Part shown: piece by piece, positions 1 to 64,000 of the stretch
How the letters are laid out: every line of letters begins with the position of its first letter
Position numbering within the stretch: the stretch's first letter is position 1
Assembly: GCF_002583555.1 (NCBI RefSeq)
Contig: NZ_BEGX01000004.1
Location: 62,001-126,000 of the forward strand
From: Pseudonocardia sp. N23
GTDB taxonomy: Bacteria; Actinomycetota; Actinomycetes; Mycobacteriales; Pseudonocardiaceae
DNA: 64,000 bases
Reading direction: 5' to 3'
The notes under the pieces: generated by a model
Seen by the model: only the letters and a program-made list of their open reading frames with translations
The model's database searches: none
Told to the model about the DNA's origin: nothing
Translations under genes and position numbers: made by a program

Positions 1-814
1 GTCGGCGGACACCGACTACCACACGCGCGACCTGTTCGAGCACATCCGCGACGGTGAGCACCCGAGCTGGACGCTGCAGGTGCAGGTCATGCCCTACGCC
101 GACGCCGAGGCCTACCGGTTCAACCCGTTCGACCTGACGAAGGTCTGGCCGCACGCCGACTACCCGCTGCTCGAGGTGGGGCGGATGACGCTCGACCGCA
201 ACCCCACCGACAACCACACCGAGATCGAGCAGCTCGCGTTCCAGCCCAACAACCTCGTGCCCGGAGTCGGCCCCAGCCCCGACCGGATGCTGCTGGCCCG
301 GCTGTTCTCCTACTCCGACGCCCACCGGCACCGTCTCGGCGCGAACTACCAGCAGATCCCGGTGAACGCCCCCACCTGCCCGGTGCGCTCGTACTCCAAG
401 GACGGGGCGATGCGGATGCAGAAGGTCTCCGACCCGGTGTACGCGCCCAACTCCTACGGCGGCCCGGCCGCCGACACGTCCCAGCACGTCCCGACCTGGC
501 AGGCCGACGGCGCGATCATGCGCAGTGCCTACGTCGACCACGCCGAGGACGACGACTGGGGGCAGGCCGGCACGCTGGTGCGCGACGTCCTCGACGACTC
601 TCAGCGGGGCCGGCTCGTCGACAACATCGTGGGGCACCTGCTCAACGGGGTCAGCGAGCCGATCCTGCAGCGTGCCTTCGAGTACTGGCGCAAGGTCGAC
701 AAGGACCTCGGCGACGCGATCGCCGCCGGCGTCCGGGAGAAGGCCGACGAGACCGATCCCAAGGCCGCCGACCAGGGCAACGCGGCCCGGAGCTCCATGC
801 AGGCGAAGGCCTGA
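1..814 (+). CDS. Haem catalase, C-terminal part (runs off left edge)
   Basis: This is the C-terminal 270 or so residues of a monofunctional haem catalase, a cytoplasmic enzyme that disproportionates hydrogen peroxide. The reading frame is open from base 2. The segment with RLFSYSDAHRHRLG carries the family's proximal haem ligand Tyr (codon 311-313), and the preceding text (TLDRNPTDNHTEIEQLAF) matches the conserved heart of the family. The C-terminal helical region ends normally in AKA before a TGA. The start lies outside the window. An AhpD-like gene follows convergently only 4 bases downstream, which would fit a peroxide-defence neighbourhood. Assignment is secure; the clade cannot be judged from this part. 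Confidence 0.95.
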   Translation, partial: SADTDYHTRDLFEHIRDGEHPSWTLQVQVMPYADAEAYRFNPFDLTKVWPHADYPLLEVGRMTLDRNPTDNHTEIEQLAFQPNNLVPGVGPSPDRMLLARLFSYSDAHRHRLGANYQQIPVNAPTCPVRSYSKDGAMRMQKVSDPVYAPNSYGGPAADTSQHVPTWQADGAIMRSAYVDHAEDDDWGQAGTLVRDVLDDSQRGRLVDNIVGHLLNGVSEPILQRAFEYWRKVDKDLGDAIAAGVREKADETDPKAADQGNAARSSMQAKA

Positions 815-818
815 GTGG

Positions 819-1430
819 TCAGACCGCCCCGCGCAGGGCGGCGTGACGCTGCCTGAGCGCACCGTCCTTGTTGACGGGGTTCTGCGCCTCGTCCGGCTCC
901 ACACCCGCCGTCGTGGCGATGGAGTTCATCTCCGACACCATCGCCACGAGGTGGGCGAGCCGTACCTCGGCGGCGTCCACGGGGTGCTGGCCGCGCAGCA
1001 CGGCCAGCGTCTGGTCGACCCACAGGGTCTCGGCGTGCATGCCGGCGTCGTGGAGCACCTCACGCATCCGATCGGCCAGCTCGCGGGGTTCGAGGCCCAG
1101 CCAGCCGCGCAGGGTGCGTGCGTCGAGCGGGAACAGCCGGTCGCGGTCGCGCAGGTACAGCAGCTCGAGGGCGTAGCCGTGGCCGAACGCGCAGTAGATG
1201 CAGCCGTTGTGCAGCGAGACGACCAGCGCGGCGAGGTGCGTGCGGACCGGGCCGAGGACGTGCAGCGTCGTGAGATAACGGGGCATGTTGGCGGCGAACC
1301 AGCGCAGCGCACCACCGACGCCTTTGCGCGCGACGATGTGCGGCACCATGCGCGGGGCGAAGCCCCACATGAGGCGGCAACCCCACTGGAGAAGACCGGT
1401 GACAGCCCGGTCGACCACATGGCCGCCCAT
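819..1430 (-). CDS. AhpD-like / carboxymuconolactone decarboxylase family protein
   Basis: The 203-residue protein has an all-helical AhpD-like core with the redox motif C77-x-x-C80 followed by H84 (NGCIYCAFGH). Family members use this arrangement for alkylhydroperoxidase activity, and the residues match. The ATG at 1430 is chosen because AAGGAG lies six bases upstream. The N-terminal 60 residues include a Trp-rich amphipathic stretch with no clear signal peptide. It converges on the catalase gene, so a peroxide-related role is plausible. The true substrate is unknown, because many AhpD-like proteins are uncharacterised. Confidence 0.8.
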   Translation of the reverse strand: MGGHVVDRAVTGLLQWGCRLMWGFAPRMVPHIVARKGVGGALRWFAANMPRYLTTLHVLGPVRTHLAALVVSLHNGCIYCAFGHGYALELLYLRDRDRLFPLDARTLRGWLGLEPRELADRMREVLHDAGMHAETLWVDQTLAVLRGQHPVDAAEVRLAHLVAMVSEMNSIATTAGVEPDEAQNPVNKDGALRQRHAALRGAV

Positions 1431-1491
1431 GGTCAGCTCCTTGCTCTCAGTGAGTGAGAGATTACGCGCCGGACACCCGTCACGGTGGCCT

Positions 1492-1587
1492 TTCGGTCGA
1501 ACCGCATCTTCCGCGACACGGACAGTGCGCCGAACGGCCGTACTCGTTCGACCGAATGACAGCTGTCCGTCGACGACCGTTCGGCGC
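1492..1587. promoter_or_regulatory. Nested inverted repeats upstream of the AhpD-like gene
   Basis: The 227-base gap between the AhpD-like start and the IclR stop holds three interleaved inverted-repeat pairs. They are TTCGGTCGAAC (1492-1502) with GTTCGACCGAA (1546-1556), ACGGACAG (1518-1525) with CTGTCCGT (1563-1570), and GCGCCGAACGG (1527-1537) with CCGTTCGGCGC (1577-1587). They lie where the promoter of the AhpD-like gene should be. They could be operator pairs or alternative RNA stems; the sequence does not decide. Confidence 0.4.
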
Positions 1588-1657
1588 CGACCGTTGTCGG
1601 CCTCCCGATTGCGGCTTGCAGGCCCCCGCGAGGTGTGTCGCCCGGGCGTGCAGCGCC

Positions 1658-2425
1658 TCAGTCCAGCAGGTCGGAGACCTGGTCGGCGGCGGCGACGGTG
1701 AGGGCGCCGAGGCGGCCGGCGTCGGCGACATCGAAGCGGACCGTCGGGATCGACAGCGCGAAGGCGGCGACCGGTCGGCCCGCCGCGTCGGTGATCGCGG
1801 CGCCGATCGCGGCGACGTGCGGACGCCACCAGCTGGCGGCGTTGACGGCGTACCCGCGCTCGCGGGTGGCGGCGACCTCGGCGCGCAGGGCGTCGGCGTC
1901 GACGATGGTGGTGCCGGTGTGGCCGTCGAGCCCGGCGGCGATCACCGCCTCGACCTCGGCGTCTGGCAGCTTCGCGAGGATCGACAGCCCGCTGGCGGTG
2001 CCGTGCAGGGGCGCGATGGTGCCCAGCTCGACGTAGGTGCGCACGGTCTGGGTGCCGTCGCGGCGGGCGACGATGACGAGCGCGTTGTCGTCGCGCATCG
2101 CGAGGTGGACCGTCTCGTCGGTCTGCCGGGACAGCGCGCGCATCGCGGGGAGCGCCGCCTCCCGCATCCCGCCCTCCCCCGCGGCGCGCAGCCCGATGCC
2201 GATCGGTTTCGCGGTGAGCCCCCACCGGACCCGTTCGATGTCGACGACACGCAGCCAGCCCGCCTGCTGCAGGGTGGCGAGGTAGCGCTGGACCGAGCTC
2301 TTGGGCATGTCGGCGACCCGGGCGAGCTCGGAGACGCCGACGGGCTGGCGGCGCGCGACCTCCTCGAGGATGCGCAGGGTGCTCAGCGCGCTCTGGACGC
2401 CCGTCTCGCCTGCAGCACGTGACAT
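1658..2425 (-). CDS. IclR-family transcriptional regulator
   Basis: The 255-residue protein has an N-terminal winged helix (about residues 12-70, with VSELARVADMPKSSVQRYL as recognition region) and the C-terminal IclR effector-binding domain (about 80-250, with LGTIAPLHGTASG and a late region around RGYAVN). The ATG at 2425 has a GGAGGGG ribosome site; a longer reading would run into the divergent promoter. It is transcribed away from the CitE-PrpD-CaiB-ACAD-MaoC operon, with 98 bases between the starts. A perfect inverted repeat lies there, so it most likely controls that operon in response to a pathway acid. Confidence 0.9.
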   Translation of the reverse strand: MSRAAGETGVQSALSTLRILEEVARRQPVGVSELARVADMPKSSVQRYLATLQQAGWLRVVDIERVRWGLTAKPIGIGLRAAGEGGMREAALPAMRALSRQTDETVHLAMRDDNALVIVARRDGTQTVRTYVELGTIAPLHGTASGLSILAKLPDAEVEAVIAAGLDGHTGTTIVDADALRAEVAATRERGYAVNAASWWRPHVAAIGAAITDAAGRPVAAFALSIPTVRFDVADAGRLGALTVAAADQVSDLLD

Positions 2426-2487
2426 GAACCCCTCCCGCCTTGACGCCCCTCGGGCGCCGTGCCGACAATCGTACGCACAGCCGATAC

Positions 2488-2510
2488 GTCGTTCCAACAG
2501 CCGGAACGAC
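2488..2510. promoter_or_regulatory. Candidate IclR operator in divergent promoter
   Basis: A perfect inverted repeat, GTCGTTCC - 7 bases - GGAACGAC, sits directly before the AGGAAGGGG ribosome site of the CitE-like gene, between the divergent IclR gene and the operon. IclR proteins commonly bind such imperfect palindromes next to their own gene. Bound protein here would block the operon promoter or early elongation. The role is inferred from position and symmetry. Confidence 0.6.
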
Positions 2511-2523
2511 AGGAAGGGGCATC

Positions 2524-3384
2524 GTGACCCTCCGCCAGAGCTACCGGAGCGTCCTGTTCGTCCCGGCCGACCGCACCGACAGGGTGCTGTCCGCCCCGTC
2601 CCGCGGTGCCGACGCGATCGTCGCCGACCTCGAGGACGCCGTCGCCCCCGACTCGAAGGCCGGGGCCCGCGCCTCGCTGGCAGAGCTGCTGGTCGCGGGG
2701 CGCGTCACCGGCAGCGTGATGGTCCGGGTCAACGCCGCGGGCACCCCGTACATCGTCGACGACGTCGCCGCGCTCGCCCCGGCGTTCGGGTCGCTGGACG
2801 CGGTGGTGCTGCCCATGTCCTCCCCCGACGGCGTCGCGGAGCTGCACCGGCTGCTGGCCGAGCACGACGCCCCCGAGGACCTCGCGATCGTCGCGATCGC
2901 GGAGACCGCCACCGGAATCCTCGACGCCCGCGCCACGGCCGCCGCCTCGCCCCGGGTGACGACGCTGCTGTTCGGCCCCGCCGACCTGTCCGCGGAGCTG
3001 GGCGTCACCGTCACCGCGGAGGGCACCGAGCTCGCGCACGCCCGGGCGCACCTCGTCCTGGCGTCGGCCGCCGCCGGCCTGCTGCCGCCGATCGACGGCC
3101 CGTACCTCAACGTCGACGACGCGGCGGGGCTGGTGTGCTCGGTCCGGGTCGCCCGCACGCTGGGCTTCGGGGGCAAGGCCGCGATCCACCCGGCGCAGCT
3201 GCCCGCCGTGCACGCGGAGTTCGCCCCGGACGCGGCGACACTGCGGTGGGCCCGCGAGGTCGTCGCCGCCGCGGAGGCGGCCGCCGCGGCCGGGTCGGGG
3301 GTGGCCCGGCTGGCCGACGGCACGTTCGTCGACGAGCCCATCACCCGCCGCGCCCGGGCGCTGCTGGCCGGAGCGGCGTCGTGA
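2524..3384 (+). CDS. CitE/HpcH-type CoA-ester lyase
   Basis: The 286-residue protein belongs to the HpcH/HpaI aldolase superfamily, CitE branch (citryl/malyl/methylmalyl/citramalyl-CoA lyases, Mg2+-dependent retro-Claisen cleavage). Visible marks are RSVLFVPADR at the N-terminus, the metal-binding region VADLEDAV, AETATGIL in mid-protein and GGKAAIHPAQL near the end. The GTG at 2524 has AGGAAGGGG five bases upstream. It is first in an operon whose next gene overlaps it by four bases (GTGA). With the MaoC hydratase at the operon's end, a malyl-CoA-type substrate is the best guess. Stand-alone CitE proteins are functionally diverse, so the substrate is not certain. Confidence 0.85.
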   Translation: MTLRQSYRSVLFVPADRTDRVLSAPSRGADAIVADLEDAVAPDSKAGARASLAELLVAGRVTGSVMVRVNAAGTPYIVDDVAALAPAFGSLDAVVLPMSSPDGVAELHRLLAEHDAPEDLAIVAIAETATGILDARATAAASPRVTTLLFGPADLSAELGVTVTAEGTELAHARAHLVLASAAAGLLPPIDGPYLNVDDAAGLVCSVRVARTLGFGGKAAIHPAQLPAVHAEFAPDAATLRWAREVVAAAEAAAAAGSGVARLADGTFVDEPITRRARALLAGAAS

Positions 3385-4718
3385 GCGCCCGGCTGACGCC
3401 CGCGCTCGCGGAGTTCGTCGCCGACCCGGCGCGGCACGCGACCGACGAGATCGCCGCACTCGCGACGGCGGCGGTGCTGGACACGGTCGGCTGCGCGCTG
3501 GCGGCGACGTCGGAGCCCGCGGTGACGCGGCTGCTCGACGCGCTGGGCCCGCTGCCCGGCGGACCGTGCCGGGTGCTCGGCGCGAAGGACACCCGCACCG
3601 ACGAGCGCACCGCCGCCCTGGTCAACGGCACCGCGGGGCACGCCCTGGACTTCGACGACGTCGACGACGCGCTCACCGGACATCCGAGCACCGTGCTGGT
3701 GCCGGCGCTGCTGGCGGTCGCGGAGTCGGTGGGCGCGTCGGGGCCCGACGTGGTGGAGGCCTACTGGCGCGGGCTCGTCGTCGAGCGGGCACTCGCGGCG
3801 GGGCTGGGCATCGGCCCGCACTATGCGCGCGGCTGGCACTCGACGGCCACGCTCGGGGTGCCGGGGGCAGCCGCGGTCGCCGCGGTGCTGCTGGGTCTCG
3901 ACGCCGCGACGACCCGGCACGCGCTGGGGATCGCGGCGTCACGGGCGGCGGGGAGCCGTCGCAACTTCGGGTCGATGACCAAGCCGCTGCACGCCGGTAC
4001 CGCCGCCGCGGACGGGGTGTTCGCCGCCCGGCTCGCGGCCGCCGGGTTCACCGCCGACGCCGACCAGCTCGACAGCCCGCTGGGCTACCTCGCGCTGTTC
4101 TCCGACCAGCCGGACCTCACGGCCGCCGCGGACCGCGCGCTGGGGGTGCTCGCCGATCCCGGGCCCGCAGCCGTCAACGTCAAGCTGCACGCCTGCTGCT
4201 ACGCCACCCACGCTCCGGCCGACGCGGCGTTGGACCTCGTCGCCGCGGGCGTGCGCGCCGAGGACGTCGAGAGCGTCGCGGTGCGGGTACCCCCCGGTGG
4301 GCTGCGACCCCTCATCACGCGGCCGCCGGCGACGGAGCTGGAGGGCAAGTTCTCGATGGGCTACGTCGTCGCCGCCTGCCTGTCCGACGGGGAGCTGCGG
4401 CTGTCGTCGTTCACCGACGAGGCCGTCACCCGCGCGGGCGTCGCCGACCTCGCAGCGCGGGTGACGTCGGCGGAGTCGTTGCCGCCCAGCGGTTCCGGCG
4501 ACGGCCTGGAGTTCAGCGCGGAGGTCGTCGTCCGCACCAGGGACGGGGCGGCGCACACTTCGCACTGCCCCGCGCCGCGCGGGCACGCGACCCGGCCGGC
4601 GGGGACCGGCGCGGTGCGCGCCAAGTTCGACGACTGCCTCGCCCGCGGCGGCCACGCCGCCGACGCGGACGCGGTGTGGGACAGCCTGTCCGACCTCGCC
4701 CGGGCAGGCGTGCGATGA
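3381..4718 (+). CDS. MmgE/PrpD family protein
   Basis: The 445-residue protein matches the MmgE/PrpD fold, which includes 2-methylcitrate dehydratase and cis-aconitate decarboxylase. Typical text includes TVGCALA near residue 35, GHALDFDDVDD with a nearby GHPS, the WHSTAT region and MTKPLHAG near residue 200. The GTG start overlaps the CitE stop and its own stop overlaps the CoA-transferase start (ATGA), so all three are translationally coupled. In this context it may dehydrate, isomerise or decarboxylate a tri- or dicarboxylic acid before or after CoA activation. The specific reaction cannot be read from the family. Confidence 0.85.
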   Translation: MSARLTPALAEFVADPARHATDEIAALATAAVLDTVGCALAATSEPAVTRLLDALGPLPGGPCRVLGAKDTRTDERTAALVNGTAGHALDFDDVDDALTGHPSTVLVPALLAVAESVGASGPDVVEAYWRGLVVERALAAGLGIGPHYARGWHSTATLGVPGAAAVAAVLLGLDAATTRHALGIAASRAAGSRRNFGSMTKPLHAGTAAADGVFAARLAAAGFTADADQLDSPLGYLALFSDQPDLTAAADRALGVLADPGPAAVNVKLHACCYATHAPADAALDLVAAGVRAEDVESVAVRVPPGGLRPLITRPPATELEGKFSMGYVVAACLSDGELRLSSFTDEAVTRAGVADLAARVTSAESLPPSGSGDGLEFSAEVVVRTRDGAAHTSHCPAPRGHATRPAGTGAVRAKFDDCLARGGHAADADAVWDSLSDLARAGVR

Positions 4719-5905
4719 CGGTCCGCCCGCTCGCGGGGGTCACCGTCGTGACGGTGGAGCAGGCCGTCGCGGCCCCGTTCGCCACGCGCCACCTCGCCGA
4801 CCTCGGCGCCCGCGTCGTGAAGATCGAGCGGCCCGGCGGCGGCGACTTCGCCCGGGCCTACGACCGCACCGTGAACGGCACGTCAAGCGTGTTCCTGTGG
4901 CTCAACCGCGGCAAGGAGTCGGTGACGCTCGACCTCAAGTCGGCCGAGGGCCAGGACGTCCTGGAGCGGCTGCTCGCCGACGCCGACGTGTTCGTGCAGA
5001 ACCTCGCACCCGCCGCGGCGGTGCGGGCCGGCCTCGACACCGCGGCGGTGCAGGTGCGGCACCCGCACGTCGTCGCGTGCGGGCTGAGCGGCTACGGCAC
5101 GGGCGGGCCGATGCGTGACGCCAAGGCCTACGACCTGCTCGTCCAGGGCGAGACGGGGATGATCTCGGTCAACGGCTCGCCGGAGGAGATGGCCAAGGTC
5201 GGCATCTCGATCGCCGACATCTCCGCCGGCATGTACGCCTACTCCGGCATCCTCGCCGCGCTGGTGCACCGCGACCGCACCGGTGTGGCGCTGCCCGTCG
5301 ACGTCGCACTGTTCGACTCGCTCTCGGAGTGGCTCTCCTATCCCCTGTACTACGCGATGTACGGCGGGACGACGCCGCCGCGGATGGGCACCACCCACCC
5401 GACGATCGCCCCCTACGGTGCGTTCACCTCCGCCGACGGCACACCCGTCCTCGTCGCGGTGCAGAACGACCGGGAGTGGCGACGGCTGTGCGAGATCGTG
5501 CTGGGCGACCCCGCCGTCGCCGACGACCCGCGGTTCGCGAGCAACCACGACCGCATCGGCAACCGCTCCGAGCTCGACGCCCTGATCGGCGCCCGGTTCG
5601 CCGCGCTGCCCACGGCAGACGCGCAGGCCTTGCTGGACAAGGCCGGCATCGCGCAGTCACGGCTCAACGACCTCGCCGACCTGCCGGCGCACCCACAGCT
5701 GGTGGAGCGCGACCGCTGGGTCGACACCGAGACCCCGACGGGCCCGGCCCGCACGCTGTTCCCGCCCGGCCTGCCCGGCCGGACCGACGAGCGGCCCGAC
5801 CTCGGGTCCGTCCCCGCCCTCGGCGCGCACACCGACGCCGTACTCGCCCGCCTGGGCCACACCCCCGACGAGATCGCGGCGCTGCGCGACCGCGGCATCG
5901 TCTGA
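4715..5905 (+). CDS. Class III (CaiB/BaiF) CoA-transferase
   Basis: The 396-residue protein is a family III CoA-transferase, which moves CoA between carboxylic acids through an enzyme-bound anhydride. It starts with LAGVTVVTVEQAVAAPFATR, has the KIERPGGGDFAR and NRGKESVTLDL motifs, and has a conserved Asp in the LVQGETG/YDLL region near residue 140. Length is normal for the family. It overlaps the PrpD gene by four bases and is followed 29 bases later by an acyl-CoA dehydrogenase. It presumably activates the pathway's dicarboxylic acid. Confidence 0.9.
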   Translation: MTVRPLAGVTVVTVEQAVAAPFATRHLADLGARVVKIERPGGGDFARAYDRTVNGTSSVFLWLNRGKESVTLDLKSAEGQDVLERLLADADVFVQNLAPAAAVRAGLDTAAVQVRHPHVVACGLSGYGTGGPMRDAKAYDLLVQGETGMISVNGSPEEMAKVGISIADISAGMYAYSGILAALVHRDRTGVALPVDVALFDSLSEWLSYPLYYAMYGGTTPPRMGTTHPTIAPYGAFTSADGTPVLVAVQNDREWRRLCEIVLGDPAVADDPRFASNHDRIGNRSELDALIGARFAALPTADAQALLDKAGIAQSRLNDLADLPAHPQLVERDRWVDTETPTGPARTLFPPGLPGRTDERPDLGSVPALGAHTDAVLARLGHTPDEIAALRDRGIV

Positions 5906-5934
5906 CGATCTCACCGGAAGGGAACCCGACCCCC

Positions 5935-7107
5935 ATGACTGCCACCGACATCCTGACCACCGAGAGCGAGGTCCGCCGGGACCTGCGCGAGCTCATCGAC
6001 CGCGTCTGCCGCGACCACCCCGACGCCTACTGGCGCGAGCTGGAGGAGACGCACTCCTACCCGGAGGCGTTCGTCGACGCGCTCACCGGCACCGGGGTGC
6101 TGGGCGCGCTCATCCCCGAGGAGTACGGCGGCCTGGGCCTCGGCCTGGGCGACGCGACGGTGATCGTCGAGCAGATCAACCGCAACGGCGGCAACTCCGC
6201 CGCGGTCCACGCCCAGCTCTACACGATGGGCGCGGTGCTGCGGCACGGCAGCGCCGAGCAGCGCGAGCAGTACCTGCCGGGCATCGCCAGCGGCGCGATC
6301 CGGTTGCAGGCCTTCGGTGTCACCGAGCCCGGCGCCGGCACCGACACCACCAGGATCCGGACGTTCGCGCGCCGCGACGGCGACTCCTACGTCGTCAACG
6401 GGCAGAAGGTGTGGACCTCCCGGGTCCAGCACTCCGACCTGATGCTGCTGCTCGCCCGCACCACCCCGCTCGACAAGGTGGCCAAGAAGTCCGACGGCAT
6501 GTCGATGTTCCTGATCGACATGCGTGAGGTCGAGGGCATCACCGTCAAGCCCATCCGCGCCATGGTCAACCACGAGACCAACGAGGTGTTCTTCGACGAC
6601 GCCCGCATCCCCGCGAGCTCGCTGGTCGGCGAGGAGGGCAAGGGCTTCCGCTACATCCTCGACGGGATGAACGCCGAGCGGATCCTCATCGCCGCGGAGT
6701 GCATCGGCGACGGCCGCTGGTTCGTCGAGCGGGCGTCGAAGTACGCGACCGACCGCGTCGTGTTCGACCGGCCCATCGGCCAGAACCAGGGCATCCAGTT
6801 CCCCATTGCCCGCGCCCACGTCCACGTGGAGGCCGCCGACCTGATGCGCTGGAAGGCCGCCGACCTCTTCGACGCCGGGCAGCCCTGCGGCGCCGAGGCC
6901 AACATGGCGAAGCTGCTGGGCGCCGACGCCTCGTGGGAGGCCGCCAACGCCGCCCTGCAGACCCACGGCGGGTTCGGCATGGCCACCGAGTACGACATCG
7001 AGCGCAAGTTCCGCGAGACCCGGCTGTACCAGATCGCGCCGATCTCGACGAACCTCATCCTCGCCCACATCGGCCAGCACGTGCTGGGCATGCCGCGCTC
7101 GTTCTGA
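5935..7107 (+). CDS. Acyl-CoA dehydrogenase
   Basis: The 390-residue FAD protein has the complete acyl-CoA dehydrogenase plan: N-terminal helical domain, FAD segment FGVTEPGAGTDTTRI around residue 130, NGQKVWTS, and a C-terminal helical domain ending HIGQHVLGMPRSF. The usual catalytic Glu of the YEGT motif is not there; the corresponding text is LYQIAP. The conserved Glu in GMNAERIL could serve instead, as in isovaleryl-CoA-dehydrogenase-type enzymes. A GGAAGGGAAC ribosome site precedes the ATG. Its place between CoA-transferase and MaoC hydratase fits alpha,beta-desaturation of a branched or dicarboxylic acyl-CoA. Confidence 0.9.
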   Translation: MTATDILTTESEVRRDLRELIDRVCRDHPDAYWRELEETHSYPEAFVDALTGTGVLGALIPEEYGGLGLGLGDATVIVEQINRNGGNSAAVHAQLYTMGAVLRHGSAEQREQYLPGIASGAIRLQAFGVTEPGAGTDTTRIRTFARRDGDSYVVNGQKVWTSRVQHSDLMLLLARTTPLDKVAKKSDGMSMFLIDMREVEGITVKPIRAMVNHETNEVFFDDARIPASSLVGEEGKGFRYILDGMNAERILIAAECIGDGRWFVERASKYATDRVVFDRPIGQNQGIQFPIARAHVHVEAADLMRWKAADLFDAGQPCGAEANMAKLLGADASWEAANAALQTHGGFGMATEYDIERKFRETRLYQIAPISTNLILAHIGQHVLGMPRSF

Positions 7108-7140
7108 TCCGTTCCCACACCCCGCAGGAGGACTCTCCCC

Positions 7141-7650
7141 GTGACCGTGCACCACACCTCGACCGGCCACTTCTTCGAGGACTTCGTCGCAGGCGACGTC
7201 TACGAGCACGGCGTCGGCCGCACCATCACCACGACCGACAACATCTGGTTCACCCTCCTCACCCAGAACACCGCGGCCGCCCACCTCGACCACCACTTCG
7301 CCGCGCAGACCGAGTTCGGCAAGCCGCTGGTCAACTCGACGCTGACGTTCGCGCTGGTCAACGGGCAGAGCGTGCGCGACATCTCGCACAACGTCATCGC
7401 CAACCTCGGTTGGGACGACGTCAAGATCCCCAACCCGGTGTTCGAGGGCGACACCGTCTACTCGCGCACCGAGATCGTCGAGAAGCGGGAGTCGAGGTCG
7501 CGGCCGCACGCCGGTCTGCTCACCGTCCGCACCGAGGGCTTCAACCAGGACGGCACGACGATCATGACCTTCCGGCGGACCGTCATGGTCTACAAGAAGG
7601 GCCACCGCCCGGGCACCGCCGGCGACGCGGGCTCCGACGCCACCTCATGA
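7141..7650 (+). CDS. MaoC-like enoyl-CoA hydratase (mesaconyl-CoA hydratase type)
   Basis: The 169-residue hot-dog-fold protein has the sequence FTLLTQNTAAAHLDHHFA, in which the usual D-x-N-P-x-H hydratase motif is altered to N-x-x-x-x-H. This is characteristic of the sub-group containing mesaconyl-CoA hydratase. It also has GKPLVNSTLT and the late RRTVMVYKKG. The GTG at 7141 follows an AGGAGG at 7126-7131. It is the last gene of the operon. With the CitE-type lyase at the other end it would allow enoyl-CoA hydration then retro-Claisen cleavage, for example mesaconyl-CoA to methylmalyl-CoA to glyoxylate plus propionyl-CoA. That order is inference. Confidence 0.8.
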   Translation: MTVHHTSTGHFFEDFVAGDVYEHGVGRTITTTDNIWFTLLTQNTAAAHLDHHFAAQTEFGKPLVNSTLTFALVNGQSVRDISHNVIANLGWDDVKIPNPVFEGDTVYSRTEIVEKRESRSRPHAGLLTVRTEGFNQDGTTIMTFRRTVMVYKKGHRPGTAGDAGSDATS

Positions 7651-7653
7651 CCT

Positions 7654-7743
7654 GTGAGCGGCGATGGTCGCCATGGCGACCGTTGCCATTCACGACCCCG
7701 CCCGTCACACCTTCCCGGCATCCTCGCGACCATCGCCACTCAC
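7654..7743. repeat. Dispersed palindromic repeat, copy 1
   Basis: Between the convergent MaoC and DUF2236 genes lies a hairpin made of GTGAGCGGCGATGGTCGCC (7654-7672) and a 15/19-matching inverse arm (7675-7693). A third arm, GCGACCATCGCCACTCAC, follows at 7726-7743. The same arm sequence recurs at 27.85-28.01 kb. It could act as a bidirectional terminator here, but recurrence at an unrelated site marks it as a dispersed intergenic element. Confidence 0.65.
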
Positions 7744-7761
7744 GGGGCGGCGGCCTGCCTT

Positions 7762-8571
7762 TCAAGCGCCGCCGGCCGCCTTCACCAGCCGACGTGCCTC
7801 GCGGATCTCGGGCGGGGCGGGGATGTCGGGCAGCAGCCGCGTCGCGGTGCGGACCGCGCGCAGGGTCGCGGCCGTCGCGAGGTCGGTGGTCGGCAGCCCG
7901 GGCAGGCCGTAGAGGCGGCGTGCCCAGCGCGGCAGGGTCGCGACGGCGAGCGTGGACACCGTCGAGATCGCGGTCTTGGTCCAGCGCGGCGCCTCCCCCC
8001 TCGGTGCCAGCAGGTTCGCGACGCCGCGCGTCGCCTCCTCGGTGAGCCGCAGCGTCGGGCGCACGGACGCGAAGTAGTCGGCGAGCTCGGCGCGCGTACG
8101 CGGCACCGACACCGGGTCGACGCCGATCACCTCGGCGGCCCGCACGCTCTCGGCGACGTAGTCGTCGGCCTCGGCGGGATCGAGGATGCCCGAGCGTCGG
8201 GCGATGTCGACGTAGGAGTCGATCTCCGCGCAGTGCACCCACAGCAGGCCCGCGGGCGCGTCGACCCGGAACCGGCGCCCGGTGTCGGGGTCGACCGCGG
8301 TCAGCGACGAGTGCAGCCGCCGCACCCTGGACGCCGCCGCCTCGACCTCGGCGCGGCTGCCGAACGTGCGGGTGCCGACGAACTCGACGGTCCGCTGGAA
8401 CCGCGGGTAGGCCTTCTTGGGGTCGAACAGGGCGGAGTTCTGCCAGGTCGCGCGCATGACGTCGGGCTGGAGCGACTGCAGCAGCAGCGCTCGCATCCCG
8501 GCGATCCACATGACCGGTTCCAGGTGCACCCGCCACGTCACCGACGTGGGGCCGAACAGGCCGTGGTCCAT
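7762..8571 (-). CDS. DUF2236 (MpaB-like oxygenase family) protein
   Basis: The 269-residue protein resembles the DUF2236/ER-bound oxygenase MpaB family, related to latex-clearing protein, which is thought to bind haem. Recognisable text includes [20 protein letters not shown], a [12 protein letters not shown] segment near the middle and [13 protein letters not shown]. An alternative ATG twelve bases upstream (8583) lies against the GGAGG and seems too close, but it cannot be excluded. It is divergent from the Clp ATPase gene. Substrate unknown. Confidence 0.75.
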
Positions 8572-8658
8572 ACGATCCAGCATGCCTCCAGGACACCATC
8601 CCGCGCCCACGACGGCGACCCGAGTTCGCGCCGCATCCTGCGGCGGCTGGCTCCTGGG

Positions 8659-8697
8659 GCGACTTCTGCGGGCGACTCCTGCGGGCGACTTCTGCGG
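8659..8697. repeat. Three tandem 13-base repeats
   Basis: The unit GCGACTTCTGCGG occurs three times head to tail (8659, 8672, 8685; the middle copy differs by one base) in the divergent promoter region between the DUF2236 and Clp genes. The repeats could be binding sites for a regulator or simple slippage products. Confidence 0.5.
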
Positions 8698-8728
8698 CGA
8701 CGTGCCGAATCGCCCGGATCGGAGGACT

Positions 8729-10776
<2,048 letters not shown>

Positions 10777-10780
<4 letters not shown>

Positions 10781-11877
10781 CCCAGGACCGTCCCGAACAG
10801 GAGCCCGAGGCCGTAGGTCACGCCCGCCGCCACGGCGCCGATGAGCAGCTGGCGCAGCCCGCGGCGCAGCGGCGGGCCGCCCGACAGCAGGCCGACCGTC
10901 GCGCCCGTCGCCAGCAACGCCAGCCCCACCAGCACCGCCGAGACGACGTAGGCGAGCGGTCCCGCGCCCCCGAACACGAACGGCAGGATCGGGATCGCCG
11001 CCCCCGAGGCGAAGAACCCGAAGCTCGACGCCGCCGCCGCGACCGCGGTGCCGACGGTCTCGTGCTCGTCGTCGGCTCCCGGGCCGGCGCGGAGCCCGAC
11101 GGCGGGGTCGAACGTCTGCAGCATCTCCCGCGACCGCACCGCCGCTTCGTCCTCCGACAGCCCACGTGCCCGCAGGACCAGTGCGAGCTCGTTCTCGTCG
11201 ATGTCGAGGTGCGGGAGCACCTGGGGGGCGTCGGACAGCTCCGGCGCCGACACCTCCAGCAGCTCCCGCTGCGAGCGCACCGACACGTACTCCCCCGCGC
11301 CCATCGACAACGCGCCAGCCAGCAGCCCGGCGATGCCGGTCAGCAGCACGGTCCGCGCGGTCGCACCCGCACCCGACACCCCGAGGACGAGCGCCAGGTT
11401 GCTGACGAGCCCGTCGTTCGCACCGAAGACCGCCGCCCGGAAGGTGCCCGAGACCCGCGCCCGGCCCCGCGCCGCGAGCCCGCGCAGCACCTCCTCGTGG
11501 ATGCGCTCGTCGGCCGCCATCGTCGCGGTCGCCTCGGGCTCGGTCGCGTACGGCGAGCGGCTCTCCGCGCGCTGCGCCAGCGCCAGCACGAACACAGACC
11601 CGAAACGACGCGCCAGCACGGCGAGCATCCGGCTGCGCAGGCCCGGACGCGGGACACGCCCGACGTCGGGTCCGAGCTTGCGTTCCCAGTGCGCCGCATG
11701 GCGTTCCTCGGCCTGCGCCAGCCCGAGCAGGATCGCGCGGTCCTCCCCGGTGCGGCGCCGGGCGAGGTCGCGGTAGAGCCGCGACTCCGCCCGCTCGTCG
11801 GCCAGCATCCGCCGCCATCGCCGTACCGACGCCCGTGACGGCTCTCCACCCGTGCCGGGGGCCCGGTCGACCGTCAT
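10777..11877 (-). CDS. Ferritin-like / VIT1 (CCC1) fusion, MbfA-type iron transporter
   Basis: The 366-residue protein joins an N-terminal ferritin-like diiron domain (about residues 15-150, with ExxH pairs in QAEERHAAH and ADERIHEE) to a VIT1/CCC1 membrane domain (about 150-366). The membrane part has the family start FGANDGLVSNLALVLG, SMGAGEYVSVRSQ, and three or more hydrophobic helices at the C-terminus. Membrane-bound ferritins of this type export or sequester iron and protect against iron and peroxide stress. The ATG at 11877 has GGAAGGTGG upstream. Its stop codon overlaps the stop of the convergent Clp gene. Confidence 0.88.
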
Positions 11878-11890
11878 CGCGCACCACCTT

Positions 11891-11909
11891 CCGGCGCCCG
11901 CGGCGCCGG
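11891..11909 (-). promoter_or_regulatory. Hairpin overlapping the ribosome site of the ferritin-VIT1 gene
   Basis: A perfect CCGGCGCC - 3 - GGCGCCGG stem lies just upstream of the start and shares bases with the GGAAGGTGG ribosome site. In the mRNA it could partly hide the site and so tune translation. This is a structural reading only; such stems also occur by chance in high-GC DNA. Confidence 0.35.
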
Positions 11910-12040
11910 ACAGCACGGTGCCACAACGCGCCCCCGCGGCGATCACCGAACGGCGTGACGCGCCGCCGGCCCGTCCCCGGGGTCCGCGCCCGACCCGCCC
12001 CCGGATTGCAGGAAGTCGGCGGCCTCACAGGGCGGGGGCA

Positions 12041-13222
12041 CTACGCCGGCGGGCACATCCCGTCGTATCGGGTCAGCCCGACGCCGCCGTTGGCCTTCTT
12101 GCTGCGGCCGACGGGGCCGTCCTTGGGCTTGCGCACCCAGTGGCCCGCCGTGTCGAGCCCGGGCATCCGCTCGCTGGCGAAGGCGCTGTAGCGGGTCTCG
12201 CCGTCGACGGAGAGCACCCCGCCCTCGACGTCGATGTGGGCGACGGTGGCCCAGAACGAGTTCCTGCCGTTGCCGACCTCGACGACGATCTCGTCGGCGT
12301 CGGGCCCGGGGAGGCCGTCGGCACCGGCGCGGCCGTAGCGGACCGCGACGCGGGGCCGGCCGAAGGTGTCGATGGCGCCCGCCCCGTTGTCGACGCTCTG
12401 GTAGACGTTGACGAGGATGTCGCCGTTCTCGGTGGGGGTCATCCGCACCTGCTCGGTGGCGGGCCGGCCGTTGCCGCCGGGGCCGAGGCTGTCGCCCAGG
12501 TGGTGGACGTGCGGCCACTGCTCCAGGCTCCCGCGGTGGCCCTGCTCGCCGCTGATCACCACGTACTCGCCGGTGACCTCGTTGCGGCAGAAGAAGTACA
12601 CGTCGAGGTCGCCGGTGCCGTACTTCTTGACGGCGCCGTCGCGGCCGTACCTGGCGCCGCGGCCGTCCCACTCGAGGCCGACGGTGAGCACCCAGCCGGG
12701 CTCGCCGCCGCTCTTGCGCAGGTCGATGCGGGCCGTCTTGTCGGGTGCGTCCTTGGCCAGGGAGATCCGCACCTTCTCGAACGAGACGGCCGGCGCCGCG
12801 GGGGCCGCCGGTGCCGGAGCGTCGGGTACCGCGGCGGCCGGTGCCGCGGCCACGGGTGCGGGTCCGTCGTCGCCGACGTCGATGCCCAGCTCCTCGGCCA
12901 GCGCGGCGAGGCCCGCGGTGTAGCCCTGGGCGATGGCGTCGAGCCGCCATCCCGCGCCGCGCCGGTAGAGCGCCACGACCTGCACGACGGTCTCGGTCGT
13001 GAGGCCTCCGAGGTCCAGGCGCAGCTCGTCGCTGCCGCGGATGTCCGCGACCGCCCCGGCGGCGTCGCCGAACCGGGCCCCCTGCGCCTCGGTGCTCGCG
13101 GTGACCAGGACCCGGTCGACGTCGGCGGGGACGGCGGCGAGGTCGATCGCGACCGTCGTCGTCGCGGTCAGGGTCACGCCCGGACCGGTGGGGTTGTTGA
13201 AGAAAACACAGTAGGCAAGCAT
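12041..13222 (-). pseudogene. terD-like gene, 3' part (interrupted by prophage)
   Basis: This encodes the rear half of a TerD-domain stress protein. It has CVFFNNPTGPG, then LAAVPADVDRVLVTAS and YRRGAGWRLDAIAQGYTAGL from the end of the first TerD domain. An Ala/Pro linker follows, then a second TerD-related domain (VSFEKVRISLAKD onward, about 200 residues). The first half of the domain, which should end in DDDFVFFN, is not here but at 19.05-19.3 kb on the same strand, separated by the prophage. An ATG at 13222 supplied by the element would allow an N-truncated product, but no ribosome site is visible. TerD proteins bind Ca2+ and act in stress resistance; this one is probably non-functional. 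Confidence 0.85.
13195..13204. repeat. attL core
   Basis: TGTTGAAGAA is shared with the right end, and the match extends to 12 of 13 bases when the following RAC is included. On the minus strand it encodes the FFN of the TerD motif VFFNN, so strand exchange took place inside this conserved coding motif. Confidence 0.75.
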
Positions 13223-13263
13223 CGCGTTTGACAACGATCCGTGCAAGACACAGGGTGGAAAGC

Positions 13264-14283
13264 ATGACGGCCCACGGCCCCCGGATCCGGATGTCGGCAC
13301 ACGTAGACGACTTCCTGCGACGACGTCGACCACAGGTTGAACTCTCGACATGGCGGACGATGAAGTCGACGCTGACCCGGTTCGCAAGGTGGCGGGACAG
13401 CACGCGCCACGTGCCGAAGTCGCTCCGTGAGGGCGACGTCGAGACCTACATCTGGGGTCCGCACGACTGCGGACCCGGCTGCACCGCGCGGTTCCACGAC
13501 GGCCCCGGGCTCCGAGAGTCGATGGGTGACGGCGCGCTGAACCGGAGCTTGTCGGCGCTCGAGGTCTACCTCACCTGGGCGTTCCGGATGACGTACGTCC
13601 GTGGCGAGGTGATCAACCCGACGACACGGCGGGTGCGGTACCGGCCGAGCCGGCGGTTGCAGCTCGACATCAAGCAGCTCGTCGACCTCTACGAGGGAGC
13701 CGAGGACCCGTACTCGCGTATGGTGTGCGCGCTCGCCGCCTACACCGGCGGCCGCGCGGGAGAGATCAAGACGATCCGCGTCGGCGACGTCGACCTGGGC
13801 CGCGGCGAGATCGACTGGACACGCCACAAGACGCGCACCGACGACGTGCTGCCGATCATGGCCGAGCTTCACAGCGAGCTCGAGCGATGGTTCGCTCACT
13901 ACGCCGCGGCCAACGGGCCGCTGCGGCCGGACTGGTACGTGATCCCGGGCCGACACGGGCTCGGCCAGCCGGGCGCGGTCGTGTACCGCCCGACTCGACC
14001 CCGGGTCCACGGCTGTCACACGATCATCAAAGATCAACTCGTCCGCGTGCTCGGCGTGGCGCCGGAGGATCTTCGCGGCGAAGGCGTGCACACTGTCCGG
14101 CGGAGTATCGCCCGCTGCCTCTACGAGCAACTGCTCGACGAGCGGCACGCCGATCCGATCAGCGTGGTGCGCGCCCTGCTCGGGCACTCGACGCGCGGGA
14201 TGACGGAGCGGCACATCGGCGTTGAGACAGGACGGACCGAACGGGACCGCGTACTGCGGGGCCGGTCGATGTTGAAAGGGTAA
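13264..14283 (+). CDS. Phage tyrosine recombinase (integrase), catalytic Tyr replaced by His
   Basis: The 339-residue protein has a SAM-like N-terminal DNA-binding domain (about 10-110, with an odd Cys/His-containing insert near residue 75) and a C-terminal catalytic domain. Catalytic residues are R164 in YTGGRAGEI, H276 and R279 in HTVRR, and H308 in LLGHSTRG. Nine residues after H308, where the nucleophilic Tyr must stand, the codon is CAC (H317, in MTERHIGV); one transition would give TAC. No Tyr follows it. The ATG at 13264 has GGTGGAAAG upstream. The gene is adjacent to attL as expected. As read, the enzyme should not be able to recombine. Confidence 0.9.
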   Translation: MTAHGPRIRMSAHVDDFLRRRRPQVELSTWRTMKSTLTRFARWRDSTRHVPKSLREGDVETYIWGPHDCGPGCTARFHDGPGLRESMGDGALNRSLSALEVYLTWAFRMTYVRGEVINPTTRRVRYRPSRRLQLDIKQLVDLYEGAEDPYSRMVCALAAYTGGRAGEIKTIRVGDVDLGRGEIDWTRHKTRTDDVLPIMAELHSELERWFAHYAAANGPLRPDWYVIPGRHGLGQPGAVVYRPTRPRVHGCHTIIKDQLVRVLGVAPEDLRGEGVHTVRRSIARCLYEQLLDERHADPISVVRALLGHSTRGMTERHIGVETGRTERDRVLRGRSMLKG

Positions 14284-14285
14284 CG

Positions 14286-14519
14286 ATGGCACTGGTGCTG
14301 GCGTGCAACGTATGTGGCAAGGTCAACCCGCCGGACCGGCTGCCGCCCCCGGTCGAGCCGGTGCGCTGGTCGACGGCCACCGTCGACTACACCGGGGCGC
14401 TCTGCGACGAGTGTCAGGCGACGAAGACGCTCGCCGAGATGATCGAGCATCTTGCCGGCGCGCCGGGGGGTGTCGTCGAGGGCGCGGACCGCGGTCCGTA
14501 CCTGGTCGTCGCGGAGTAG
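14286..14519 (+). CDS. Small zinc-ribbon-like phage protein
   Basis: The 77-residue protein begins two bases after the integrase stop, so the two are probably co-transcribed. It has two Cys pairs (CNVCGK near residue 8 and CDECQ near residue 40), spaced as in a zinc ribbon, followed by a short helix (TLAEMIEHLAG). I do not recognise a specific family; small zinc-ribbon proteins are common in actinophage early regions. A strong terminator follows. Confidence 0.65.
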   Translation: MALVLACNVCGKVNPPDRLPPPVEPVRWSTATVDYTGALCDECQATKTLAEMIEHLAGAPGGVVEGADRGPYLVVAE

Positions 14520-14531
14520 CCGGAAAGACAG

Positions 14532-14560
14532 AAGGGCCCCACACGGTGCGTGGGGCCCTT
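14532..14560 (+). terminator. Intrinsic terminator, probably bidirectional
   Basis: A perfect 11-base stem, AAGGGCCCCAC / GTGGGGCCCTT with a 7-base loop, stands just after the small zinc-ribbon gene and ten bases past the stop of the holin-like fragment on the other strand. It can serve both. Confidence 0.85.
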
Positions 14561-14569
14561 CGTCGTTGA

Positions 14570-14749
14570 TCAGACCTTGTCGTCGGCCGAGGCGTTCGGC
14601 ACGACGTACACGCCGAACGCACCGAGGACCGCGAGGGCCATGTTGACCATCTCGGTGGTGCTCAGGACGTCGTCGCCGAGGGCGACGGTGGCGATGCTGG
14701 CCGCGGCGAACACGCCGGCGACGACGGTCTTGGCGAACTTGCGCCACGG
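14570..14749 (-). pseudogene. Holin-like small membrane protein, 5' end lost
   Basis: The frame encodes about 58 residues: WRKFAKTVVAGVFAAA, then STTEMVNMALAVLGAFGVYV and PNASADDKV before a stop. Two hydrophobic segments around a short polar link and the ending VYVVPN resemble small putative holins of actinophages. No start codon or ribosome site precedes WRKFAK; the sequence changes character at about 14,748, a deletion joint. The family call is from resemblance. Confidence 0.55.
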
Positions 14750-14762
14750 ACAAGACCCAGAT

Positions 14763-15032
14763 CTACGGCGAGGTCGGCCTCAAGTACGGCGACGAGCGGC
14801 GGCACCGGCACGCGGAGCGCCGGTGCTTGGTGATCGTCTGGCGGCCGACGCTGTAGCCCTCCGCGGTGACCGCGTCGTGGATCGCGGACGCCGACCACCC
14901 CGCGTCGTCGAGCATCTGTTGCAGCGCAGCGGATTCGTCGGGCGGTAGCGTGCGGAGCAGGATGCTCACCGAACACGGCGAGCCGTGCACCACCGGGTCT
15001 GGGCCGCGGTCGGCTCGTTGGGCGAGGCTCAT
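14763..15032 (-). CDS. Phage helix-turn-helix protein (small-terminase or early-gene type)
   Basis: The 89-residue reading has a central segment (LPPDESAALQQMLDD, then SASAIHDAVTAEGYSVGRQT and ITKHRRSAC). It looks like the short helix-turn-helix proteins that actinophages encode near primase or terminase genes. The ATG overlaps the upstream gene's stop (ATGA). The last 20 or so residues are Arg/Pro-rich and may be read-through beyond the deletion joint near 14.75-14.8 kb, so the original C-terminus is uncertain. Confidence 0.5.
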   Translation of the reverse strand: MSLAQRADRGPDPVVHGSPCSVSILLRTLPPDESAALQQMLDDAGWSASAIHDAVTAEGYSVGRQTITKHRRSACRCRRSSPYLRPTSP

Positions 15033-15208
15033 TCGTCCACGCGTCCCGACCCGTCGACGGTGAAGCACAGCTCCGCGTCGAACTCGCCGTCGCAGTGGAA
15101 CGCGGCGCGTACGCCGGCGGCGCGGGCCGCCTCGACCAGCTCGGCAACCTGCTCGACCGAGAACATGCCGAAGCTGCCGACGATCTTGATCGTGGTCTGC
15201 GTGATCAT
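15029..15208 (-). CDS. Small phage protein, 59 residues
   Basis: The frame starts MITQTTIKIVGSF and contains an alpha helix (VEQVAELVEAARAAG) between beta-strand-like ends. Its ATG overlaps the primase stop and its stop overlaps the next start, so it is one of three coupled early genes. An ATG six bases upstream is also possible. Function unknown; such small proteins are common beside actinophage primases. Confidence 0.55.
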   Translation of the reverse strand: MITQTTIKIVGSFGMFSVEQVAELVEAARAAGVRAAFHCDGEFDAELCFTVDGSGRVDE

Positions 15209-15780
15209 GAACATCTCTCTCTCAGCGCGTCAGCGCCGTGCTCGGCGACGAAGCTGCTGACGTCGTGGCCGTCGGGGAAGTGGATCGCTCGGGAGCCGTG
15301 GATGTCCTCGACCAGCCTCTCCGCGAACTGCTTGCCGGCGCCGTCGGCGTCGCCGAACACCAGCACCCGGGCGAAGCCCTCGAGCATGTAGGCGTAATGC
15401 GAGCGCCAGGCCTTGACCCCGGGAATCGCGACCGACGGGATGCCCGCCTCGGTGGCGATCACCGCGTCGAGCTCGCCCTCGGTGATGCCGATGACCGGAG
15501 AGTCGGCGCGCAGCGCGAGGACGTTGTACGGGTGGGCGCCCGCGCCCTCGGCTCCGAGGTACTTCGGGCAGTCGGCCGTCTTGCAGTCGTGCCGGCGCAG
15601 GCACCGGAACTTGCACGACATCGGGCCGCCGCGGGGCACTAGGGACGGGATCGAGAGCCGGCCCCGCATGTACTCGTGCTCGGGGGCTGGGTCGACGACC
15701 AGGCCCACCCGGTACTTGGTGACGTCCTCGTCGTAGACGCCGCGGCCGAGGACGTCTTCGAGTACCTCGCCGGCGACGGA
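15205..15780 (-). pseudogene. Phage DnaG-like primase, Toprim part, N-terminus deleted
   Basis: About 190 residues of an actinophage primase remain. They run from VLEDVLGRG through MRGRLSIPSL and a Cys-rich region (CKFRCLRRHDCKTADCPKYLG) to the Toprim domain with ITEGELDAVIA, GVKAW, VLVFGDADGAG and PDGHDVSSF. The Glu and the DxD needed for metal binding are present. The N-terminal zinc-finger and catalytic start are absent: at about 15,775 the sequence switches to a head-tail gene on the other strand. It is therefore a remnant. Confidence 0.75.
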
Positions 15781-15884
15781 TCGGCCTCGAGTTCCCGGTC
15801 GGGTGGGTCGACTACGGCGACACCCGGACACATCACCGGTTCACGGTGTGGGCCCAGGACCAGAGCGGACGAACCTATGGCTAG
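15780..15884 (+). pseudogene. Phage head-closure protein, C-terminal remnant
   Basis: The open frame gives IGLEFPVGWVDYGDTR then HHRFTVWAQDQSGRTYG and a stop. Its position directly before an HK97-gp10-like gene fits a head-closure or head-tail connector protein in the standard siphophage order. The front is cut off at the joint with the primase remnant. Confidence 0.4.
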
Positions 15885-16310
15885 CAGCCGGATCAACGAG
15901 CGGACGCGGGGAGTGGCAACTCCGGGATCCAGGAGCTCGCCGCGCTCGAGCGCCAGCTCCGCGCGGTCGCGGTCACGACGCCGGACAAGGTCCAAGACAT
16001 CGTGAAGAAGGGCTCGCTCAACATCAAGCAGGAGTGGCACGCCCGGATGCGGGCGCGCTCCCGCCACGGCCACATCCCGCACCTGCCGAAGTCGATCGGG
16101 TACGACGTCCGCCGCACCGCGCACGGCGCGGTCTCGACGATCGGCCCGGACAAGCAGACGTCGCAGGGGCCGCTGGCTCACCTGCTCGAGTTCGGCTCGG
16201 TCAACAACAAGCCGCACCTCGACGGTGCGCGCGCGCTGTACGACGAGGGCCGCCGATTCTACGGCGAGATGTCGAAGGCCGAGTTCGGCTTCGTCCGGGG
16301 CGGTCTGTGA
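15877..16310 (+). pseudogene. HK97-gp10-like head-tail protein, frameshifted near the start
   Basis: The main frame (from about 15,930) reads IQELAALERQLRAVAV, KGSLNIKQEWHARMRARS, a middle region around GYDVRRTAHGAVSTIGP and LAHLLEFGSVNNKPHLDGAR. That is the HK97 gp10 family pattern with its HxxxxEFG-like core. The likely start, ATG GCT AGC at 15877, overlaps the preceding stop but is in another frame, so a single-base shift is needed around 15,895-15,930. A GTG at 16002 could start a 102-residue product. The family assembles the head-tail joint. Confidence 0.65.
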
Positions 16311-16720
16311 TGACGATCCCCGAGGCGGAACCGCACGTCGCCGCGGTGCTCGCGATGCTCCAGGCGGGTACCCCGGCAAACCTCGGAGTCGCCCTCGGCG
16401 TCGGGCCGTCGGTCAACCCGCCCTACGTCGCGCTCTACCCGGATCCAGGCGACGTCGAGCAGGCTCGCCTCTCCGGCGACCGGTCGCTGATCACGATCAG
16501 CTTCCTGCTGCACTGCATCGGCGCCGGCCCGGAGCAGGCGCTGTGGGCGCTGGACAAGGCGCGCGCGGTGATGCTCGGCGACCCCCCGACGGTCGCCGGG
16601 CGCCGCACGCACCGGATGACGCAGACCTACGGCTCGAGAGAGCTCGACCGTGACGACGGTATCCAGCCCGCGCTGTTTATCGCGATGGCCGAGTTCCGGC
16701 TCATGAGCCAGCAGGCCTAG
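16310..16720 (+). CDS. Phage tail-terminator-like protein
   Basis: The 136-residue protein starts in a TGATG overlap with the gp10-like gene and sits just before the tail-tube gene, the usual place of the tail terminator or minor tail protein. Visible text: NPPYVALYPDPGDVE, then SFLLHCIGAGPEQALWALDK and HRMTQTYGSRELDRD. The frame is intact with no missing part evident. Its stop overlaps that of the reversed membrane-protein gene. Function is inferred mainly from order. Confidence 0.65.
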   Translation: MTIPEAEPHVAAVLAMLQAGTPANLGVALGVGPSVNPPYVALYPDPGDVEQARLSGDRSLITISFLLHCIGAGPEQALWALDKARAVMLGDPPTVAGRRTHRMTQTYGSRELDRDDGIQPALFIAMAEFRLMSQQA

Positions 16721-17133
16721 TAGCCGAGCGACAGCTCGAGCGGACGCTCGAGCTCCTCGCCCTGGAGCGTCCGCTTCCCGCGGGCCTCCCGGCCGATCTG
16801 CACCTGGTAGAAGTCGCCGCCGGCGGGGACCTCGGCGACCGAGAACTTGTACCGGCACCCGAACATCGCGCTGTCGAACGTCCCGCTCTCCAGCTCGCCG
16901 ATCCCGACGACCGCCCCGCGGTTGTCGTACACGGTCACCGCAGCTCCGCGGTAGATGTCGGCGTACCCGCGCTCTCCGAGTCCAGCGCCGGTCGCGCAGC
17001 CGGACGACACCGTCAACGACCCGGTCAGCGTCGTCGTCGACGGCGTCACCAGCGCCACGATCCCGACCACCACGGCAGCCACCAGCACGGCCCCGGCGGT
17101 GACGCCGATGCCGATCTTCACAGCTCGGTTCAT
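16717..17133 (-). CDS. Membrane-anchored extracytoplasmic protein, likely phage moron
   Basis: The 138-residue protein has an N-terminal hydrophobic anchor (about residues 5-29), a Thr/Ser stretch (TPSTTTLTGSLTVSS), then an outward beta-rich domain. That domain has two Cys (SSGCATG and FGCRYKF) likely to form a disulfide. It is intact and has its own ribosome site (AGGGTGAGAG) and a -10-like TAAGAT upstream. It stands in reverse orientation between tail genes that are decaying. Similar small anchored proteins are widespread and unnamed in actinobacteria. The position suggests a lysogen-expressed cargo gene. Confidence 0.7.
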   Translation of the reverse strand: MNRAVKIGIGVTAGAVLVAAVVVGIVALVTPSTTTLTGSLTVSSGCATGAGLGERGYADIYRGAAVTVYDNRGAVVGIGELESGTFDSAMFGCRYKFSVAEVPAGGDFYQVQIGREARGKRTLQGEELERPLELSLGY

Positions 17134-17136
17134 CTC

Positions 17137-17200
17137 TCACCCTTCGCATTTGCGTTCGGCTCCGCATCTTACACCGACGCTTGCCGCCATGCATACCACC
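17137..17200 (-). promoter_or_regulatory. Candidate promoter of the moron-like gene
   Basis: On the minus strand a TGTAAGAT (-10 element TAAGAT, 17166-17171) lies about 32 bases before the ATG and is followed by AAGGGTGAGAG. The region is more AT-rich than its surroundings. A clear -35 box is not visible. Confidence 0.35.
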
Positions 17201-17221
17201 AGGCGCAAGTAAGGAGTACCG

Positions 17222-17722
17222 ATGTCGGAACAGCCCGGCCTCGTTCACGATGGCATGTACAAGGTCACCTGAGTGACCACCATCGTCGACCAGGACGCAC
17301 CCACGGTCGCCGAGCTCAGCGCAGGCATGGACCTCGAGTGCCAGATCACCCCGGACGGCCTCGGCCGGGAGGCGTCGGACGAGACCGTCGACACCTCCCG
17401 CCTGTGGAGCGTGTTCACCACGATGCAGGTCGGCCGGACCTCGTTCGAGGTGTCGGTGACCCTGGTCCGTCTCGACGAGTCGATTTCCGGTGTCGACGAC
17501 GACGCCTACCACAACCTCACCAAGGGCACTCGCGGCTACCTGGTGATCCGCGACAACCTGCCGGCGTCCACCGGCTACGCGGCCACCCAGGAGGTCGAGG
17601 TCTACCCGGTGCAGTGCGGCACCCGGTCGAAGGCCAACCCGGCCGCGAACGAGCTCCAGACGTTCAGCCTGCCGCTGAACGTGACCGGTGACCCCTCCCT
17701 CGCCGCAGTCGTGGCCGCCTGA
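17222..17722 (+). pseudogene. Phage tail-tube protein with in-frame TGA at codon 17
   Basis: From ATG 17222 (AAGGAGT upstream) the frame reads MSEQPGLVHDGMYKVT, then TGA (17270-17272), then in the same frame VTTIVDQDAPTVAELSAGM and on to the end. Siphophage tail-tube proteins of this type open with GLVHDGM-KV-W-VTTI, so the TGA stands where Trp (TGG) is expected. The rest (DLECQITPDGLG, TVDTSRLW, PVQCGTRSKANPAANELQ) is intact at 150 codons. A GTG right after the stop might restart a shortened protein. It is most simply a nonsense mutation in a dead prophage. Confidence 0.75.
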
Positions 17723-18051
17723 TGGCCCTCCTCACTCCGACCCAGATCAAGATCGGTGGCGCGGTCGTCACGGTCCAGGCGGCTGATGTCGCCGGCGAGA
17801 CGTTCAAGGCCGGCGATCGCATCGCGCTCTGGGTGAAGAACGGCTCCGGCTCGCCGATCACCGTCACTACCGTGGTCCCCGGAAACGGCAAGTACGGCCA
17901 GGCCAACCCCGACGTGCCGGTGGTGATCCCTGCCGGCACCGAGCAGGCGGTCGGACCGTTCCCGGCCGACCTCATCGACCCGGCCGACGGCCTGGTCCAC
18001 GTCACCTACTCCTCGGTCACCACGGTCACGCGGCGCCTCGTGCGCCTCTGA
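17722..18051 (+). CDS. Small phage tail-region protein, 109 residues
   Basis: The frame begins in a TGATG overlap with the tail-tube gene. The product is all-beta in appearance (IKIGGAVVTVQAADVAGETF, GSPITVTTVVPG, VPVVIPAGTEQAVGPFPADL). It resembles small head or tail decoration proteins with an immunoglobulin- or jelly-roll-like fold. The position between tail tube and tail chaperone supports a tail role. Intact, but with no clear family name. Confidence 0.55.
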   Translation: MALLTPTQIKIGGAVVTVQAADVAGETFKAGDRIALWVKNGSGSPITVTTVVPGNGKYGQANPDVPVVIPAGTEQAVGPFPADLIDPADGLVHVTYSSVTTVTRRLVRL

Positions 18052-18152
18052 CCCCCCGACTTGGCGGGGCGTCGGGCCCCTGACCTCCCGGCGCCTCGCC
18101 ATCCCCTTGCGAGCCCACAGGTCAGGACATCAACCTCCAGGTCAGGAGCACC

Positions 18153-18242
18153 ATGAGTTTCACCCTCGACGACGTCATCGCGGTTGCCGCACCGGTTCAG
18201 CGGGCCGTCCCGCTGTGCGTGGCCGGCGACCTCACCGCCTAG
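18153..18242 (+). pseudogene. Tail-assembly chaperone, N-terminal remnant
   Basis: A 29-residue frame (MSFTLDDVIAVAAPVQRAV then PLCVAGDLTA) ends in TAG. The N-terminal pattern, a short Asp-rich helix then R-x-V-P-L-C-x-x-G-D-L, is seen in siphophage tail assembly chaperones, which follow the tail tube and are normally over 100 residues. The rest, the frameshift product and the tape-measure gene are missing: a deletion joint at about 18,240. Confidence 0.45.
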
Positions 18243-18249
18243 TACGGTC

Positions 18250-18435
18250 TTCGCCACCTCCTGCATCGAGGTGTGCTCGTCCTCCGCCGACAACGGCGAG
18301 TGGCTCGAGCTCGAGTGGGTGAAGCAGAACGGCGTGCGGGTGCTGACGCTCGCCGAGGCGATCGCACACGAGAGCGAGGCCGACAACCTGATCGCCGCGT
18401 TCGCGGGCGAGTTCGACGACGCGGCCCGACTAGCG
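18250..18435 (+). other. Coding-like fragment of unknown kind inside the prophage
   Basis: After the deletion joint an open frame without a start codon gives CIEVCSSSADNGEWLELEW, VKQNGVRVLTLAEAIAHESE and an acidic helix (AFAGEFDDAARLAG). It reads like real protein and stops making sense where the reversed HTH gene ends. It is probably the back part of a small phage gene whose front was deleted. I cannot name it. Confidence 0.35.
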
Positions 18436-18897
18436 GGACGGCCCCGGGGTCGCGAGCTCCGACCCCGGGGAGTCCTGTTCACTGTCAACCGAGGCGCCGA
18501 GCAGAGAGTTGGGATCGTCCGACGCGCGACGCTCGCGCAGTCGGAACCCTGCCGCGGTGTCCGGGTAGTAGTCCACGACGTAGTCGCCAGGCAGCCGGTC
18601 GAGCATGTCGAGGAAGCTCGAGAGCCGCTGGCGTTGACGGTCGGTCAGCGGTCGCTCCTTGTGCCTCGCGGCCTGGTAGAAGCTGACAGCCTCGTACAGC
18701 CAGCCCGACTTGTGCCGGGACTGGACGTCCCAGGGCCAGTCGCGACGGAACATCCGCGGCGCCGTCGCCCCCTTGAGCTTGAGCGTGACCGCCTGCCGGC
18801 TCACGCCGAACATGTCGGCGATCTGCTGGTGCGTCATGTCCTTGTCAACGAGCTGGAGCAGCCGGGGGACGTCGGGCAAGATTTTCCGTCCTGCCAT
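18430..18897 (-). CDS. Prophage HTH DNA-binding protein (repressor or control candidate)
   Basis: The 155-residue protein has a clear helix-turn-helix near the N-terminus (MTHQQIADMFGVSRQAVTLKL, about residues 20-40), a Trp/Arg-rich middle (FRRDWPWDVQSRHKSGWL) and a polar C-terminal tail. The ATG at 18897 has GGAG upstream. It lies beside attR and is read inwards, as expected of a lysogeny-control gene. Repeated TGCAAGT-like motifs lie in the promoter region before it. The frame is intact. Whether it represses anything now is unknown. Confidence 0.65.
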   Translation of the reverse strand: MAGRKILPDVPRLLQLVDKDMTHQQIADMFGVSRQAVTLKLKGATAPRMFRRDWPWDVQSRHKSGWLYEAVSFYQAARHKERPLTDRQRQRLSSFLDMLDRLPGDYVVDYYPDTAAGFRLRERRASDDPNSLLGASVDSEQDSPGSELATPGPSR

Positions 18898-18927
18898 GCC
18901 AACTCCAGTTCTGAGATGCGGACCACT

Positions 18928-19018
18928 ACTTGCATCCAAGGTTGCCAGTTGACACGGTACCGCCGCAAGTCATGCAAGGCTCTACTACGTCACAATGCGT
19001 TCAGCGTGCATACTTGCC
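18928..19018. promoter_or_regulatory. Candidate control region at the prophage right end
   Basis: Between the HTH gene and attR the motif ACTTGCAT/ATGCAAGT recurs: ACTTGCAT at 18928, GCAAGTCATGCAAG at 18965-18978 and GCATACTTGCC at 19008-19018. TTGACA on the plus strand at about 18949 could be a -35 box. These look like operators for a phage regulator, possibly the adjacent HTH protein. Confidence 0.35.
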
Positions 19019-19050
19019 ACTCAATCGTTGCTGGTCACGATGCCCGTCTG

Positions 19051-19060
19051 TGTTGAAGAA
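19051..19060. repeat. attR core
   Basis: The right copy of TGTTGAAGAA is followed by GACGAAGTCG, which on the minus strand encodes the DDDFVFF end of the front TerD half. Rejoining with the left flank gives one continuous TerD frame. Confidence 0.75.
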
Positions 19061-19297
19061 GACGAAGTCGTCGTCGGTGCGGACGCGACCGTCGGCGCCC
19101 AGGAGCGCGACGGCGACGTCGACGAGGTCGGGCCGGTCGGGCACCGTCACCGTCACCTCGTAGCTGCCGCCGGCCAGGTCGGTCTTCGATCCTTTGCGAA
19201 CCTCGAGCACGCGCAACTCCCCCACACCGGCGATCACCGTCGGAGGCGAGTATGCCGTGATGTCCGGAGCGTCCGGTTCGGCAGCGGTTGACCTCAC
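19051..19297 (-). pseudogene. terD-like gene, 5' part (cut by prophage)
   Basis: The frame encodes the front of a TerD domain: LRVLEVRKGSKTDLAGG, YEVTVTVPDRPDLVDVAVAL and LGADGRVRTDDDFVFFN. Beyond attR the frame runs into 17 phage-derived residues (TDGHRDQQ and on) and stops at 19001. The start is uncertain: GTG 19297 is furthest upstream, GTG 19225 begins closer to the usual domain start. Together with the 12.0-13.2 kb part it makes one two-domain TerD protein. Confidence 0.75.
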
Positions 19298-19308
19298 GGC
19301 AGGGACCG

Positions 19309-19455
19309 GCTTTCGTCGGCTGCGTGTACGGCGCGCTCACCGGCGAGCACGGTCACCCGCGCTACGTGCCGGTCACCGAGGACCAGCCCCGACGTCCGGC
19401 GGGGCTCTACGACGTCACGAAGGTGTGCAGCGAGGAGATCGGCCACCCGAAGCGC
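19309..19455 (+). pseudogene. NAD-dependent epimerase/dehydratase remnant
   Basis: About 48 codons read as the middle of an extended SDR protein: VGCVYGALTGEHGHPRYVPV, TEDQPRRPAGLYDVTKVCSE and EIG. They include the YxxxK active-site motif (YDVTK) preceded by the usual V-Y-G and E-D-x-P-x-R-P segments. Neither the Rossmann start nor the C-terminal part is present, and frames are closed on both sides. It is an isolated fossil lying in the 311-base gap between the TerD part and the PucR gene; nothing else is seen in that gap. Confidence 0.6.
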
Positions 19456-19608
19456 CCGCACCGCGAACCCCGACGGGACCGTGCGGGACGCCGCGTGGAC
19501 CGGACTCCGCCTGATCGGCCGCTGCCCACCGACCGGACCGTCCGTTTAGCGTGATCCACGACGGTTCGCTCCAGCACGGACCGCCACGACGCCGACGGAG
19601 GTGACGCG

Positions 19609-21582
19609 ATGGCCGACCCGACCGCCGACACGACCTCCGCGACGACCCGGAGCGCGGGCGACGGCACGACGGCCGACCCGGCTGCCCGGCTGCTCCACCT
19701 GCTCGCGACCGACGCCCCGCCCGCGGAGTTCGACCGGCTCGCCGCCGCCGTCGAGGCGCGGCCGCCCGGCCCGGAGCGCGACGCGACGGTCGCCGCCCTC
19801 GGCGACGCCCGCCGCGTCATGGATCTGCTCGCCCACCGCAGCCGCCGGGAACGCGCGGCGCTGGCGCTGGTCGAGTCGGCGCGCGACCTCGCCGCATTGC
19901 ACGACGTCGACGACATCCTCGATGCCCTCGTGGCCCGCACCCGGCAGCTGCTGCGCACCGACGCGACCTACCTCGCGCTGCGCGATCCCGACCGCGGCGA
20001 CGTCTACATGCGACTCACACTCGGCACCCTGACCAGGCGGATCGAGACGATCCGGCAGCCGGTCGGCACCGGGATCGGCGGCCGCGTCGTCGCCACCGGG
20101 GTGCCGTTCGCGACCGCCGACTACGTCGCCGACCCCCGGCTGGTCCGCGACCCCGGTGTCGTCGACGCCGTCGTCGAGGACGGCATCGTCAGCATCGCCG
20201 GGGCACCGATCCGGCGCGGCGACGAGGTGATCGGCGTGCTGTTCGCCGCGAACCGCTGTCCACGTACCTGGGACACCGCCGAGATGGACCTGCTCTGCTC
20301 GCTCGCCGACCACGCCTCGATCGTCATCGGCAACGCCGCACTGTTCGAGCAGGCCGAGCGGACCGTCGCCGAGCTCCGCGCGGCCAACGAGGAGCTCGCC
20401 GAGCGGCAGCGCGCGCTGGAGCGGGCGGGTGCAGCCCACGAGCAGCTGATGCCGCTCGCGTTGCGCCGCGCCGACCTCGGCGAGCTCGTCGACGCGGTCG
20501 CGGCGATGCTCGGCGGCACGATCGCTGCGGTCGACGCCGATGGGCGGGTCCTGGTCACCAGCGGCGACGGCGACCTGCCCTCCCCGATGCCGGAGCCGCC
20601 CGGCGACGTCCACGCCGCGGTGTCCGGCAGCATCCCGACCTGCTGGACGGTCCCGGTCCGGGCCGGGGAGACGTCGTTCGGCCATCTCGTGCTGGTCACC
20701 GACGAGGTGCCGTCCGACACCGACGTCCGCACCTTCGAGCGGGCCGCGCAGACGGCAGCGCTGATGCTGCTGATCGACCAGCAGGTCGGCGCCGCGGAGC
20801 GCCGGATCCGCGCTCGGCTGCTGGCGGACCTGCTGGCCGACCAGGAACCCGACTGGGCGGCCGTGACCCGGCGGATGCGCAGCTCGGGAGCGCTGGACCT
20901 GCGGGTCGCGCACACCGTCGTCGTCGCCACCGCGACCGGCGCGACGGCGGCCGAGCTGCTGCACGCGGCGACGACGCATGTCGGTGTCCGTGGTGGCCTC
21001 GCCACCGAGCACGACGGCCGCGTCGTCCTGGTGCTCCCCCGCCCCGACCCCGACGCGGTGGCCGGAACGATCGCCGTCGAGCTGAGCCGGTTGACCGGCG
21101 GGCTGGTCACCGCGGGTGTCGCGGGGCCCGCCGACACCGCTGCCGACATCCGGGCCCGCCACCGCGAGGCGCAGCGCACCCTGCGGCTGCTCGTCGCGCT
21201 CGACCGGCACGGCGAGGGTGCCTGCCCGACCGACCTCGGGATGCTCGGCGTCATCCTCGACGGGACCACCCAGCACCAGGTCCGCGCGCTGCTCGCGCGG
21301 ACCGCGGAACCGTTGCGCCGCTACGACGTCGACCATTCCACGGCGCTGCTCGCCACCCTCGACGCCTGGTTCGCCGCCGGGCAGGACCCGCGGGCCGCGG
21401 CACGGCGGCTGCAGGTCCGCCCCGACACCGTCCGTCACCGCCTCGACCGCATCGACCACGTCCTCGGGCACCGGCGATGGCGCGAGACCGAGGGCGGGGT
21501 CACGATGCAGCTCGGGCTGCAGCTCCACCGGTTGACCCTGCAGATCCCGCTCGAGGAGCTGGTGCCCGCGCCGGGGACGTGA
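19609..21582 (+). CDS. GAF-domain PucR-type transcriptional regulator
   Basis: The 657-residue protein has a GAF domain (about residues 95-245, with TDATYLALRD and GIGGRVVATG), a short coiled coil (about 245-280), a degenerate second sensor region, and the PucR C-terminal helix-turn-helix (about 590-650, with LQVRPDTVRHRLDRIDHVLG). This plan is common in actinobacterial CdaR/PucR regulators of acid or purine catabolism. The ATG at 19609 has GGAGG eight bases upstream. No obvious target operon is adjacent; the next gene is convergent and small. The signal is unknown. Confidence 0.85.
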   Translation: MADPTADTTSATTRSAGDGTTADPAARLLHLLATDAPPAEFDRLAAAVEARPPGPERDATVAALGDARRVMDLLAHRSRRERAALALVESARDLAALHDVDDILDALVARTRQLLRTDATYLALRDPDRGDVYMRLTLGTLTRRIETIRQPVGTGIGGRVVATGVPFATADYVADPRLVRDPGVVDAVVEDGIVSIAGAPIRRGDEVIGVLFAANRCPRTWDTAEMDLLCSLADHASIVIGNAALFEQAERTVAELRAANEELAERQRALERAGAAHEQLMPLALRRADLGELVDAVAAMLGGTIAAVDADGRVLVTSGDGDLPSPMPEPPGDVHAAVSGSIPTCWTVPVRAGETSFGHLVLVTDEVPSDTDVRTFERAAQTAALMLLIDQQVGAAERRIRARLLADLLADQEPDWAAVTRRMRSSGALDLRVAHTVVVATATGATAAELLHAATTHVGVRGGLATEHDGRVVLVLPRPDPDAVAGTIAVELSRLTGGLVTAGVAGPADTAADIRARHREAQRTLRLLVALDRHGEGACPTDLGMLGVILDGTTQHQVRALLARTAEPLRRYDVDHSTALLATLDAWFAAGQDPRAAARRLQVRPDTVRHRLDRIDHVLGHRRWRETEGGVTMQLGLQLHRLTLQIPLEELVPAPGT

Positions 21583-21610
21583 GCGGCGGACGCGGCCGGT
21601 CCGGGACGCC

Positions 21611-21907
21611 TCAGGCGTGGTCGGTGACCGGGGCGCGGTGGCGCGTCGGCGGCACGTGCGGGGTGCGGCGCAGGGCGCTGCGGGCCATCGCCAGCTCGTG
21701 CGCGACCTCGGCGGTGACCAGCTCTGCGTACAGCGCGGTGTACAGGCCCGGCTCGTGCGCGGTCGGGTCGCGGTGCCGGTCGACGAGTGCCTCCAACCGG
21801 TCGAGGAGGTCGTCGGCGATCCGCAGCCGGCGCGCCGTGCGGCTGTCCGGGTGCGGGGAGGGCCTGCGGGGACGGTCGTGCTGGGCCGGACGGTCGAGCG
21901 GGGGCAT
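21611..21907 (-). CDS. Small conserved-looking protein, 98 residues, downstream of a Cys leader peptide
   Basis: The protein has a disordered Pro/Arg-rich first third and a helical remainder (RLRIADDLLDRLEALVDRH then YTALYAELVTAEVAHELAMA). The ATG at 21907 has CGGAG seven bases upstream. I do not recognise the family. It is the only gene downstream of the Cys-containing leader peptide at 21982-22077, 74 bases away, which suggests regulation through cysteine or translation status. It ends 28 bases from the convergent PucR gene. Confidence 0.6.
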   Translation of the reverse strand: MPPLDRPAQHDRPRRPSPHPDSRTARRLRIADDLLDRLEALVDRHRDPTAHEPGLYTALYAELVTAEVAHELAMARSALRRTPHVPPTRHRAPVTDHA

Positions 21908-21981
21908 GGGAGTGCTCCGAACTGATCGGGGTGCGCGCGAGCGCGGAGGAACGGGCCGTGGGGATGCCGGCGGACGGCGGG

Positions 21982-22077
21982 TCAGCGACAGAGCGCGCCC
22001 TGGGTCCGGCACAGGTCGACGTGGCGTCGGCGCGACCACGCCGCAGCGGGCGGGGCGTCGGCGGTACTCGGCCTCAC
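21982..22077 (-). CDS. Cys-containing putative leader peptide (31 residues)
   Basis: The frame starts GTG with GAGAGGA six to seven bases upstream and ends [17 protein letters not shown] then TGA. The R-R-H-V-D-L-C-R ... L-C-R ending is the hallmark of short putative leader peptides in actinobacteria that often precede sulfur or cysteine metabolism genes and are thought to sense cysteine supply during translation. The next gene on the strand is the 98-residue protein. The rest of the 390-base gap 21908-22297 is a divergent promoter region in which I see no other feature. Confidence 0.65.
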
Positions 22078-22297
22078 GGTGTTTCCTCTCCCATCGGTCC
22101 CGGCGGAAGCACCCCGCCCGAAACCGGACGTGGTTGCTGCGGCGTCGACGAGCCAGGTCTCTCGGCCGCTCTGGATGGCTCGCCCAGTGAACCGGGCGGC
22201 CCGAACGAAGGTCAAGCCGGCGGGGCCCCCGTCACACACCGCGGCGCGTGGCCACCGGGTCGCACACTCTGCGTCGCCGGTGCGCTACGTTCCGCGC

Positions 22298-23155
22298 ATG
22301 CGGCTCGGGTATCTCACGCACGTCACCGGGCCGGACGGTCCCGCCGCCGCCTACCGCGACACCGTCGCCGCGGCGGTCGCCGCCGAGGAGCAGGGCTTCG
22401 ACTCGTTCTGGGTCGCCCAGCACCACGCCGACGACGCACGCGGGCTGCTCCCGTCGCCGCTGGTGCTGCTCGCGGCCGTCGCGGCGGCGACGTCGCGGAT
22501 CCGGCTCGGCACAGGGGTCGTCGCCGCGCCGCTGGAGGACCCGATGCGGCTCGCCGAGGACGCCGCCGTCGTCGACGCGCTCAGCGGCGGCCGCCTCGAG
22601 CTGGGCGTCGGCGCGGGAGCCGACCCGTCGGCGGCGGCAGCGTTCGGCCGCGAGCACGCCGACCGCCACGACGACACCGTCCTGCTCGTCGACACCCTGC
22701 GCACGATCCTGCGCGGACCGCGGCTCGTCCCCGCCGCGCCCGGGGTGGCGCACCGGCTGTGGTGGGCGACGGGCTCCACTGTGGCCGTCGACGCCGCTGC
22801 GGCGCGCGGGATGGGGCTGATCACCGGCAGACCCGCCGACGTCCCCGGCTCCCCCGTCGCCGGCGACCTGACGCGCTACTGGTCGCGCGCCGTCGGCGCC
22901 CCGCGGGTCGCGGTGTCACGCATCGTGGCCGCCGGCGAGAAGCCGTCCGACGTGGTCGCCCGGCTGCGCCGCGACCCGGCGGTCGGCCTGGCCACCGACC
23001 TCATCGTGCAGACGAGCCCCGGCGGTGCACCCCTCACGACGCACGTCGCGATCATGCGGGCCGTCGCCGGATCCGTCGCGCCGGCCCTCGGCGCCCGCCC
23101 CGGAGCCCGTCGAGCAGCCCCGACGGGCTGGACGACCCCGACCGGGAAGCCCTGA
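22298..23155 (+). CDS. LLM-class (luciferase-like) flavin oxidoreductase
   Basis: The 285-residue TIM-barrel protein has the bacterial luciferase-like pattern: [17 protein letters not shown] near residue 35, [28 protein letters not shown] spread over residues 65-95, and [12 protein letters not shown]. Such enzymes use FMNH2 or F420. Two paths have been described for them, monooxygenation and hydride transfer; which applies here cannot be told. No strong ribosome site is visible before the ATG. A TetR gene follows in the same direction after 93 bases and may control it. Confidence 0.8.
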
Positions 23156-23187
23156 GCCGCAGCGTGAACGCGTGCGTCCAACTGCCG

Positions 23188-23248
23188 TTCCCGACGGGCA
23201 GTCGTTAGGCCTTTCCCGACGCAACTGTCGTGGCCGTACGATGTTGCC
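23188..23248 (+). promoter_or_regulatory. Candidate TetR promoter with repeated TTCCCGACG
   Basis: TTCCCGACG occurs at 23188-23196 and again at 23213-23221, each followed by an AGTCG or CTGTCG element. A -10-like TACGAT ends six bases before the TetR ATG and there is no ribosome site, so the gene may be transcribed leaderless. The direct repeats may be the regulator's own sites. Confidence 0.4.
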
Positions 23249-23842
23249 ATGGCGCGCGTGCTGACGGCCAAGGGAGCGGCGACACGCCTGCGCATCCTGG
23301 AGGGCGCTGCCGAGCTGCTCCGCCGCAACGGTGCCGCCGGTGTGAGCCTCGACCTGATCTGCAAGGGCACCGGGTCGAGCAAGAGCCAGCTCTTCCACTA
23401 CTTCCCCGACGGCCGCTCCGAGCTGTTCGCCGCGATCGCCCGTTACGAGGCCGACCGGGTCATCTCCGACCAGCGCCCGCACATCGAGGACCTGTCCACA
23501 CCGGAGTCCTGGCGGGCGTGGCGGGAAGCCGTGATCGCCCGCTACGTCGAGCTCGGCCGCTACTGCCCCGTCAACGCGCTGGTCGTCGAGCTGTCGCGGA
23601 CCGGTCCCGAGGCCGAGGGCATCGTCGTCGACATGCAGGCGTCCTGGCACGAGCTGATGACGGCGGCCGTCGCCCGGCTGCAGGCCTCCGGCAAGGGCTG
23701 CCGCGACGTCGCGCCCGAGGCGGCCGCCTCGGTCGTGCTGGCCGCGGTGCAGGGCGGGGCGTCGATCTTCCAGGCGACGGGCGACTTCGTGCATCTCGAA
23801 CGCGCCCTCGACGGCGTGCTCACCTACGTCGGCGTCGCCTGA
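23249..23842 (+). CDS. TetR-family transcriptional regulator
   Basis: The 197-residue protein has the TetR N-terminal helix-turn-helix ([20 protein letters not shown] then KGTGSSKSQLFHYFPDG, about residues 12-55) and a C-terminal ligand domain with TetR_C-type text (CPVNALVVELSRTGPEAEG). The start directly follows a -10-like box. It follows the LLM oxidoreductase gene, the most likely target. The ligand is unknown. Confidence 0.88.
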   Translation: MARVLTAKGAATRLRILEGAAELLRRNGAAGVSLDLICKGTGSSKSQLFHYFPDGRSELFAAIARYEADRVISDQRPHIEDLSTPESWRAWREAVIARYVELGRYCPVNALVVELSRTGPEAEGIVVDMQASWHELMTAAVARLQASGKGCRDVAPEAAASVVLAAVQGGASIFQATGDFVHLERALDGVLTYVGVA

Positions 23843-23851
23843 GCCCACACC

Positions 23852-23895
23852 GCCCGAACCCACGCAGCCCGAACCCACGCAGCCCGAACCCACGC
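23852..23895. repeat. Three tandem 15-base repeats between convergent genes
   Basis: GCCCGAACCCACGCA is repeated three times without spacers (23852, 23867, 23882; the last copy ends CGC-C). It fills the gap between the TetR and secreted-protein stop codons. No spacers means it is not CRISPR-like. Confidence 0.55.
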
Positions 23896-23897
23896 CG

Positions 23898-25118
23898 TCA
23901 CCGCGGTGACCACGCCGATCCACGGCTCCCCGACCCGTGCGGCGTGCCCTCGGCGGCACCGCACGTCCACGGCGCGAACGCCTGCAGCGGGCTGCCGAGC
24001 GGCGCCTCTCCCCGGTGGACGAGCGGTTCGAGCCGAAGCCCGGCCGCGGTCTCGTTGCGGGTGCCCAGCCACAGGTCGATCAGCTGGTAGGCCTGCCCGG
24101 ACAGGGTGACGACGGTGCGCCCCTGCCCGCCGCACGACGTCGCCGAGATCGCGCGCCGCCCCGACGGTGGCGCACCCCAGTCGGGGTTGGTGTTCGGCGG
24201 CGCGGTCCACGGCCCGTCGAGCGAGGACGCCGTGGCGTACCCGGTCGGTGAGCCGGCGCAGTAGCCGCAGTTGGGGTCGTTGTAGGTCATGATCCACGTG
24301 CCCGTGGCGGGATCCCGGTAGGCGCCGGGCGCCTCCGTGCGGGTCAGCCCCGCGAGGTTGCGTGCGCCGCCACCGGCGCCCGACGTGCCGGTCGCCGTCA
24401 GCCGTTCCGACGCGAGCGTCTGGTCGGCCATGGTGCACAGCAGCACCGGGGGTCGCGGGTCGTCGCGGACCAGCGAGAAGTCGCCGTTGTCGGTGCAGTC
24501 GTACAGCGCGGGCTTGGTCGTCGCGCGGCCCTCACCACCGCACGGACCCGTGGGTCCCGCGCACTCCATGGCGTAGTAGGCGTTGGCGCGGGTGCGGTTG
24601 AAGTCGTCGGGGGCGTTGAACCACAGGACCCAGGCGCCGTCGTCGGCGCCCCAGCCCGACCGGTGCAGCATCCGCGGGTTGAAGCAGCCGGCACCGGAGT
24701 CGCCACAGATCCGCTGCCACGTCAGACCCGAGTACGGGCTGACGTCGGTCGGGGCGAACAGCCGCTGCGGGACGGTCCACGGGCCGGCGAGGCTCGTCGC
24801 GCGGGAGACGCCGAAGCCGCACCACGGCGATGCGAGGCCCCACTCGAAGCCGCACCCGTACATCGTCCCGTAGAGCAGGTCGGCGCCACCGGACTGCAGC
24901 ATCGTGCCGTCGTGCAGGTCGAGCCCGGCGATCGTGGCCCCGCGGGGAGGGGTCGTCGGCGGGGACGTCAGGGGCAGCGTCGTCAGGGGGCCCGGGGGCT
25001 CCGGGGGCGCGGCCGACGCCACGGGGGCCGCCGCCACGAACGCCGCCGCAGCCAGCGCGGCCACGAGCGCCGCGACCACGCGCCCGGCCACCGACGTGCC
25101 GCTCCACCCGCCGCCCAT
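23898..25118 (-). CDS. Secreted beta-propeller protein, GH43-like
   Basis: The 406-residue protein has a Sec signal peptide (hydrophobic stretch about residues 12-35, cleavage likely after ASA), a Pro/Thr linker, then a repeated-blade domain. Blade markers are GVSRATSLAGPWT, MLHRSGWGADDGAWVLWF, DPATGTWIMTYND and YATASSLDGPWT, as in five-bladed glycoside hydrolases of the GH43/GH117 group. Many Cys pairs (for example CGYC) suggest disulfides outside the cell. Catalytic acids cannot be assigned with confidence. The start at 25118 is chosen because it places the signal peptide at the N-terminus. Confidence 0.75.
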   Translation of the reverse strand: MGGGWSGTSVAGRVVAALVAALAAAAFVAAAPVASAAPPEPPGPLTTLPLTSPPTTPPRGATIAGLDLHDGTMLQSGGADLLYGTMYGCGFEWGLASPWCGFGVSRATSLAGPWTVPQRLFAPTDVSPYSGLTWQRICGDSGAGCFNPRMLHRSGWGADDGAWVLWFNAPDDFNRTRANAYYAMECAGPTGPCGGEGRATTKPALYDCTDNGDFSLVRDDPRPPVLLCTMADQTLASERLTATGTSGAGGGARNLAGLTRTEAPGAYRDPATGTWIMTYNDPNCGYCAGSPTGYATASSLDGPWTAPPNTNPDWGAPPSGRRAISATSCGGQGRTVVTLSGQAYQLIDLWLGTRNETAAGLRLEPLVHRGEAPLGSPLQAFAPWTCGAAEGTPHGSGSRGSAWSPR

Positions 25119-25233
25119 GCCCGACACCCTGGCAGCGCCGACGCCCTCGACCGCGTACCTCACCCGATCGAGGGCCCCGCCCGGGACCCCGGAGAACCGG
25201 GCGCGTCGCGGCGCGATCGGCTAGGAAGAGGAC

Positions 25234-26343
25234 GTGACCGACGCCAGAGCAGCCGTCCTCACCGAGTACCGCGCCCCCTTCACGATCGAGACGTTCCCCC
25301 GCCCCGCCGCCGAACCGGGGGCGCTCGTCGTCGACATCGAGGCCGCCACCGTCTGCGGCTCCGACGTGCACGTGTGGGCCGGTGACCTCGAGGGACGGCT
25401 CCCGATCTCCCTGCCCCTGATCCTCGGCCACGAGATGGCCGGCCGGGTCACCGCGATCGGCCCGGGTGCCGACGTCGACAGCCTGGGCAACCCGGTCCGC
25501 ATCGGCGACCGCGTCGTCTGGGCGCACACCCCGTGCGGGCGCTGCCGGCAGTGCACGCTCGACAAGGAGCCGACGCAGTGCCCGCAGCGCTACATCGGCT
25601 ACATGGCCGACTGCAGCGTCCCGCCACACTTCACCGGCACCTTCGCCGAGGTCGCCTACGTCGTGCCGCGGGCGGGCAGGCTCGTGGTCCCCGACGGGGT
25701 CGAGAGCGCCTGGGCCGCCGCGGGCAGCTGCGCGGTCCGGACGGTCGTGCGGGCACTCGACGTCATGGGCCGGATCGACTTCACCGACACGGTGGTCGTC
25801 CAGGGCGCGGGCCCGGTCGGACTGTTCACGACGGCACTCGCGTCGCTGCACGGGCCACGGAAGCTGGTCGTCGTCGGCGGACCGGCCGACCGGCTCGCCG
25901 TCGCGTCCGAGTGGGGCGCCACCGACGTCGTGTCGATCGACGAGCACCCCGACCCGGCCGAGCGCGTCGGGATCGTGCGGGACCTGACCGGTGGCGGCCC
26001 GAGCGTCGCCTTCGAGATGGCGGGAGCGCCCGGAGCGGGCGCGGAAGGCGTCGACATGTTGGGACGCAACGGCCGCTACGTGCTGATGGGCACCCTCGGC
26101 GGGGAGAAGCAGCAGGTCGACGTCGCCCGGATCGTCGGGTACGGCCTGCGCATCCGCGGCACGATGAGCGGCGACATCGGCGACTATGCCGTCGCCCTCG
26201 ACGCGCTGGACCGGTTCTCCGACCGCTTCGACTGGAACCGCGTCCTCGGCACCACGTACGGCCTGTCGCAGCTCGACCAGGCGATGGACGCCATGCGCGC
26301 CATGGCCGAGATCAAACCGGTGCTCGACCCGAGGATGCCGTGA
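25234..26343 (+). CDS. Zinc-dependent alcohol dehydrogenase (MDR family)
   Basis: The 369-residue protein is a medium-chain dehydrogenase. Catalytic zinc ligands are visible in TVCGSDVH and GHEMAGRV. The structural zinc site has C-G-R-C-R-Q-C and a fourth Cys in TQCPQR. The Rossmann motif is [10 protein letters not shown]. It oxidises alcohols or polyols with NAD(P). The GTG at 25234 has AGGAAGAGG upstream. Its stop overlaps the start of a CoA-transferase, so the two are coupled; the natural substrate is not evident. Confidence 0.88.
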
Positions 26344-27482
26344 GCGACCAGGGTTCCACCTTCGCCGGGCTCCGCGTCGTCGACTTCACCGCCATGATCG
26401 CCGGACCGTTCGCGGCGATGATCCTCGCCGACCAGGGCGCGGACGTCGTCAAGGTCGAACGCCCCGGTGGCGACGACTCACGCCGCCTCGCCCCCTTCGC
26501 CGACGACGGCATCTCCACGATCTTCACGACGTTCAACCGCAACAAGCGCAGCATCGTCCTCGATCTGACCACGTCCGCGGGGCGCGAGACGGCGCTGCGG
26601 CTGTGCGACGGTGCCGACGTCGTCATGGAGAGCTACCGGCCCGGCAAGTTCGACAAGCTCGGGCTGTCGTGGGAGGCGCTCTCGGCGCGCAACCCGCGGC
26701 TCGTGTACTGCTCGGTGTCGGCGTTCGGCCGCGGCCCGCTCGGCGCCGAGCTGCCCGGCTACGACCCCGTGGTGCAGGCCTTCACCGGCATCGTCGACGC
26801 CACCGGGCACCCCGGCGGGCCGTCGGCGCGGGTGCCGGCGTCGGTCGTCGACATCACGACGGGCATGTGGGCGGCGATGGGTGTCATGTCGGCGCTGGCC
26901 CGCCGCGAACGGACGGGCAGGGGCGAACGGGTCGAGGTCGCGCTCGTCGACTCCGGGTTCGCGCTGATGTGCCACCAGATGGTCAACCTTGTCGCGACGG
27001 GTCGCCCGCCGGTCAAGACCGGCGCCGTGACCCCGATGGCCGCCCCCTACGAGACGTTCCGCTCCGCCGACGGTGAGCTGATGGTCGCGGCGGGCAACGA
27101 CGCGATCTTCCGACGTATGTGCACCGCCCTCGACGTCCCCGAGGTCGCCGACGACGCCCGTTTCGGGTCGGTCGCCGACCGCGTCGTGCACCGCGACGCC
27201 CTCCACACGCTGCTGGAGGCCCGCACCTCGCTGCACACCCGCCACGAGCTGGAGCTGCTGCTGGGCCAGGCCAAGGTTCCCGCGTCGGCGGTCAACCGGC
27301 TCGACGAGGCCCTCGCGGCGCCCGTCGCGCAGGAGCGCCGGATACTCGTCGACCCGGTCGACGCCCCCGAGGGTGCGCCCGCGCTGCCGCGGCTGCCGTT
27401 CCTGTCCCCCGACGTCGTGCTGCGCAACCCGCCTGCCCTCGGCGCACACACCGCGGAGGTGCTGGCCGAGCTCGAGCACTAG
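26340..27482 (+). CDS. Class III (CaiB/BaiF) CoA-transferase
   Basis: The 380-residue protein has the family start [19 protein letters not shown] and the [12 protein letters not shown] motif. It also has [11 protein letters not shown], and [17 protein letters not shown] with the conserved Asp near residue 140. It is translationally coupled to the alcohol dehydrogenase before it. Its TAG overlaps the stop of the convergent 116-residue gene. The acid that receives CoA is unknown. Confidence 0.88.
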
Positions 27483-27829
27483 GCCGTCGCCGCGTCCAGG
27501 TACTGCAGCAGCTCGTGGGCGGCGAGCTCGATGTCCTTGTGCCGCCACTCCGCGGCCCGGTAGTGGCAGGCGATGATGCCCATCCGGTGGATGCGCCGGA
27601 AGTCGCCGAACACGAAGGCGTACCGCGCCTTCGTCTCCTCGGTGGCACCGTCGGTGAGACCGAGGTGCCAGTTCGCGTACTCGTCCCAGGAGTGCCGGTC
27701 GAGGTAGCCGTTCTCCTGCTCCGCGCCGGGCTGGACGTCGCCCCACCGGCTGGTCAGCACGTACTGCCGCTTGTCGATCAGCCGGCGCGCGTACGCGACG
27801 GCGTCAGGGTTGACCGTGTACGACGCCAT
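27479..27829 (-). CDS. Conserved hypothetical protein, 116 residues
   Basis: The protein starts [20 protein letters not shown] and has [39 protein letters not shown]-like text and [20 protein letters not shown]. Its many Trp, His and acidic residues suggest a compact cytoplasmic fold. Proteins of this pattern are common single-copy hypotheticals in actinobacteria, and I know no function. GGAGGATGG precedes the ATG. It stands where kdpE might be expected after kdpD but is not a response regulator. Confidence 0.75.
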
Positions 27830-27851
27830 CGCGCCATCCTCCCCCTCCCCC

Positions 27852-28007
27852 GTGAGTGGCAATGGAGCCGGCGGCCGTCGTCGTCGAGGCTCCGGACTTC
27901 GACCTCGCCCGCGCGCTGGTCTGCCGCGGCTCCGCCGCACAGCTGCGCTCGTGGACGACCCGCGGTCGTGAGCGGCGATGGTCGCTCCAGCGACTATCGT
28001 CGCTCAC
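27852..28007. repeat. Dispersed palindromic repeat, copy 2
   Basis: A single arm GTGAGTGGCAATGG (27852-27865) is followed by a near-perfect hairpin, GTGAGCGGCGATGGTCGCT (27968-27986), 2 bases, and a 17/19-matching inverse arm (27989-28007). The arms match copy 1 at 7.65 kb. The right arm encodes the last residues of KdpD (CERR-stop), so the element has entered the gene's end or supplies its stop. Confidence 0.65.
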
Positions 28008-30486
28008 AGGCGGGTAGGGCGATCACCGTGGTCAGGCCGCCGCCGGGGGTGTCCTCGGCCGTCAGGGTGCCGCCCATCACCTCGGTGAGGCCGCGCGCGA
28101 CCGACAGGCCCAGACCGACGCCGGTGCCCCGGTCGCCGAGGCGCTGGAAGGGTGTGAACAGCCGGTCGCGGGCGCGCTGCGGAACCCCGGGTCCGGAGTC
28201 GGCGACCCGCAGCTCGACGCGGTCGGCGTGCGCGCTCCCCCGCACCGCGACGGGCGCGCCGCCGCCGTGGCGCAGCGCGTTGTCGAGCAGGTTCGCGAGG
28301 ACCCGTTCGAGCAGGCCGGGGTCGGCCCGGACGTCGGGCAGGTCCTCGGCGACGTCGATCGTCACGCGCCCGGCGTCGGCCAGCCCGAGCAGCGCACGGC
28401 CGACGATCTCGTCGCAGCCGACGGGGGCGAGCAGCGGCGTCACCGCACCGGCGGCCAGGCGCGAGGAGTCCAGCAGGTTGTCGACGAGCCCGGTGAGCCG
28501 GTCGGCGGACTCCTCGATCGTCGCGGCGAGCTCGGCGCGGTCGGCGTCCGACAGCGGCAGCGACGGGTCCCGCAGACTCCCGGCGGAGGCCTTGATCGAG
28601 GTCAGCGGGGTGCGCAGGTCGTGGCCCACCGCCGAGAGCAGCGCGCTGCGGGTCTCGTTGGCCTCGGCGCGGCGCTGGGCGTCGACGGCCTCGGCGGCGG
28701 CGCGCTGGCCGCGCAGCGCGAGCAGCGCCTGCCCGCCGACGGCCTCCAGCAGCCGACGGTCGTGCGCGGGCAGCGACCGGCCCGTCCCGACCAGGTGCAG
28801 TCCGGGTTCGACGGCCACGTCGACGTCGGCGTGCTCGGGGCGCGTGCACTCCATCGGCCCCGACACCGCGACCGGCGACCAGCCGTCGCCACGTTCCAGC
28901 AGCGCGACGCAGCGCAGCCCGAACGCCTCCCGCACCTTCTCCAGCAGCCGCGGCAACGGGTCGGCCCGGGTGAGGACCGTCCGCGCGAACGATGCCAGCA
29001 GCGCCGCCTCGGTGCGGGCCCGGGCGGCCTGCTCGCCGCGCCGCGCGGCCCGGTCGACGACGAGCGCGACGAGCACCGCGACCAGCAGCATCACGACGAG
29101 GGTGACGACGTTCCCGGTCTGCCCGATCGTCAGCGAGTACAGCGGCGGGGTCAGGAAGAAGTTCAGCAGCACCACACCCAGCACCGCGGCGACGAGCGCC
29201 GGTCCCAGCCCTCCGACGAGCGCGGCGACGACGGTCGCCAGGAAGAACAGGACGACGTCGGTGGACAGGCCGATGTCCAGCCCCACGCCGAGGCCGGTCG
29301 CCGCGACGGGCGCAAGCACGGACAGCACCCAGCCGAGCACGCGCCGGCCGTTGGGGAGGTTGCTGCGCAACGTGGGCAGCCGCAGCGCCGCGCCGGCGGC
29401 GTCGTGGGTGACCATGTGGACGTCGATCGTCCCGGACTCCTGCACGACCCGGGCGCCGATGCCGGGGTCGAACAGCCGGGCGAGCCTGGAGCGTCGCGAC
29501 GTGCCGAGCACCAGCTGGGTGGCGTTGGCGCCGCGGGCGAACTCCAGCAGCGAGTCGGTGACCCCGGACGCCCCGGAGTCGCCGACGACGGTGTGGAACG
29601 AGGCGCCGACGTCGTCGGCGAGGGTGCGCAGCGCCGCAGTGGCGCCGACGGGGGCGCCGGCCAGCCCGTCGCCGCGCAGCACGTGGACCGCGAGCAGGTC
29701 GGCCTGTCCGGCGCGGGAGGCGATCCGGGCGGCACGGCGCAGCACCGTCTCGCTCTCGGGCCCGCCGGTGAGCGCGACGACGACGCGTTCGCGCGTCTCC
29801 CACGTCTCGCGGATGTGTTTGTCGGTGCGGTACCGGCGCAGGGCGACGTCGACCTCGTCGGCCACCCAGAGCAGGGCCAGCTCGCGCAGCGCGGTGAGGT
29901 TGCCGGGCTGGAACCAGTTGGCGAGGGCTGCGTCGATCTTGTCGGCCGCGTAGACGTTTCCGTGGGCGAGCCTGCGGCGCAACGCCTCCGGCGTGATGTC
30001 GACGAGCTCGATCTGCTCGGCACGGCGCACGAACCCGTCGGGCACGGTCTCGTGCTGGCGGACGCCGGTGATCCGGTGCACGACGTCCCCGAGCGACTCG
30101 AGGTGCTGCACGTTGACCGTGGACAGCACGTCGATGCCGGCGGCGAGGATCTCCTCGACGTCCTGCCATCGCTTGGGGTGGCGCGAGCCGGGGGCGTTGG
30201 TGTGGGCGAGCTCGTCGACCAGCACGACGTCGGGGCGGCGGGCGAGGACGGCGTCGACGTCGAGCTCGGCGGGGAGGTTCCCGCCGCGCGCGACCTCACG
30301 CCGCGGCAGCACCTCGAGACCGTCGAGCAGCTCGGCGGTCCGCGCCCTGCCGTGGGTCTCGACGAGCCCGACGACGACGTCGGTGCCGCGCTCACGTCGC
30401 CGCCGGGCTTCGCCGAGCATCGCGTACGTCTTGCCGACGCCGGGCGCGGCGCCGAGATGGATCCGCAGCTCACCGACGTTGCCCAT
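27994..30486 (-). CDS. kdpD: Potassium-sensing histidine kinase KdpD
   Basis: The 830-residue membrane sensor has all KdpD parts. There is an N-terminal KdpD domain with Walker A GAAPGVGKT at residues 12-20 and VDELAHTNAPG, and a USP-like domain (about 250-370). Four hydrophobic helices (DUF4118, about 400-500) and a GAF-like region follow. HisKA has the phosphorylated H622 in VGHDLRTPL, and the ATPase domain has LANLLDNALRHGG. The ATG at 30486 has AGGAGG upstream, 8 bases from the kdpC stop. No kdpE follows; the partner must be elsewhere. The final codons lie in a palindromic repeat. Confidence 0.95.
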   Translation of the reverse strand: MGNVGELRIHLGAAPGVGKTYAMLGEARRRRERGTDVVVGLVETHGRARTAELLDGLEVLPRREVARGGNLPAELDVDAVLARRPDVVLVDELAHTNAPGSRHPKRWQDVEEILAAGIDVLSTVNVQHLESLGDVVHRITGVRQHETVPDGFVRRAEQIELVDITPEALRRRLAHGNVYAADKIDAALANWFQPGNLTALRELALLWVADEVDVALRRYRTDKHIRETWETRERVVVALTGGPESETVLRRAARIASRAGQADLLAVHVLRGDGLAGAPVGATAALRTLADDVGASFHTVVGDSGASGVTDSLLEFARGANATQLVLGTSRRSRLARLFDPGIGARVVQESGTIDVHMVTHDAAGAALRLPTLRSNLPNGRRVLGWVLSVLAPVAATGLGVGLDIGLSTDVVLFFLATVVAALVGGLGPALVAAVLGVVLLNFFLTPPLYSLTIGQTGNVVTLVVMLLVAVLVALVVDRAARRGEQAARARTEAALLASFARTVLTRADPLPRLLEKVREAFGLRCVALLERGDGWSPVAVSGPMECTRPEHADVDVAVEPGLHLVGTGRSLPAHDRRLLEAVGGQALLALRGQRAAAEAVDAQRRAEANETRSALLSAVGHDLRTPLTSIKASAGSLRDPSLPLSDADRAELAATIEESADRLTGLVDNLLDSSRLAAGAVTPLLAPVGCDEIVGRALLGLADAGRVTIDVAEDLPDVRADPGLLERVLANLLDNALRHGGGAPVAVRGSAHADRVELRVADSGPGVPQRARDRLFTPFQRLGDRGTGVGLGLSVARGLTEVMGGTLTAEDTPGGGLTTVIALPACERR

Positions 30487-30494
30487 CGTCCCTC

Positions 30495-31091
30495 CTAGCG
30501 GCCGGCCGCCTGCTGCACGGCCAGGTTGAGCTCGGTGACGTCCACCGTCGGCTCGCCCAGGAAGCCGATCGTCCTCCCGTCGGTCGCCCGGTCGACGAGC
30601 GCCCTGACCTGCGCGTCGGGCAGCCCCGTGACGCGGGCGACCCGCGCCGCCTGCAACGCCGCGTAGGCCGGGCTGATGTCGGGGTCGAGCCCCGAGGCCG
30701 ACGCGGTGACGGCGTCGGTGGGGACGGCGGCGGGCGCGACCCCTTCGCGCGCGGCGACGGCCGCGCGGCGTTGCGCGACGGCGTCGAGCAGGTCGGTCGA
30801 GTCGCCCGCCTCGTTCGACCCACCGGAAGTCGTGGTGTCGGCCGGGCCGAGCACCCCGGCGGCCGATGCGGCGGGCCTCGTGTGGAAGAAGGGGTCGGCG
30901 GCGGGATCGGCCGCGACGGGGTCGACCCCGATGACCGAGGAGCCCTCCGCCGACCCCTCCGCCGACAACGACAGTCCCGGGAGCCGGGACACCCCCCAGA
31001 CCGCGAGCGGGTACACGATCCCGCACACGACGGTGAGCACGATCAGCAGCCGCAGACCGGTTGCGGTCTGGCGTCGCAGTGTGGAGAGCAC
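30495..31091 (-). CDS. kdpC: Kdp K+-ATPase subunit C
   Basis: The 198-residue protein has one N-terminal membrane helix (about residues 12-35, LLIVLTVVCGIVYPLAVW) and an outward domain with VGSxxIGQ-like text altered to EGSSVIGVD, then DPFFHTRP and DGRTIGFLGEPTVDVTELN. KdpC helps ATP-driven K+ uptake by stabilising KdpB. It starts with GTG one base after the kdpB stop. Length is normal. Confidence 0.93.
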   Translation of the reverse strand: MLSTLRRQTATGLRLLIVLTVVCGIVYPLAVWGVSRLPGLSLSAEGSAEGSSVIGVDPVAADPAADPFFHTRPAASAAGVLGPADTTTSGGSNEAGDSTDLLDAVAQRRAAVAAREGVAPAAVPTDAVTASASGLDPDISPAYAALQAARVARVTGLPDAQVRALVDRATDGRTIGFLGEPTVDVTELNLAVQQAAGR

Positions 31092-31092
31092 G

Positions 31093-33102
31093 TCACATCC
31101 CCGGGATCAGTCGGACCAGCAGGTCGACGAGCCAGATGCCCACGAACGGCGTGACGACGCCGCCGAGGCCGTACACGAGCAGGTTGCGCCGCAGCAGCTC
31201 CGCGGCCGACGTCGGCCGGTAGCGGACGCCCCGCAGGGCCAGCGGGATGAGCACGACGATGACCAGCGCGTTGAAGACCACCGCCGACAGGATCGCCGAC
31301 TGCGGCGAATGCAGCCCCATCACGTTCAGCAGCCCCAGCGACGGGTGGAGCGCGGCGAACATCGCGGGCAGGATCGCGAAGTACTTGGCCAGGTCGTTGG
31401 CCACGGAGAACGTCGTCAGCGCGCCCCGGGTGATCAGCAGCTGCTTGCCGATCTCGACGATCTCGACCAGCTTCGTCGGGTCCGAGTCGAGGTCGACCAT
31501 GTTGCCGGCCTCCTTGGCCGCGGCGGTGCCCGTGTTCATCGCGACGCCGACGTCGGCCTGGGCGAGCGCGGGCGCGTCGTTGGTGCCGTCTCCGGTCATC
31601 GCGACGAGCCGCCCGCCCTCCTGCTCCTTCCTGATGTAGGCGAGCTTGTCCTCGGGGGTGGCCTCGGCGATGTGGTCGTCGACGCCGGCCCGCGCGGCGA
31701 CCGCGCGCGCGGTGCGGGGGTTGTCCCCGGTGACCATCACGGTGCGGATCCCCATGGCGCGCAACGCCGCGAACCGTTCCGCGATGCCCGGTTTGACGAC
31801 GTCGGACAGCCGGATCACGCCGAGCACCCGGTCGTCGTCGGTGACGACGAGCGGGGTCCCGCCGTCGTCCGAGATCGCGTCGACGATCTCCTCGGCGCCG
31901 CCGGGCATCGACGCCGCCGCGCCCTTGCGGATCCGCCGGCCCGCCAGGTCGATCCCCGACATCCGGGTCTGCGCGGTGAAGGGCACGAACTCCGCCCGGG
32001 CCTCCTCCGCGGTGGCCTCGGGGGCGAGGCCGTGCTCGCGGGCGCAGAGGTCGACGACGCTGCGCCCCTCCGGGGTCCGGTCGGCCAGGCTCGACAGCCG
32101 GGCCGCCGCGGCGAGCTCACGCAGGGAGGCGTCCCCGGCCGGGATCAGCTCGGTGGCCCGGCGGTTGCCGAAGGTGATCGTGCCGGTCTTGTCGAGGAGC
32201 AGCGTGTCGATGTCCCCGGCCGCCTCGACGGCACGCCCGGACGTGGCGAGGACGTTGCGCTGCACGAGCCGGTCCATCCCGGCGATGCCGATGGCCGAGA
32301 GCAGCGCGCCGATCGTCGTCGGGATCAGGCAGACCAGCAGCGCCACGAGCACGACCATCGGCTGCAGCCCGCCGGCGTAGGCCGCCATCGGCTGCAGCGC
32401 GACGACCGCCAGCAGGAAGATGATCGTCAGGGCCGCCAGCAGGATCGTCAACGCGATCTCGTTGGGCGTCTTCTGCCGCGACGCCCCCTCGACCAGCGCG
32501 ATCATCCGGTCGACGAACGACTCCCCCGGGGTCGTCCTGATCTCGACGACGATCCGGTCCGACAGCACGGTCGTGCCGCCGGTGACGCTCGACCGGTCCC
32601 CGCCGGCCTCGCGCACCACGGGGGCGGACTCGCCGGTGATCGCGGACTCGTCGACCGTCGCGATGCCCTCGACGACGTCGCCGTCGCCGGGGATCGTCTC
32701 CCCCGCGCCGACGACGACGCGGTCGCCGATCCTCAGCTCGGCGGCGGAGACCACCCTCCCCGACAGCAGGTGCGCGACGGTGTCGCGGCGGCTGCGGCGC
32801 AACGTCTCCGCCTGCGCCTTGCCCCGGCCCTCCGCGACCGCCTCGGCGAGGTTCGCGAACAGCACAGTGATCCACAGCCAGATCGTGACGAGCCACCCGA
32901 ACAGGCTCGGCGACACGATCGCCGACACGGTGGTGACCAGCGAGCCGACCCACACCACGAACATCACCGGGTTGCGAAGCTGGGTGCGCGGGTCGAGCTT
33001 GCGCAACGCCTCCGGCAGCGAGGTCCACAGCTGCCCTGGCCGGAACGCCCCGGCGCGCACGGGTTCGGTGGCGGCGACCGGGTGGTCGTCGACGAGCGTC
33101 AT
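31093..33102 (-). CDS. kdpB: Kdp K+-ATPase catalytic subunit B
   Basis: The 669-residue P-type ATPase has [12 protein letters not shown] (actuator), the phosphorylated D304 in DKTGTIT, and [20 protein letters not shown] (hinge), with about seven membrane helices. It hydrolyses ATP to drive K+ through KdpA. The start overlaps the kdpA stop by four bases. All catalytic motifs are intact. Confidence 0.96.
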
Positions 33103-34760
33103 GACAGTGCCTCCGCGAGCGGGCCCAGCGCGAGCGCCGGGAAGAAGGTGAGTGCGGCGACGAGCAGCACCGATCCACCGACGAGCACGCCGAACAGCGG
33201 CTTGTCCGTCGGCAGGGTCCCGGCGGTGGGTTCGGCGCGGCGTTGCGCGGCGAGCGACCCGGCCAGCGCCAGCACCGCGAGGATCGGCACGAACCGGCCG
33301 AGCAGCATCGCCACACCGAGCGTCGACTGGAAGAAGTCGCTGGTCACGGTGATGCCGGCGAAGGCGCTGCCGTTGTTGTTCGCGGCGCTCGCGTAGGCGT
33401 AGAGGACCTCGGAGAAGCCGTGCGCGCCGTCGTTGCCGAGGGCGTCGGCGGTACCGGGCAGCGCGATCGCCAGACCCGCGCCGAGCAGCACGACGGCCGG
33501 CATCACCAGTATCGACACCGCCGCGGCGGTGACCTGCACCCGGCCGAGCTTCTTGCCCAGGTACTCCGGCGTGCGCCCGACCATGAGCCCGGCCAGGAAG
33601 ACGGCGACGACCGCGAGCACGAGGATGCCGTAGAGCCCGCTGCCGACGCCGCCGGGCGCGACCTCGCCGAGCAGCATCGCGAGCAGCGCCGCCCCGCCCC
33701 CGCCGCCGGTCCACGAGTCGTGCATCGAGTTGACCGCGCCCGTCGACGTGCCCGTCGTCGAGATGCCGAACAGCACCGACGACGGGATGCCGAACCGGAC
33801 CTCCTTGCCCTCCATCGCGCCGCCCGCGGCGAGCGCGGCCGGGCCGTTCGGGTGGGTCTCGGCGAACCAGGCGACGGCCAGCAGTGCGCCCCACAGCACG
33901 CCCATCACCGAGAGCAGGATCGCGCCCTGGCGCGGGTTGCCCACCATGGTCCCGAACGTGCGGGTGAGGCAGACCGGGACCACGAGCATCAGGAAGATCT
34001 GGAAGAGGTTCGAGACCGCGCCCGGGTTCTCGAACGGGTGGGCGGAGTTGGCGTTGAAGATGCCCCCGCCGTTGGTGCCCAGCTGCTTGACCGCCTCCTG
34101 CGAGGCGGTCGGAGCGAGCGGCAGCGTGTGGGTGGCGCCGTCGACGCCGGTCATGTCGACGCCCGACCGCAGCGACATCGTCACGCCCATGACGAGCAGC
34201 AGGATGGCCGCGACGAACGCCAGGGGCAGCAGGATGCGCACCGTGGCGCGGGTGAGGTCCACCCACACGTTGCCGATCCGGTCGGTCCCGGCGCGGACGA
34301 ACCCGCGGACCAGTGCGACCGCGACCGCGATCCCGACCGCTGCCGACAGCACGTTCTGCACGGTCAGCCCGGCCATCTGCACGGTGTTGCCCAGCGTCTG
34401 CTCGGGCACGTAGGACTGCCAGTTCGTGTTGGTGACGAACGAGACCGCCGTGTTGAACGCGGTCGCGGGCGGCACCGGGCCACGGCCGAAGCTCGCCGGC
34501 AGCAGCGGCTGGAGCCGTTGCAGCAGGTAGAGCAGCACGACCGACACGAACGAGAACCCCAGCACCCCGGCGGCGTAGGTGGGCCAGCGCTGGCCGCCCG
34601 CGGGGTCGACGCGCACGAGCCGGTACAGCGCCGTCTCGACCCGCCAGTGCCGCTCCACGGTGAAGACGCGGGCCATGTGGTCACCGAGCGGGACGTAGCA
34701 GGCCGCGAGCAGGACCAGCAGGAACGCGACCTGGACCAGGCCCGCGAGGGTGTCGTTCAT
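33099..34760 (-). CDS. kdpA: Kdp K+-ATPase ion-binding subunit A
   Basis: The 553-residue membrane protein has about ten helices and the four selectivity-filter loops of the family: [28 protein letters not shown] and [10 protein letters not shown]. These select K+ with high affinity. It overlaps kdpF at its start (ATGA) and kdpB at its end. Confidence 0.96.
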
Positions 34761-34861
34761 CAGAACTTCTCCGGCCGCAGCAGGGCGACCGTCAGGTAGA
34801 CCAGCAGCGCCAGGGCGACGAGGCCACCGAGCACGTTGGTCACGACGTCGGCGGTGCTCAC
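34760..34861 (-). CDS. kdpF: Kdp small subunit F
   Basis: The 33-residue single-helix protein (GTG start, MSTADVVTNVLGGLVALALL then YLTVALLRPEKF) ends with the RPEKF motif typical of KdpF, which stabilises the KdpABC complex. It overlaps kdpA and the small ORF before it. Confidence 0.9.
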   Translation of the reverse strand: MSTADVVTNVLGGLVALALLVYLTVALLRPEKF

Positions 34862-34941
34862 AGGCGCTCCAGCCCGCGCAGGCACAGCACCAGCGCACCG
34901 AAGACGCCCACCAGCGCCAGCGCGTACAGCAGATCGGCCAC
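34858..34941 (-). CDS. Tiny membrane protein preceding kdpF
   Basis: A 27-residue frame (GTG start with GGGAG nine bases upstream; MADLLYALALVGVFGALVL then CLRGLERL) is one hydrophobic helix with a positive end. It overlaps the kdpF start by four bases. Similar tiny ORFs stand before kdpF in other actinobacteria. It may be a further accessory subunit or a translational leader; no function is known to me. Confidence 0.6.
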   Translation of the reverse strand: MADLLYALALVGVFGALVLCLRGLERL

Positions 34942-35031
34942 CGAAACCCACTCCCGGGTCCGTGCCGCCGGGCTCTCCGGCGGACCGGGGTGAGTCTGCG
35001 AGCGGGGCGCGCCGGGAGCCGTGAACCCAAC

Positions 35032-35065
35032 GCGTCCTTGACGCCACGACCTCGCGTCTTGACGC
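35032..35065. promoter_or_regulatory. Repeated GCGTC-GACGC sites upstream of kdp
   Basis: GCGTCCTTGACGC (35032-35044) and GCGTCTTGACGC (35054-35065) are two short inverted repeats with the same arms, 22 bases apart, about 90-125 bases upstream of the first kdp ORF. They are candidates for response-regulator binding. The remaining gap up to 35137 shows nothing else. Confidence 0.4.
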
Positions 35066-35137
35066 GATCCCTACGCCCCGGAGACGCCCGTCACCGGCAC
35101 ACGGCCTGCTGCGCGTCCGCCCGGCGGCGGGATCACC

Positions 35138-35173
35138 GGCCGAGGCGGCCGAGGCGGCCGAGGCGGCCGAGGC
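35138..35173. repeat. Four tandem 9-base repeats
   Basis: GGCCGAGGC is repeated four times exactly, ending four bases before the stop of the isopropylmalate-dehydrogenase-like gene. It is a simple slippage repeat, possibly affecting transcript ends. Confidence 0.55.
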
Positions 35174-35177
35174 TGGC

Positions 35178-36260
35178 TCAGAGGGCGCCGACGATCGCGG
35201 CGGTCACGTCGGTCGTGCTCGCGGTGCCGCCGACGTCGCGGGTGCGGGTCCCGGCGGCGAGCGTGGCGTCGACGGCCGAGCGGACCCGGCGGGCGGCGTC
35301 GGTGCAGCGGCTGTCCTCGTGCCGGTCGCCGAGCCAGTCGAGCATCATCGCGACCGAGAGGACCATCCCGACGGGGTTGGCGAGGTCGCGGCCCGCGATG
35401 TCGGGGGCGGTCCCGTGGCAGGGCTGGAAGACGGCGTGCTCGCGGCCGATGTCGGCCGAGGGCGCCAGCCCCAGGCCGCCGGTGATGCCCGCGGCGAGGT
35501 CGGACACGATGTCGCCGAACATGTTCTCCATGACGACGACGTCGAACCGCTCGGGTTCGCGGACCATCATCATGACCCCGGCGTCGACGTAGACGTGTTC
35601 GGTCTCGATGTCGGGGTGGCGCTCGGCGACCTCGTCGAAGATGCGCCGCAGGAAGGCCTGGCTCTTGAGCACGTTGGCCTTGTCGAACAGTGTGACCCTG
35701 CCGGGTCCGCCCGCGCGGCGGCGGGCGGCGGCGAGGCCGAACGAGACGTCGAACAGCGTCTCGCTGGCCTCGCGGGTGATCGTCATGCGGTCGTGCTCGA
35801 CGTCGGGGTCGGCCGACGGTGGGTCGTTCCGGCCGGCGAACAGGCCTTCGGTGCTTTCCCGCACCGTGACGAAGTCGATGTGCGGTGCATACAAGACCCG
35901 GTCGATCCCGGGGAGCAGCGTGGCCGGCCGCACGCCCGCGACGAGACCGAAGCGCTCCCGCAGGTCGAGCTGTGGGGCGATCTCGGTGCCGTCCTCGCGG
36001 CGGACGTCGGGCAGCCCCATCGCCCCGAAGAGCACCGCGTCGGCCTGCCCGGCCGCGGCGAGCACGGACTCGGCGATCGCCACACCGGTCTTCGCGAATG
36101 CGCCCGCACCGGCCTCGTGGAACGCGAGGTCGACGCGGAGGCCGAGCGGCTCGGCGACGGCCCGCAGCACGGCGACGCCGGAGTCCATGACCTCGACACC
36201 GATGCCGTCCCCGGGAAGAACGACGACGTCATAGGCGGCGGGGGCGGGCGGCACAGCCAT
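35178..36260 (-). CDS. Isopropylmalate/tartrate/D-malate dehydrogenase-like enzyme
   Basis: The 360-residue protein belongs to the beta-decarboxylating dehydrogenase family (3-isopropylmalate, isocitrate, tartrate, D-malate). Marks are VVVLPGDGIGVEV, the substrate Arg region LDLRERFGLVAGVRPA, VRESTEGLF, FDKANVLK (catalytic Lys) and VVMENMFGDIVSDLAAGITGGLG (metal Asp, split here by wording), then CHGTAPDIAG. No leu genes are near. A GCATACAAT site like that at the amidase promoter lies upstream. In this island it probably oxidises a 2-hydroxy-dicarboxylate; biosynthetic LeuB is less likely. Confidence 0.85.
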   Translation of the reverse strand: MAVPPAPAAYDVVVLPGDGIGVEVMDSGVAVLRAVAEPLGLRVDLAFHEAGAGAFAKTGVAIAESVLAAAGQADAVLFGAMGLPDVRREDGTEIAPQLDLRERFGLVAGVRPATLLPGIDRVLYAPHIDFVTVRESTEGLFAGRNDPPSADPDVEHDRMTITREASETLFDVSFGLAAARRRAGGPGRVTLFDKANVLKSQAFLRRIFDEVAERHPDIETEHVYVDAGVMMMVREPERFDVVVMENMFGDIVSDLAAGITGGLGLAPSADIGREHAVFQPCHGTAPDIAGRDLANPVGMVLSVAMMLDWLGDRHEDSRCTDAARRVRSAVDATLAAGTRTRDVGGTASTTDVTAAIVGAL

Positions 36261-36321
36261 GCGAGACTCCGTTCACGGGGGACGCGCGCGGCGGTGACCC
36301 GAACGGGCGCGCGGCAAGAGA

Positions 36322-36345
36322 GCCCGCGAATTGTATGCAGTCAGC
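36322..36345 (-). promoter_or_regulatory. Shared GCATACAATT site, promoter of the dehydrogenase
   Basis: On the minus strand TGACTGCATACAATTCGC contains a -10-like TACAAT about 70 bases before the dehydrogenase start. The same extended sequence occurs at the amidase (37.24 kb) and MFS (44.38 kb) promoters, so it is a candidate GntR-FCD operator overlapping the -10 box. Confidence 0.5.
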
Positions 36346-37045
36346 TCGCTTCGACGGAAGGCGCCGCCGTCGACCCGAAGATCTCGTCACGCCCCTCGAG
36401 CAGCCGCGACTTCGCGGAGTACACGTGGGCGAGCATGACCGACTCGGCCCACTCGGGGCTGCGCGCCCGGAACGCCGCGATGATCTCGCGATGGTGGCGG
36501 TTGCTGCGCTGCTGGTCCTCGAGGGTGTAGTCGTGCACCGTCCGCAGCATCAGCGGGCCGATGACGACGCTGCCGCGCACCGCCGCGAAGATCTCGCCGC
36601 CGGCGGCGCGGGCGATGGAGCCGTGGAACTCGCGGTTGAAGGCCGCGGTCAGGTCGATGAGCTCGGGATCACCGAGCGGGAGCGCGGCGGCACTGCGCTC
36701 GACGTCGTCGCACAGGCCGGCGAGCCGCTCGATCTCGGCATCGGACATGGTGAGCGCGGCGCGGCGGACGAAGAAGCCCTCGACGACGGCCCGCAGGTCG
36801 TAGATCGCGGCGATGTCGAGCGAGCGCCAGTCGACGACGCGGGCGCCCCGGTGCGGCAGGGCCTCGATGAGCCCCTCGGACTGGAGGCGGCGCAACGCCT
36901 CACGGACCGGGGTGCGGGACAGGCCGTAGCGCTCGGCCATGTTGGCCTCGCCCAGCCGGGACCCGCCTTCCAGCTCGCCGGACATGATGTCCGCCCGGAT
37001 CATGCGGTACGCCCGGTCGGCCGCCCGTTCGTTACTCGACGTCAC
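36341..37045 (-). CDS. GntR-family (FCD) transcriptional regulator
   Basis: The 234-residue protein has the GntR winged helix (about residues 8-70: AYRMIRADIMSGELEGGSRL, then RYGLSRTPVREALRRL) and an all-helical FCD ligand domain. The metal-binding residues of that domain are represented by FNREFHGSIAR and HREIIAAF. The GTG at 37045 is taken because upstream sequence runs into the promoter region. It is divergent from the amidase operon and next to the dehydrogenase; both promoters carry the shared GCATACA site, so it is the best candidate master regulator of the island. Confidence 0.88.
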   Translation of the reverse strand: MTSSNERAADRAYRMIRADIMSGELEGGSRLGEANMAERYGLSRTPVREALRRLQSEGLIEALPHRGARVVDWRSLDIAAIYDLRAVVEGFFVRRAALTMSDAEIERLAGLCDDVERSAAALPLGDPELIDLTAAFNREFHGSIARAAGGEIFAAVRGSVVIGPLMLRTVHDYTLEDQQRSNRHHREIIAAFRARSPEWAESVMLAHVYSAKSRLLEGRDEIFGSTAAPSVEAS

Positions 37046-37223
37046 CCGGCGAGACGGTACAGGCCCGGACGACCCACGCCACCCACTCGGGCTCCGGAAA
37101 CGCAAAAACAACCGAACTTTGTGCACAGTTCACGACGCACGCTCCATGCGACTGTTTCCGGTGCGTTACCGATCGCTGGCACTACTTGCTGCGGATTCGG
37201 GGCCAGGAACGGCCTTCCGGCCG

Positions 37224-37257
37224 TTGACGCCACAACCGCGAGTTGCATACAGTTTGC
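37224..37257 (+). promoter_or_regulatory. Amidase operon promoter with GntR-type operator
   Basis: TTGACG (37224-37229), an 18-base spacer and TACAGT (37248-37253) form a good sigma-70-like promoter about 50 bases before the amidase start. AGTTGCATACAGTTTG overlaps the -10 box and matches the sites at 36.33 and 44.38 kb. A repressor bound there would block the operon. The 37046-37304 gap is visibly AT-richer than the rest of the window. Confidence 0.6.
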
Positions 37258-37304
37258 TTCGGCCGCGCCGCCTCGGCGGCCCCCGCGACAAGAGGAGGTC
37301 GGGC

Positions 37305-38669
37305 GTGCAGATCCCCGATGACCGCGCACCGCTCGGCGGTCCGGAGGGCTGGGACACCGCACACGCACGGTACGAGGAGATCGACGATCGCGTGCGCGCC
37401 GTCATCACCTGGGTGGACTCGTCGCGTGCCGACGCCGTCGCCGCGGCCGAGCGCCGGGCCGCAGGCCGGTCCCTCGGCCCGCTCGACGGCGTGCTGGTGG
37501 CGCTGAAGGACAACATCGACGTCGCCGGGGTCCGCACCACCGCCGGTGCCTCGTTCCTGGCCGACAACGTCGCCACCGCGGACGCGACCGTCGTCCGGCG
37601 GCTACGAGCCGCGGGTGCGGTCGTCAACGCCAAGCTCAACATGGCCGAGCTGGCGTGGGGCGCGACGACCCAGAACATCACCTACGGCGCCTGCCGCAAC
37701 CCGTGGGACCTCGACCGCATCCCCGGCGGGTCCAGCGGCGGCTCCGGGGCAGCGCTCGCCGCCGGCTACTGCGACCTCGCGCTCGGCACCGACACCGGTG
37801 CCTCCGTGCGCATCCCCGCCGCGCTCAACGGTGTCGTCGGCCTGCGGCCCAGCGTCGGCAGCATCTCGATCGGTGGTGTGCTGCCCGCAGCGAAGACGCA
37901 GGACACCGTCGGCCCGATGGCCCGCCACGCCGTCGACGCCGCCCGGCTGACCGAGGCCCTCACCGGGTTCGACCCTGCCGACCCGTACTCCGTCGTGTCG
38001 ACGGGCGCCCCCGCGACCTCTGCGATCGGCAAGCCCCTCGACGGGCTCACCGTCGGCGTCGCCCGCTCCTTCTTCTTCGACGACCTCGACGACGGCGTCG
38101 GCGAGCGCATCGAGACGTTCCTCGGCTGGCTGTCCGACCAGGGCACCACGACCACGGACGTCCCCGACTTCGGGGCGACCGGCGCGCACGAGCACTGGAC
38201 CCGCATCGTCGGCAGCGAGGGTGCGTCGTTCCACCAGGAGCGCCTGCTCGCCCACCCCGACCACTTCTCACCCGACGTGTTCGCCCGCGTCTCCGCGGGC
38301 CTCGACGTCCCCGCCGTCGACCTCGTCCGCTCGCTGGCGTTCCGGGCCGAGTACCGCACCCGGCTCGCACAGGTGTTCGCCGGTCTCGACGTCATCGTCA
38401 CCCCCGTCGTCCCCGTCGACGTCCCGATGGCCGGCGGCCCCGACTCCCGCGCGCAGACGATGCAGCTGGGCCGGGTGACCTACCCGTGGGCTCTTCACGA
38501 CGGCCCGACGCTGAGCCTGCCGATCGGGTTCCACCCCCGCAGTGGCCTGCCGGTCGGGATCGCCGTCACCGCGCCGCGCTTCGGCGAGGCCGTCCTGTTC
38601 CAGATCGCGTGCGCGTACCAGGACGTCACCGACTGGCACACCGCCCGCGCCGCCGTCCCCGCCAGCTGA
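37305..38669 (+). CDS. Amidase (amidase-signature family)
   Basis: The 454-residue protein has the amidase signature with the complete Ser-cisSer-Lys triad: K68 in ALKDNIDV, S143 in GGSSGGSGAA and S167 in GTDTGASVRIPA. It hydrolyses an amide to acid plus ammonia. The GTG at 37305 has GAGGAGG upstream. It opens a five-gene operon (amidase, CoA-transferase, hydantoinase, Cys-hydrolase, dehydrogenase). The most plausible role is hydrolysis of a half-amide or carbamoyl compound from a ring-opened imide or hydantoin; GatA-type transamidation is excluded by lack of partners. Confidence 0.9.
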   Translation: MQIPDDRAPLGGPEGWDTAHARYEEIDDRVRAVITWVDSSRADAVAAAERRAAGRSLGPLDGVLVALKDNIDVAGVRTTAGASFLADNVATADATVVRRLRAAGAVVNAKLNMAELAWGATTQNITYGACRNPWDLDRIPGGSSGGSGAALAAGYCDLALGTDTGASVRIPAALNGVVGLRPSVGSISIGGVLPAAKTQDTVGPMARHAVDAARLTEALTGFDPADPYSVVSTGAPATSAIGKPLDGLTVGVARSFFFDDLDDGVGERIETFLGWLSDQGTTTTDVPDFGATGAHEHWTRIVGSEGASFHQERLLAHPDHFSPDVFARVSAGLDVPAVDLVRSLAFRAEYRTRLAQVFAGLDVIVTPVVPVDVPMAGGPDSRAQTMQLGRVTYPWALHDGPTLSLPIGFHPRSGLPVGIAVTAPRFGEAVLFQIACAYQDVTDWHTARAAVPAS

Positions 38670-38706
38670 AGCCCACGCCCGCCCTCGGGCAGACCGGAAG
38701 GTTGTC

Positions 38707-39948
38707 ATGACAGAGCACACCGTCGACGTCTCGGCGCTCTCGCCCGTCGAGAAGGGCCGCGGCGCGCTCGAGGGCCTGCGAGTCCTCGACCTGGCCACGA
38801 TGATGGCCGCTCCGTGGGCCGCGACGTACCTCGCCGACTACGGCGCCGATGTCGTGAAGGCGGAGCTGCCCGGCACCGGTGACCCGGTCCGCAAGTGGGG
38901 CACCCAGTTCGAGGGCGTCTCGCTGGCGTGGAAGACGCTGGCACGCAACAAGCGGCTCATCACGCTGGCGCTGAACAAGCCCGAGGGCCAGGAGATCGTG
39001 CGGCGGCTGGTCCCGGAGTTCGACATCGTCATCGAGAACTTCCGGCCCGGTGTCATGGAGCGCTGGGGGCTGGGTCCCGAGGTCCTCCAGGAGATCAACC
39101 CGAAGCTGATCATCCTGCGCACGTCGGGCTACGGCCAGACCGGCCCGTTCGCCGAGCGCCCCGGCTTCGGCACGCTGGCCGAGGGATTCTCCGGCCTGGC
39201 CTACATCACCGGTGCCGACGACCGCCCGCCGTCGATCGCCGGCTACCCGCTGGCCGACGGCGTCGCCGCGCTGACCGGCGCGATGGCCGTCCTCGCGGCC
39301 GTGTACCACCGCGACGTCAACGGCGGCAAGGGCCAGGTCATCGACAACGCGATCACCGAGGCGACCTACCGGCTCATCGACTACACGATGCTGGACTGGG
39401 AGAAGCGCGGCGTCATCCGCCAGCGCTCGGGCAACCGGCTCGCCGACCTCGCCCCGCGCAACACCTACCAGTGCTCGGACGGGCACTGGATCTCGATCTC
39501 CGGCGGCACCCAGGCCATCGTGGAGCGCATGTTCCACGTCATGGGTCGCCCGGAGCTCATCACCGACCCCCGGTTCCTCGACAACGAGACGCGGCTGCGC
39601 AACGTGGCCGACCTCGACGAGGCCATCGCCGACTGGTGCGCCAAGCACCCGCAGGACGAGGCGCTGCGCCTGTTCGAGGAGTCGCGTGTCGCCGCGGCGG
39701 CCGTTCACGACATCAGCCAGGTCGCCGAGCACCCGCATTTCAAGGCGCGCGAGCTGCTGCAGCGCATCGACGACCCACAGTTGGGCCCGACGTCGGTGAC
39801 GCACGTGCACCCGCGGCTGTCGGAGACCCCGGGCGGGGTCAGCCACCTCGGTGGCGAGATGGGGCAGGACAACGAGAGCTTCTACCTCGACGAGGTGGGG
39901 CTGTCGCAGGAGGAGTTCCAGAAGCTCAAGGACGTCGGGGCCATCTGA
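38707..39948 (+). CDS. Class III (CaiB/BaiF) CoA-transferase
   Basis: The 413-residue protein starts with LRVLDLATMMAAPWAATYLA and has VVKAELPGTGDPVRKWG, NKRLITLALNKPEGQ, NFRPGVMERWGLGPE and the AGYPLADGVAALTGAM segment typical of formyl- or succinyl-CoA:carboxylate transferases. GGAAGG precedes the ATG. It lies between the amidase and the hydantoinase, so it probably activates the acid that these hydrolases release. Confidence 0.9.
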   Translation: MTEHTVDVSALSPVEKGRGALEGLRVLDLATMMAAPWAATYLADYGADVVKAELPGTGDPVRKWGTQFEGVSLAWKTLARNKRLITLALNKPEGQEIVRRLVPEFDIVIENFRPGVMERWGLGPEVLQEINPKLIILRTSGYGQTGPFAERPGFGTLAEGFSGLAYITGADDRPPSIAGYPLADGVAALTGAMAVLAAVYHRDVNGGKGQVIDNAITEATYRLIDYTMLDWEKRGVIRQRSGNRLADLAPRNTYQCSDGHWISISGGTQAIVERMFHVMGRPELITDPRFLDNETRLRNVADLDEAIADWCAKHPQDEALRLFEESRVAAAAVHDISQVAEHPHFKARELLQRIDDPQLGPTSVTHVHPRLSETPGGVSHLGGEMGQDNESFYLDEVGLSQEEFQKLKDVGAI

Positions 39949-39980
39949 GCCACAACCCACCGCAGGGCAAGGGAGCGAGA

Positions 39981-41387
39981 ATGTACGACCTCATCGTCAC
40001 CAACGGGCTGGTCGCCGACGACCGCACGGTGCAGCCCCTCGACATCGCCGTCAAGGACGAGAAGATCGTCGCCGTCGGCACCCACGGCCAGTTCTCCGAG
40101 ACCGGGGCGGCGACGGTCGTCGACGCTGCGGGCAAGTACGTGCTGCCGGGTGGCATCGACAGCCACGTGCACTACGACCTGCAGATCTCCGAGGCCATGA
40201 AGGCGCAGTCGTCCGAGGCGGGCTCGCGCGCGGGCCTGTGGGGCGGCACCACGACCTACATCGACTTCTCGATCTCGTGGGGCGAGGAGGACCTCGTCGA
40301 GTCGATCCAGTCGAAGATCGAGAAGTCGAACTCGCAGAACCTCTACAGCGACTACGCGCTGCACGCGATCATGACCGGCAACTGGCCGCAGTCCAACGCC
40401 GACCGCATCCGCGAGGCGATCTCGGGCGGGGTCACGTCGTTCAAGTTCTTCACGACGTTCGCGGGCTCCGAGGCCATCGGCGGCATGATGACCGACGACG
40501 GCCGCATCTACTCGGCGATGCTCGAGACCGAGAAGCACGGCGGCATCGTGATGGTGCACTGCGAGGACGACTGCATCATCGACTACAACGTCCGCAAGCT
40601 CTACAGCGAGGGTCGCGAGCACTTCTCCAACATCGGCGAGGCCCGCCCGCCCCTGGCCGAGGAGGCCGCGATCCGCCGGATGCTGCTGCTGTCACAGCGC
40701 ACCGGCTCGCCGCTCTACATCGTGCACGTCGCCGCCAAGGAGTCCGTCGAGGCGATCGGCGAGTTCCGCGACAAGGGCGCGCACGCGTTCGGCGAGGTCC
40801 TGCACCCCAACCTCGTGTTCGACCCCGAGCTGTACAAGAAGCCCAACGGCCAGCGTTACATGAACTACCCGCCCAACAAGTCGATCGAGCACCGCGACGC
40901 GCTCTGGGCGGCGTGCGAGAACGGCAGCCTCCACACGCTGGCAAGCGACGACTTCACCATCCCGTGGGACAACAAGATGACGGGGGACACCGTCGACAAC
41001 GTCACCGGCGGGACGAACTCGGTCGAGACCCGGCTGTCGGTGTTCTGGTCCGAGGGCGTGCGCAAGGGCCGGCTGTCCGTCCCCCGCTTCGTCGAGCTGA
41101 CCTCGGCCAACCCGGCGCGGCTCTTCGGCATCTACGGCACCAAGGGTGTGCTGCGCCCGGGCGCCGACGCCGACATCGTGATCCTGGACGACGGGTTCAC
41201 CCACACCTACAAGCAGGGCGAGAACCTGCACTCGGACTGCGACTACAGCAACTGGGACGGCTGGGACGTCAACGGCATGCCGGTCACGACGATCCTGCGC
41301 GGCAACGTGATGATCGACAAGGGCGCGTTCGTCGGCCCGCAGAACGTCGGCAGGTTCGTCCCGGCCACCACACCCGAGACCTTCTGA
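39981..41387 (+). CDS. Hydantoinase/dihydropyrimidinase-type cyclic amidohydrolase
   Basis: The 468-residue metal-dependent amidohydrolase has the binuclear-metal set: H62-x-H64 in DSHVHYDL, the carbamylated Lys K155 in SFKFFTT, His in VHCEDD and IVHVAAKES, and Asp in LASDDFTIP. Such enzymes open five- or six-membered cyclic imides, hydantoins or dihydropyrimidines. GGGAGCGAG precedes the ATG. It is encoded with an amidase and a carbamoyl-type Cys hydrolase, the natural next steps. Imide, hydantoin or dihydropyrimidine cannot be distinguished from the sequence. Confidence 0.9.
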   Translation: MYDLIVTNGLVADDRTVQPLDIAVKDEKIVAVGTHGQFSETGAATVVDAAGKYVLPGGIDSHVHYDLQISEAMKAQSSEAGSRAGLWGGTTTYIDFSISWGEEDLVESIQSKIEKSNSQNLYSDYALHAIMTGNWPQSNADRIREAISGGVTSFKFFTTFAGSEAIGGMMTDDGRIYSAMLETEKHGGIVMVHCEDDCIIDYNVRKLYSEGREHFSNIGEARPPLAEEAAIRRMLLLSQRTGSPLYIVHVAAKESVEAIGEFRDKGAHAFGEVLHPNLVFDPELYKKPNGQRYMNYPPNKSIEHRDALWAACENGSLHTLASDDFTIPWDNKMTGDTVDNVTGGTNSVETRLSVFWSEGVRKGRLSVPRFVELTSANPARLFGIYGTKGVLRPGADADIVILDDGFTHTYKQGENLHSDCDYSNWDGWDVNGMPVTTILRGNVMIDKGAFVGPQNVGRFVPATTPETF

Positions 41388-42064
41388 TGACGGTGACCGA
41401 GAGCGCGTCGGCAGCGATCGACGACGCGACACTCGACGACTACGCCTCCCGTGGGATGCGGCAGCGCACGGGCTTCGGTGACACGCCCTGCGTGCTGGTG
41501 ATCGACTTCCAGTACGGCATGACCGACCCCGGGTGCCCGCTCGGCTCGGCCAACCAGGACGCGCCGATCGAGGTCACCAAGGGGATCCTCGCGGCGGCCC
41601 GCGAGGCCGGCGTGCCCGTCATCTACACCCGGGTCGCCTATCGCGAGGACCTCGCCGACGGCGGGCTCTTCGTCGAGAAGTGCCCCGCGCTGGGCGCGCT
41701 CACCCTCGGCAGCCGCTGGGTGGAGATCGACGAGCGCGTCGCGATGCAGGACGGCGACTACCTGCTCACCAAGCGGCACAGCAGCTCCTTCATCGGCACC
41801 GAGCTGCAGCAGGTGCTGCAGCGCCGCGGGATCGACACGATCATCAACGTCGGCTGCTCGACGTCGGGCTGCGTCCGCCAGACCGCCGTCGACGCGCAGG
41901 CCTACGGGTTCCGCTCGGTCGTCGTCGCCGACGCCGTCGGTGACCGCAGCCCCGAGCAGCACCGGGCCAACCTCATCGACCTCGACGGAAAGTACGCCGA
42001 CGTCGTGACCAGCGCGGAGGCGATCGCCGCGATCGCGTCGGTCAGTGCGGGGGCGTACCGGTGA
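41387..42064 (+). CDS. Isochorismatase-type cysteine hydrolase (N-carbamoylsarcosine amidase-like)
   Basis: The 225-residue protein has the Asp-Lys-Cys triad of the family: D40 in VLVIDFQYG, K129 in LTKRHSSSFIGT and C162 in GCSTSGCVRQTAVDA. This sub-group includes N-carbamoylsarcosine amidase, ureidoacrylate and maleamate amidohydrolases. The ATG overlaps the hydantoinase stop (TGATG) and its stop overlaps the next GTG. It probably removes ammonia (or CO2 plus ammonia) from the hydantoinase product. A paralogue is at 63.1 kb. Confidence 0.88.
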   Translation: MTVTESASAAIDDATLDDYASRGMRQRTGFGDTPCVLVIDFQYGMTDPGCPLGSANQDAPIEVTKGILAAAREAGVPVIYTRVAYREDLADGGLFVEKCPALGALTLGSRWVEIDERVAMQDGDYLLTKRHSSSFIGTELQQVLQRRGIDTIINVGCSTSGCVRQTAVDAQAYGFRSVVVADAVGDRSPEQHRANLIDLDGKYADVVTSAEAIAAIASVSAGAYR

Positions 42065-43101
42065 AGGCCGTCGTCTTCGACACCTTCGGCGGCCCGGAGG
42101 TCCTGCGCTACGCCGACATGCCCGACCCGGTCGCCGGACCGGGCGACGTCGTCGTCGACGTGAGGTTCACGGCGCTCAACCACGTCGACATCGACATCCG
42201 CGAGGGGGTGTCGCGCTTCGACTTCGAGATGCCGCACATCCTCGGGCTCGAGTGCGCGGGTGTCGTCTCGTCGGTCGGCGAGGGTGTCGAGTCGCCGAAG
42301 GTCGGCGACCGCGTCGCGGTCTCCTACATCCGCACCTGCGGGTACTGCGAGTGGTGCAAGCGCGGGCAGGACAACCTGTGCGAGAACCGCAGGCTCTACG
42401 GCGAGCACATCCGCGGCGCCTACGCCGAGAAACTGCTCACGCCGGCGAACCACTGCCTGCCGCTGCCCGACGGGCTGTCGTTCGCCGACGCCGCCGCCTC
42501 GCTGACGGCGTTCGGCACGGCGTACCACGCGCTCATCCCGCGTGGCGGGCTGAAGCTCGGCGAGACGGTGCTGATCCACTCGATCGGCTCCGGCGTCGCG
42601 TCGGCGGCCCTGCAGATCTGCAAGGCCGCCGGCGCCACCGTGATCGGCACGGCGAGCCAGGACTCCACGCTCGAACGCGCCAGGTCCGACGGCGCCGACC
42701 ACGTCATCAACTACAAGACCTCCCCCGACCTGTACGCCGAGATCCTCGACGCGACGGGCGGACGCGGGGTCGACCTGGTGTTCGACGTGGTCGGTGGCGA
42801 GGCGTTCGGGAAGTCGATGCACGTCATGCGGCCCTACGCCCGCCTGATCAGCATCGGCGCGCACGCGGGTGAGGTGGTGCCGTTCGACATCATCGAGTTC
42901 TTCCGGCGCCACATCTCCTACATCTCCTCGCACACGCAGACCCGCGACGAGATGACCAACGTGCTGCGCCTCGTCGCCAACGGGACCTTCTCGCCGCGGG
43001 TGCACGCCGTGTACCCGCTGGCGGAGGCCGCGAAGGCGCAGGAGGAGCTGGTGGCGCGCAGGCACTACGGCAAGATCCTGCTGGACGTGGGCGGCGAGTA
43101 G
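42061..43101 (+). CDS. Zinc-binding MDR alcohol dehydrogenase/quinone oxidoreductase
   Basis: The 346-residue protein has GHE-like text replaced by LGLECAGVVSSVGEG. A structural-zinc Cys cluster is present (CGYCEWCKRGQDNLCENRR), with a Rossmann motif in HSIGSGVASAALQ that lacks the usual GxGxxG spacing. It is a medium-chain reductase, last in the operon and overlapping the Cys-hydrolase by four bases. It may reduce or oxidise a carbonyl or enoyl intermediate. A terminator follows. Confidence 0.82.
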   Translation: MKAVVFDTFGGPEVLRYADMPDPVAGPGDVVVDVRFTALNHVDIDIREGVSRFDFEMPHILGLECAGVVSSVGEGVESPKVGDRVAVSYIRTCGYCEWCKRGQDNLCENRRLYGEHIRGAYAEKLLTPANHCLPLPDGLSFADAAASLTAFGTAYHALIPRGGLKLGETVLIHSIGSGVASAALQICKAAGATVIGTASQDSTLERARSDGADHVINYKTSPDLYAEILDATGGRGVDLVFDVVGGEAFGKSMHVMRPYARLISIGAHAGEVVPFDIIEFFRRHISYISSHTQTRDEMTNVLRLVANGTFSPRVHAVYPLAEAAKAQEELVARRHYGKILLDVGGE

Positions 43102-43113
43102 CCGCCCCTGCCG

Positions 43114-43147
43114 GTGCCCGGGCCCTCGCGGTGGGGGGTCCGGGCAC
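43114..43147. terminator. Terminator between the amidase operon and the MFS gene
   Basis: GTGCCCGG (43114-43121) pairs with CCGGGCAC (43140-43147) around an 18-base loop that can pair further (CCC with GGG). It lies 12 bases past the dehydrogenase stop and 33 bases before the convergent MFS stop, so it can serve both. Confidence 0.6.
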
Positions 43148-43180
43148 TTCCATGGCCGGGCCCCGGCCTCTCCCGGCCGC

Positions 43181-44365
43181 TCACAGGGGTCGGGCTGCCG
43201 TGACCGGGAGCCGCCGGCGGGCCTCGCGCACGACGAGGACCGTCGCCGCCAGCAGCAGGCACGCGCCTGCGCAGAGCCAGGCGACGGTGTAGCCCGCGCC
43301 CGTCGCGAGCAGCCCGAACAGGACCGGTCCCGCCACTCCCCCGGACGCGGCACCGACCATGATCGCGGCGGACGCCCGCGCGGTGGCCTCCGGGTGCGAG
43401 GCGACGACGTCCTGGGTGAGCAGCCCGTTCCAGCCCCAGCCCGCGCCGCAGGCCAGCACGGTCGCGACGGCGAGCCCGGCCGTCGAGCCGGCCAGGAGGG
43501 CGAGGCCCGCGGTCCCGATGCCGCCCGCCCCCATGAGCCCGGCACACACCAGCAACGGGCGTCCCGCCGTGCCGAAGCGCCAGGACGCGATGAAGCGGCC
43601 ACCGATCCCGCAGACCCCGCCGAGCGCCAGCAGGAACCCCGCGGTCGGGGCGGCGGTCCCGCCCGCGACGGCGGCGACGACGTAGAAGCCACCGGTCGCC
43701 GACACCGCGGCCATGGCGAGCCCGACGGCGACCGAGACGGGGACGAGCCCGCGCGGCTTCACAGCCCGCCGCGGGGCGGGCTCGGCGGAGGAGGGTGCGT
43801 GTGAACGGGGAAACCTGCGCGGGAAGGCGAGCACGGCCGGGAGCGCGAGCAGCGCCGCCGCTGCGAACGCCCACCGCCAGCCCACCGTGAGCACGATCAG
43901 CGGGACGCCCAGCCCCGCGAGCAGCGACGCGGCGGGCAGCGACGCCTGCTTGATCCCGTAGGCGAGGCCGCGGCGGTCGGCGGGGACGGTGGCGAAGACG
44001 GCCATGTCCCCCGCCGGCGTCGCGAGCGCGGTGGCCGTGCCACCGACCACGGCGAAGACGATCAGCAGCGGGAACGACGTGGCGGTCGCGAGGCCCACGA
44101 GCGACACGACGCCGACGCCGATCCCGACCAGCGTCGTGGCCCGGGCGCCGAGCGCGTGCGCGACGTGCCCGCCGACGAGCCCGACCAGGGCCATCGCTAT
44201 CCAGAACGCCGACACGGCCAGGCCGAGCCGGCCCGCGTCGACGTGCAGGTCCGCCCGCAGGCTGGGCGCTGCGGCGCCGAGGAGGAACACCGGCAGCATC
44301 GTCAGCGTGGCCGAGCAGGTGACGGCCGCGAGCACCCGCCCCCATCCCACGCGCACTTCCGTCAC
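43181..44365 (-). CDS. MFS transporter (CynX/NimT-like type)
   Basis: The 394-residue protein has about 12 hydrophobic segments with the MFS intracellular signature region after helix 2 (GGHVAHALGARATTLVGIG) and a matching GFLLALGGVCGIGGRFIASW in the second half. The GTG at 44365 has GGAGGG upstream. It is divergent from the HMGL-like gene, and the GCATACAATTGG site overlaps its ribosome-site region. It probably imports a pathway substrate or exports a product; substrate unknown. Confidence 0.8.
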   Translation of the reverse strand: MTEVRVGWGRVLAAVTCSATLTMLPVFLLGAAAPSLRADLHVDAGRLGLAVSAFWIAMALVGLVGGHVAHALGARATTLVGIGVGVVSLVGLATATSFPLLIVFAVVGGTATALATPAGDMAVFATVPADRRGLAYGIKQASLPAASLLAGLGVPLIVLTVGWRWAFAAAALLALPAVLAFPRRFPRSHAPSSAEPAPRRAVKPRGLVPVSVAVGLAMAAVSATGGFYVVAAVAGGTAAPTAGFLLALGGVCGIGGRFIASWRFGTAGRPLLVCAGLMGAGGIGTAGLALLAGSTAGLAVATVLACGAGWGWNGLLTQDVVASHPEATARASAAIMVGAASGGVAGPVLFGLLATGAGYTVAWLCAGACLLLAATVLVVREARRRLPVTAARPL

Positions 44366-44369
44366 AAAC

Positions 44370-44391
44370 CCTCCAATTGTATGCGAGTCAT
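44370..44391 (-). promoter_or_regulatory. Shared GCATACAATT site upstream of the MFS gene
   Basis: On the minus strand GACTCGCATACAATTGGAGG carries the same core as sites at 36.33 and 37.24 kb. The TACAAT is only ten bases from the GTG, so as a -10 box it would give a nearly leaderless mRNA; alternatively the site acts purely as an operator over the ribosome-site region. Confidence 0.5.
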
Positions 44392-44517
44392 CCCGCCACG
44401 GTGGGCCGCGCGCGTCGCGCAGGACCACCGTCGCACACCGATTTCGTCGACGAAAGCCCTGATCCACACCCTGTTCCAGAGAACGGGACCACGCCACACA
44501 AGCATGGCCTCGGGCCC

Positions 44518-44536
44518 GTCGATCGTATACATTCAC
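44518..44536 (+). promoter_or_regulatory. GTATACATT site upstream of the HMGL-like gene
   Basis: GATCGTATACATTCACG contains a TATACAT -10-like box about 50 bases before the ATG and resembles the GCATACAATT sites of neighbouring promoters, though less closely. No good -35 box is seen, which would fit an activated or repressed promoter. Confidence 0.45.
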
Positions 44537-44583
44537 GTCGACCGCGGCGCCCCCGCCGCAACCCCAACGGAGAGGACGCCCGC

Positions 44584-45573
44584 ATGGCCGAGGAGCCCCA
44601 GGCCCGCATCGTCGAGGTCCTGCTGCGCGACGGGCTGCAGACGATGGTCTACGAGTCGGACTGGCACGTCCCGACGACCGAGGAGAAGCTCGAGCTCATC
44701 GAGATGCTCGCCGACGCGGGCATCCCCGAGCTCGAGGTCACCGGCTTCGTCCACCCGAAGGTCATCCCCATGCTCGCCGACGCGAGCGAGGTCGTGCAGC
44801 GGCTCCCCGACCGGCCCGGCACGGTGTTCCGTGCGCTGGTGCCGAACCTGCGCGGCGCCCAGCGCGCCGTCGCCGCGGGCTGCACCAAGCTGTCGTCGCT
44901 GATCGTCGCGAGCGAGACGTACAACAAGAAGAACTCGAACATGACGCTCGCGCAGAACGTCGAGCAGATCCGGCTGGTCACCGAGCTGGCGCAGGCCGAA
45001 AAGGTCGAGGTCAACGTCAGCATGGGCTGCTGCTTCCTGTGCCCCTACGAGGGCGAGCAGACCGAGGAGCACATCCTCGGCCTGATCGAGACGTTCGTGG
45101 GCTTCGGGATCACCGAGGTCAGCATCGCCGACAGTATCGGCATGGCGAACCCGCGGATGGTCGGCAAGCGGGTCAAGGCGATCACCTCGCGCTGGCCCGA
45201 GCTGACGCTGGGCATGCACATGCACGACCGGACCGGCATGGCGCTGGCCAACATCGTCGCCGCGTTCGACAACGGCGCCACCCTGTTCGAGACGTGCGCG
45301 GGCGGCTACGGCGGCGGCATCTCGATGCCGGTCTCGGTGCTGGGCATGGGCAACGTGCCGACCGAGGACGTCGTCAACATGTTCGACGAGATGGGCATCC
45401 GCACCGGGGTCGACCTGGACGCGGTGCGCAAGGCCGCCAACCGGACCGCCGAGATCATCGGCCTGCCCACCTACGGCCGGGTGTCGAAGTACGGCACCTA
45501 CCAGGAGTTCCACGAGCTGGCGCTGCAGCACATCGACGCCCCCGCCCGCGGCAACTCCGCGCTGCAGGGCTGA
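44584..45573 (+). CDS. HMG-CoA-lyase-like aldolase
   Basis: The 329-residue protein belongs to the DRE-TIM metallolyase family near HMG-CoA lyase. Marks are LLRDGLQTM (Arg-Asp pair), TGFVHPKVIPMLAD, the metal-binding MHMHDRTG, and FETCAGGYGGG, where the catalytic Cys loop should be. It would cleave a 3-hydroxy-3-methyl- or related acyl-CoA to acetyl-CoA or pyruvate plus a second fragment. GGAGAGGA precedes the ATG. It stands alone between a divergent MFS gene and a convergent aldo/keto reductase. The real substrate may be a relative of HMG-CoA formed in this island. Confidence 0.85.
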   Translation: MAEEPQARIVEVLLRDGLQTMVYESDWHVPTTEEKLELIEMLADAGIPELEVTGFVHPKVIPMLADASEVVQRLPDRPGTVFRALVPNLRGAQRAVAAGCTKLSSLIVASETYNKKNSNMTLAQNVEQIRLVTELAQAEKVEVNVSMGCCFLCPYEGEQTEEHILGLIETFVGFGITEVSIADSIGMANPRMVGKRVKAITSRWPELTLGMHMHDRTGMALANIVAAFDNGATLFETCAGGYGGGISMPVSVLGMGNVPTEDVVNMFDEMGIRTGVDLDAVRKAANRTAEIIGLPTYGRVSKYGTYQEFHELALQHIDAPARGNSALQG

Positions 45574-45581
45574 CCCACCGG

Positions 45582-46595
45582 TCACTGCACCGCGTCACCG
45601 GTCCGGAACCGCGCGGTCAGGGCGTCGAGCTCGGCGAGCAACGACTCCTCGAGCTCGACGTCCGCGGCCGCCGCAGCGAGGTCGAGCTGGTCGGGCCGGG
45701 TCGCGCCGAGGATCACCGAGGTCACGCCCGGCCGTGACCGCAGCCACGCCGTGGCCAGCACCGGAATGGTGAGGCCGGCGTCGCCGGCCAGGGCACGGAT
45801 CGCCTCGACGACGTCGAACGCCTCGTCGTGCCAGTACCGGCCGCGGTAGAGCGCGCCCGCGCCCGAGTCGGCGAACCGGGTGCCGCCGGCGGTGCCGCCC
45901 TCGCGGCGGTGCTTGCCGGTCAGTATCCCGCCGGCGAGCGCGTTGTAGGCCAGCACCCCGAGCCCGTCCTCCCGGCACAGCGGGAACAGCTCGCGCTCGT
46001 GCTCACGGAACAGCAGGTTGTAGCGCGCCTGCACCGACACGAACGCGGCCCAGCCGTGCAGCGCGCTGCGCCCCAGAGCGCGGGCGACCTGGTAGGCGAG
46101 GAAGTTCGAGCACGCGACGTAGCGGACCTTGCCCGCGGTGACGAGGTCGTCGAGGGCGTGCAGGGTCTCCTCGATCGGCGTGACCGGGTCGGGGCGGTGC
46201 AGCTGGTAGAGGTCGATGCGGTCGGTCCGCAGCCGCCGCAGCGACGCCTCCGCCGCCTCGACGACGTGCTTGCGTGACAGGCCGCCGTCCCACGGCCGCG
46301 GGCCGGTCCGCCCGTGCAGCTTCGTGGCCAGCAGGAACCGGTCGCGGCGGCCGTCGTCGTCGAGCCAGCGCCCGACGATCTCCTCGGTGACACCGGCCCG
46401 GTCCCAGTCGCTGCCGATCGGGTACTTGTCGGCGGTGTCGAGGACGGCGATGCCGAGGTCGTCGGCGCGGTCGAGGATGGCGTGCGACTCCTTCTCGTCG
46501 CACTGCCCGCCGAACGTCGCGGTCCCCAGGGTGAAGCGGGTGACCGGGAGCCCGGTGCGGCCCAGCACGGCCCAGTCACGGTCGATGACGGTCAC
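45582..46595 (-). CDS. Aldo/keto reductase
   Basis: The 337-residue TIM-barrel protein has the catalytic set DTADKYPIGSDWDRAG (Asp and Tyr), TKLHG (Lys) and YQLHRPDP (His). It also has the phosphate-binding text at the C-terminus (GVTSVILGATRPDQL) for NADP(H). The GTG overlaps the stop of the MFS gene upstream (GTGA), so it is last in the ABC-MFS-AKR series. It may reduce an aldehyde such as glyoxylate or malonic semialdehyde; substrate not determinable. Confidence 0.88.
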   Translation of the reverse strand: MTVIDRDWAVLGRTGLPVTRFTLGTATFGGQCDEKESHAILDRADDLGIAVLDTADKYPIGSDWDRAGVTEEIVGRWLDDDGRRDRFLLATKLHGRTGPRPWDGGLSRKHVVEAAEASLRRLRTDRIDLYQLHRPDPVTPIEETLHALDDLVTAGKVRYVACSNFLAYQVARALGRSALHGWAAFVSVQARYNLLFREHERELFPLCREDGLGVLAYNALAGGILTGKHRREGGTAGGTRFADSGAGALYRGRYWHDEAFDVVEAIRALAGDAGLTIPVLATAWLRSRPGVTSVILGATRPDQLDLAAAAADVELEESLLAELDALTARFRTGDAVQ

Positions 46596-47800
46596 AGCGG
46601 CGTCTCCTCGGTGGTGACGGGTTCGGGTTCGGGTGCGGTGGCGGGCGCGGCGCGTGAGGCCGCGACGATCCCCGCCCCGGCCAGGTTCAGCGCCGCGCAC
46701 ACGATCCAGCCGATCGACCACCGGCCGGCCAGTGACACGACGAACCCGATCAGCAGCGGGCACGCGACGGCGCCGAGGTTGATCAGGACCAGCGACGCGC
46801 CCGTCGTGCCGCCGACCGCGCCGGGTTCGGCGGCCTCTGCGATCGCGGCGACGTAGACGCCGTTCCACCCGACGGCGCACAGCCCGACGAGGAGCAGCGC
46901 CACGGGCAGCAGGCCCGCGGGCACGGCCCAGAGCAGGGTGACGGCGACGGCGCCCAGTGCGGACACCACCTGCAGGTGGCGCAGCCGCAGCTCGGGGTGC
47001 AGGTCGGAGAACCAGCCCCACAGCGGACGTCCGCACACCCCTCCGACCAGCAGCAGCGCCACCCCGAGCCCCGCCTGCGCGGCGGTGAGGCCGCGCCCCT
47101 CCACGAGGTAGACGGTCGTGAACGCGAAGATGCTCACCTGGGCGCCGGCCATCACGAAGCCGTAGCCGTAGCCGTGCGGCAGCCGCATCCGCATGTCGGG
47201 GCGCAGCAGCGCGGTGCCGTCGCCGGCCGACGCCGACCGCAGCCGCCCGCGCACCCCGACCAGCAGGCCTACGAGCACGCAGGTCCCGAGCGGGACGACG
47301 GCGGCCCACCGCCAGCCGTGCACCGAACCGAGCGCGGGGAGGACCAGACCCGCGAGGATGCCGCCGAGCGGGACGCCCGCCTGCTTGACGCTCATGACCA
47401 GGCCACGACGCTGGGCGCGGCCCGGGTTGGCGAGGACGTTCGTCGGCGGGTTGATGATGCCGTAGCCGAGTCCGGCGACCGCGATACCGACGTAGAACAC
47501 GACGTCGACCGCCGCCGTGGCGACGACGGTGACGCCCGCGGCCATGACCAGCAGACCCGTGGCGAGGACGACGGCGGGCCCGAACCGGTCGGTGGCCCGC
47601 CCGGAGGGGCGCGCGGTCAGCATGGCGCCGAGGTAGGCGACCGACGCGATCGCGCCGACGCCCACCTCGGTCAGGCCGAGATCCGCCCGGATCAGCGGTG
47701 CGTTGGCCGAGGCGCCGACGACCGCGAAGCCGCCGGCCGCCAGGGCCAGCACCGAGAGTGCGACACCCTCACGCAGAACGAAAGGTGGACGTTCCGGCAC
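46592..47800 (-). CDS. MFS transporter
   Basis: The 402-residue protein has 12 predicted helices, an MFS motif after helix 2 (LTARPSGRATDRFG), NPPTNVLANPGRAQRRGLVMS in helix 5 and the half-way loop around residue 195-215. It begins four bases after the ABC permease stop with GACGAG as the only ribosome-site candidate, so it probably depends on coupling. The Pro-Glu-rich C-terminus is cytoplasmic. Function in the island is likely uptake or efflux of a related acid. Confidence 0.82.
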   Translation of the reverse strand: MPERPPFVLREGVALSVLALAAGGFAVVGASANAPLIRADLGLTEVGVGAIASVAYLGAMLTARPSGRATDRFGPAVVLATGLLVMAAGVTVVATAAVDVVFYVGIAVAGLGYGIINPPTNVLANPGRAQRRGLVMSVKQAGVPLGGILAGLVLPALGSVHGWRWAAVVPLGTCVLVGLLVGVRGRLRSASAGDGTALLRPDMRMRLPHGYGYGFVMAGAQVSIFAFTTVYLVEGRGLTAAQAGLGVALLLVGGVCGRPLWGWFSDLHPELRLRHLQVVSALGAVAVTLLWAVPAGLLPVALLLVGLCAVGWNGVYVAAIAEAAEPGAVGGTTGASLVLINLGAVACPLLIGFVVSLAGRWSIGWIVCAALNLAGAGIVAASRAAPATAPEPEPVTTEETPL

Positions 47801-47804
47801 CTCG

Positions 47805-48863
47805 TCAGATGCCGCGCTTCATCCGGCGGCGCCGGATGATCTGGGAGAACGAGACGGCCAGGATGAGCGCGCCGCCGTAGAAGATGTTCTGCACGAACGA
47901 CTGCAGGCCCAGCAGCTGCAGGCCGGTGATGCCGGTGACGAGGAAGTACACCGCGATCACCGTGCCCCACGGGTTGAACCGGCCGGGCTTGATCGTCGTC
48001 GAGCCGAGGAACGCCGCCGCGAACGCCGGCAGCAGCAGGTCCAGACCGGTGGTCGGGCCCGCGGAACCGGAGGTGCCCGCGATCAGCACGCCACCGAGCG
48101 CGGCGACGAGCGCCGAGGTGACGAGCGCGCCGATGCGCAGCGTCGACACCCGCATGCCCGAGAGCCGGGCGACCTCGCGGTTGCGGCCGACGACGAGCAG
48201 GCGCTGGCCGAGCGGGGTGAACGCGAAGACGTACCAGAGGATCAGCGCGAAGATCATCGCGTAGTAGAACTCCAGCGGGATGCCGAAGAGCCGGTACGAG
48301 ATGACGATGTCGATCAGGGTCTGGTCGACGCCGGTGATGGTGTTCGCGCCACTGATCCACAGCGCCACACCCGCGAGCAGGGTGCTCATGCCGAGGGTGA
48401 CGATGAGGCTGTCGATGCCGAGCAGCACCGTCAGCGCCCCGTTGATCAACCCGACGACGACGCCCGCGACGAGCGCGACGAGGATCGCCGCCCAGATGTT
48501 CCAGCCCATCTGGACGTTGAGGATCGCGATGATCAGCGCCGACATGCCGACGACGGCGCCGATCGACAGGTCGAAGTCACCCGCGATGAGCGGCACGATC
48601 AGGCCCAGCGTCACCACCACGAGCACGGCCTGCGAGGCCAGGATCGACGCGGCGTTCGCCGAGGTGAAGAACGTCTCGGTCTCGACGATGCTGAAGACGA
48701 TGATGACGCCCAGCCAGGTGAGCGGCAGGGCCATCGCCTCGAGCCGGCCGGTGGGCCGGCGACGGGCCGCCTTCTCGGCCGGCTCGGCCGCGGCGTCGCC
48801 GGTCGGGGGCTCGACAGGCGGTTCCACCGCAGGGGTCTCGACGTCCTTGCGCGCGGTCGTCAT
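47805..48863 (-). CDS. ABC importer permease (RbsC-type)
   Basis: The 352-residue membrane protein has about nine helices and the RbsC-family text AGDFDLSIGAVVG, GLINGALTVLLGIDSLIVTLGM, VGRNREVARLSGMRV and STTIKPGRFNPWGTV. The N-terminal 35 residues are Pro/Glu-rich and cytoplasmic. GAGAGGAAAGG precedes the ATG. It forms an importer with the ATPase and binding protein upstream and is clearly related to the permease at 59.2 kb. Confidence 0.9.
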   Translation of the reverse strand: MTTARKDVETPAVEPPVEPPTGDAAAEPAEKAARRRPTGRLEAMALPLTWLGVIIVFSIVETETFFTSANAASILASQAVLVVVTLGLIVPLIAGDFDLSIGAVVGMSALIIAILNVQMGWNIWAAILVALVAGVVVGLINGALTVLLGIDSLIVTLGMSTLLAGVALWISGANTITGVDQTLIDIVISYRLFGIPLEFYYAMIFALILWYVFAFTPLGQRLLVVGRNREVARLSGMRVSTLRIGALVTSALVAALGGVLIAGTSGSAGPTTGLDLLLPAFAAAFLGSTTIKPGRFNPWGTVIAVYFLVTGITGLQLLGLQSFVQNIFYGGALILAVSFSQIIRRRRMKRGI

Positions 48864-48883
48864 GTCGGCGCCTTTCCTCTCGT

Positions 48884-50455
48884 TCACTGGGCCGGGGCCG
48901 GGACGGGCGCCGAGGCCTGTCCGTGGCACAGGTCGGCGATGCGGGCCTTGGTGATGTCCTCGCCCGTCACGAAGGTGACGAGCCGGCCGCGCACGAAGAT
49001 CCCGACGCGGTCGCAGATGGTCTCGAGCTGCTCGTACTCCGAGCTGGCGCAGATCGTCGCGCTGGTGGCCGTGCTGCCGCGGATCATGTCGAAGATCTGC
49101 TGGCGCGCACCGACGTCGACACCCTGGGTGGGTTCGTGCAGCAGCAGCACCTTCGGCTGGGTCTGCTGCCACTTCGCCATCAGGGCCTTCTGCTGGTTGC
49201 CGCCCGAGAGCGAGCCGTACTCCAGGTCCGGGATGGCCGGACGGACGTCGAACTCGCCGATGAGCTGGCGGACGTTGTCGCGCATCTTCCCGTGCCGCAG
49301 CCGCCAACCGCGGAAGTAGCGGTCGAGCACTGTCAGGTTCATGTTCTCCCCGAGCGACAGGGTCCCGACGCTGCCGGAGTTCTTGCGGTCGCCGGGGACG
49401 AGCGCCATGCCCAGCGACATCGCCCGGCGCGGAGTGAGCGTGGTGATGTCGATGGTGCGGTCGCCGTCGCTGATCGTGCCGGTCGCGCCGGCCGACGCAC
49501 CGAACAGCGAGTAGACGACCTCCTCGTACCCGGAGCCGACGAGCCCGGCGAAGCCGAGGACCTCGCCTTCGTGCAGGTCGAAGGAGACGTCGTGGAGCGG
49601 TCCGTGCGACAGGCCGCGCACCGACAGCACGACCTTGCGGTCGACGGCGGTGGCGGCCGGGGTGTCGCTCGCGTGCTCGGCGAGCTCCCGGCCGATGATC
49701 ATGGTGACGAGCTCGCGGCCGGAGGTCTCGCCGGTGACGGCGGTACCGCTGGTGCGGCCGTCGCGCAGGACGGTCACGTGGTCGGTGATCTCACGGACCT
49801 CGTCGAGGTCGTGGGAGACGAACAGGACGCTCGACCCGTCGGTGGTGATGCGTTTGACCAGTGAGAACAGCTGGCCGACCTCCTGCTTGGGCAGGAAGAC
49901 CGTGGGCTCGTCGAGGACCAGCATGTTCGCGCCCGCGTCGCCGGAGGCGGCGGCGCCGTCGCGGATGCTCTCCACGGCGCGCACGATCGCGAGCATCGCG
50001 CGGTCGACGGGCCGGATGGTCTCGACGGCGGCGTCGGGGTCGATGTCGACGTCGTAGCGGGCGAACATCTTCGCGGCGCGTTCGCGGGCGGCGCGCCAGG
50101 AGTAGACGGCCTTGCGGGAGGCGGCGATCTCGCCGAGCATGAGGTTCTCGGTGACCGACAGCGACGGCACGAGTCCCAGGTCCTGGTGGACGAACTCGAA
50201 ACCGAGACTCCGGTGCTGGCCCGGCAGCAGTGGCAACGGGACGTCGCGGCCGGCGACCTCGAGAGTGCCCTCGTCCGGGGTGTGGAACCCGGAGAGGACC
50301 TTGATCAGGGTCGACTTCCCGGACCCGTTCTCCCCCAGCAGCCCGTGGACCTCGCCCGGCATGATCGTGAGGTCGACGCCGTCGAGGGCGCGCTGACCAC
50401 CGAAGATCTTGGTGAGCCCGCGGATCCGGACGAGCGGGGTCGTCGGGTTCGTCAT
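48884..50455 (-). CDS. ABC importer ATPase, two-domain (RbsA-type)
   Basis: The 523-residue protein has two ABC modules. The first has Walker A GENGSGKST and a Walker B in LVLDEPTVFLP, where the usual DEPTA is changed to DEPTV. The second has a degenerate Walker A (GLVGSGYEEV, as usual in RbsA) and the signature LSGGNQQK with HEPTQGVDVG. It powers uptake through the RbsC-type permease. Its gene follows the binding protein after about 100 bases. Confidence 0.92.
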   Translation of the reverse strand: MTNPTTPLVRIRGLTKIFGGQRALDGVDLTIMPGEVHGLLGENGSGKSTLIKVLSGFHTPDEGTLEVAGRDVPLPLLPGQHRSLGFEFVHQDLGLVPSLSVTENLMLGEIAASRKAVYSWRAARERAAKMFARYDVDIDPDAAVETIRPVDRAMLAIVRAVESIRDGAAASGDAGANMLVLDEPTVFLPKQEVGQLFSLVKRITTDGSSVLFVSHDLDEVREITDHVTVLRDGRTSGTAVTGETSGRELVTMIIGRELAEHASDTPAATAVDRKVVLSVRGLSHGPLHDVSFDLHEGEVLGFAGLVGSGYEEVVYSLFGASAGATGTISDGDRTIDITTLTPRRAMSLGMALVPGDRKNSGSVGTLSLGENMNLTVLDRYFRGWRLRHGKMRDNVRQLIGEFDVRPAIPDLEYGSLSGGNQQKALMAKWQQTQPKVLLLHEPTQGVDVGARQQIFDMIRGSTATSATICASSEYEQLETICDRVGIFVRGRLVTFVTGEDITKARIADLCHGQASAPVPAPAQ

Positions 50456-50561
50456 GTCTGGCCTCCTCGGCAGGCACGGGTGCAGTTGCTGTCTCCGCCG
50501 GTCCCGGGCCGGCCGCGGGTTGCGGCCGGCCCGGGACTGCGGAGCGGGTGGTGCGCGACGG

Positions 50562-51737
50562 TCAGCCGCCCAGGCCCCAGAGCTTCAGGAACCCGGAGGT
50601 GTAGACGTTGCCGTAGCCCTGACCGGCCTTGGCCGGGTTGCCGGCCTCGGCGACGTTGGTCTTGTCCCAGATCCGGATCGGCGTGCGCTCCGGGACGGGA
50701 GGCTGGCCGAGCAGGACGCGGAAGACCTGGTCCATCGTCGCGTAGCCGATACCGGGGGTGTCCTCGCCGACGTTCATGGTCACGAGGTCACCGTTGGACT
50801 GCCGGATCGCGTCGAGCGCGAACGGCGATCCGTTGTAGCTCGCGATCTTGACCTGGCCGGTCTTGGCCAGCGTCTGCACCGCGGGGATCGCACCGGCGAC
50901 CATGGCGTCGTAGAGCACGTAGACGTAGTTGACCTTCGGGTTGGCCTGCAGTGCGGACTGCACGACGCCCTGGGTCTTCGTGTTCCAGTCCGCCACCGGG
51001 ATGTTGATGACGGTGTTGGAGCAGCCCGAGCAGTTCGCGGAGAACTCGTCCTGCATCGCCTTGATCGTGCCGGGGCTGGGCAGGATGTCGCTGCCGCCGA
51101 CGATCAGCACGTTCGCCGCACCGCCGGAGTCCTTGATCATCCACGCCGCCGCGGCCTTGCCTGCCTCGTTGAACGGGGCGGTCACGGTGGCAGTGACGTC
51201 GGCACAGCCTTCACAGCTGGGCACCGCGGGCATCTCGTTGTCGTGGAAGTGCATCACGATCACGGGGATGCCGGCCGCCTTGGCGGCCTGCAGCTGCGGG
51301 CCGAGCGCGCGGGGGTCGGGCGCACCGTTGAGGACGATGATGTCCTGCTTGGACGCGATGGCCTGGTTGATGCCCTGGACCCACTGCGAGACCTGGGCCT
51401 GGTTGTCGAACTTCGTGTAGACCATGCCCGCCTTCTCGGCCGCCTCCTTCATGGAGGCCGAGATCGACTGCACGAACGGGTTCGGCACCGACGGGATGTC
51501 GAAGATCTTCTTGCCCTTGAGCGACGTGACGTCGATGGCCGGGCCGGGCGGGGTGAAGGTCGACGGACCGCTGTACTTCGCGATCGTGTCGAGCACAGCC
51601 TGCGGCACTGCTGCCGCGGGTGCGCCGGAGTCGGTCGGTGTCGACGTGGTCCCGCCCTTGGAGCAGGCGGCCAGCGCCACCACAGCGACGGCGGCGATCG
51701 CTCCCGCGACCCAGCGCCGGGCTCTACGTGTATACAT
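50562..51737 (-). CDS. ABC importer substrate-binding lipoprotein
   Basis: The 391-residue protein has a lipoprotein signal (RRxR at the start, hydrophobic core and lipobox LAAC at about residues 22-25). It is followed by a type I periplasmic-binding fold of the sugar/RbsB class (GKKIFDIPSVPNPF, AAKAAGIPVIVMH, VGEDTPGIGYA). Two Cys pairs, CEGC near residue 190 and CSGC near residue 245, probably form disulfides; the paralogue at 61.9 kb keeps an equivalent YCPNC. Substrate is inferred to be a small polar nitrogen compound, not necessarily a sugar. Confidence 0.88.
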   Translation of the reverse strand: MYTRRARRWVAGAIAAVAVVALAACSKGGTTSTPTDSGAPAAAVPQAVLDTIAKYSGPSTFTPPGPAIDVTSLKGKKIFDIPSVPNPFVQSISASMKEAAEKAGMVYTKFDNQAQVSQWVQGINQAIASKQDIIVLNGAPDPRALGPQLQAAKAAGIPVIVMHFHDNEMPAVPSCEGCADVTATVTAPFNEAGKAAAAWMIKDSGGAANVLIVGGSDILPSPGTIKAMQDEFSANCSGCSNTVINIPVADWNTKTQGVVQSALQANPKVNYVYVLYDAMVAGAIPAVQTLAKTGQVKIASYNGSPFALDAIRQSNGDLVTMNVGEDTPGIGYATMDQVFRVLLGQPPVPERTPIRIWDKTNVAEAGNPAKAGQGYGNVYTSGFLKLWGLGG

Positions 51738-51865
51738 GTGCTGCCCTCTTCTCGGACCAGATTCAGTCCCCCGATCGGCCAATCGAAGCGGGTTTATGCT
51801 CCTCAGTCAACAGATCTGACGGTCGGTTTGTAACTGTTGAGTTTCGCAACCACGTGGTGACTGCG

Positions 51866-51884
51866 CTCAATCGGTATGCAATCT
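51866..51884 (-). promoter_or_regulatory. Possible shared GCATAC site upstream of the ABC operon
   Basis: On the minus strand AAGATTGCATACCGATTG resembles AGTTGCATACAGTTTG of the amidase promoter (TTGCATAC in common). It lies about 130 bases upstream of the binding-protein start. It is the weakest of five similar sites. Confidence 0.35.
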
Positions 51885-52216
51885 TGAACCGCTACAGCGC
51901 GCAGCCACACCGCGTCCCGGCGTGTCCGAACCGCCGCGCACGGGCTGTCCGCGGACGCCGCCGGCCGTCCGCGAGGTGTGGAGGTGTCGCCGCCTTCCGG
52001 CGCCGCGGCGAGTGGCGCCATCCGGTCGGGCGGCGCCCGCTCAGGCCCGTCCGGACCCGGCGATCTCGGTGAACTCGGTGAAGGAGCTGGGCCACGCGCC
52101 ACGCGCACCGCCGGCATGCCCGCGGTGATCGTGACCTGCGCACCGAACGTCGTCACGGAGCCGATCCGGATGACGATCGTGTTGCGCGCCGGCCGTCCCC
52201 GGACGGGGCCGGCCGA

Positions 52217-52245
52217 CCGCCGGGGGCGCTGCCGGCCCCCGGCGG
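52217..52245 (-). terminator. Terminator-like hairpin after the second hydantoinase gene
   Basis: CCGCCGGGGGC and GCCCCCGGCGG form a perfect 11-base stem with a 7-base loop about 180 bases past the gene's stop. No T-run follows, but actinobacterial terminators often lack one. Confidence 0.5.
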
Positions 52246-52296
52246 GATCGGTCGAGGGGGCCGCCGCTGCCCGTACGCACGTCCGCGCACCGTCCG

Positions 52297-52316
52297 GTGC
52301 CGTCGTACGACGGCAC
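52297..52316. promoter_or_regulatory. Perfect 20-base palindrome
   Basis: GTGCCGTCGTACGACGGCAC is its own reverse complement over 20 bases without a loop. It lies 108 bases past the hydantoinase stop. Without a loop it is a better protein-binding site than a terminator, but no gene start is near on either strand. Confidence 0.4.
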
Positions 52317-52423
52317 CTGTCCACATCGGGGCGTTGCGGCCGGGCTGGGCATGTCGGGCTCCGTAGGAGAGGTGCGTGCGGTGCTGCGTGCGGCCTTCCT
52401 GAGGGCGGGTGGCGGGTGCCGGG

Positions 52424-53824
52424 TCAGGTGATGAGGTGGTCGGGCATGGGGTCGGCCTCCAGCGCGCGGCCGACGGGGCCGGGGTCGTGGAAACCGTCGG
52501 CGTCGAGCACCACACGGCCACCGCTGACGACGACCGACGGCCAGCCGGCCAGCTCCTCGCCCTCGTAGGGCGTGTAGTCGGTGGCCATGTGCAGGTCGCC
52601 GCTGCGGGCGCCGCGACGCAGGGCCGGATCGAGGACGACCAGGTCGGCGTCGTGACCGGCGGCGACGACGCCCTTGCCGGTCAGGCCGTTGAGCCGGGCG
52701 GGGTTCGTCGCGAACATGCCGACGAACCGCTCCACCGGCATCCCGCCGCGCACGACGAGCTGGGTGAACGTGACCGGCAGCCGGGTCTCGACGCCGGGCA
52801 GCCCGTTGGGCATGACCCGCACGTCGTGGGAGTGCTCGGTCTTCTGGTGCGTCGAGTAGCAGCAGTGGTCCGAGCCGAGGGTGTCGATGTCGCCGACGAG
52901 CGCGCGGGCGCGCAGCTTCGCGACCGTCTCCGGCGCGCGCAGCGGCGGGCAGCACACGAAGCGCTCGGGGTGCTCGGACGAGTAGGTGCGCTCGTCGAGG
53001 TACAGGTAGTGCGGGCACGTCTCGGTGTAGGCGCGCACCCCACGGCGCCGCGCGTCGCGCACGAGGTCGACGGCCTCGGCGGTGGTCTGGTGCACGAAGT
53101 AGACCGGCGCGTCGACGTGCTCGGCCGTGGCCAGCACCTGCGACACCGCCGACGCCTCCGCCAGCTCCGGCCGGGTGCGGGGCATGTGCCCGGCCGCCGC
53201 CTCACCCGCCGCGACAGCGAGGGCCTGCGCGTCCTCGATGACGTGGTTCGCCTCGGCGTGCACGTAGGCGATGCCGCCCTGGGCGTGCAGCGTGCGCAGC
53301 ACCTCGAGCACCGTGTCGGGGCCCGCCATGACGACGTCCTTGTACGTCGTGAACAGCTTGATCGTGCGCACGCCAGTGTTGGCCATCTCGGCGATCTGGG
53401 CGGCGGTGGAGTCGTCCCACTCGATGACGCAGCCGTGCAGCGCGGTGTCGCACCGCGAGATCTCGGCCAGCTTGCGCCGCTCGTGGACGGCGTCGATCGG
53501 GCGCTGGCCGGGGTCGGGGATGGCGAAGTCGATGACGGTCGTCGTGCCGCCCCAGAGCGCGGCGATGCTGGCCGAGCCGTAGTCGTCGAGCTGGGCGTAG
53601 TCGCCGAGGCGCTGCCCGACGTGGCAGTGCGGGTCGACGCCGCCGGGCAGCACGAGCGAGCCGGTCGCGTCGATCGCGCGCTCGTGCGGGGGCAGCGGCA
53701 GCGACGGGTCCTGGACGGCGACGACGCGGCCGCCGGCGACGACGACCGTCGCCGGGACGCTGCCGCCTGCGTTGACGACGGTGCCGCCGTGGACGACCAG
53801 GTCGGCGTGCACGGGCGCGCTCAT
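52424..53824 (-). CDS. Hydantoinase/dihydropyrimidinase-type cyclic amidohydrolase
   Basis: The 466-residue protein has H-x-H in DPHCHVGQR, the Lys to be carbamylated in TIKLFTTYKD, His in YVHAEANHV and FVHQTT, and the Asp in TLGSDHCCYST. All ligands of the binuclear centre are present. It is only distantly similar to the enzyme at 40-41.4 kb, so a different ring is likely. GAGGAGAG precedes the ATG. A GntR gene lies immediately upstream on the same strand. Confidence 0.9.
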   Translation of the reverse strand: MSAPVHADLVVHGGTVVNAGGSVPATVVVAGGRVVAVQDPSLPLPPHERAIDATGSLVLPGGVDPHCHVGQRLGDYAQLDDYGSASIAALWGGTTTVIDFAIPDPGQRPIDAVHERRKLAEISRCDTALHGCVIEWDDSTAAQIAEMANTGVRTIKLFTTYKDVVMAGPDTVLEVLRTLHAQGGIAYVHAEANHVIEDAQALAVAAGEAAAGHMPRTRPELAEASAVSQVLATAEHVDAPVYFVHQTTAEAVDLVRDARRRGVRAYTETCPHYLYLDERTYSSEHPERFVCCPPLRAPETVAKLRARALVGDIDTLGSDHCCYSTHQKTEHSHDVRVMPNGLPGVETRLPVTFTQLVVRGGMPVERFVGMFATNPARLNGLTGKGVVAAGHDADLVVLDPALRRGARSGDLHMATDYTPYEGEELAGWPSVVVSGGRVVLDADGFHDPGPVGRALEADPMPDHLIT

Positions 53825-53852
53825 GGGTGACTCTCCTCGGCTCCTGGGCGAA

Positions 53853-54581
53853 TCAGCGGGCGGGTGGGGCGGCCTCGCTGGCCGCCGGATGGAAGATCAC
53901 GGAGTCGACGGCCGCGAGGTGGTCGGTCATGACGCGCGCCGCCTCCGCCGTGTCGCCTGCACGGATGGCCGCCACGATCGCGCGGTGGTCGGCGAGCTGG
54001 CCCTCGCGCGCGGCGAGCGAGCTCACCGCGAGCTGGTTGACCAGCACCCACAGCGGGTGCGACTCGGCGCTGACGAACTGGCCGACGATCCCGGACAGGA
54101 TCGTGTTGCCGCAGCCCAGCGCGAGCTGGGCATGGAAGCTCAGGCCCAGCTCGAGGAACCGCGACAGCGCGGCCGGGTCGGCCACGATCTCGGCGGACTC
54201 GTCGATGATGCGCTGGAGCCGTCCGACGGTGCCGGCGTCGAGGCGGGCCGCGACCAGCGCGGCGACGGCTGGTTCGACGCTGCGGCGGGCCTCGATCAGC
54301 TCACGGGGGGCGACGTCGAGTGCCGTCGCCTCGATCGCGCCGACCGCGGGGTGCGACCGGACGTAGGTGCCGTCGCCGTGCCGGACCTCGACGGCGCCGA
54401 CGATCTCCAGCGCGAGGATGGCCTCCCGCGCGGTGGTGCGGGAGACGTCGAGACGTTCGGCCAGGTCACGGTCGCCCGGCAGGCGGGTTCCCGGCACGTA
54501 CTCCCCCGTGGCGATCGCTGTCAGCAGTTGCTGGGCCACCGCGATGTACAACCGCGCCCGCGAGTGGTCCGACTTCTGCAT
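53853..54581 (-). CDS. GntR-family (FCD) transcriptional regulator
   Basis: The 242-residue protein has a GntR winged helix (LPGDRDLAERLDVSRTTAREA at about residues 33-53, then GDGTYVRS) and an FCD domain (FLELGLSFHAQLALGCGNTIL, HRAIVAAIRAG). It lies between the second hydantoinase and the allantoinase-like gene. A 31-base inverted repeat covers its start codon, suggesting autoregulation and control of this part of the island. Confidence 0.9.
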   Translation of the reverse strand: MQKSDHSRARLYIAVAQQLLTAIATGEYVPGTRLPGDRDLAERLDVSRTTAREAILALEIVGAVEVRHGDGTYVRSHPAVGAIEATALDVAPRELIEARRSVEPAVAALVAARLDAGTVGRLQRIIDESAEIVADPAALSRFLELGLSFHAQLALGCGNTILSGIVGQFVSAESHPLWVLVNQLAVSSLAAREGQLADHRAIVAAIRAGDTAEAARVMTDHLAAVDSVIFHPAASEAAPPAR

Positions 54582-54608
54582 GGCGAGAGGTTAGACCTCT
54601 CGCCATGC
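54578..54608 (-). promoter_or_regulatory. 31-base inverted repeat over the GntR start codon
   Basis: GCATGGCGAGAGGT (54578-54591), a 3-base spacer and ACCTCTCGCCATGC (54595-54608) are perfect inverse arms of 14 bases. The GntR ATG lies in the left arm. As DNA it is an ideal dimer operator; as RNA it would form a stem that hides the start and could also end transcription from the gene before. Either way it suggests feedback. Confidence 0.65.
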
Positions 54609-54620
54609 ACGGGACAAGCA

Positions 54621-55887
54621 TCAGTCCGGACATTCCTCGGTGCGGAGCCGCCGGGCCCCGGGGAAGGAGAAGACCATCCCCGTGGGGACGTCCCCCGTGT
54701 TGACGATCGCGTGCGGCCGACCGGCCGGGACGTGCAGCGCGTCGCCCGCGGAGAACGCGACGTCGCCGAGGTCGGTGCGCAGCACTCCCGACCCGGCCAC
54801 CACCAGGCAGACCTCCTCGGTCGTGTGCCGGATCGAGGGTGTCGACTCCCCCGGTAGCACGTGCGAGAGCCCGAGCGTCGCGGTCGCGCCCGGCACCGTG
54901 TCGGCGTCGACGAGCATCCGCGCCCAGGAACCCTCACCCGCCGGTTCCGCCGCCACCACCGTCACCGGCCGGGCAACCGGGTCCGACGAGGCCGACGCGA
55001 GCCACCCCCGCGCGATGCGCTCGCGCGTCGTGAAGACGACCCCGTCGAATCCCGACGCGTACTCCACGAACCGCTCCAGCCCGGCGATGCGCGCGGGCCG
55101 GCCGATGATCCGGCAGTGCAGCCCCACCGACATCATCCGCGGCGCATCGGCGGACTCCCGGTAGAGGGTGTCGAAGGCGTCCTTCAGATAGGTGAAGAAC
55201 TGCTCCGACGTCGCGAGCGGGTCGGCCAGCCAGAACTGGATGTCGTTGGTGTCGGCGGTGTAGGGCACCACCAGGTGCGAGGTGCCGCCTACGTCGACCT
55301 CGTAGGGCACGTCGTCGGCGTAGGAGTCGGAGTCGTAGAGGAACCCGCCCTCCTCGACGACCAGCCGCCGCGTCCGCTCGCTGGGCCCGTACCGGCAGTA
55401 CCAGCCGACGGGCCTGCTGCCGGTGGTGCGCTCGAACGACTCCACGGCCATCCGGATGTGCGCACGCTCCTCCTCCTCGGACAGCGCCCACACCTCCTCC
55501 CAGCGCCAGCCGTGGCTGCACACCTCGTGCCCCGCCGCGACGACGGCCTCGGCGACCGCGGGGGCCATCTCGAACGCCTGCGCGCACGCGAAGAACGTCG
55601 CCGGGACCCCGTTGCGGCGCAACACGTCGAGGATCCGCCACACCCCGACCCGGGAGCCGTACTCGTACATCGACTCCATCGCGAGGTTCCGCGTGCCCGG
55701 GGGGGAACGGGTAGGCGCCCCACTCGGTCAGCGACTCCTGCGTCGCGTCACCGGCGGGCAGTGACCGTTCCGAGCCCTCCTCGTAGTTGACGACGAGTGA
55801 GATCGCGAGCCGGTCGTCGCCGAGCCAGCGCCGCGTCGGCGGGTTCGGGCCGTAGCCGACGACATCACGCCCGCCCGGGCCGGTCAT
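54621..55887 (-). pseudogene. PuuE-type allantoinase/polysaccharide deacetylase fused to cupin, frameshifted in a G7 run
   Basis: The front frame (ATG 55887: VVGYGPNPPTRRWLGDDRLA, LVVNYEEGSE, WGAYPFPPG) and the back frame (MESMYEYGSRVGVWRILDVL onward) are two parts of one gene. They join at a run of seven G (55699-55705, minus strand C); six would give PPGTRNLAMESMYEYGSR in one frame. The back part has NodB-like text (FFACAQAFE, EVCSHGWRWEE, YDSDSYADD) and a C-terminal cupin (about the last 95 residues, EEVCLVVAGSGVLRTDLG). PuuE enzymes open allantoin without the classical metal site; related ones act on other ring amides. The gene may be broken, may be slippage-regulated, or the run may be a base-count error. 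Confidence 0.75.
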
Positions 55888-56687
55888 CCGTTGTCCCCCA
55901 GCAGGTCCCGGAGTGCCGCCTCGACCTCGGCCGGGGTGTCGACCTGGGGCGAGTGCCCGGCGAGCGGGATCTCGACGGCCCGGCAGTCGGGGATGCCCGC
56001 GACCAGCGTGGCGACGTGCTCCTCGGTGCGGGCGGCGTCCTCGGCCCCGCGGATCACCAGCGTCGGAACGGAGATCTCCGGGAGCCTGTCGACGACGTCT
56101 CCCCCGAGCACCCCGCGCAGGACCGCGGACAGGAACGGGTAGTCGGCGGTCTCGACGGCCTCGGCGTAGAGCGCCATGTCGGGGGGCGGCGGGTCGCGGT
56201 ACACCAGCGACCGCACGACCGCGGCGGTCGAGGCCGGCGCGGCGGTGCCCCCGGCGTCGAGCCACTCCCCCAGCGTGGCCCGGAACGGGGCCTTCACCCC
56301 GGCGGCCGTCGCCCCCGTGCCGACGAGTACCAACGAGTCGAGCGGCGGGCGTCCCGCGATGGCGACGACCTGGGCGAGCAGCCCTCCGGTCGAGTTGCCC
56401 ATGAGCACGACGGGCCGGTCGGTGTACTCCTCGATCGCCGACGTGATCGCCGCGGCGAGGCCGTCGAAGGCGTCGTCGTCGGCCGGGATCGTGCCCGCGC
56501 CGGAGTACATGTCGACGAGCACCCAGTCCCGCTCCGGCATGAGCTCGACGACGGGCAGCCAGAACTGCCAGCAGCCGAACCACGGGTGCAACGCGACGAT
56601 CGGCGCCGCGCCGGAGCCGTCGCCGGTGTGGACGTGCAGGTCGAGCCCGGACGCGGAGCGGCGCGGCTCGGTCGCCGACGGGGTCAT
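55884..56687 (-). CDS. Alpha/beta-hydrolase
   Basis: The 267-residue protein has the alpha/beta-hydrolase pattern: oxyanion region LHPWFGCWQFW, nucleophile elbow GNSTGG (Ser near residue 97), acid in VIRGAEDAAR and His in LAGHSPQVD. It hydrolyses an ester, enol-lactone or thioester in its usual roles. The ATG overlaps the CitE-like stop upstream, and its stop overlaps the allantoinase-like start (ATGA). It belongs to one long operon from 63.7 to 52.4 kb. Confidence 0.85.
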   Translation of the reverse strand: MTPSATEPRRSASGLDLHVHTGDGSGAAPIVALHPWFGCWQFWLPVVELMPERDWVLVDMYSGAGTIPADDDAFDGLAAAITSAIEEYTDRPVVLMGNSTGGLLAQVVAIAGRPPLDSLVLVGTGATAAGVKAPFRATLGEWLDAGGTAAPASTAAVVRSLVYRDPPPPDMALYAEAVETADYPFLSAVLRGVLGGDVVDRLPEISVPTLVIRGAEDAARTEEHVATLVAGIPDCRAVEIPLAGHSPQVDTPAEVEAALRDLLGDNG

Positions 56688-57532
56688 CGGGCCACCAGCC
56701 CGAACTGCGCCGCCCTGGCCAGCGTGGCCTGGGCGCGCTGGGCGATCGGATAGTCGACGAGCTTGTCGTCGACGGTGATCGCGGCGATGCCGTCGCGCTC
56801 GGCCTCGGCGAAGGCCGCGACGATGCGCTGCGCCGTGTCGATCTCGACGGCGCTCGGCGAGAGCACCTCGTTGATGATCGGCACCTGCCCGGGATGGATC
56901 GCGAACTTGCCGGTGAAGCCCATGCCGTGGGCCTCCTCGGTCTGGCGGCGCATCGCCTCGGGGTCGCGGACGTCGGCGAACGCGGTGTCCAGCGGCTGGA
57001 CGCCGGCGGCGACGGCGGCCATCGCGACCTGGATGCGTGCCGAGGTCATCAGCGCGTGCGCCCGCTCGGGCACGACGCCCATGTCGAGGGCGAAGTCGTA
57101 GGCGCCGAAGGAGACCCGGCGGACCCGGTCGAGCGGGTGGGACAGCCTGCCCGCGGCGAGGACCCCGGCCGCGGTCTCCAGGATCAGCACCAGCTCGATA
57201 CCGCCGGCGAGGCCGCGGTCGACCTCGTCGACGACGTCGGCGTCCTCGCACTTGGGGACGATGACACCGCGCGCGCCGATGCGGGCGGCCGCGGCGAGGT
57301 CCTCCGTGTGCCACTCGGTGCCGACGGGGTTGACCCGCACGTACACCGACTGGCCCGCCGCGACGGCGAGGTCGGCGGCGGCCTGCAGGTTGTCGCGCGA
57401 CGCCGCCTTCTGGCTCACCCCGACGGAGTCCTCCAGGTCGAGGATCACGGCGTCGGCGCCACAGCGCGATGCCTTCTCGAACCGGTCGGGCCGGTTCGAC
57501 GGCACGAACAGCAGGGAGCGGGGGTCCGTCAT
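56684..57532 (-). CDS. CitE/HpcH-type CoA-ester lyase
   Basis: The 282-residue protein has the CitE-family marks [24 protein letters not shown] (metal ligands), [23 protein letters not shown] and [14 protein letters not shown]. It should cleave a malyl- or citramalyl-type CoA ester. It differs clearly from the lyase at 2.5 kb, being the sole lyase of this second operon. Both ends overlap neighbours by four bases (IlvD-like upstream, hydrolase downstream). Confidence 0.88.
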
Positions 57533-59211
57533 ACGTGGGCTCCGTTCGGAGAGGGTGACGTGATCGCGCCGTCGGCGGCCGAGCCGACCGACGCGGCGTA
57601 CTTCGCGAAGACACCGCGGGTGAACTCCGGCTCCCGTGCCGGCGGCGGCCGCCTGCCGTCGAGGTCCGCCTCGACGGCGATCGTGCGGGTGTCGGCGTCG
57701 AGGACGATCCGGTCGCCGGTGCGCAGCAGCCCGATCGGCCCACCGGCCGCGGCCTCGGGGGCGACGTGCCCCACCATCAGACCCCGGGTGGCGCCGCTGA
57801 ACCGGCCGTCGGTGACCAGTGCGACGGTCTCGCCCAGCCCGCGGCCGACGATCGCCGAGGTGACCTGCAGCATCTCGGGCATGCCCGGTCCACCGCGTGG
57901 CCCGACGTTGCGGATGACGACGGTGTCGCCCGCCCCGACCTCACCGCCGAGCACGGCGTCCAGCGCGGCGCGCTCGCCGTCGTAGACGCGTGCGGTGCCG
58001 GTGTGCGAGCGCGGGGTGTGCGCGGTGATCTTGACGACGGCACCGTCGGGCGCCAGGTTGCCGCGCAGCACGACGAGTCCGCCCTCGACGGCGAACGGCT
58101 CGGCGAGCGGTCCGACGACACGTTGCCCGGCGGTCTCGACGGCATCCGCGGCCTCCTCGGCGAGCGTCCGCCCGGTGACCGTCGGTGTCGAGCCGTCCAC
58201 GAGCCCGCCCTCCACCAGCCGGGACACCAGCAGCATCGTCCCGCCCGCCGCGTGCAGGTCGGCGGCGCTGTAGGTCCCGCCGGGCATGAGGTCGCACAGC
58301 AGCGGGGTGCGCCGGGAGATGCGGTCGATGTCGTCGAGGGTCAGTGGCACACCGACCTCGGCGGCGAGCGCGATCAGGTGCAGCACTGCGTTGGTCGACC
58401 CGCCCGAGGCCGCGACGGCCGCGACGGCGTTCTCGAACGCGGGCCGGGTGAGCAGCCTGCTGGGCCGCAGGTCCTTCGTCGCGGCGGTCTCGACGAGCGC
58501 CGCGGCCGCGGCCACCGCGGCCGCCTTGTCCGCGTCGACGGCAGGGATGCCGTTGACCCGCGCGGGCGAGAGGCCCAGCACCTCCATGACCATGGCCATC
58601 GTGTTGGCCGTGTACTGGCCGCCGCACGCGCCGGCGCCGGGGCAGGCCGCGGCCTCGATCTCGTCGAGGTCGTCGTCGGTGATCGTCCCGGCGGCGTGCG
58701 CGCCGATCGCCTCGAACACGTCGTGCACCGCGACGACGCGGCCACGGAACCGGCCGGTCAGGATCGTGCCGCCGTAGAGGAGCACCGACGGCCGGTCGAC
58801 GCGGGCCATGCCCATCGCCATCGCGGGCACCGTCTTGTCGCACGACGCGATGCCGACGATGCCGTCGAACATGTGCCCGCGCGCGACCAGCTCGACCGAG
58901 TCCGCGATCAGCTCGCGGCTCACCAGCGACGCCCGCATGCCGGGCGTGCCCATCGTGATGCCGTCGGAGATCGCGATGGTGTTGACCTCCATCGGCGTGC
59001 AGCCGATGGCGCGCAGGCCGTCCGACGCGTGCGCGGCGAGGTCGCGGTGGTTGAGGTTGCACGGCATCGTCCCGGTCCAGCTGTGGACGACCCCGACGAC
59101 GGGCTTGCGCAGGTCACCGGGGGTGAAGCCGATGTTGCGCAGGTAGGAGCGTGCCGCGGCGCGCTCCGGTCCCTCGTACAGCGCCCGGCTGGGACGCTCG
59201 TGGAACGGCAT
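57529..59211 (-). CDS. IlvD/Edd-family dehydratase
   Basis: The 560-residue protein has the Fe-S dehydratase pattern: [23 protein letters not shown] and [18 protein letters not shown] carry the three cluster Cys. The C-terminal half has the [20 protein letters not shown] segment with the substrate Ser/Gly loop. Family members dehydrate dihydroxy acids, sugar acids or 6-phosphogluconate. It lies in an ABC-lyase operon, not with ilv genes, so a catabolic hydroxy acid (aldonate-like or dihydroxy-dicarboxylate) is more likely than branched amino-acid synthesis. Confidence 0.9.
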
Positions 59212-59235
59212 GGTGTGGGTTCTCCGTGGTGGTGG

Positions 59236-60264
59236 CTAGAGCGATCCGGACTCGCGGACCTCCTTGCGCCTGCTGTAGCGCGAGGCGCAGACCGCGACGA
59301 CGAGCGCGCCGCCGTAGAAGAGGTCCGAGACGTAGGACTGGGCACCGAGCATCGTGAGGCCCGTGGTGCCCGCGACCAGGAAGTACACGGCGATGAAGGA
59401 GCCCCACGAGTTGAACTTGCCGGGCAGGATCGCGGTGGAGCCCAGGAACGCCGCGGCGAAGGTCGGCAGCAGGAACGCCTCGCCCGACACCGGGTCGGCC
59501 GCACCCGTCGTCCCGGCGTAGAGGATGCCGGCGATCGAGGCGAGCGTCGCCGACGCGACCAGCGCACCCCACCGGATCCGGGTGACCCGCAGGCCCGAGA
59601 GCCGCGACACCGCGCGTCCACGGCCGACGAACAGCAGCCGTCGACCGGCCGCGGTGTACTCCAGGAAGTACCAGAGGCAGGCGGTGATGATCAGGCCGTA
59701 CCAGAACGCCAGCGGGACGCCGAGGAAGCGGTTGACGATGACCCAGTCGGTCAGGCCGGTCGAGATGCCGCTGATCGTGGTCGAGTCACCCATCCAGAGC
59801 ACGACACCGGACAGGATCGTGCCGGTGCCGAGGGTGACGATGAACGGGTCGACGCCGAACAGCAGCACGAACCAGCCGTTGAGCAGGCCGATGACCACGC
59901 CCGCGACCAGGCACAGGACGATGACCAGCCAGATGTTCATGCCGAGCTGGGCGTTGAGGACGCCGATCATCATCTGCGACGTCATGAGCACACCCGCGAC
60001 GGACAGGTCGTAGTCGCCCGCGGTGAGCGGGATCAGCAACGCGCACGTGAGGACGACGAGCACCGCCTGCGAGCCGAGGATTCCCTGCAGCGTCGACGTC
60101 GTGAGGAACGTGTCGGGACGCAGCGAGCCGAACACCGCCACGACGACGACCAGCGCGATCACGATCGAGAACCGCTGCGCGAGCGACCGCGCGACCGCGA
60201 CGCCCGGGGAGCGTCCGGGCCCCGCGACGTCGGTCGCCGGCTCGGAGTTCTTGGTCCGGGTCAT
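59236..60264 (-). CDS. ABC importer permease (RbsC-type), second system
   Basis: The 342-residue protein has about nine helices and the RbsC text AGDYDLSVAGVLM, LLNGWFVLLFGVDPFIVTLG, VGRGRAVSRLSGLRV and STAILPGKFNSWGSF. It is alignable throughout with the permease at 47.8 kb, so both importers descend from one duplication. The start overlaps the ATPase stop. The gene follows the ATPase and binding protein in order. Confidence 0.9.
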   Translation of the reverse strand: MTRTKNSEPATDVAGPGRSPGVAVARSLAQRFSIVIALVVVVAVFGSLRPDTFLTTSTLQGILGSQAVLVVLTCALLIPLTAGDYDLSVAGVLMTSQMMIGVLNAQLGMNIWLVIVLCLVAGVVIGLLNGWFVLLFGVDPFIVTLGTGTILSGVVLWMGDSTTISGISTGLTDWVIVNRFLGVPLAFWYGLIITACLWYFLEYTAAGRRLLFVGRGRAVSRLSGLRVTRIRWGALVASATLASIAGILYAGTTGAADPVSGEAFLLPTFAAAFLGSTAILPGKFNSWGSFIAVYFLVAGTTGLTMLGAQSYVSDLFYGGALVVAVCASRYSRRKEVRESGSL

Positions 60265-61892
60265 CGCCCTTCACCCTCACCTTCGGTCGGCCCCACCGGG
60301 CCTGCGGGGACCGCACGGTCGGCGAGCGTGTAGCACTCGTGCGCGATGCGGTCCTTCGTGATGTCGGCGCCGCGGAGCTCCCGGGCGACCCGGCCCCGGT
60401 CGAAGATCAGGACGCGGTCGCAGATGGCGGCCAGCTGCTCGTAGTCCGAGCTCGCGCACACCACCGAGCAGTCGGCCCGGGCTGCGTCGTGGATGACCTC
60501 GTAGATCTGCGCGCGGGCCCCGATGTCGACGCCCTGGGTCGGCTCGTGCAGCAGCAGTACCCGCGGGTCGGCTCCCAGCCACTTGGCCAGCAGCACCTTC
60601 TGCTGGTTGCCGCCCGACAGCGACTGGTAGGCCAGTCCCGGGACCGGCGGCCGCACGTCGAACCGGTCGAGGGTCTCCTGGCAGTCCCGGGCGAGCTGCG
60701 GCCGCGAGAGCCCCCGCCACGTCGTGTAGCGGTCGATGATCTGCAGCATCGCGTTGTCCCGCACACTGATGCTGCCGACGCTCCCGTCGCGCTGGCGGTC
60801 GGCGGGGATGAGCGCCATCCGGTGCGCGATCGCCTTGACCGGGTCCATCGCCGGCAGCGACAGCGTCTCCGCACCCGTGCGCAGCGTGCCCGTCGCGGCC
60901 GGGAACGCCCCGAACAGCAGGTAGGGGATGCGTTCGAAGCCCGAGCCCAGCAGCCCGGTCAGGCCCAGCACCTCGCCGGTGCCCAGCGCGAACGACACCG
61001 ACTCGACCCGCTCGTCGGACAGGTCCTCGACGACGACGGCGGCATCCGACGCGGTGGGGGCGACGTCGTCGCGCTCGCCGCCGTGTTCGGGCAGCTCACG
61101 GCCGATGATCAGCTCGATGAGCTCGGTGTCGGTCACCGACGCCGTCTGCACCGTCGCCCGGAGCCTGCCGTCGCGGAAGATCGTCGCCCGGTCGGTGATC
61201 TCACGGACCTCGTCGAGGTCGTGCGAGACGAACAGCACGGCAGCGCCGCCGCCCGCGATCTCGCGCATCAGCGAGAACAGCTGGCGGCGGCCCGTCTCCG
61301 GCAGGAAGACGGTCGGCTCGTCGAGGATCAGCATCCCGGGACCGGTGCGCGCGCTGCCCCGCAACGTCCGCATCTCGTGGACGGCCCGCACGATCGCGAG
61401 CAGCGCCCGCTGTGTGCCGTCGAGGTCCGCGACGCGGGCCGCCGGGTCCAGGTCGACGGAGAACTCCTCGAACAACGTCCGGGCGTCCGCCCGCTGGCGC
61501 CGCCAGCCGATGGCCCAGTCGCGGGACCGGCTGAACGTCCCGAGTCGCAGGTTCTCCAGCACGGACAGGCTCGTGATCAGCCCGAGGTCCTGGTGGACGA
61601 AGCTCAGCCCGTGGTCGCGGAACGCGCCGGGGGCCAGCGGCAGCGGCACGTCCTCGCCGTTGATCCGCAGGGCCCCGCCCGGGTCGGGCTCGTGGAAGCC
61701 CGCCAGGACCTTGATGAACGTCGACTTGCCCGAGCCGTTCTCCCCGAGCAGGCCGTGGATCTCGCCGGGCAGCACGTCGAGGTCGACGGAGTCGAGGACC
61801 CGCACCCCGGCGAAGGACTTGGAGACGCCGCGCGCCTCGACGACCGGCGGAGCGCCCGTGGGCGCTCCGCCGGCTTGTGCCGGGACCGACAT
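60261..61892 (-). CDS. ABC importer ATPase, two-domain, second system
   Basis: The 543-residue RbsA-type protein has Walker A GENGSGKST, the altered Walker B LILDEPTVFLPETG (also DEPTV as in the paralogue), a degenerate second Walker A (GLLGSGFERIP) and LSGGNQQK with HEPTQGVDIG. The ATG at 61892 overlaps the binding-protein stop (TGATG). It ends in a Glu/Gly-rich tail. Confidence 0.92.
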   Translation of the reverse strand: MSVPAQAGGAPTGAPPVVEARGVSKSFAGVRVLDSVDLDVLPGEIHGLLGENGSGKSTFIKVLAGFHEPDPGGALRINGEDVPLPLAPGAFRDHGLSFVHQDLGLITSLSVLENLRLGTFSRSRDWAIGWRRQRADARTLFEEFSVDLDPAARVADLDGTQRALLAIVRAVHEMRTLRGSARTGPGMLILDEPTVFLPETGRRQLFSLMREIAGGGAAVLFVSHDLDEVREITDRATIFRDGRLRATVQTASVTDTELIELIIGRELPEHGGERDDVAPTASDAAVVVEDLSDERVESVSFALGTGEVLGLTGLLGSGFERIPYLLFGAFPAATGTLRTGAETLSLPAMDPVKAIAHRMALIPADRQRDGSVGSISVRDNAMLQIIDRYTTWRGLSRPQLARDCQETLDRFDVRPPVPGLAYQSLSGGNQQKVLLAKWLGADPRVLLLHEPTQGVDIGARAQIYEVIHDAARADCSVVCASSDYEQLAAICDRVLIFDRGRVARELRGADITKDRIAHECYTLADRAVPAGPVGPTEGEGEGR

Positions 61893-63061
61893 CAGGACGC
61901 CTTGCCCCACAGCTTCATGTAGTTCTGGACGAAGGAGTCGCCGTAGCCCTTGCCCAGTTCCGGCGGGGTGCCGGCTTCGTTCACGTTGGCCTTGGTGAAC
62001 ACCCGCAGCTGGATGCCCTCGTCACCCGAGGCGATCGGGCCGGCTCCGGAGAGGATGCGCCCGATCTGGTCGATGACTGCGTACCCGACCTGCGACGGGT
62101 TCTCCCCGACGTCCATCTTCACGACGTCGGCGTCCTGCATCATCTTCAGGACGAACGGCGTGCCGTTGAACGTCGAGATGTGGACCTTGCCGGTCGCGCC
62201 CGCGAGCTGGATGCCGGGCACCACGAACTGGGACATGCTGTCGTAGAGCGGCATCACGTAGTTGATGGTCGGGTCGGACTGGATGGCCGACCGCGTGATG
62301 TTCGTGATCTGCGTCGACCAGTCGGGCACCGACACGTTCTGGAACGTGGTCCTGCAGTTGGGGCAGTACTTCTTGAACTCGTCGTTGACCGCGTCGATCG
62401 ACGCCGGGCTCCCGATGACCTCCTTCGACGTCAGCACCAGGACGTTGGCCGCGCAGTTGGTGTCCTTGACGATGAAGTCGACCGACAGCCGCGCGGCGAG
62501 GTCGTAGGGCTGCGCGACGCGGGCGGTGACCTCGGGACCCATCGGCTGGGTGAGGTCCTCGTTGAGCACGGTGATGATCGGGATGCCCGCCGCCTTCGCA
62601 GCCGCAGCCTGCGGCTGGAAGTAGGTCGGGCTGATGGTCCCGCCGGTCAGCGTGATCGCCGCGGGCTTCTGCGCGATCGCGGCGTTCATCCCCTGGATCC
62701 ACTGGGTGCGGTCACCCTGGTTCGGGTAGTCGACGACCTTCATCCCGACCTTGCCCGCGGCCTCGGTCATCGAGGTCGTCAACGCCTGGGTGAACGGGTT
62801 GGCGCTCGACTCCTGGATGTTGAAGATGGTCTTGCCCTCGGCCGCGCTCATGTCGACGGCCGGACCGGGATCGGTGTAGTCGGGGACGGCCGAGTACTTG
62901 TCGAGTGCGGCGTTCACCTGGGTCAGGTCGCAGCTCGCGCCGCCCCCACCCGCCGCGGCGCTCGACCCGGAGTCGCCCGACGAACAGGCGGCCGCCAGGC
63001 CGAGCAGCAGTACGGCGGACGCCGTCGTAGCCACCCTTTTCATCGTCGTGCTGGAGAGCAT
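61892..63061 (-). CDS. ABC importer substrate-binding lipoprotein, second system
   Basis: The 389-residue protein has a lipoprotein signal ending in the lipobox LAAAC near residue 27, a Ser/Gly linker, and a type I binding fold (GKTIFNIQESSANPF, AAKAAGIPIITVL, VGENPSQVGYAVID). Its Cys pair YCPNC matches a pair in the paralogue at 50.6 kb. The ATG at 63061 has AAGGAGG upstream. Two related binding proteins in one island suggest two related substrates. Confidence 0.88.
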   Translation of the reverse strand: MLSSTTMKRVATTASAVLLLGLAAACSSGDSGSSAAAGGGGASCDLTQVNAALDKYSAVPDYTDPGPAVDMSAAEGKTIFNIQESSANPFTQALTTSMTEAAGKVGMKVVDYPNQGDRTQWIQGMNAAIAQKPAAITLTGGTISPTYFQPQAAAAKAAGIPIITVLNEDLTQPMGPEVTARVAQPYDLAARLSVDFIVKDTNCAANVLVLTSKEVIGSPASIDAVNDEFKKYCPNCRTTFQNVSVPDWSTQITNITRSAIQSDPTINYVMPLYDSMSQFVVPGIQLAGATGKVHISTFNGTPFVLKMMQDADVVKMDVGENPSQVGYAVIDQIGRILSGAGPIASGDEGIQLRVFTKANVNEAGTPPELGKGYGDSFVQNYMKLWGKAS

Positions 63062-63097
63062 CTCTCCTCCTTGAGAGCGCATGGTCCGACGGCCGGT

Positions 63098-63742
63098 CTA
63101 CCGGCCGCCGTCGGCGATGGACGCCAGGTACTTCTCCACCTCGTCCTGTGGCACCACGTCGGCGTACTTCGAACCGATGTCGAAGAGGTTCGCGCGGTGC
63201 GGCTCCTCGGCCCGGTCGAAGACGCACTCCTCGGGGACCACGACACGGAACCCGTAGGACACCGCGTCGATCACGCTCGCCCGGATGCATCCGGACGTCG
63301 AACATCCCGTCACGACGACAGTGTCGATCCCGCGTTGCACCAGGTACGACGTGAGGTGCGTACCGAAGAACGCGGACGGGAACTTCTTGACCAGCACCAG
63401 CTCATCGGGCTGCCGGCCGAGCTCTGGGTGGATCTCGACTGCCGCGGGGTCGTCGGTGCGCAGCTCGCGCAGTGCCGGGACCTTCGCCGCGAACGACGCG
63501 CCGTCCTCACCGGGTGCGTAGGCGATCGTCGTGAAGACGATCGGCAGCCCGGCAGCGCGGGCGTGGCCGAGCAGCCCGGCGATGTGCGGCACCGCGGGCG
63601 CGTCGTCGGCGCCGACGCCGTACGCGCTGGACGTGAACGCCCGCGACACGTCGACGACGAGCACCGCAGGCCGCGATCCCGTCCCGGCCGTCGCGCCGAT
63701 GCCGCGCTCCGCGTAGAAATCCCCGACCGCCTCGAAGCTCAT
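63098..63742 (-). CDS. Isochorismatase-type cysteine hydrolase
   Basis: The 214-residue protein has the Asp-Lys-Cys triad: D31 in VLVVDVSRAF, K119 in VLVKKFPSAFFGT and C152 in GCSTSGCIRASVIDA. It is a paralogue of the enzyme at 41.4 kb, sharing the late YADVV ending. It should remove an amide or carbamoyl group. It precedes the binding-protein gene on the strand and follows a CoA-transferase, with 12 bases between. Confidence 0.88.
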   Translation of the reverse strand: MSFEAVGDFYAERGIGATAGTGSRPAVLVVDVSRAFTSSAYGVGADDAPAVPHIAGLLGHARAAGLPIVFTTIAYAPGEDGASFAAKVPALRELRTDDPAAVEIHPELGRQPDELVLVKKFPSAFFGTHLTSYLVQRGIDTVVVTGCSTSGCIRASVIDAVSYGFRVVVPEECVFDRAEEPHRANLFDIGSKYADVVPQDEVEKYLASIADGGR

Positions 63743-63754
63743 GTGCCCCGCCCC

Positions 63755-64000
63755 TCAGATGACGCCGTCGGCCTCGAGGGCCGCCAGCTGCTCGTCGGTC
63801 ATGCCCAGCTGGTCGCGGTAGACCTCGAGGTTGCTCGACCCCTTCGGGGCACCGGCGTGGCGGACCTTCCCCGGGGTGTCGGACAGGATCGGGACCACGT
63901 TCTGCATGAGCACGTCGCCGAGGCCCTCGTGCGGGACCCGCACGATCGTCTCGCGCGCCAGGTACTGCGGGTCCTTGACGATGTCGGCCGCGGTGTACGC
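63755..64000 (-). CDS. CaiB/BaiF CoA-transferase, C-terminal part (runs off right edge)
   Basis: The last 81 or so residues are present: AADIVKDPQYLARETIV, RVPHEGLGDVLMQNVVPIL, GKVRHAGAPKGSSNLEVYRD and LGMTDEQLAALEADGVI. This ending (substrate-loop text then P-x-LGxHN-like region and a terminal EELAALxxxGVI) is typical of the family. It begins the operon as visible; the rest of the gene and its promoter are outside the window. Confidence 0.85.
   Translation of the reverse strand, partial: AYTAADIVKDPQYLARETIVRVPHEGLGDVLMQNVVPILSDTPGKVRHAGAPKGSSNLEVYRDQLGMTDEQLAALEADGVI

Follow-up and report, generated by a model that had tools for sequence, protein, structure and literature searches.

A conserved gene island of Pseudonocardia as a candidate catabolic unit for small cyclic amides

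Cyclic imides are reported to be hydrolysed by dihydropyrimidinase-like enzymes (Ogawa 1997; Soong 1999), and in Blastobacter A17p-4, the organism of Ogawa and Soong, their catabolism reportedly relies on a dihydropyrimidinase-like imidase and a half-amidase. The bacterial nicotinate pathway ends with NicF, a maleamate amidohydrolase of the isochorismatase fold that frees ammonia from a half-amide, while the N-methylhydantoin/creatinine route consists of HyuAB and N-carbamoylsarcosine amidohydrolase. The account of the Aspergillus nidulans nicotinate pathway places a PuuE-related cyclic imidase, HxnM, before an amidase, HxnN, which together lead to a hydroxydicarboxylate (PMC9304392). Two haloarchaeal clusters, in Natrinema versiforme pNVE414 (L089) and Natronorubrum thiooxidans (L141), carry related genes under annotation that names no pathway.

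The island described here, from the soil actinobacterium Pseudonocardia sp. N23, resembles each of these systems in part. As in Blastobacter A17p-4, a dihydropyrimidinase-like (DHP) ring opener would be followed by a half-amide hydrolase, a step that we propose; the island differs in the isochorismatase fold of its half-amidase candidate (ISO) and adds apparent CoA activation, HMG-CoA-lyase-like (HMGL) or CitE-type cleavage, dedicated importers and regulators. A 137-bit relative of its ISO-A is the structure 3ot4/3uao, which we take to be NicF, but the scanned island genes include no pyridine-ring oxygenase. A ring opener plus an isochorismatase-fold hydrolase is also the arrangement of the N-methylhydantoin route, whereas the loci whose hydrolases group with the carbamoylsarcosine hydrolase 1nba (L070, L073) lack the pairing of CoA-transferase and lyase, L070 having only a 91-bit CoA-transferase match. 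PuuE-related imide opening followed by amide hydrolysis is shared with Aspergillus, although HxnM is tied to HpPgdA (3qbu) whereas the island's PuuE-2 is nearer to PuuE allantoinase, and the excerpted account describes no CoA step (PMC9304392). The haloarchaeal clusters (FAD oxidoreductase - ISO - DHP - CoA-transferase - HMGL - LeuC - LeuD) share the run from ISO to HMGL and an HMGL loop without cysteine, and differ by LeuC/LeuD, by an adjoining PrpB-like lyase and PrpD and, in Natrinema, by a BCAA-type importer.

Extent, gene content and regulation

The island comprises 27 genes over about 31 kb, from 35178 to 66596 in the numbering of the window (the whole stretch of 64,000 nucleotides analysed), its right end lying 2.6 kb beyond the window. 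An earlier note had drawn it at 36341-64000, which proved too narrow: the isopropylmalate-dehydrogenase-like enzyme that it listed is present but lies just left of that start, and past the window end the unit goes on with the remainder of the CoA-transferase CoAT-B, another PuuE-like gene and the regulator GntR3. Coordinates come from a codon-usage gene caller, so start codons are approximate.

35178-36254, minus: isopropylmalate/tartrate-dehydrogenase-like oxidoreductase (IPMDH; PF00180, 293.9 bits), left edge
36341-37045, minus: GntR/FCD regulator GntR1 (PF00392, PF07729)
37305-38669, plus: amidase-signature enzyme (AMID; PF01425, 334.7 bits)
38707-39948, plus: family III CoA-transferase CoAT-A (PF02515, 392.1 bits)
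39981-41387, plus: dihydropyrimidinase/hydantoinase-like cyclic amidohydrolase DHP-A (TIGR02033, 350.9 bits)
41387-42064, plus: isochorismatase-fold amidohydrolase ISO-A, proposed half-amidase (PF00857, 130.2 bits)
42061-43101, plus: zinc-type alcohol dehydrogenase/quinone-oxidoreductase-like enzyme (MDR; PF08240, PF00107)
43181-44335, minus: MFS carrier 1 (PF07690, 114.3 bits)
44584-45573, plus: HMG-CoA-lyase-like enzyme (HMGL; NF004283, 258.1 bits)
45582-46595, minus: aldo/keto reductase (AKR; PF00248, 235.5 bits)
46592-47752, minus: MFS carrier 2 (PF07690, 122.9 bits)
47805-48887, minus: ribose-type ABC permease PERM-1 (PF02653, 116 bits)
48884-50455, minus: ribose-type double ABC ATPase ATP-1 (PF00005)
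50562-51737, minus: ribose-type substrate-binding protein SBP-1 (PF13407, 108.7 bits); start placed at an ATG ahead of a lipoprotein-like signal, the open frame extending to 51782
52424-53824, minus: second hydantoinase-like cyclic amidohydrolase DHP-B (TIGR02033, 382.7 bits)
53853-54581, minus: GntR/FCD regulator GntR2 (PF07729, PF00392)
54621-55679, minus: PuuE-like domain with C-terminal cupin, PuuE-1 (TIGR03212, 293.5 bits; PF07883)
55884-56687, minus: alpha/beta hydrolase (PF12697, 54.5 bits)
56684-57532, minus: CitE/HpcH-type lyase (CitE; PF03328, 136.8 bits)
57529-59211, minus: IlvD-like dehydratase (PF00920, 384.3 bits)
59236-60264, minus: ribose-type ABC permease PERM-2 (PF02653, 91.7 bits)
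60261-61892, minus: ribose-type double ABC ATPase ATP-2 (PF00005, 107.7 bits)
61892-63061, minus: ribose-type substrate-binding protein SBP-2 (PF13407, 76.6 bits)
63098-63742, minus: second isochorismatase-fold amidohydrolase ISO-B (PF00857, 114.4 bits)
63755-64951 (L005:3755-4951), minus: second family III CoA-transferase CoAT-B, cut by the window end at 64000
65058-65999 (L005:5058-5999), beyond the window: PuuE-like enzyme PuuE-2 (TIGR03212, 334.6 bits)
66024-66596 (L005:6024-6596), beyond the window: GntR regulator GntR3, right edge, named from its 28% identity to GntR1 without a family scan

The families of the earlier inventory are present: two hydantoinase-type and two isochorismatase-type hydrolases, two three-gene importers, two MFS carriers and, by family scan, one each of the amidase, HMGL-like, CitE-like and IlvD-type enzymes. 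The single PuuE-type enzyme is the cupin fusion with a broken frame, a second one lying beyond the window, and the CoA-transferases, announced as several, number two.

The whole island is collinear in 3 of 61 other Pseudonocardia genomes (four of 62 with this one), at 76-96% protein identity and with one gene order in all four, although these genomes all belong to one genus, and among kin collinearity is weak evidence of function. In all 81 gene-by-genome comparisons dN/dS lies between 0.06 and 0.33, indicating purifying selection (the value for PuuE-1 being taken from its downstream reading frame only). Because the 27 genes stay collinear in three other genomes at such ratios, the island is more than a chance assembly. 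The neighbourhood search that the earlier note had called for thus gave a mixed answer, since two further genomes (G447, G445) hold a DHP-B orthologue with only its regulator GntR2, the rest of the island being absent; the unit is therefore separable.

Short candidate operators of the form TGTATRCA precede IPMDH, the amidase, HMGL/MFS carrier 1, SBP-1 and GntR3. Those placed within the window are:

36332-36339: between IPMDH and GntR1, exact in all four genomes
37244-37251: divergent promoter region of GntR1 and the amidase, exact in all four genomes
44378-44385 and 44524-44531: between MFS carrier 1 and HMGL, one mismatch each
51873-51880: upstream of SBP-1, one mismatch

Six places with such sites were counted over 13 intergenic stretches, where 0.37 would be expected, an optimistic comparison because the motif was derived from the same regions. 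A further match at 51729-51736 overlaps the SBP-1 start codon and is ambiguous. The island is probably under the control of GntR/FCD regulators.

Enzymes of ring opening, deamidation and cleavage

Most island enzymes fall under the curated cut-offs for known functions. Both DHP proteins miss that of TIGR02033 (D-hydantoinase/dihydropyrimidinase, 393.25), and the closest solved relative of DHP-B is D-hydantoinase. The ligands of the binuclear metal site are four His, one Lys and one Asp (PMC9863593). Assigned by us to alignment columns, this set corresponds to H62, H64, K155, H193, H249 and D323, which are invariant across DHP-A, DHP-B and the Natrinema DHP, so that both island enzymes carry the complete site. 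With the four best candidates per genome scored, no relative of DHP-A at E<=1e-100 was found in the other 395 of 396 genomes of the phylum, a result that weighs against the reading favoured below.

PuuE-1 is broken in this assembly, its N-terminal ~66 residues lying in another frame directly upstream, and is uninterrupted in all three orthologues. Neither PuuE-2 nor the downstream frame of PuuE-1, which alone was scored, attains the TIGR03212 cut-off (allantoinase PuuE, 424.6). Among solved structures PuuE-2 matches PuuE allantoinase 3cl6 at 295.1 bits and 3qbu at 74 bits. The structure 3qbu (HpPgdA) has been tied to cyclic imidases, and PuuE relatives include a cyclic imidase (PMC9304392).

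ISO-A and ISO-B (42% identical) far exceed the PF00857 threshold of 27, and D31, K119 and C152 are invariant in four ISO sequences, as befits the Asp-Lys-Cys triad of isochorismatase-fold amidohydrolases. The closest solved relative of ISO-A, 26st (190.4 bits), bears the name N-carbamoylsarcosine amidohydrolase, ahead of 3ot4 (137.1) and 1nba (131.7). In the tree ISO-A shares a weakly supported fork (83/82) with 1nba, so carbamoyl substrates are possible for it; the position of NicF is not resolved there. The amidase reaches no NCBIfam cut-off among the 25 matches listed.

CoAT-A and CoAT-B are 44% identical and stay below the equivalog cut-offs for CoA-transferases of known substrate (best scores 223.3 and 214.7 against 750), the best NCBIfam match of CoAT-A (223.3) being succinate-glutarate CoA-transferase. 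HMGL passes the HMG-CoA lyase cut-off (NF004283, 246), yet its loop exceeds that of the human enzyme by three residues and lacks the cysteine corresponding to human Cys266, which we take to be the catalytic loop cysteine. That cysteine is found in 22 of 29 sequences and missing from the island HMGL and six others; the haloarchaeal counterparts likewise lack it. CitE stays below TIGR01588 (166 against 443.4) and RipC NF038242 (165.8 against 375). The IlvD-like dehydratase, one of five family members in the genome, passes NF002068 (721.7 against 644), misses TIGR00110 (611.1 against 618.15) and retains C51, C124 and C196, presumably the three Fe-S cysteines. IPMDH misses all NCBIfam cut-offs among the matches listed. 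The importers are paralogous (permeases 52%, ATPases 53%, binding proteins 40% identical).

Recurrence in other lineages

Cluster A (GntR, amidase, CoA-transferase, DHP, ISO, MDR, HMGL, AKR and MFS genes) recurs at 40-74% identity in an Actinomycetota MAG (L162), where an IPMDH-like gene and one resembling DHP-B (52%) accompany it. Elsewhere HyuAB stands in place of DHP (L052, L059, L167 and Haloterrigena L039). A census of ISO relatives covered 40 of 44 places, selected solely by similarity to ISO-A: 15 of them contain a PrpB-like lyase, 17 an Amdase-family gene and 2 HMGL (34 loci in union), the first two never appearing among 45 control loci. Strong CoA-transferase matches were found in three of the 40, and both loci that carry HMGL are among these three (Fisher p 0.004), a p-value that overstates independence because the loci are related to one another. 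Among 80 related CoA-transferase loci, CitE occurs in 29 and HMGL in 24 (50 in union), and in six actinobacterial loci a relative of CoAT-B stands with CitE and a DHP-like gene of full length.

Competing explanations and a proposed route

The earlier note had envisaged ring opening, deamidation, CoA activation and retro-aldol cleavage. The conserved unit, and independent loci in which a ring opener occurs with an isochorismatase-fold hydrolase, a CoA-transferase and a C-C lyase, speak for that outline. The neighbourhoods point to a course that we favour, in which a ring would become a half-amide, a dicarboxylate and a CoA ester before C-C cleavage. An imide is preferred as the ring because the neighbours are of dicarboxylate type and the 26 genes scanned for families include no aminotransferase. 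That same absence, which leaves an amino acid product without its expected enzyme, weighs against a hydantoin, dihydropyrimidine or ureide pathway, in which DHP and PuuE enzymes would open a urea-bearing ring, ISO-A and ISO-B would strip the carbamoyl group to yield CO2, NH3 and an amino or hydroxy acid, and the CoA and lyase genes would process the remaining acid. This route keeps a place because, among solved structures, those closest to ISO-A and PuuE-2 carry carbamoyl-hydrolase and allantoinase names; the one closest to DHP-B fits it too, as do the HyuAB-plus-ISO loci L070 and L073, which group with 1nba at 100/100 support, and the distance of PuuE-2 from 3qbu counts against our own preference. 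We nevertheless consider it rather unlikely, given the missed allantoinase and dihydropyrimidinase cut-offs and the PrpB-like, Amdase-family or HMGL company of most ISO relatives.

It is a serious possibility, though one against which we lean, that clusters A and B represent at least two independent catabolic units that are neighbours by chance within a single clade and differ in substrate and inducer. They are separate transcription blocks (A mostly rightward, B leftward) with paralogous CoA-transferases, ISO and DHP enzymes and three GntR genes in all; DHP-B stands alone with GntR2 in two genomes, and L162 has cluster A without the ABC importers, IlvD and CitE of cluster B. Yet the order is the same in all four genomes, DHP-B-like and IPMDH-like genes accompany cluster A in L162, and TGTATRCA-like sites precede IPMDH, the amidase, HMGL/MFS carrier 1, SBP-1 and GntR3, with the optimistic enrichment given above. 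A sugar-acid or aromatic-acid pathway, with the importers, IlvD, AKR and IPMDH-like enzymes serving a hydroxy acid and the amidohydrolases incidental, would suit the frequent activity of IlvD-type enzymes on sugar acids and the fact that the importer proteins match sugar importers best, albeit under the cut-offs among the matches listed. It seems very improbable to us, since similar ribose-type importers adjoin other DHP genes (second loci of G453, G471 and G495 in the genus; L061) and C-N bond hydrolysis is the dominant theme, with two DHP, two ISO and two PuuE enzymes and one amidase.

Our best explanation, on which our confidence is evenly balanced, is that the island forms a unit devoted to the breakdown of one or a few small cyclic amides, with substituted dicarboximides as the most probable substrates. 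We infer its substrate, the order and directions of the steps, the regulator assignments and a single physiology for branches A and B. The two paralogous ribose-type importers and the MFS carriers would take up the substrate, and DHP-A, DHP-B and the PuuE-like enzymes would open the ring to a half-amide, from which ISO-A and ISO-B, perhaps with the amidase, would free the amide nitrogen as ammonia. The resulting dicarboxylic acid would receive CoA from the family III CoA-transferases, undergo redox and (de)hydration steps by the MDR, IPMDH-like, AKR and IlvD-like enzymes, and be split by retro-aldol or Claisen cleavage into central metabolites, through HMGL in branch A or CitE in branch B. This looks like an undescribed route of import, ring opening, nitrogen removal and carbon-chain splitting, and is likely a fresh variant on known imide catabolism.

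A wider idea, to which we give only a small chance, is a cross-domain recovery of carbon from substituted dicarboximides such as alkylmaleimides or alkylsuccinimides, in which a ring opener and an isochorismatase-fold half-amidase would feed either a PrpB-like branch acting on a free alkylmalate-type acid or a branch of CoA-transferase and CoA-dependent lyase. Where the CoA branch uses DHP, the lyase would be a relative of HMG-CoA lyase that lacks the loop cysteine and has a new specificity, common to Pseudonocardia, another actinobacterium and haloarchaea. That such imides, as leftovers of tetrapyrrole oxidation, are substrates of islands of this type is speculation.

To our knowledge, growth on imide-type rings is known mostly through single enzymes. 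If our reading is correct, the island would provide a complete candidate gene set for such growth, from import, ring opening and deamidation to CoA activation, C-C cleavage and regulation, and would make the HMG-CoA-lyase subgroup without the loop cysteine a well-defined target for assays.

Extent, conservation and internal duplication of the island

Genes were predicted with a codon-usage caller in the window (G000:C4:62001-126000, within a 6.54-Mb genome) and its right flank, and Pfam and/or NCBIfam scans covered 26 of the 27 island genes, the exception being the regulator gene GntR3. Every family that the earlier note had listed for a catabolic island in this region was present in these scans, with small corrections. 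The unit it described holds as an observation, but the true unit is larger (27 genes, 35178 to 66596). Counterparts of the dihydropyrimidinase/hydantoinase-like gene DHP-A (39981-41387), 93-95% identical, occur in 3 of 61 other genomes of the genus (G453, G471 and G495), and in all three the 27 genes, from an IPMDH-like gene (35178) to GntR3 (66596), are identical in order and strand, with 76-96% identity and dN/dS values against the window of 0.06-0.33. At the right edge, the neighbouring gene r07 directly follows GntR3 in G471 and G453 and lies 17 kb further on in G495. At the left edge, g32-g35, the genes that flank the island in the window, are absent between g31/g30 and the IPMDH-like gene in G471 and G495 and present in G453. 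The frame of PuuE-1 (54621-55883) is broken in this assembly and intact in all three orthologues, which may point to a sequencing error or to a true pseudogene.

The island holds two branches, A and B, which pairwise identities of 31-56% mark as made of paralogous parts. The terminal lyases differ: branch A has an HMG-CoA-lyase-like enzyme (HMGL), branch B has IlvD and CitE.

Identity between paired components of the island
Family III CoA-transferases, CoAT-A and CoAT-B: 44%
Isochorismatase-fold amidohydrolases, ISO-A and ISO-B: 42%
Cyclic amidohydrolases, DHP-A and DHP-B: 31%
PuuE-1 and PuuE-2: 56%
Two permeases: 52%
Two ATPases: 53%
Two binding proteins: 40%

Conserved intergenic blocks of the island share TGTATRCA-like sites. 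With at most one mismatch, six such places (at 36332, 37244, 44378, 44524, 51873 and 66782) fall in the 13 intergenic stretches of the island (2253 bases, including the right edge) against 0.37 expected and a shuffle maximum of two (n=300), an excess that only suggests shared GntR control, since the motif was derived from the same regions. The 19 stretches left of the island hold two (0.85 expected), and the whole window shows a slight excess (16 matches against 9.1 expected, reached in 5 of 100 shuffles). A search for FadR-type operators gave only two matches, both within genes.

Several further features were recorded around the island:

22088-22181, minus strand: SAM riboswitch, scoring 45.5 bits (gathering score 44.4)
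27994-34760, minus strand: sensor kinase resembling KdpD (488 bits to that model, cut-off 1123), then KdpC-, KdpB- and KdpA-like genes, named by eye
67892-69876 (L005:7892-9876), plus strand: acetaldehyde dehydrogenase (acylating) and 4-hydroxy-2-oxovalerate aldolase, both exceeding their cut-offs, right of the island edge
76922-86917 (loci L005 and L006): genes of the FAD monooxygenase, ligase and Amdase families, followed by HyuA/HyuB; family models match only the Amdase gene and HyuA, the others being named by eye

The contig that bears the island also has, some 60 kb to its right, locus L217 (G000:C4:174001-194000), where HyuA, HyuB, a double CoA-transferase (814 aa) and IlvD form a one-strand run.

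Recurrence of the gene combination

Branch A is found again in a locus from an actinobacterial metagenome bin (L162), with counterparts of AKR, HMGL, MFS, GntR, amidase, CoAT, DHP-A, ISO-A and MDR at 45-74% identity, together with a DHP-B-like (52%) and an IPMDH-like (40%) gene. Loci of Natrinema (L089) and Natronorubrum (L141) have in common an FAD oxidoreductase, ISO, DHP, CoAT, HMGL, LeuC, LeuD, a PrpB-like lyase and PrpD; the CoAT of Natrinema shares 51% identity with CoAT-B, its HMGL 40% with the island enzyme, its ISO 37% with ISO-B and its DHP only 27-29%. Related sets comprise GntR, CoAT, HMGL, HyuA, HyuB and ISO (L052, L059, L167), ISO, CoAT, HMGL and one DHP (Catellatospora L129), and ISO, CoAT, HMGL and LeuC (Pusillimonas L164). 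A CoAT-B relative (54-56%), CitE and a full-length DHP-like gene stand together in six actinobacterial loci. A second related locus of the source genome (L061, G000:C52:71600-91599) combines ISO, DHP, a PrpB-like lyase, an FAD oxidoreductase, PrpD, a ribose-type permease/ATPase, SDRs and an aldehyde dehydrogenase; the best model for its old-yellow-enzyme member, N-ethylmaleimide reductase, is matched below cut-off (305 against 403).

Other DHP genes adjoin ribose-type ABC importers at four loci (G453:C1:731001-751000, G453:C1:3214001-3234000, G471:C29 and G495:C42), three of them also with an IPMDH-like gene. This adjacency suggests that importers of this type carry cyclic amides.

The families co-occur across the whole island in the three collinear genomes. 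In G447 and G445, DHP-B orthologues (78-81%) adjoin only GntR2 among island genes; in G447 an ABC ATPase and permease pair (30-33%) lies about 13 kb away. DHP-B relatives at 50-54% occur in G479, G463 and G465 without the rest of the island. For DHP-A, 396 genomes of the phylum gave no other match at E<=1e-100 among the best four candidates scored per genome. The best relatives of CitE, with eight candidates scored per genome, reached 43% identity, in 4 others of 296 genomes of the class, and all matches in 528 plasmid records fell under 60%; CitE relatives being only distant, no further copy of branch B was found beyond the three collinear genomes. Neither the plasmid loci picked for their IlvD (Haladaptatus L037 and R. 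ruber L041) nor Arthrobacter keyseri L040, picked for its ISO, contained the module.

The loop cysteine that corresponds to the catalytic Cys266 of human HMG-CoA lyase is absent from 7 of 29 HMGL sequences: the island enzyme, its two named orthologues, both L162 copies, L141 and L089. Each of the seven comes from a locus that also carries DHP and ISO, and has a loop with three more residues than the human one. The other 22 keep the cysteine, including those of the HyuA and ISO loci L052, L059 and L167; L129, a DHP and ISO locus, is an exception in keeping it.

Neighbourhood census

Searching with ISO located 44 places in 36 of 150 genomes of the family, from which 40 loci were fetched (four shorter than 20 kb); the two island genes, G037:C726 and G095 were left out. 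Of these, 17 contain an Amdase-family gene, 15 a PrpB-like lyase and two HMGL; six have none of the three. As controls, 45 CoA-transferase loci were used (all but five of those spanning 20 kb or more); none had an Amdase-family gene or a PrpB-like lyase, and 16 had HMGL. CoA-transferase matches of 200 bits or more turned up in 3 of the 40 ISO loci, and both HMGL loci are among these three (Fisher p 0.004, indicative only because the loci share ancestry). Among 80 CoA-transferase loci, CitE is present in 29, HMGL in 24 and one or the other in 50, with DHP in 11 and ISO in 8, three loci of the island itself included. These counts are consistent with two fates of a free dicarboxylate: direct cleavage by a PrpB-type lyase, or CoA loading followed by HMGL or CitE. 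The 17 Amdase-family loci may concern maleamate. 'Maleate isomerase', a label given to r20-like genes on reading their sequence, was not retained, as family scans back only the Amdase family.

Imide and ureide readings

Two routes may be considered for the island: cyclic imides processed by ring opening, half-amide hydrolysis, CoA transfer and carbon-carbon cleavage by HMGL or CitE, or a hydantoin/ureide route. Family III CoA-transferases and HMGL-, CitE- and PrpB-type lyases act on carboxylic acids, not amino acids, and no aminotransferase was found among the 26 scanned island genes; for these reasons the imide route is preferred. The nearest relatives speak for ureides. The best solved relative of ISO-A bears the name N-carbamoylsarcosine amidohydrolase, that of DHP-B is D-hydantoinase and that of PuuE-2 is PuuE allantoinase (1z7a, ranked above it, is a conserved hypothetical protein). 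A tree of ISO sequences, built to part half-amidases from carbamoyl hydrolases, did not separate the two groups and placed ISO-A next to 1nba at a weakly supported fork. In view of these relatives and this fork, we give the imide-to-CoA-lyase reading, unproven and yet the best account, about an even chance, and consider a ureide or hydantoin route possible though rather unlikely. An ordinary allantoin operon was rejected: PuuE and DHP score below cut-offs, and the 26 scanned genes include no allantoate-processing family.

The single families are ordinary. For their combination and its recurrence across domains, a literature search, which mostly leaves out subscription journals, returned no description.
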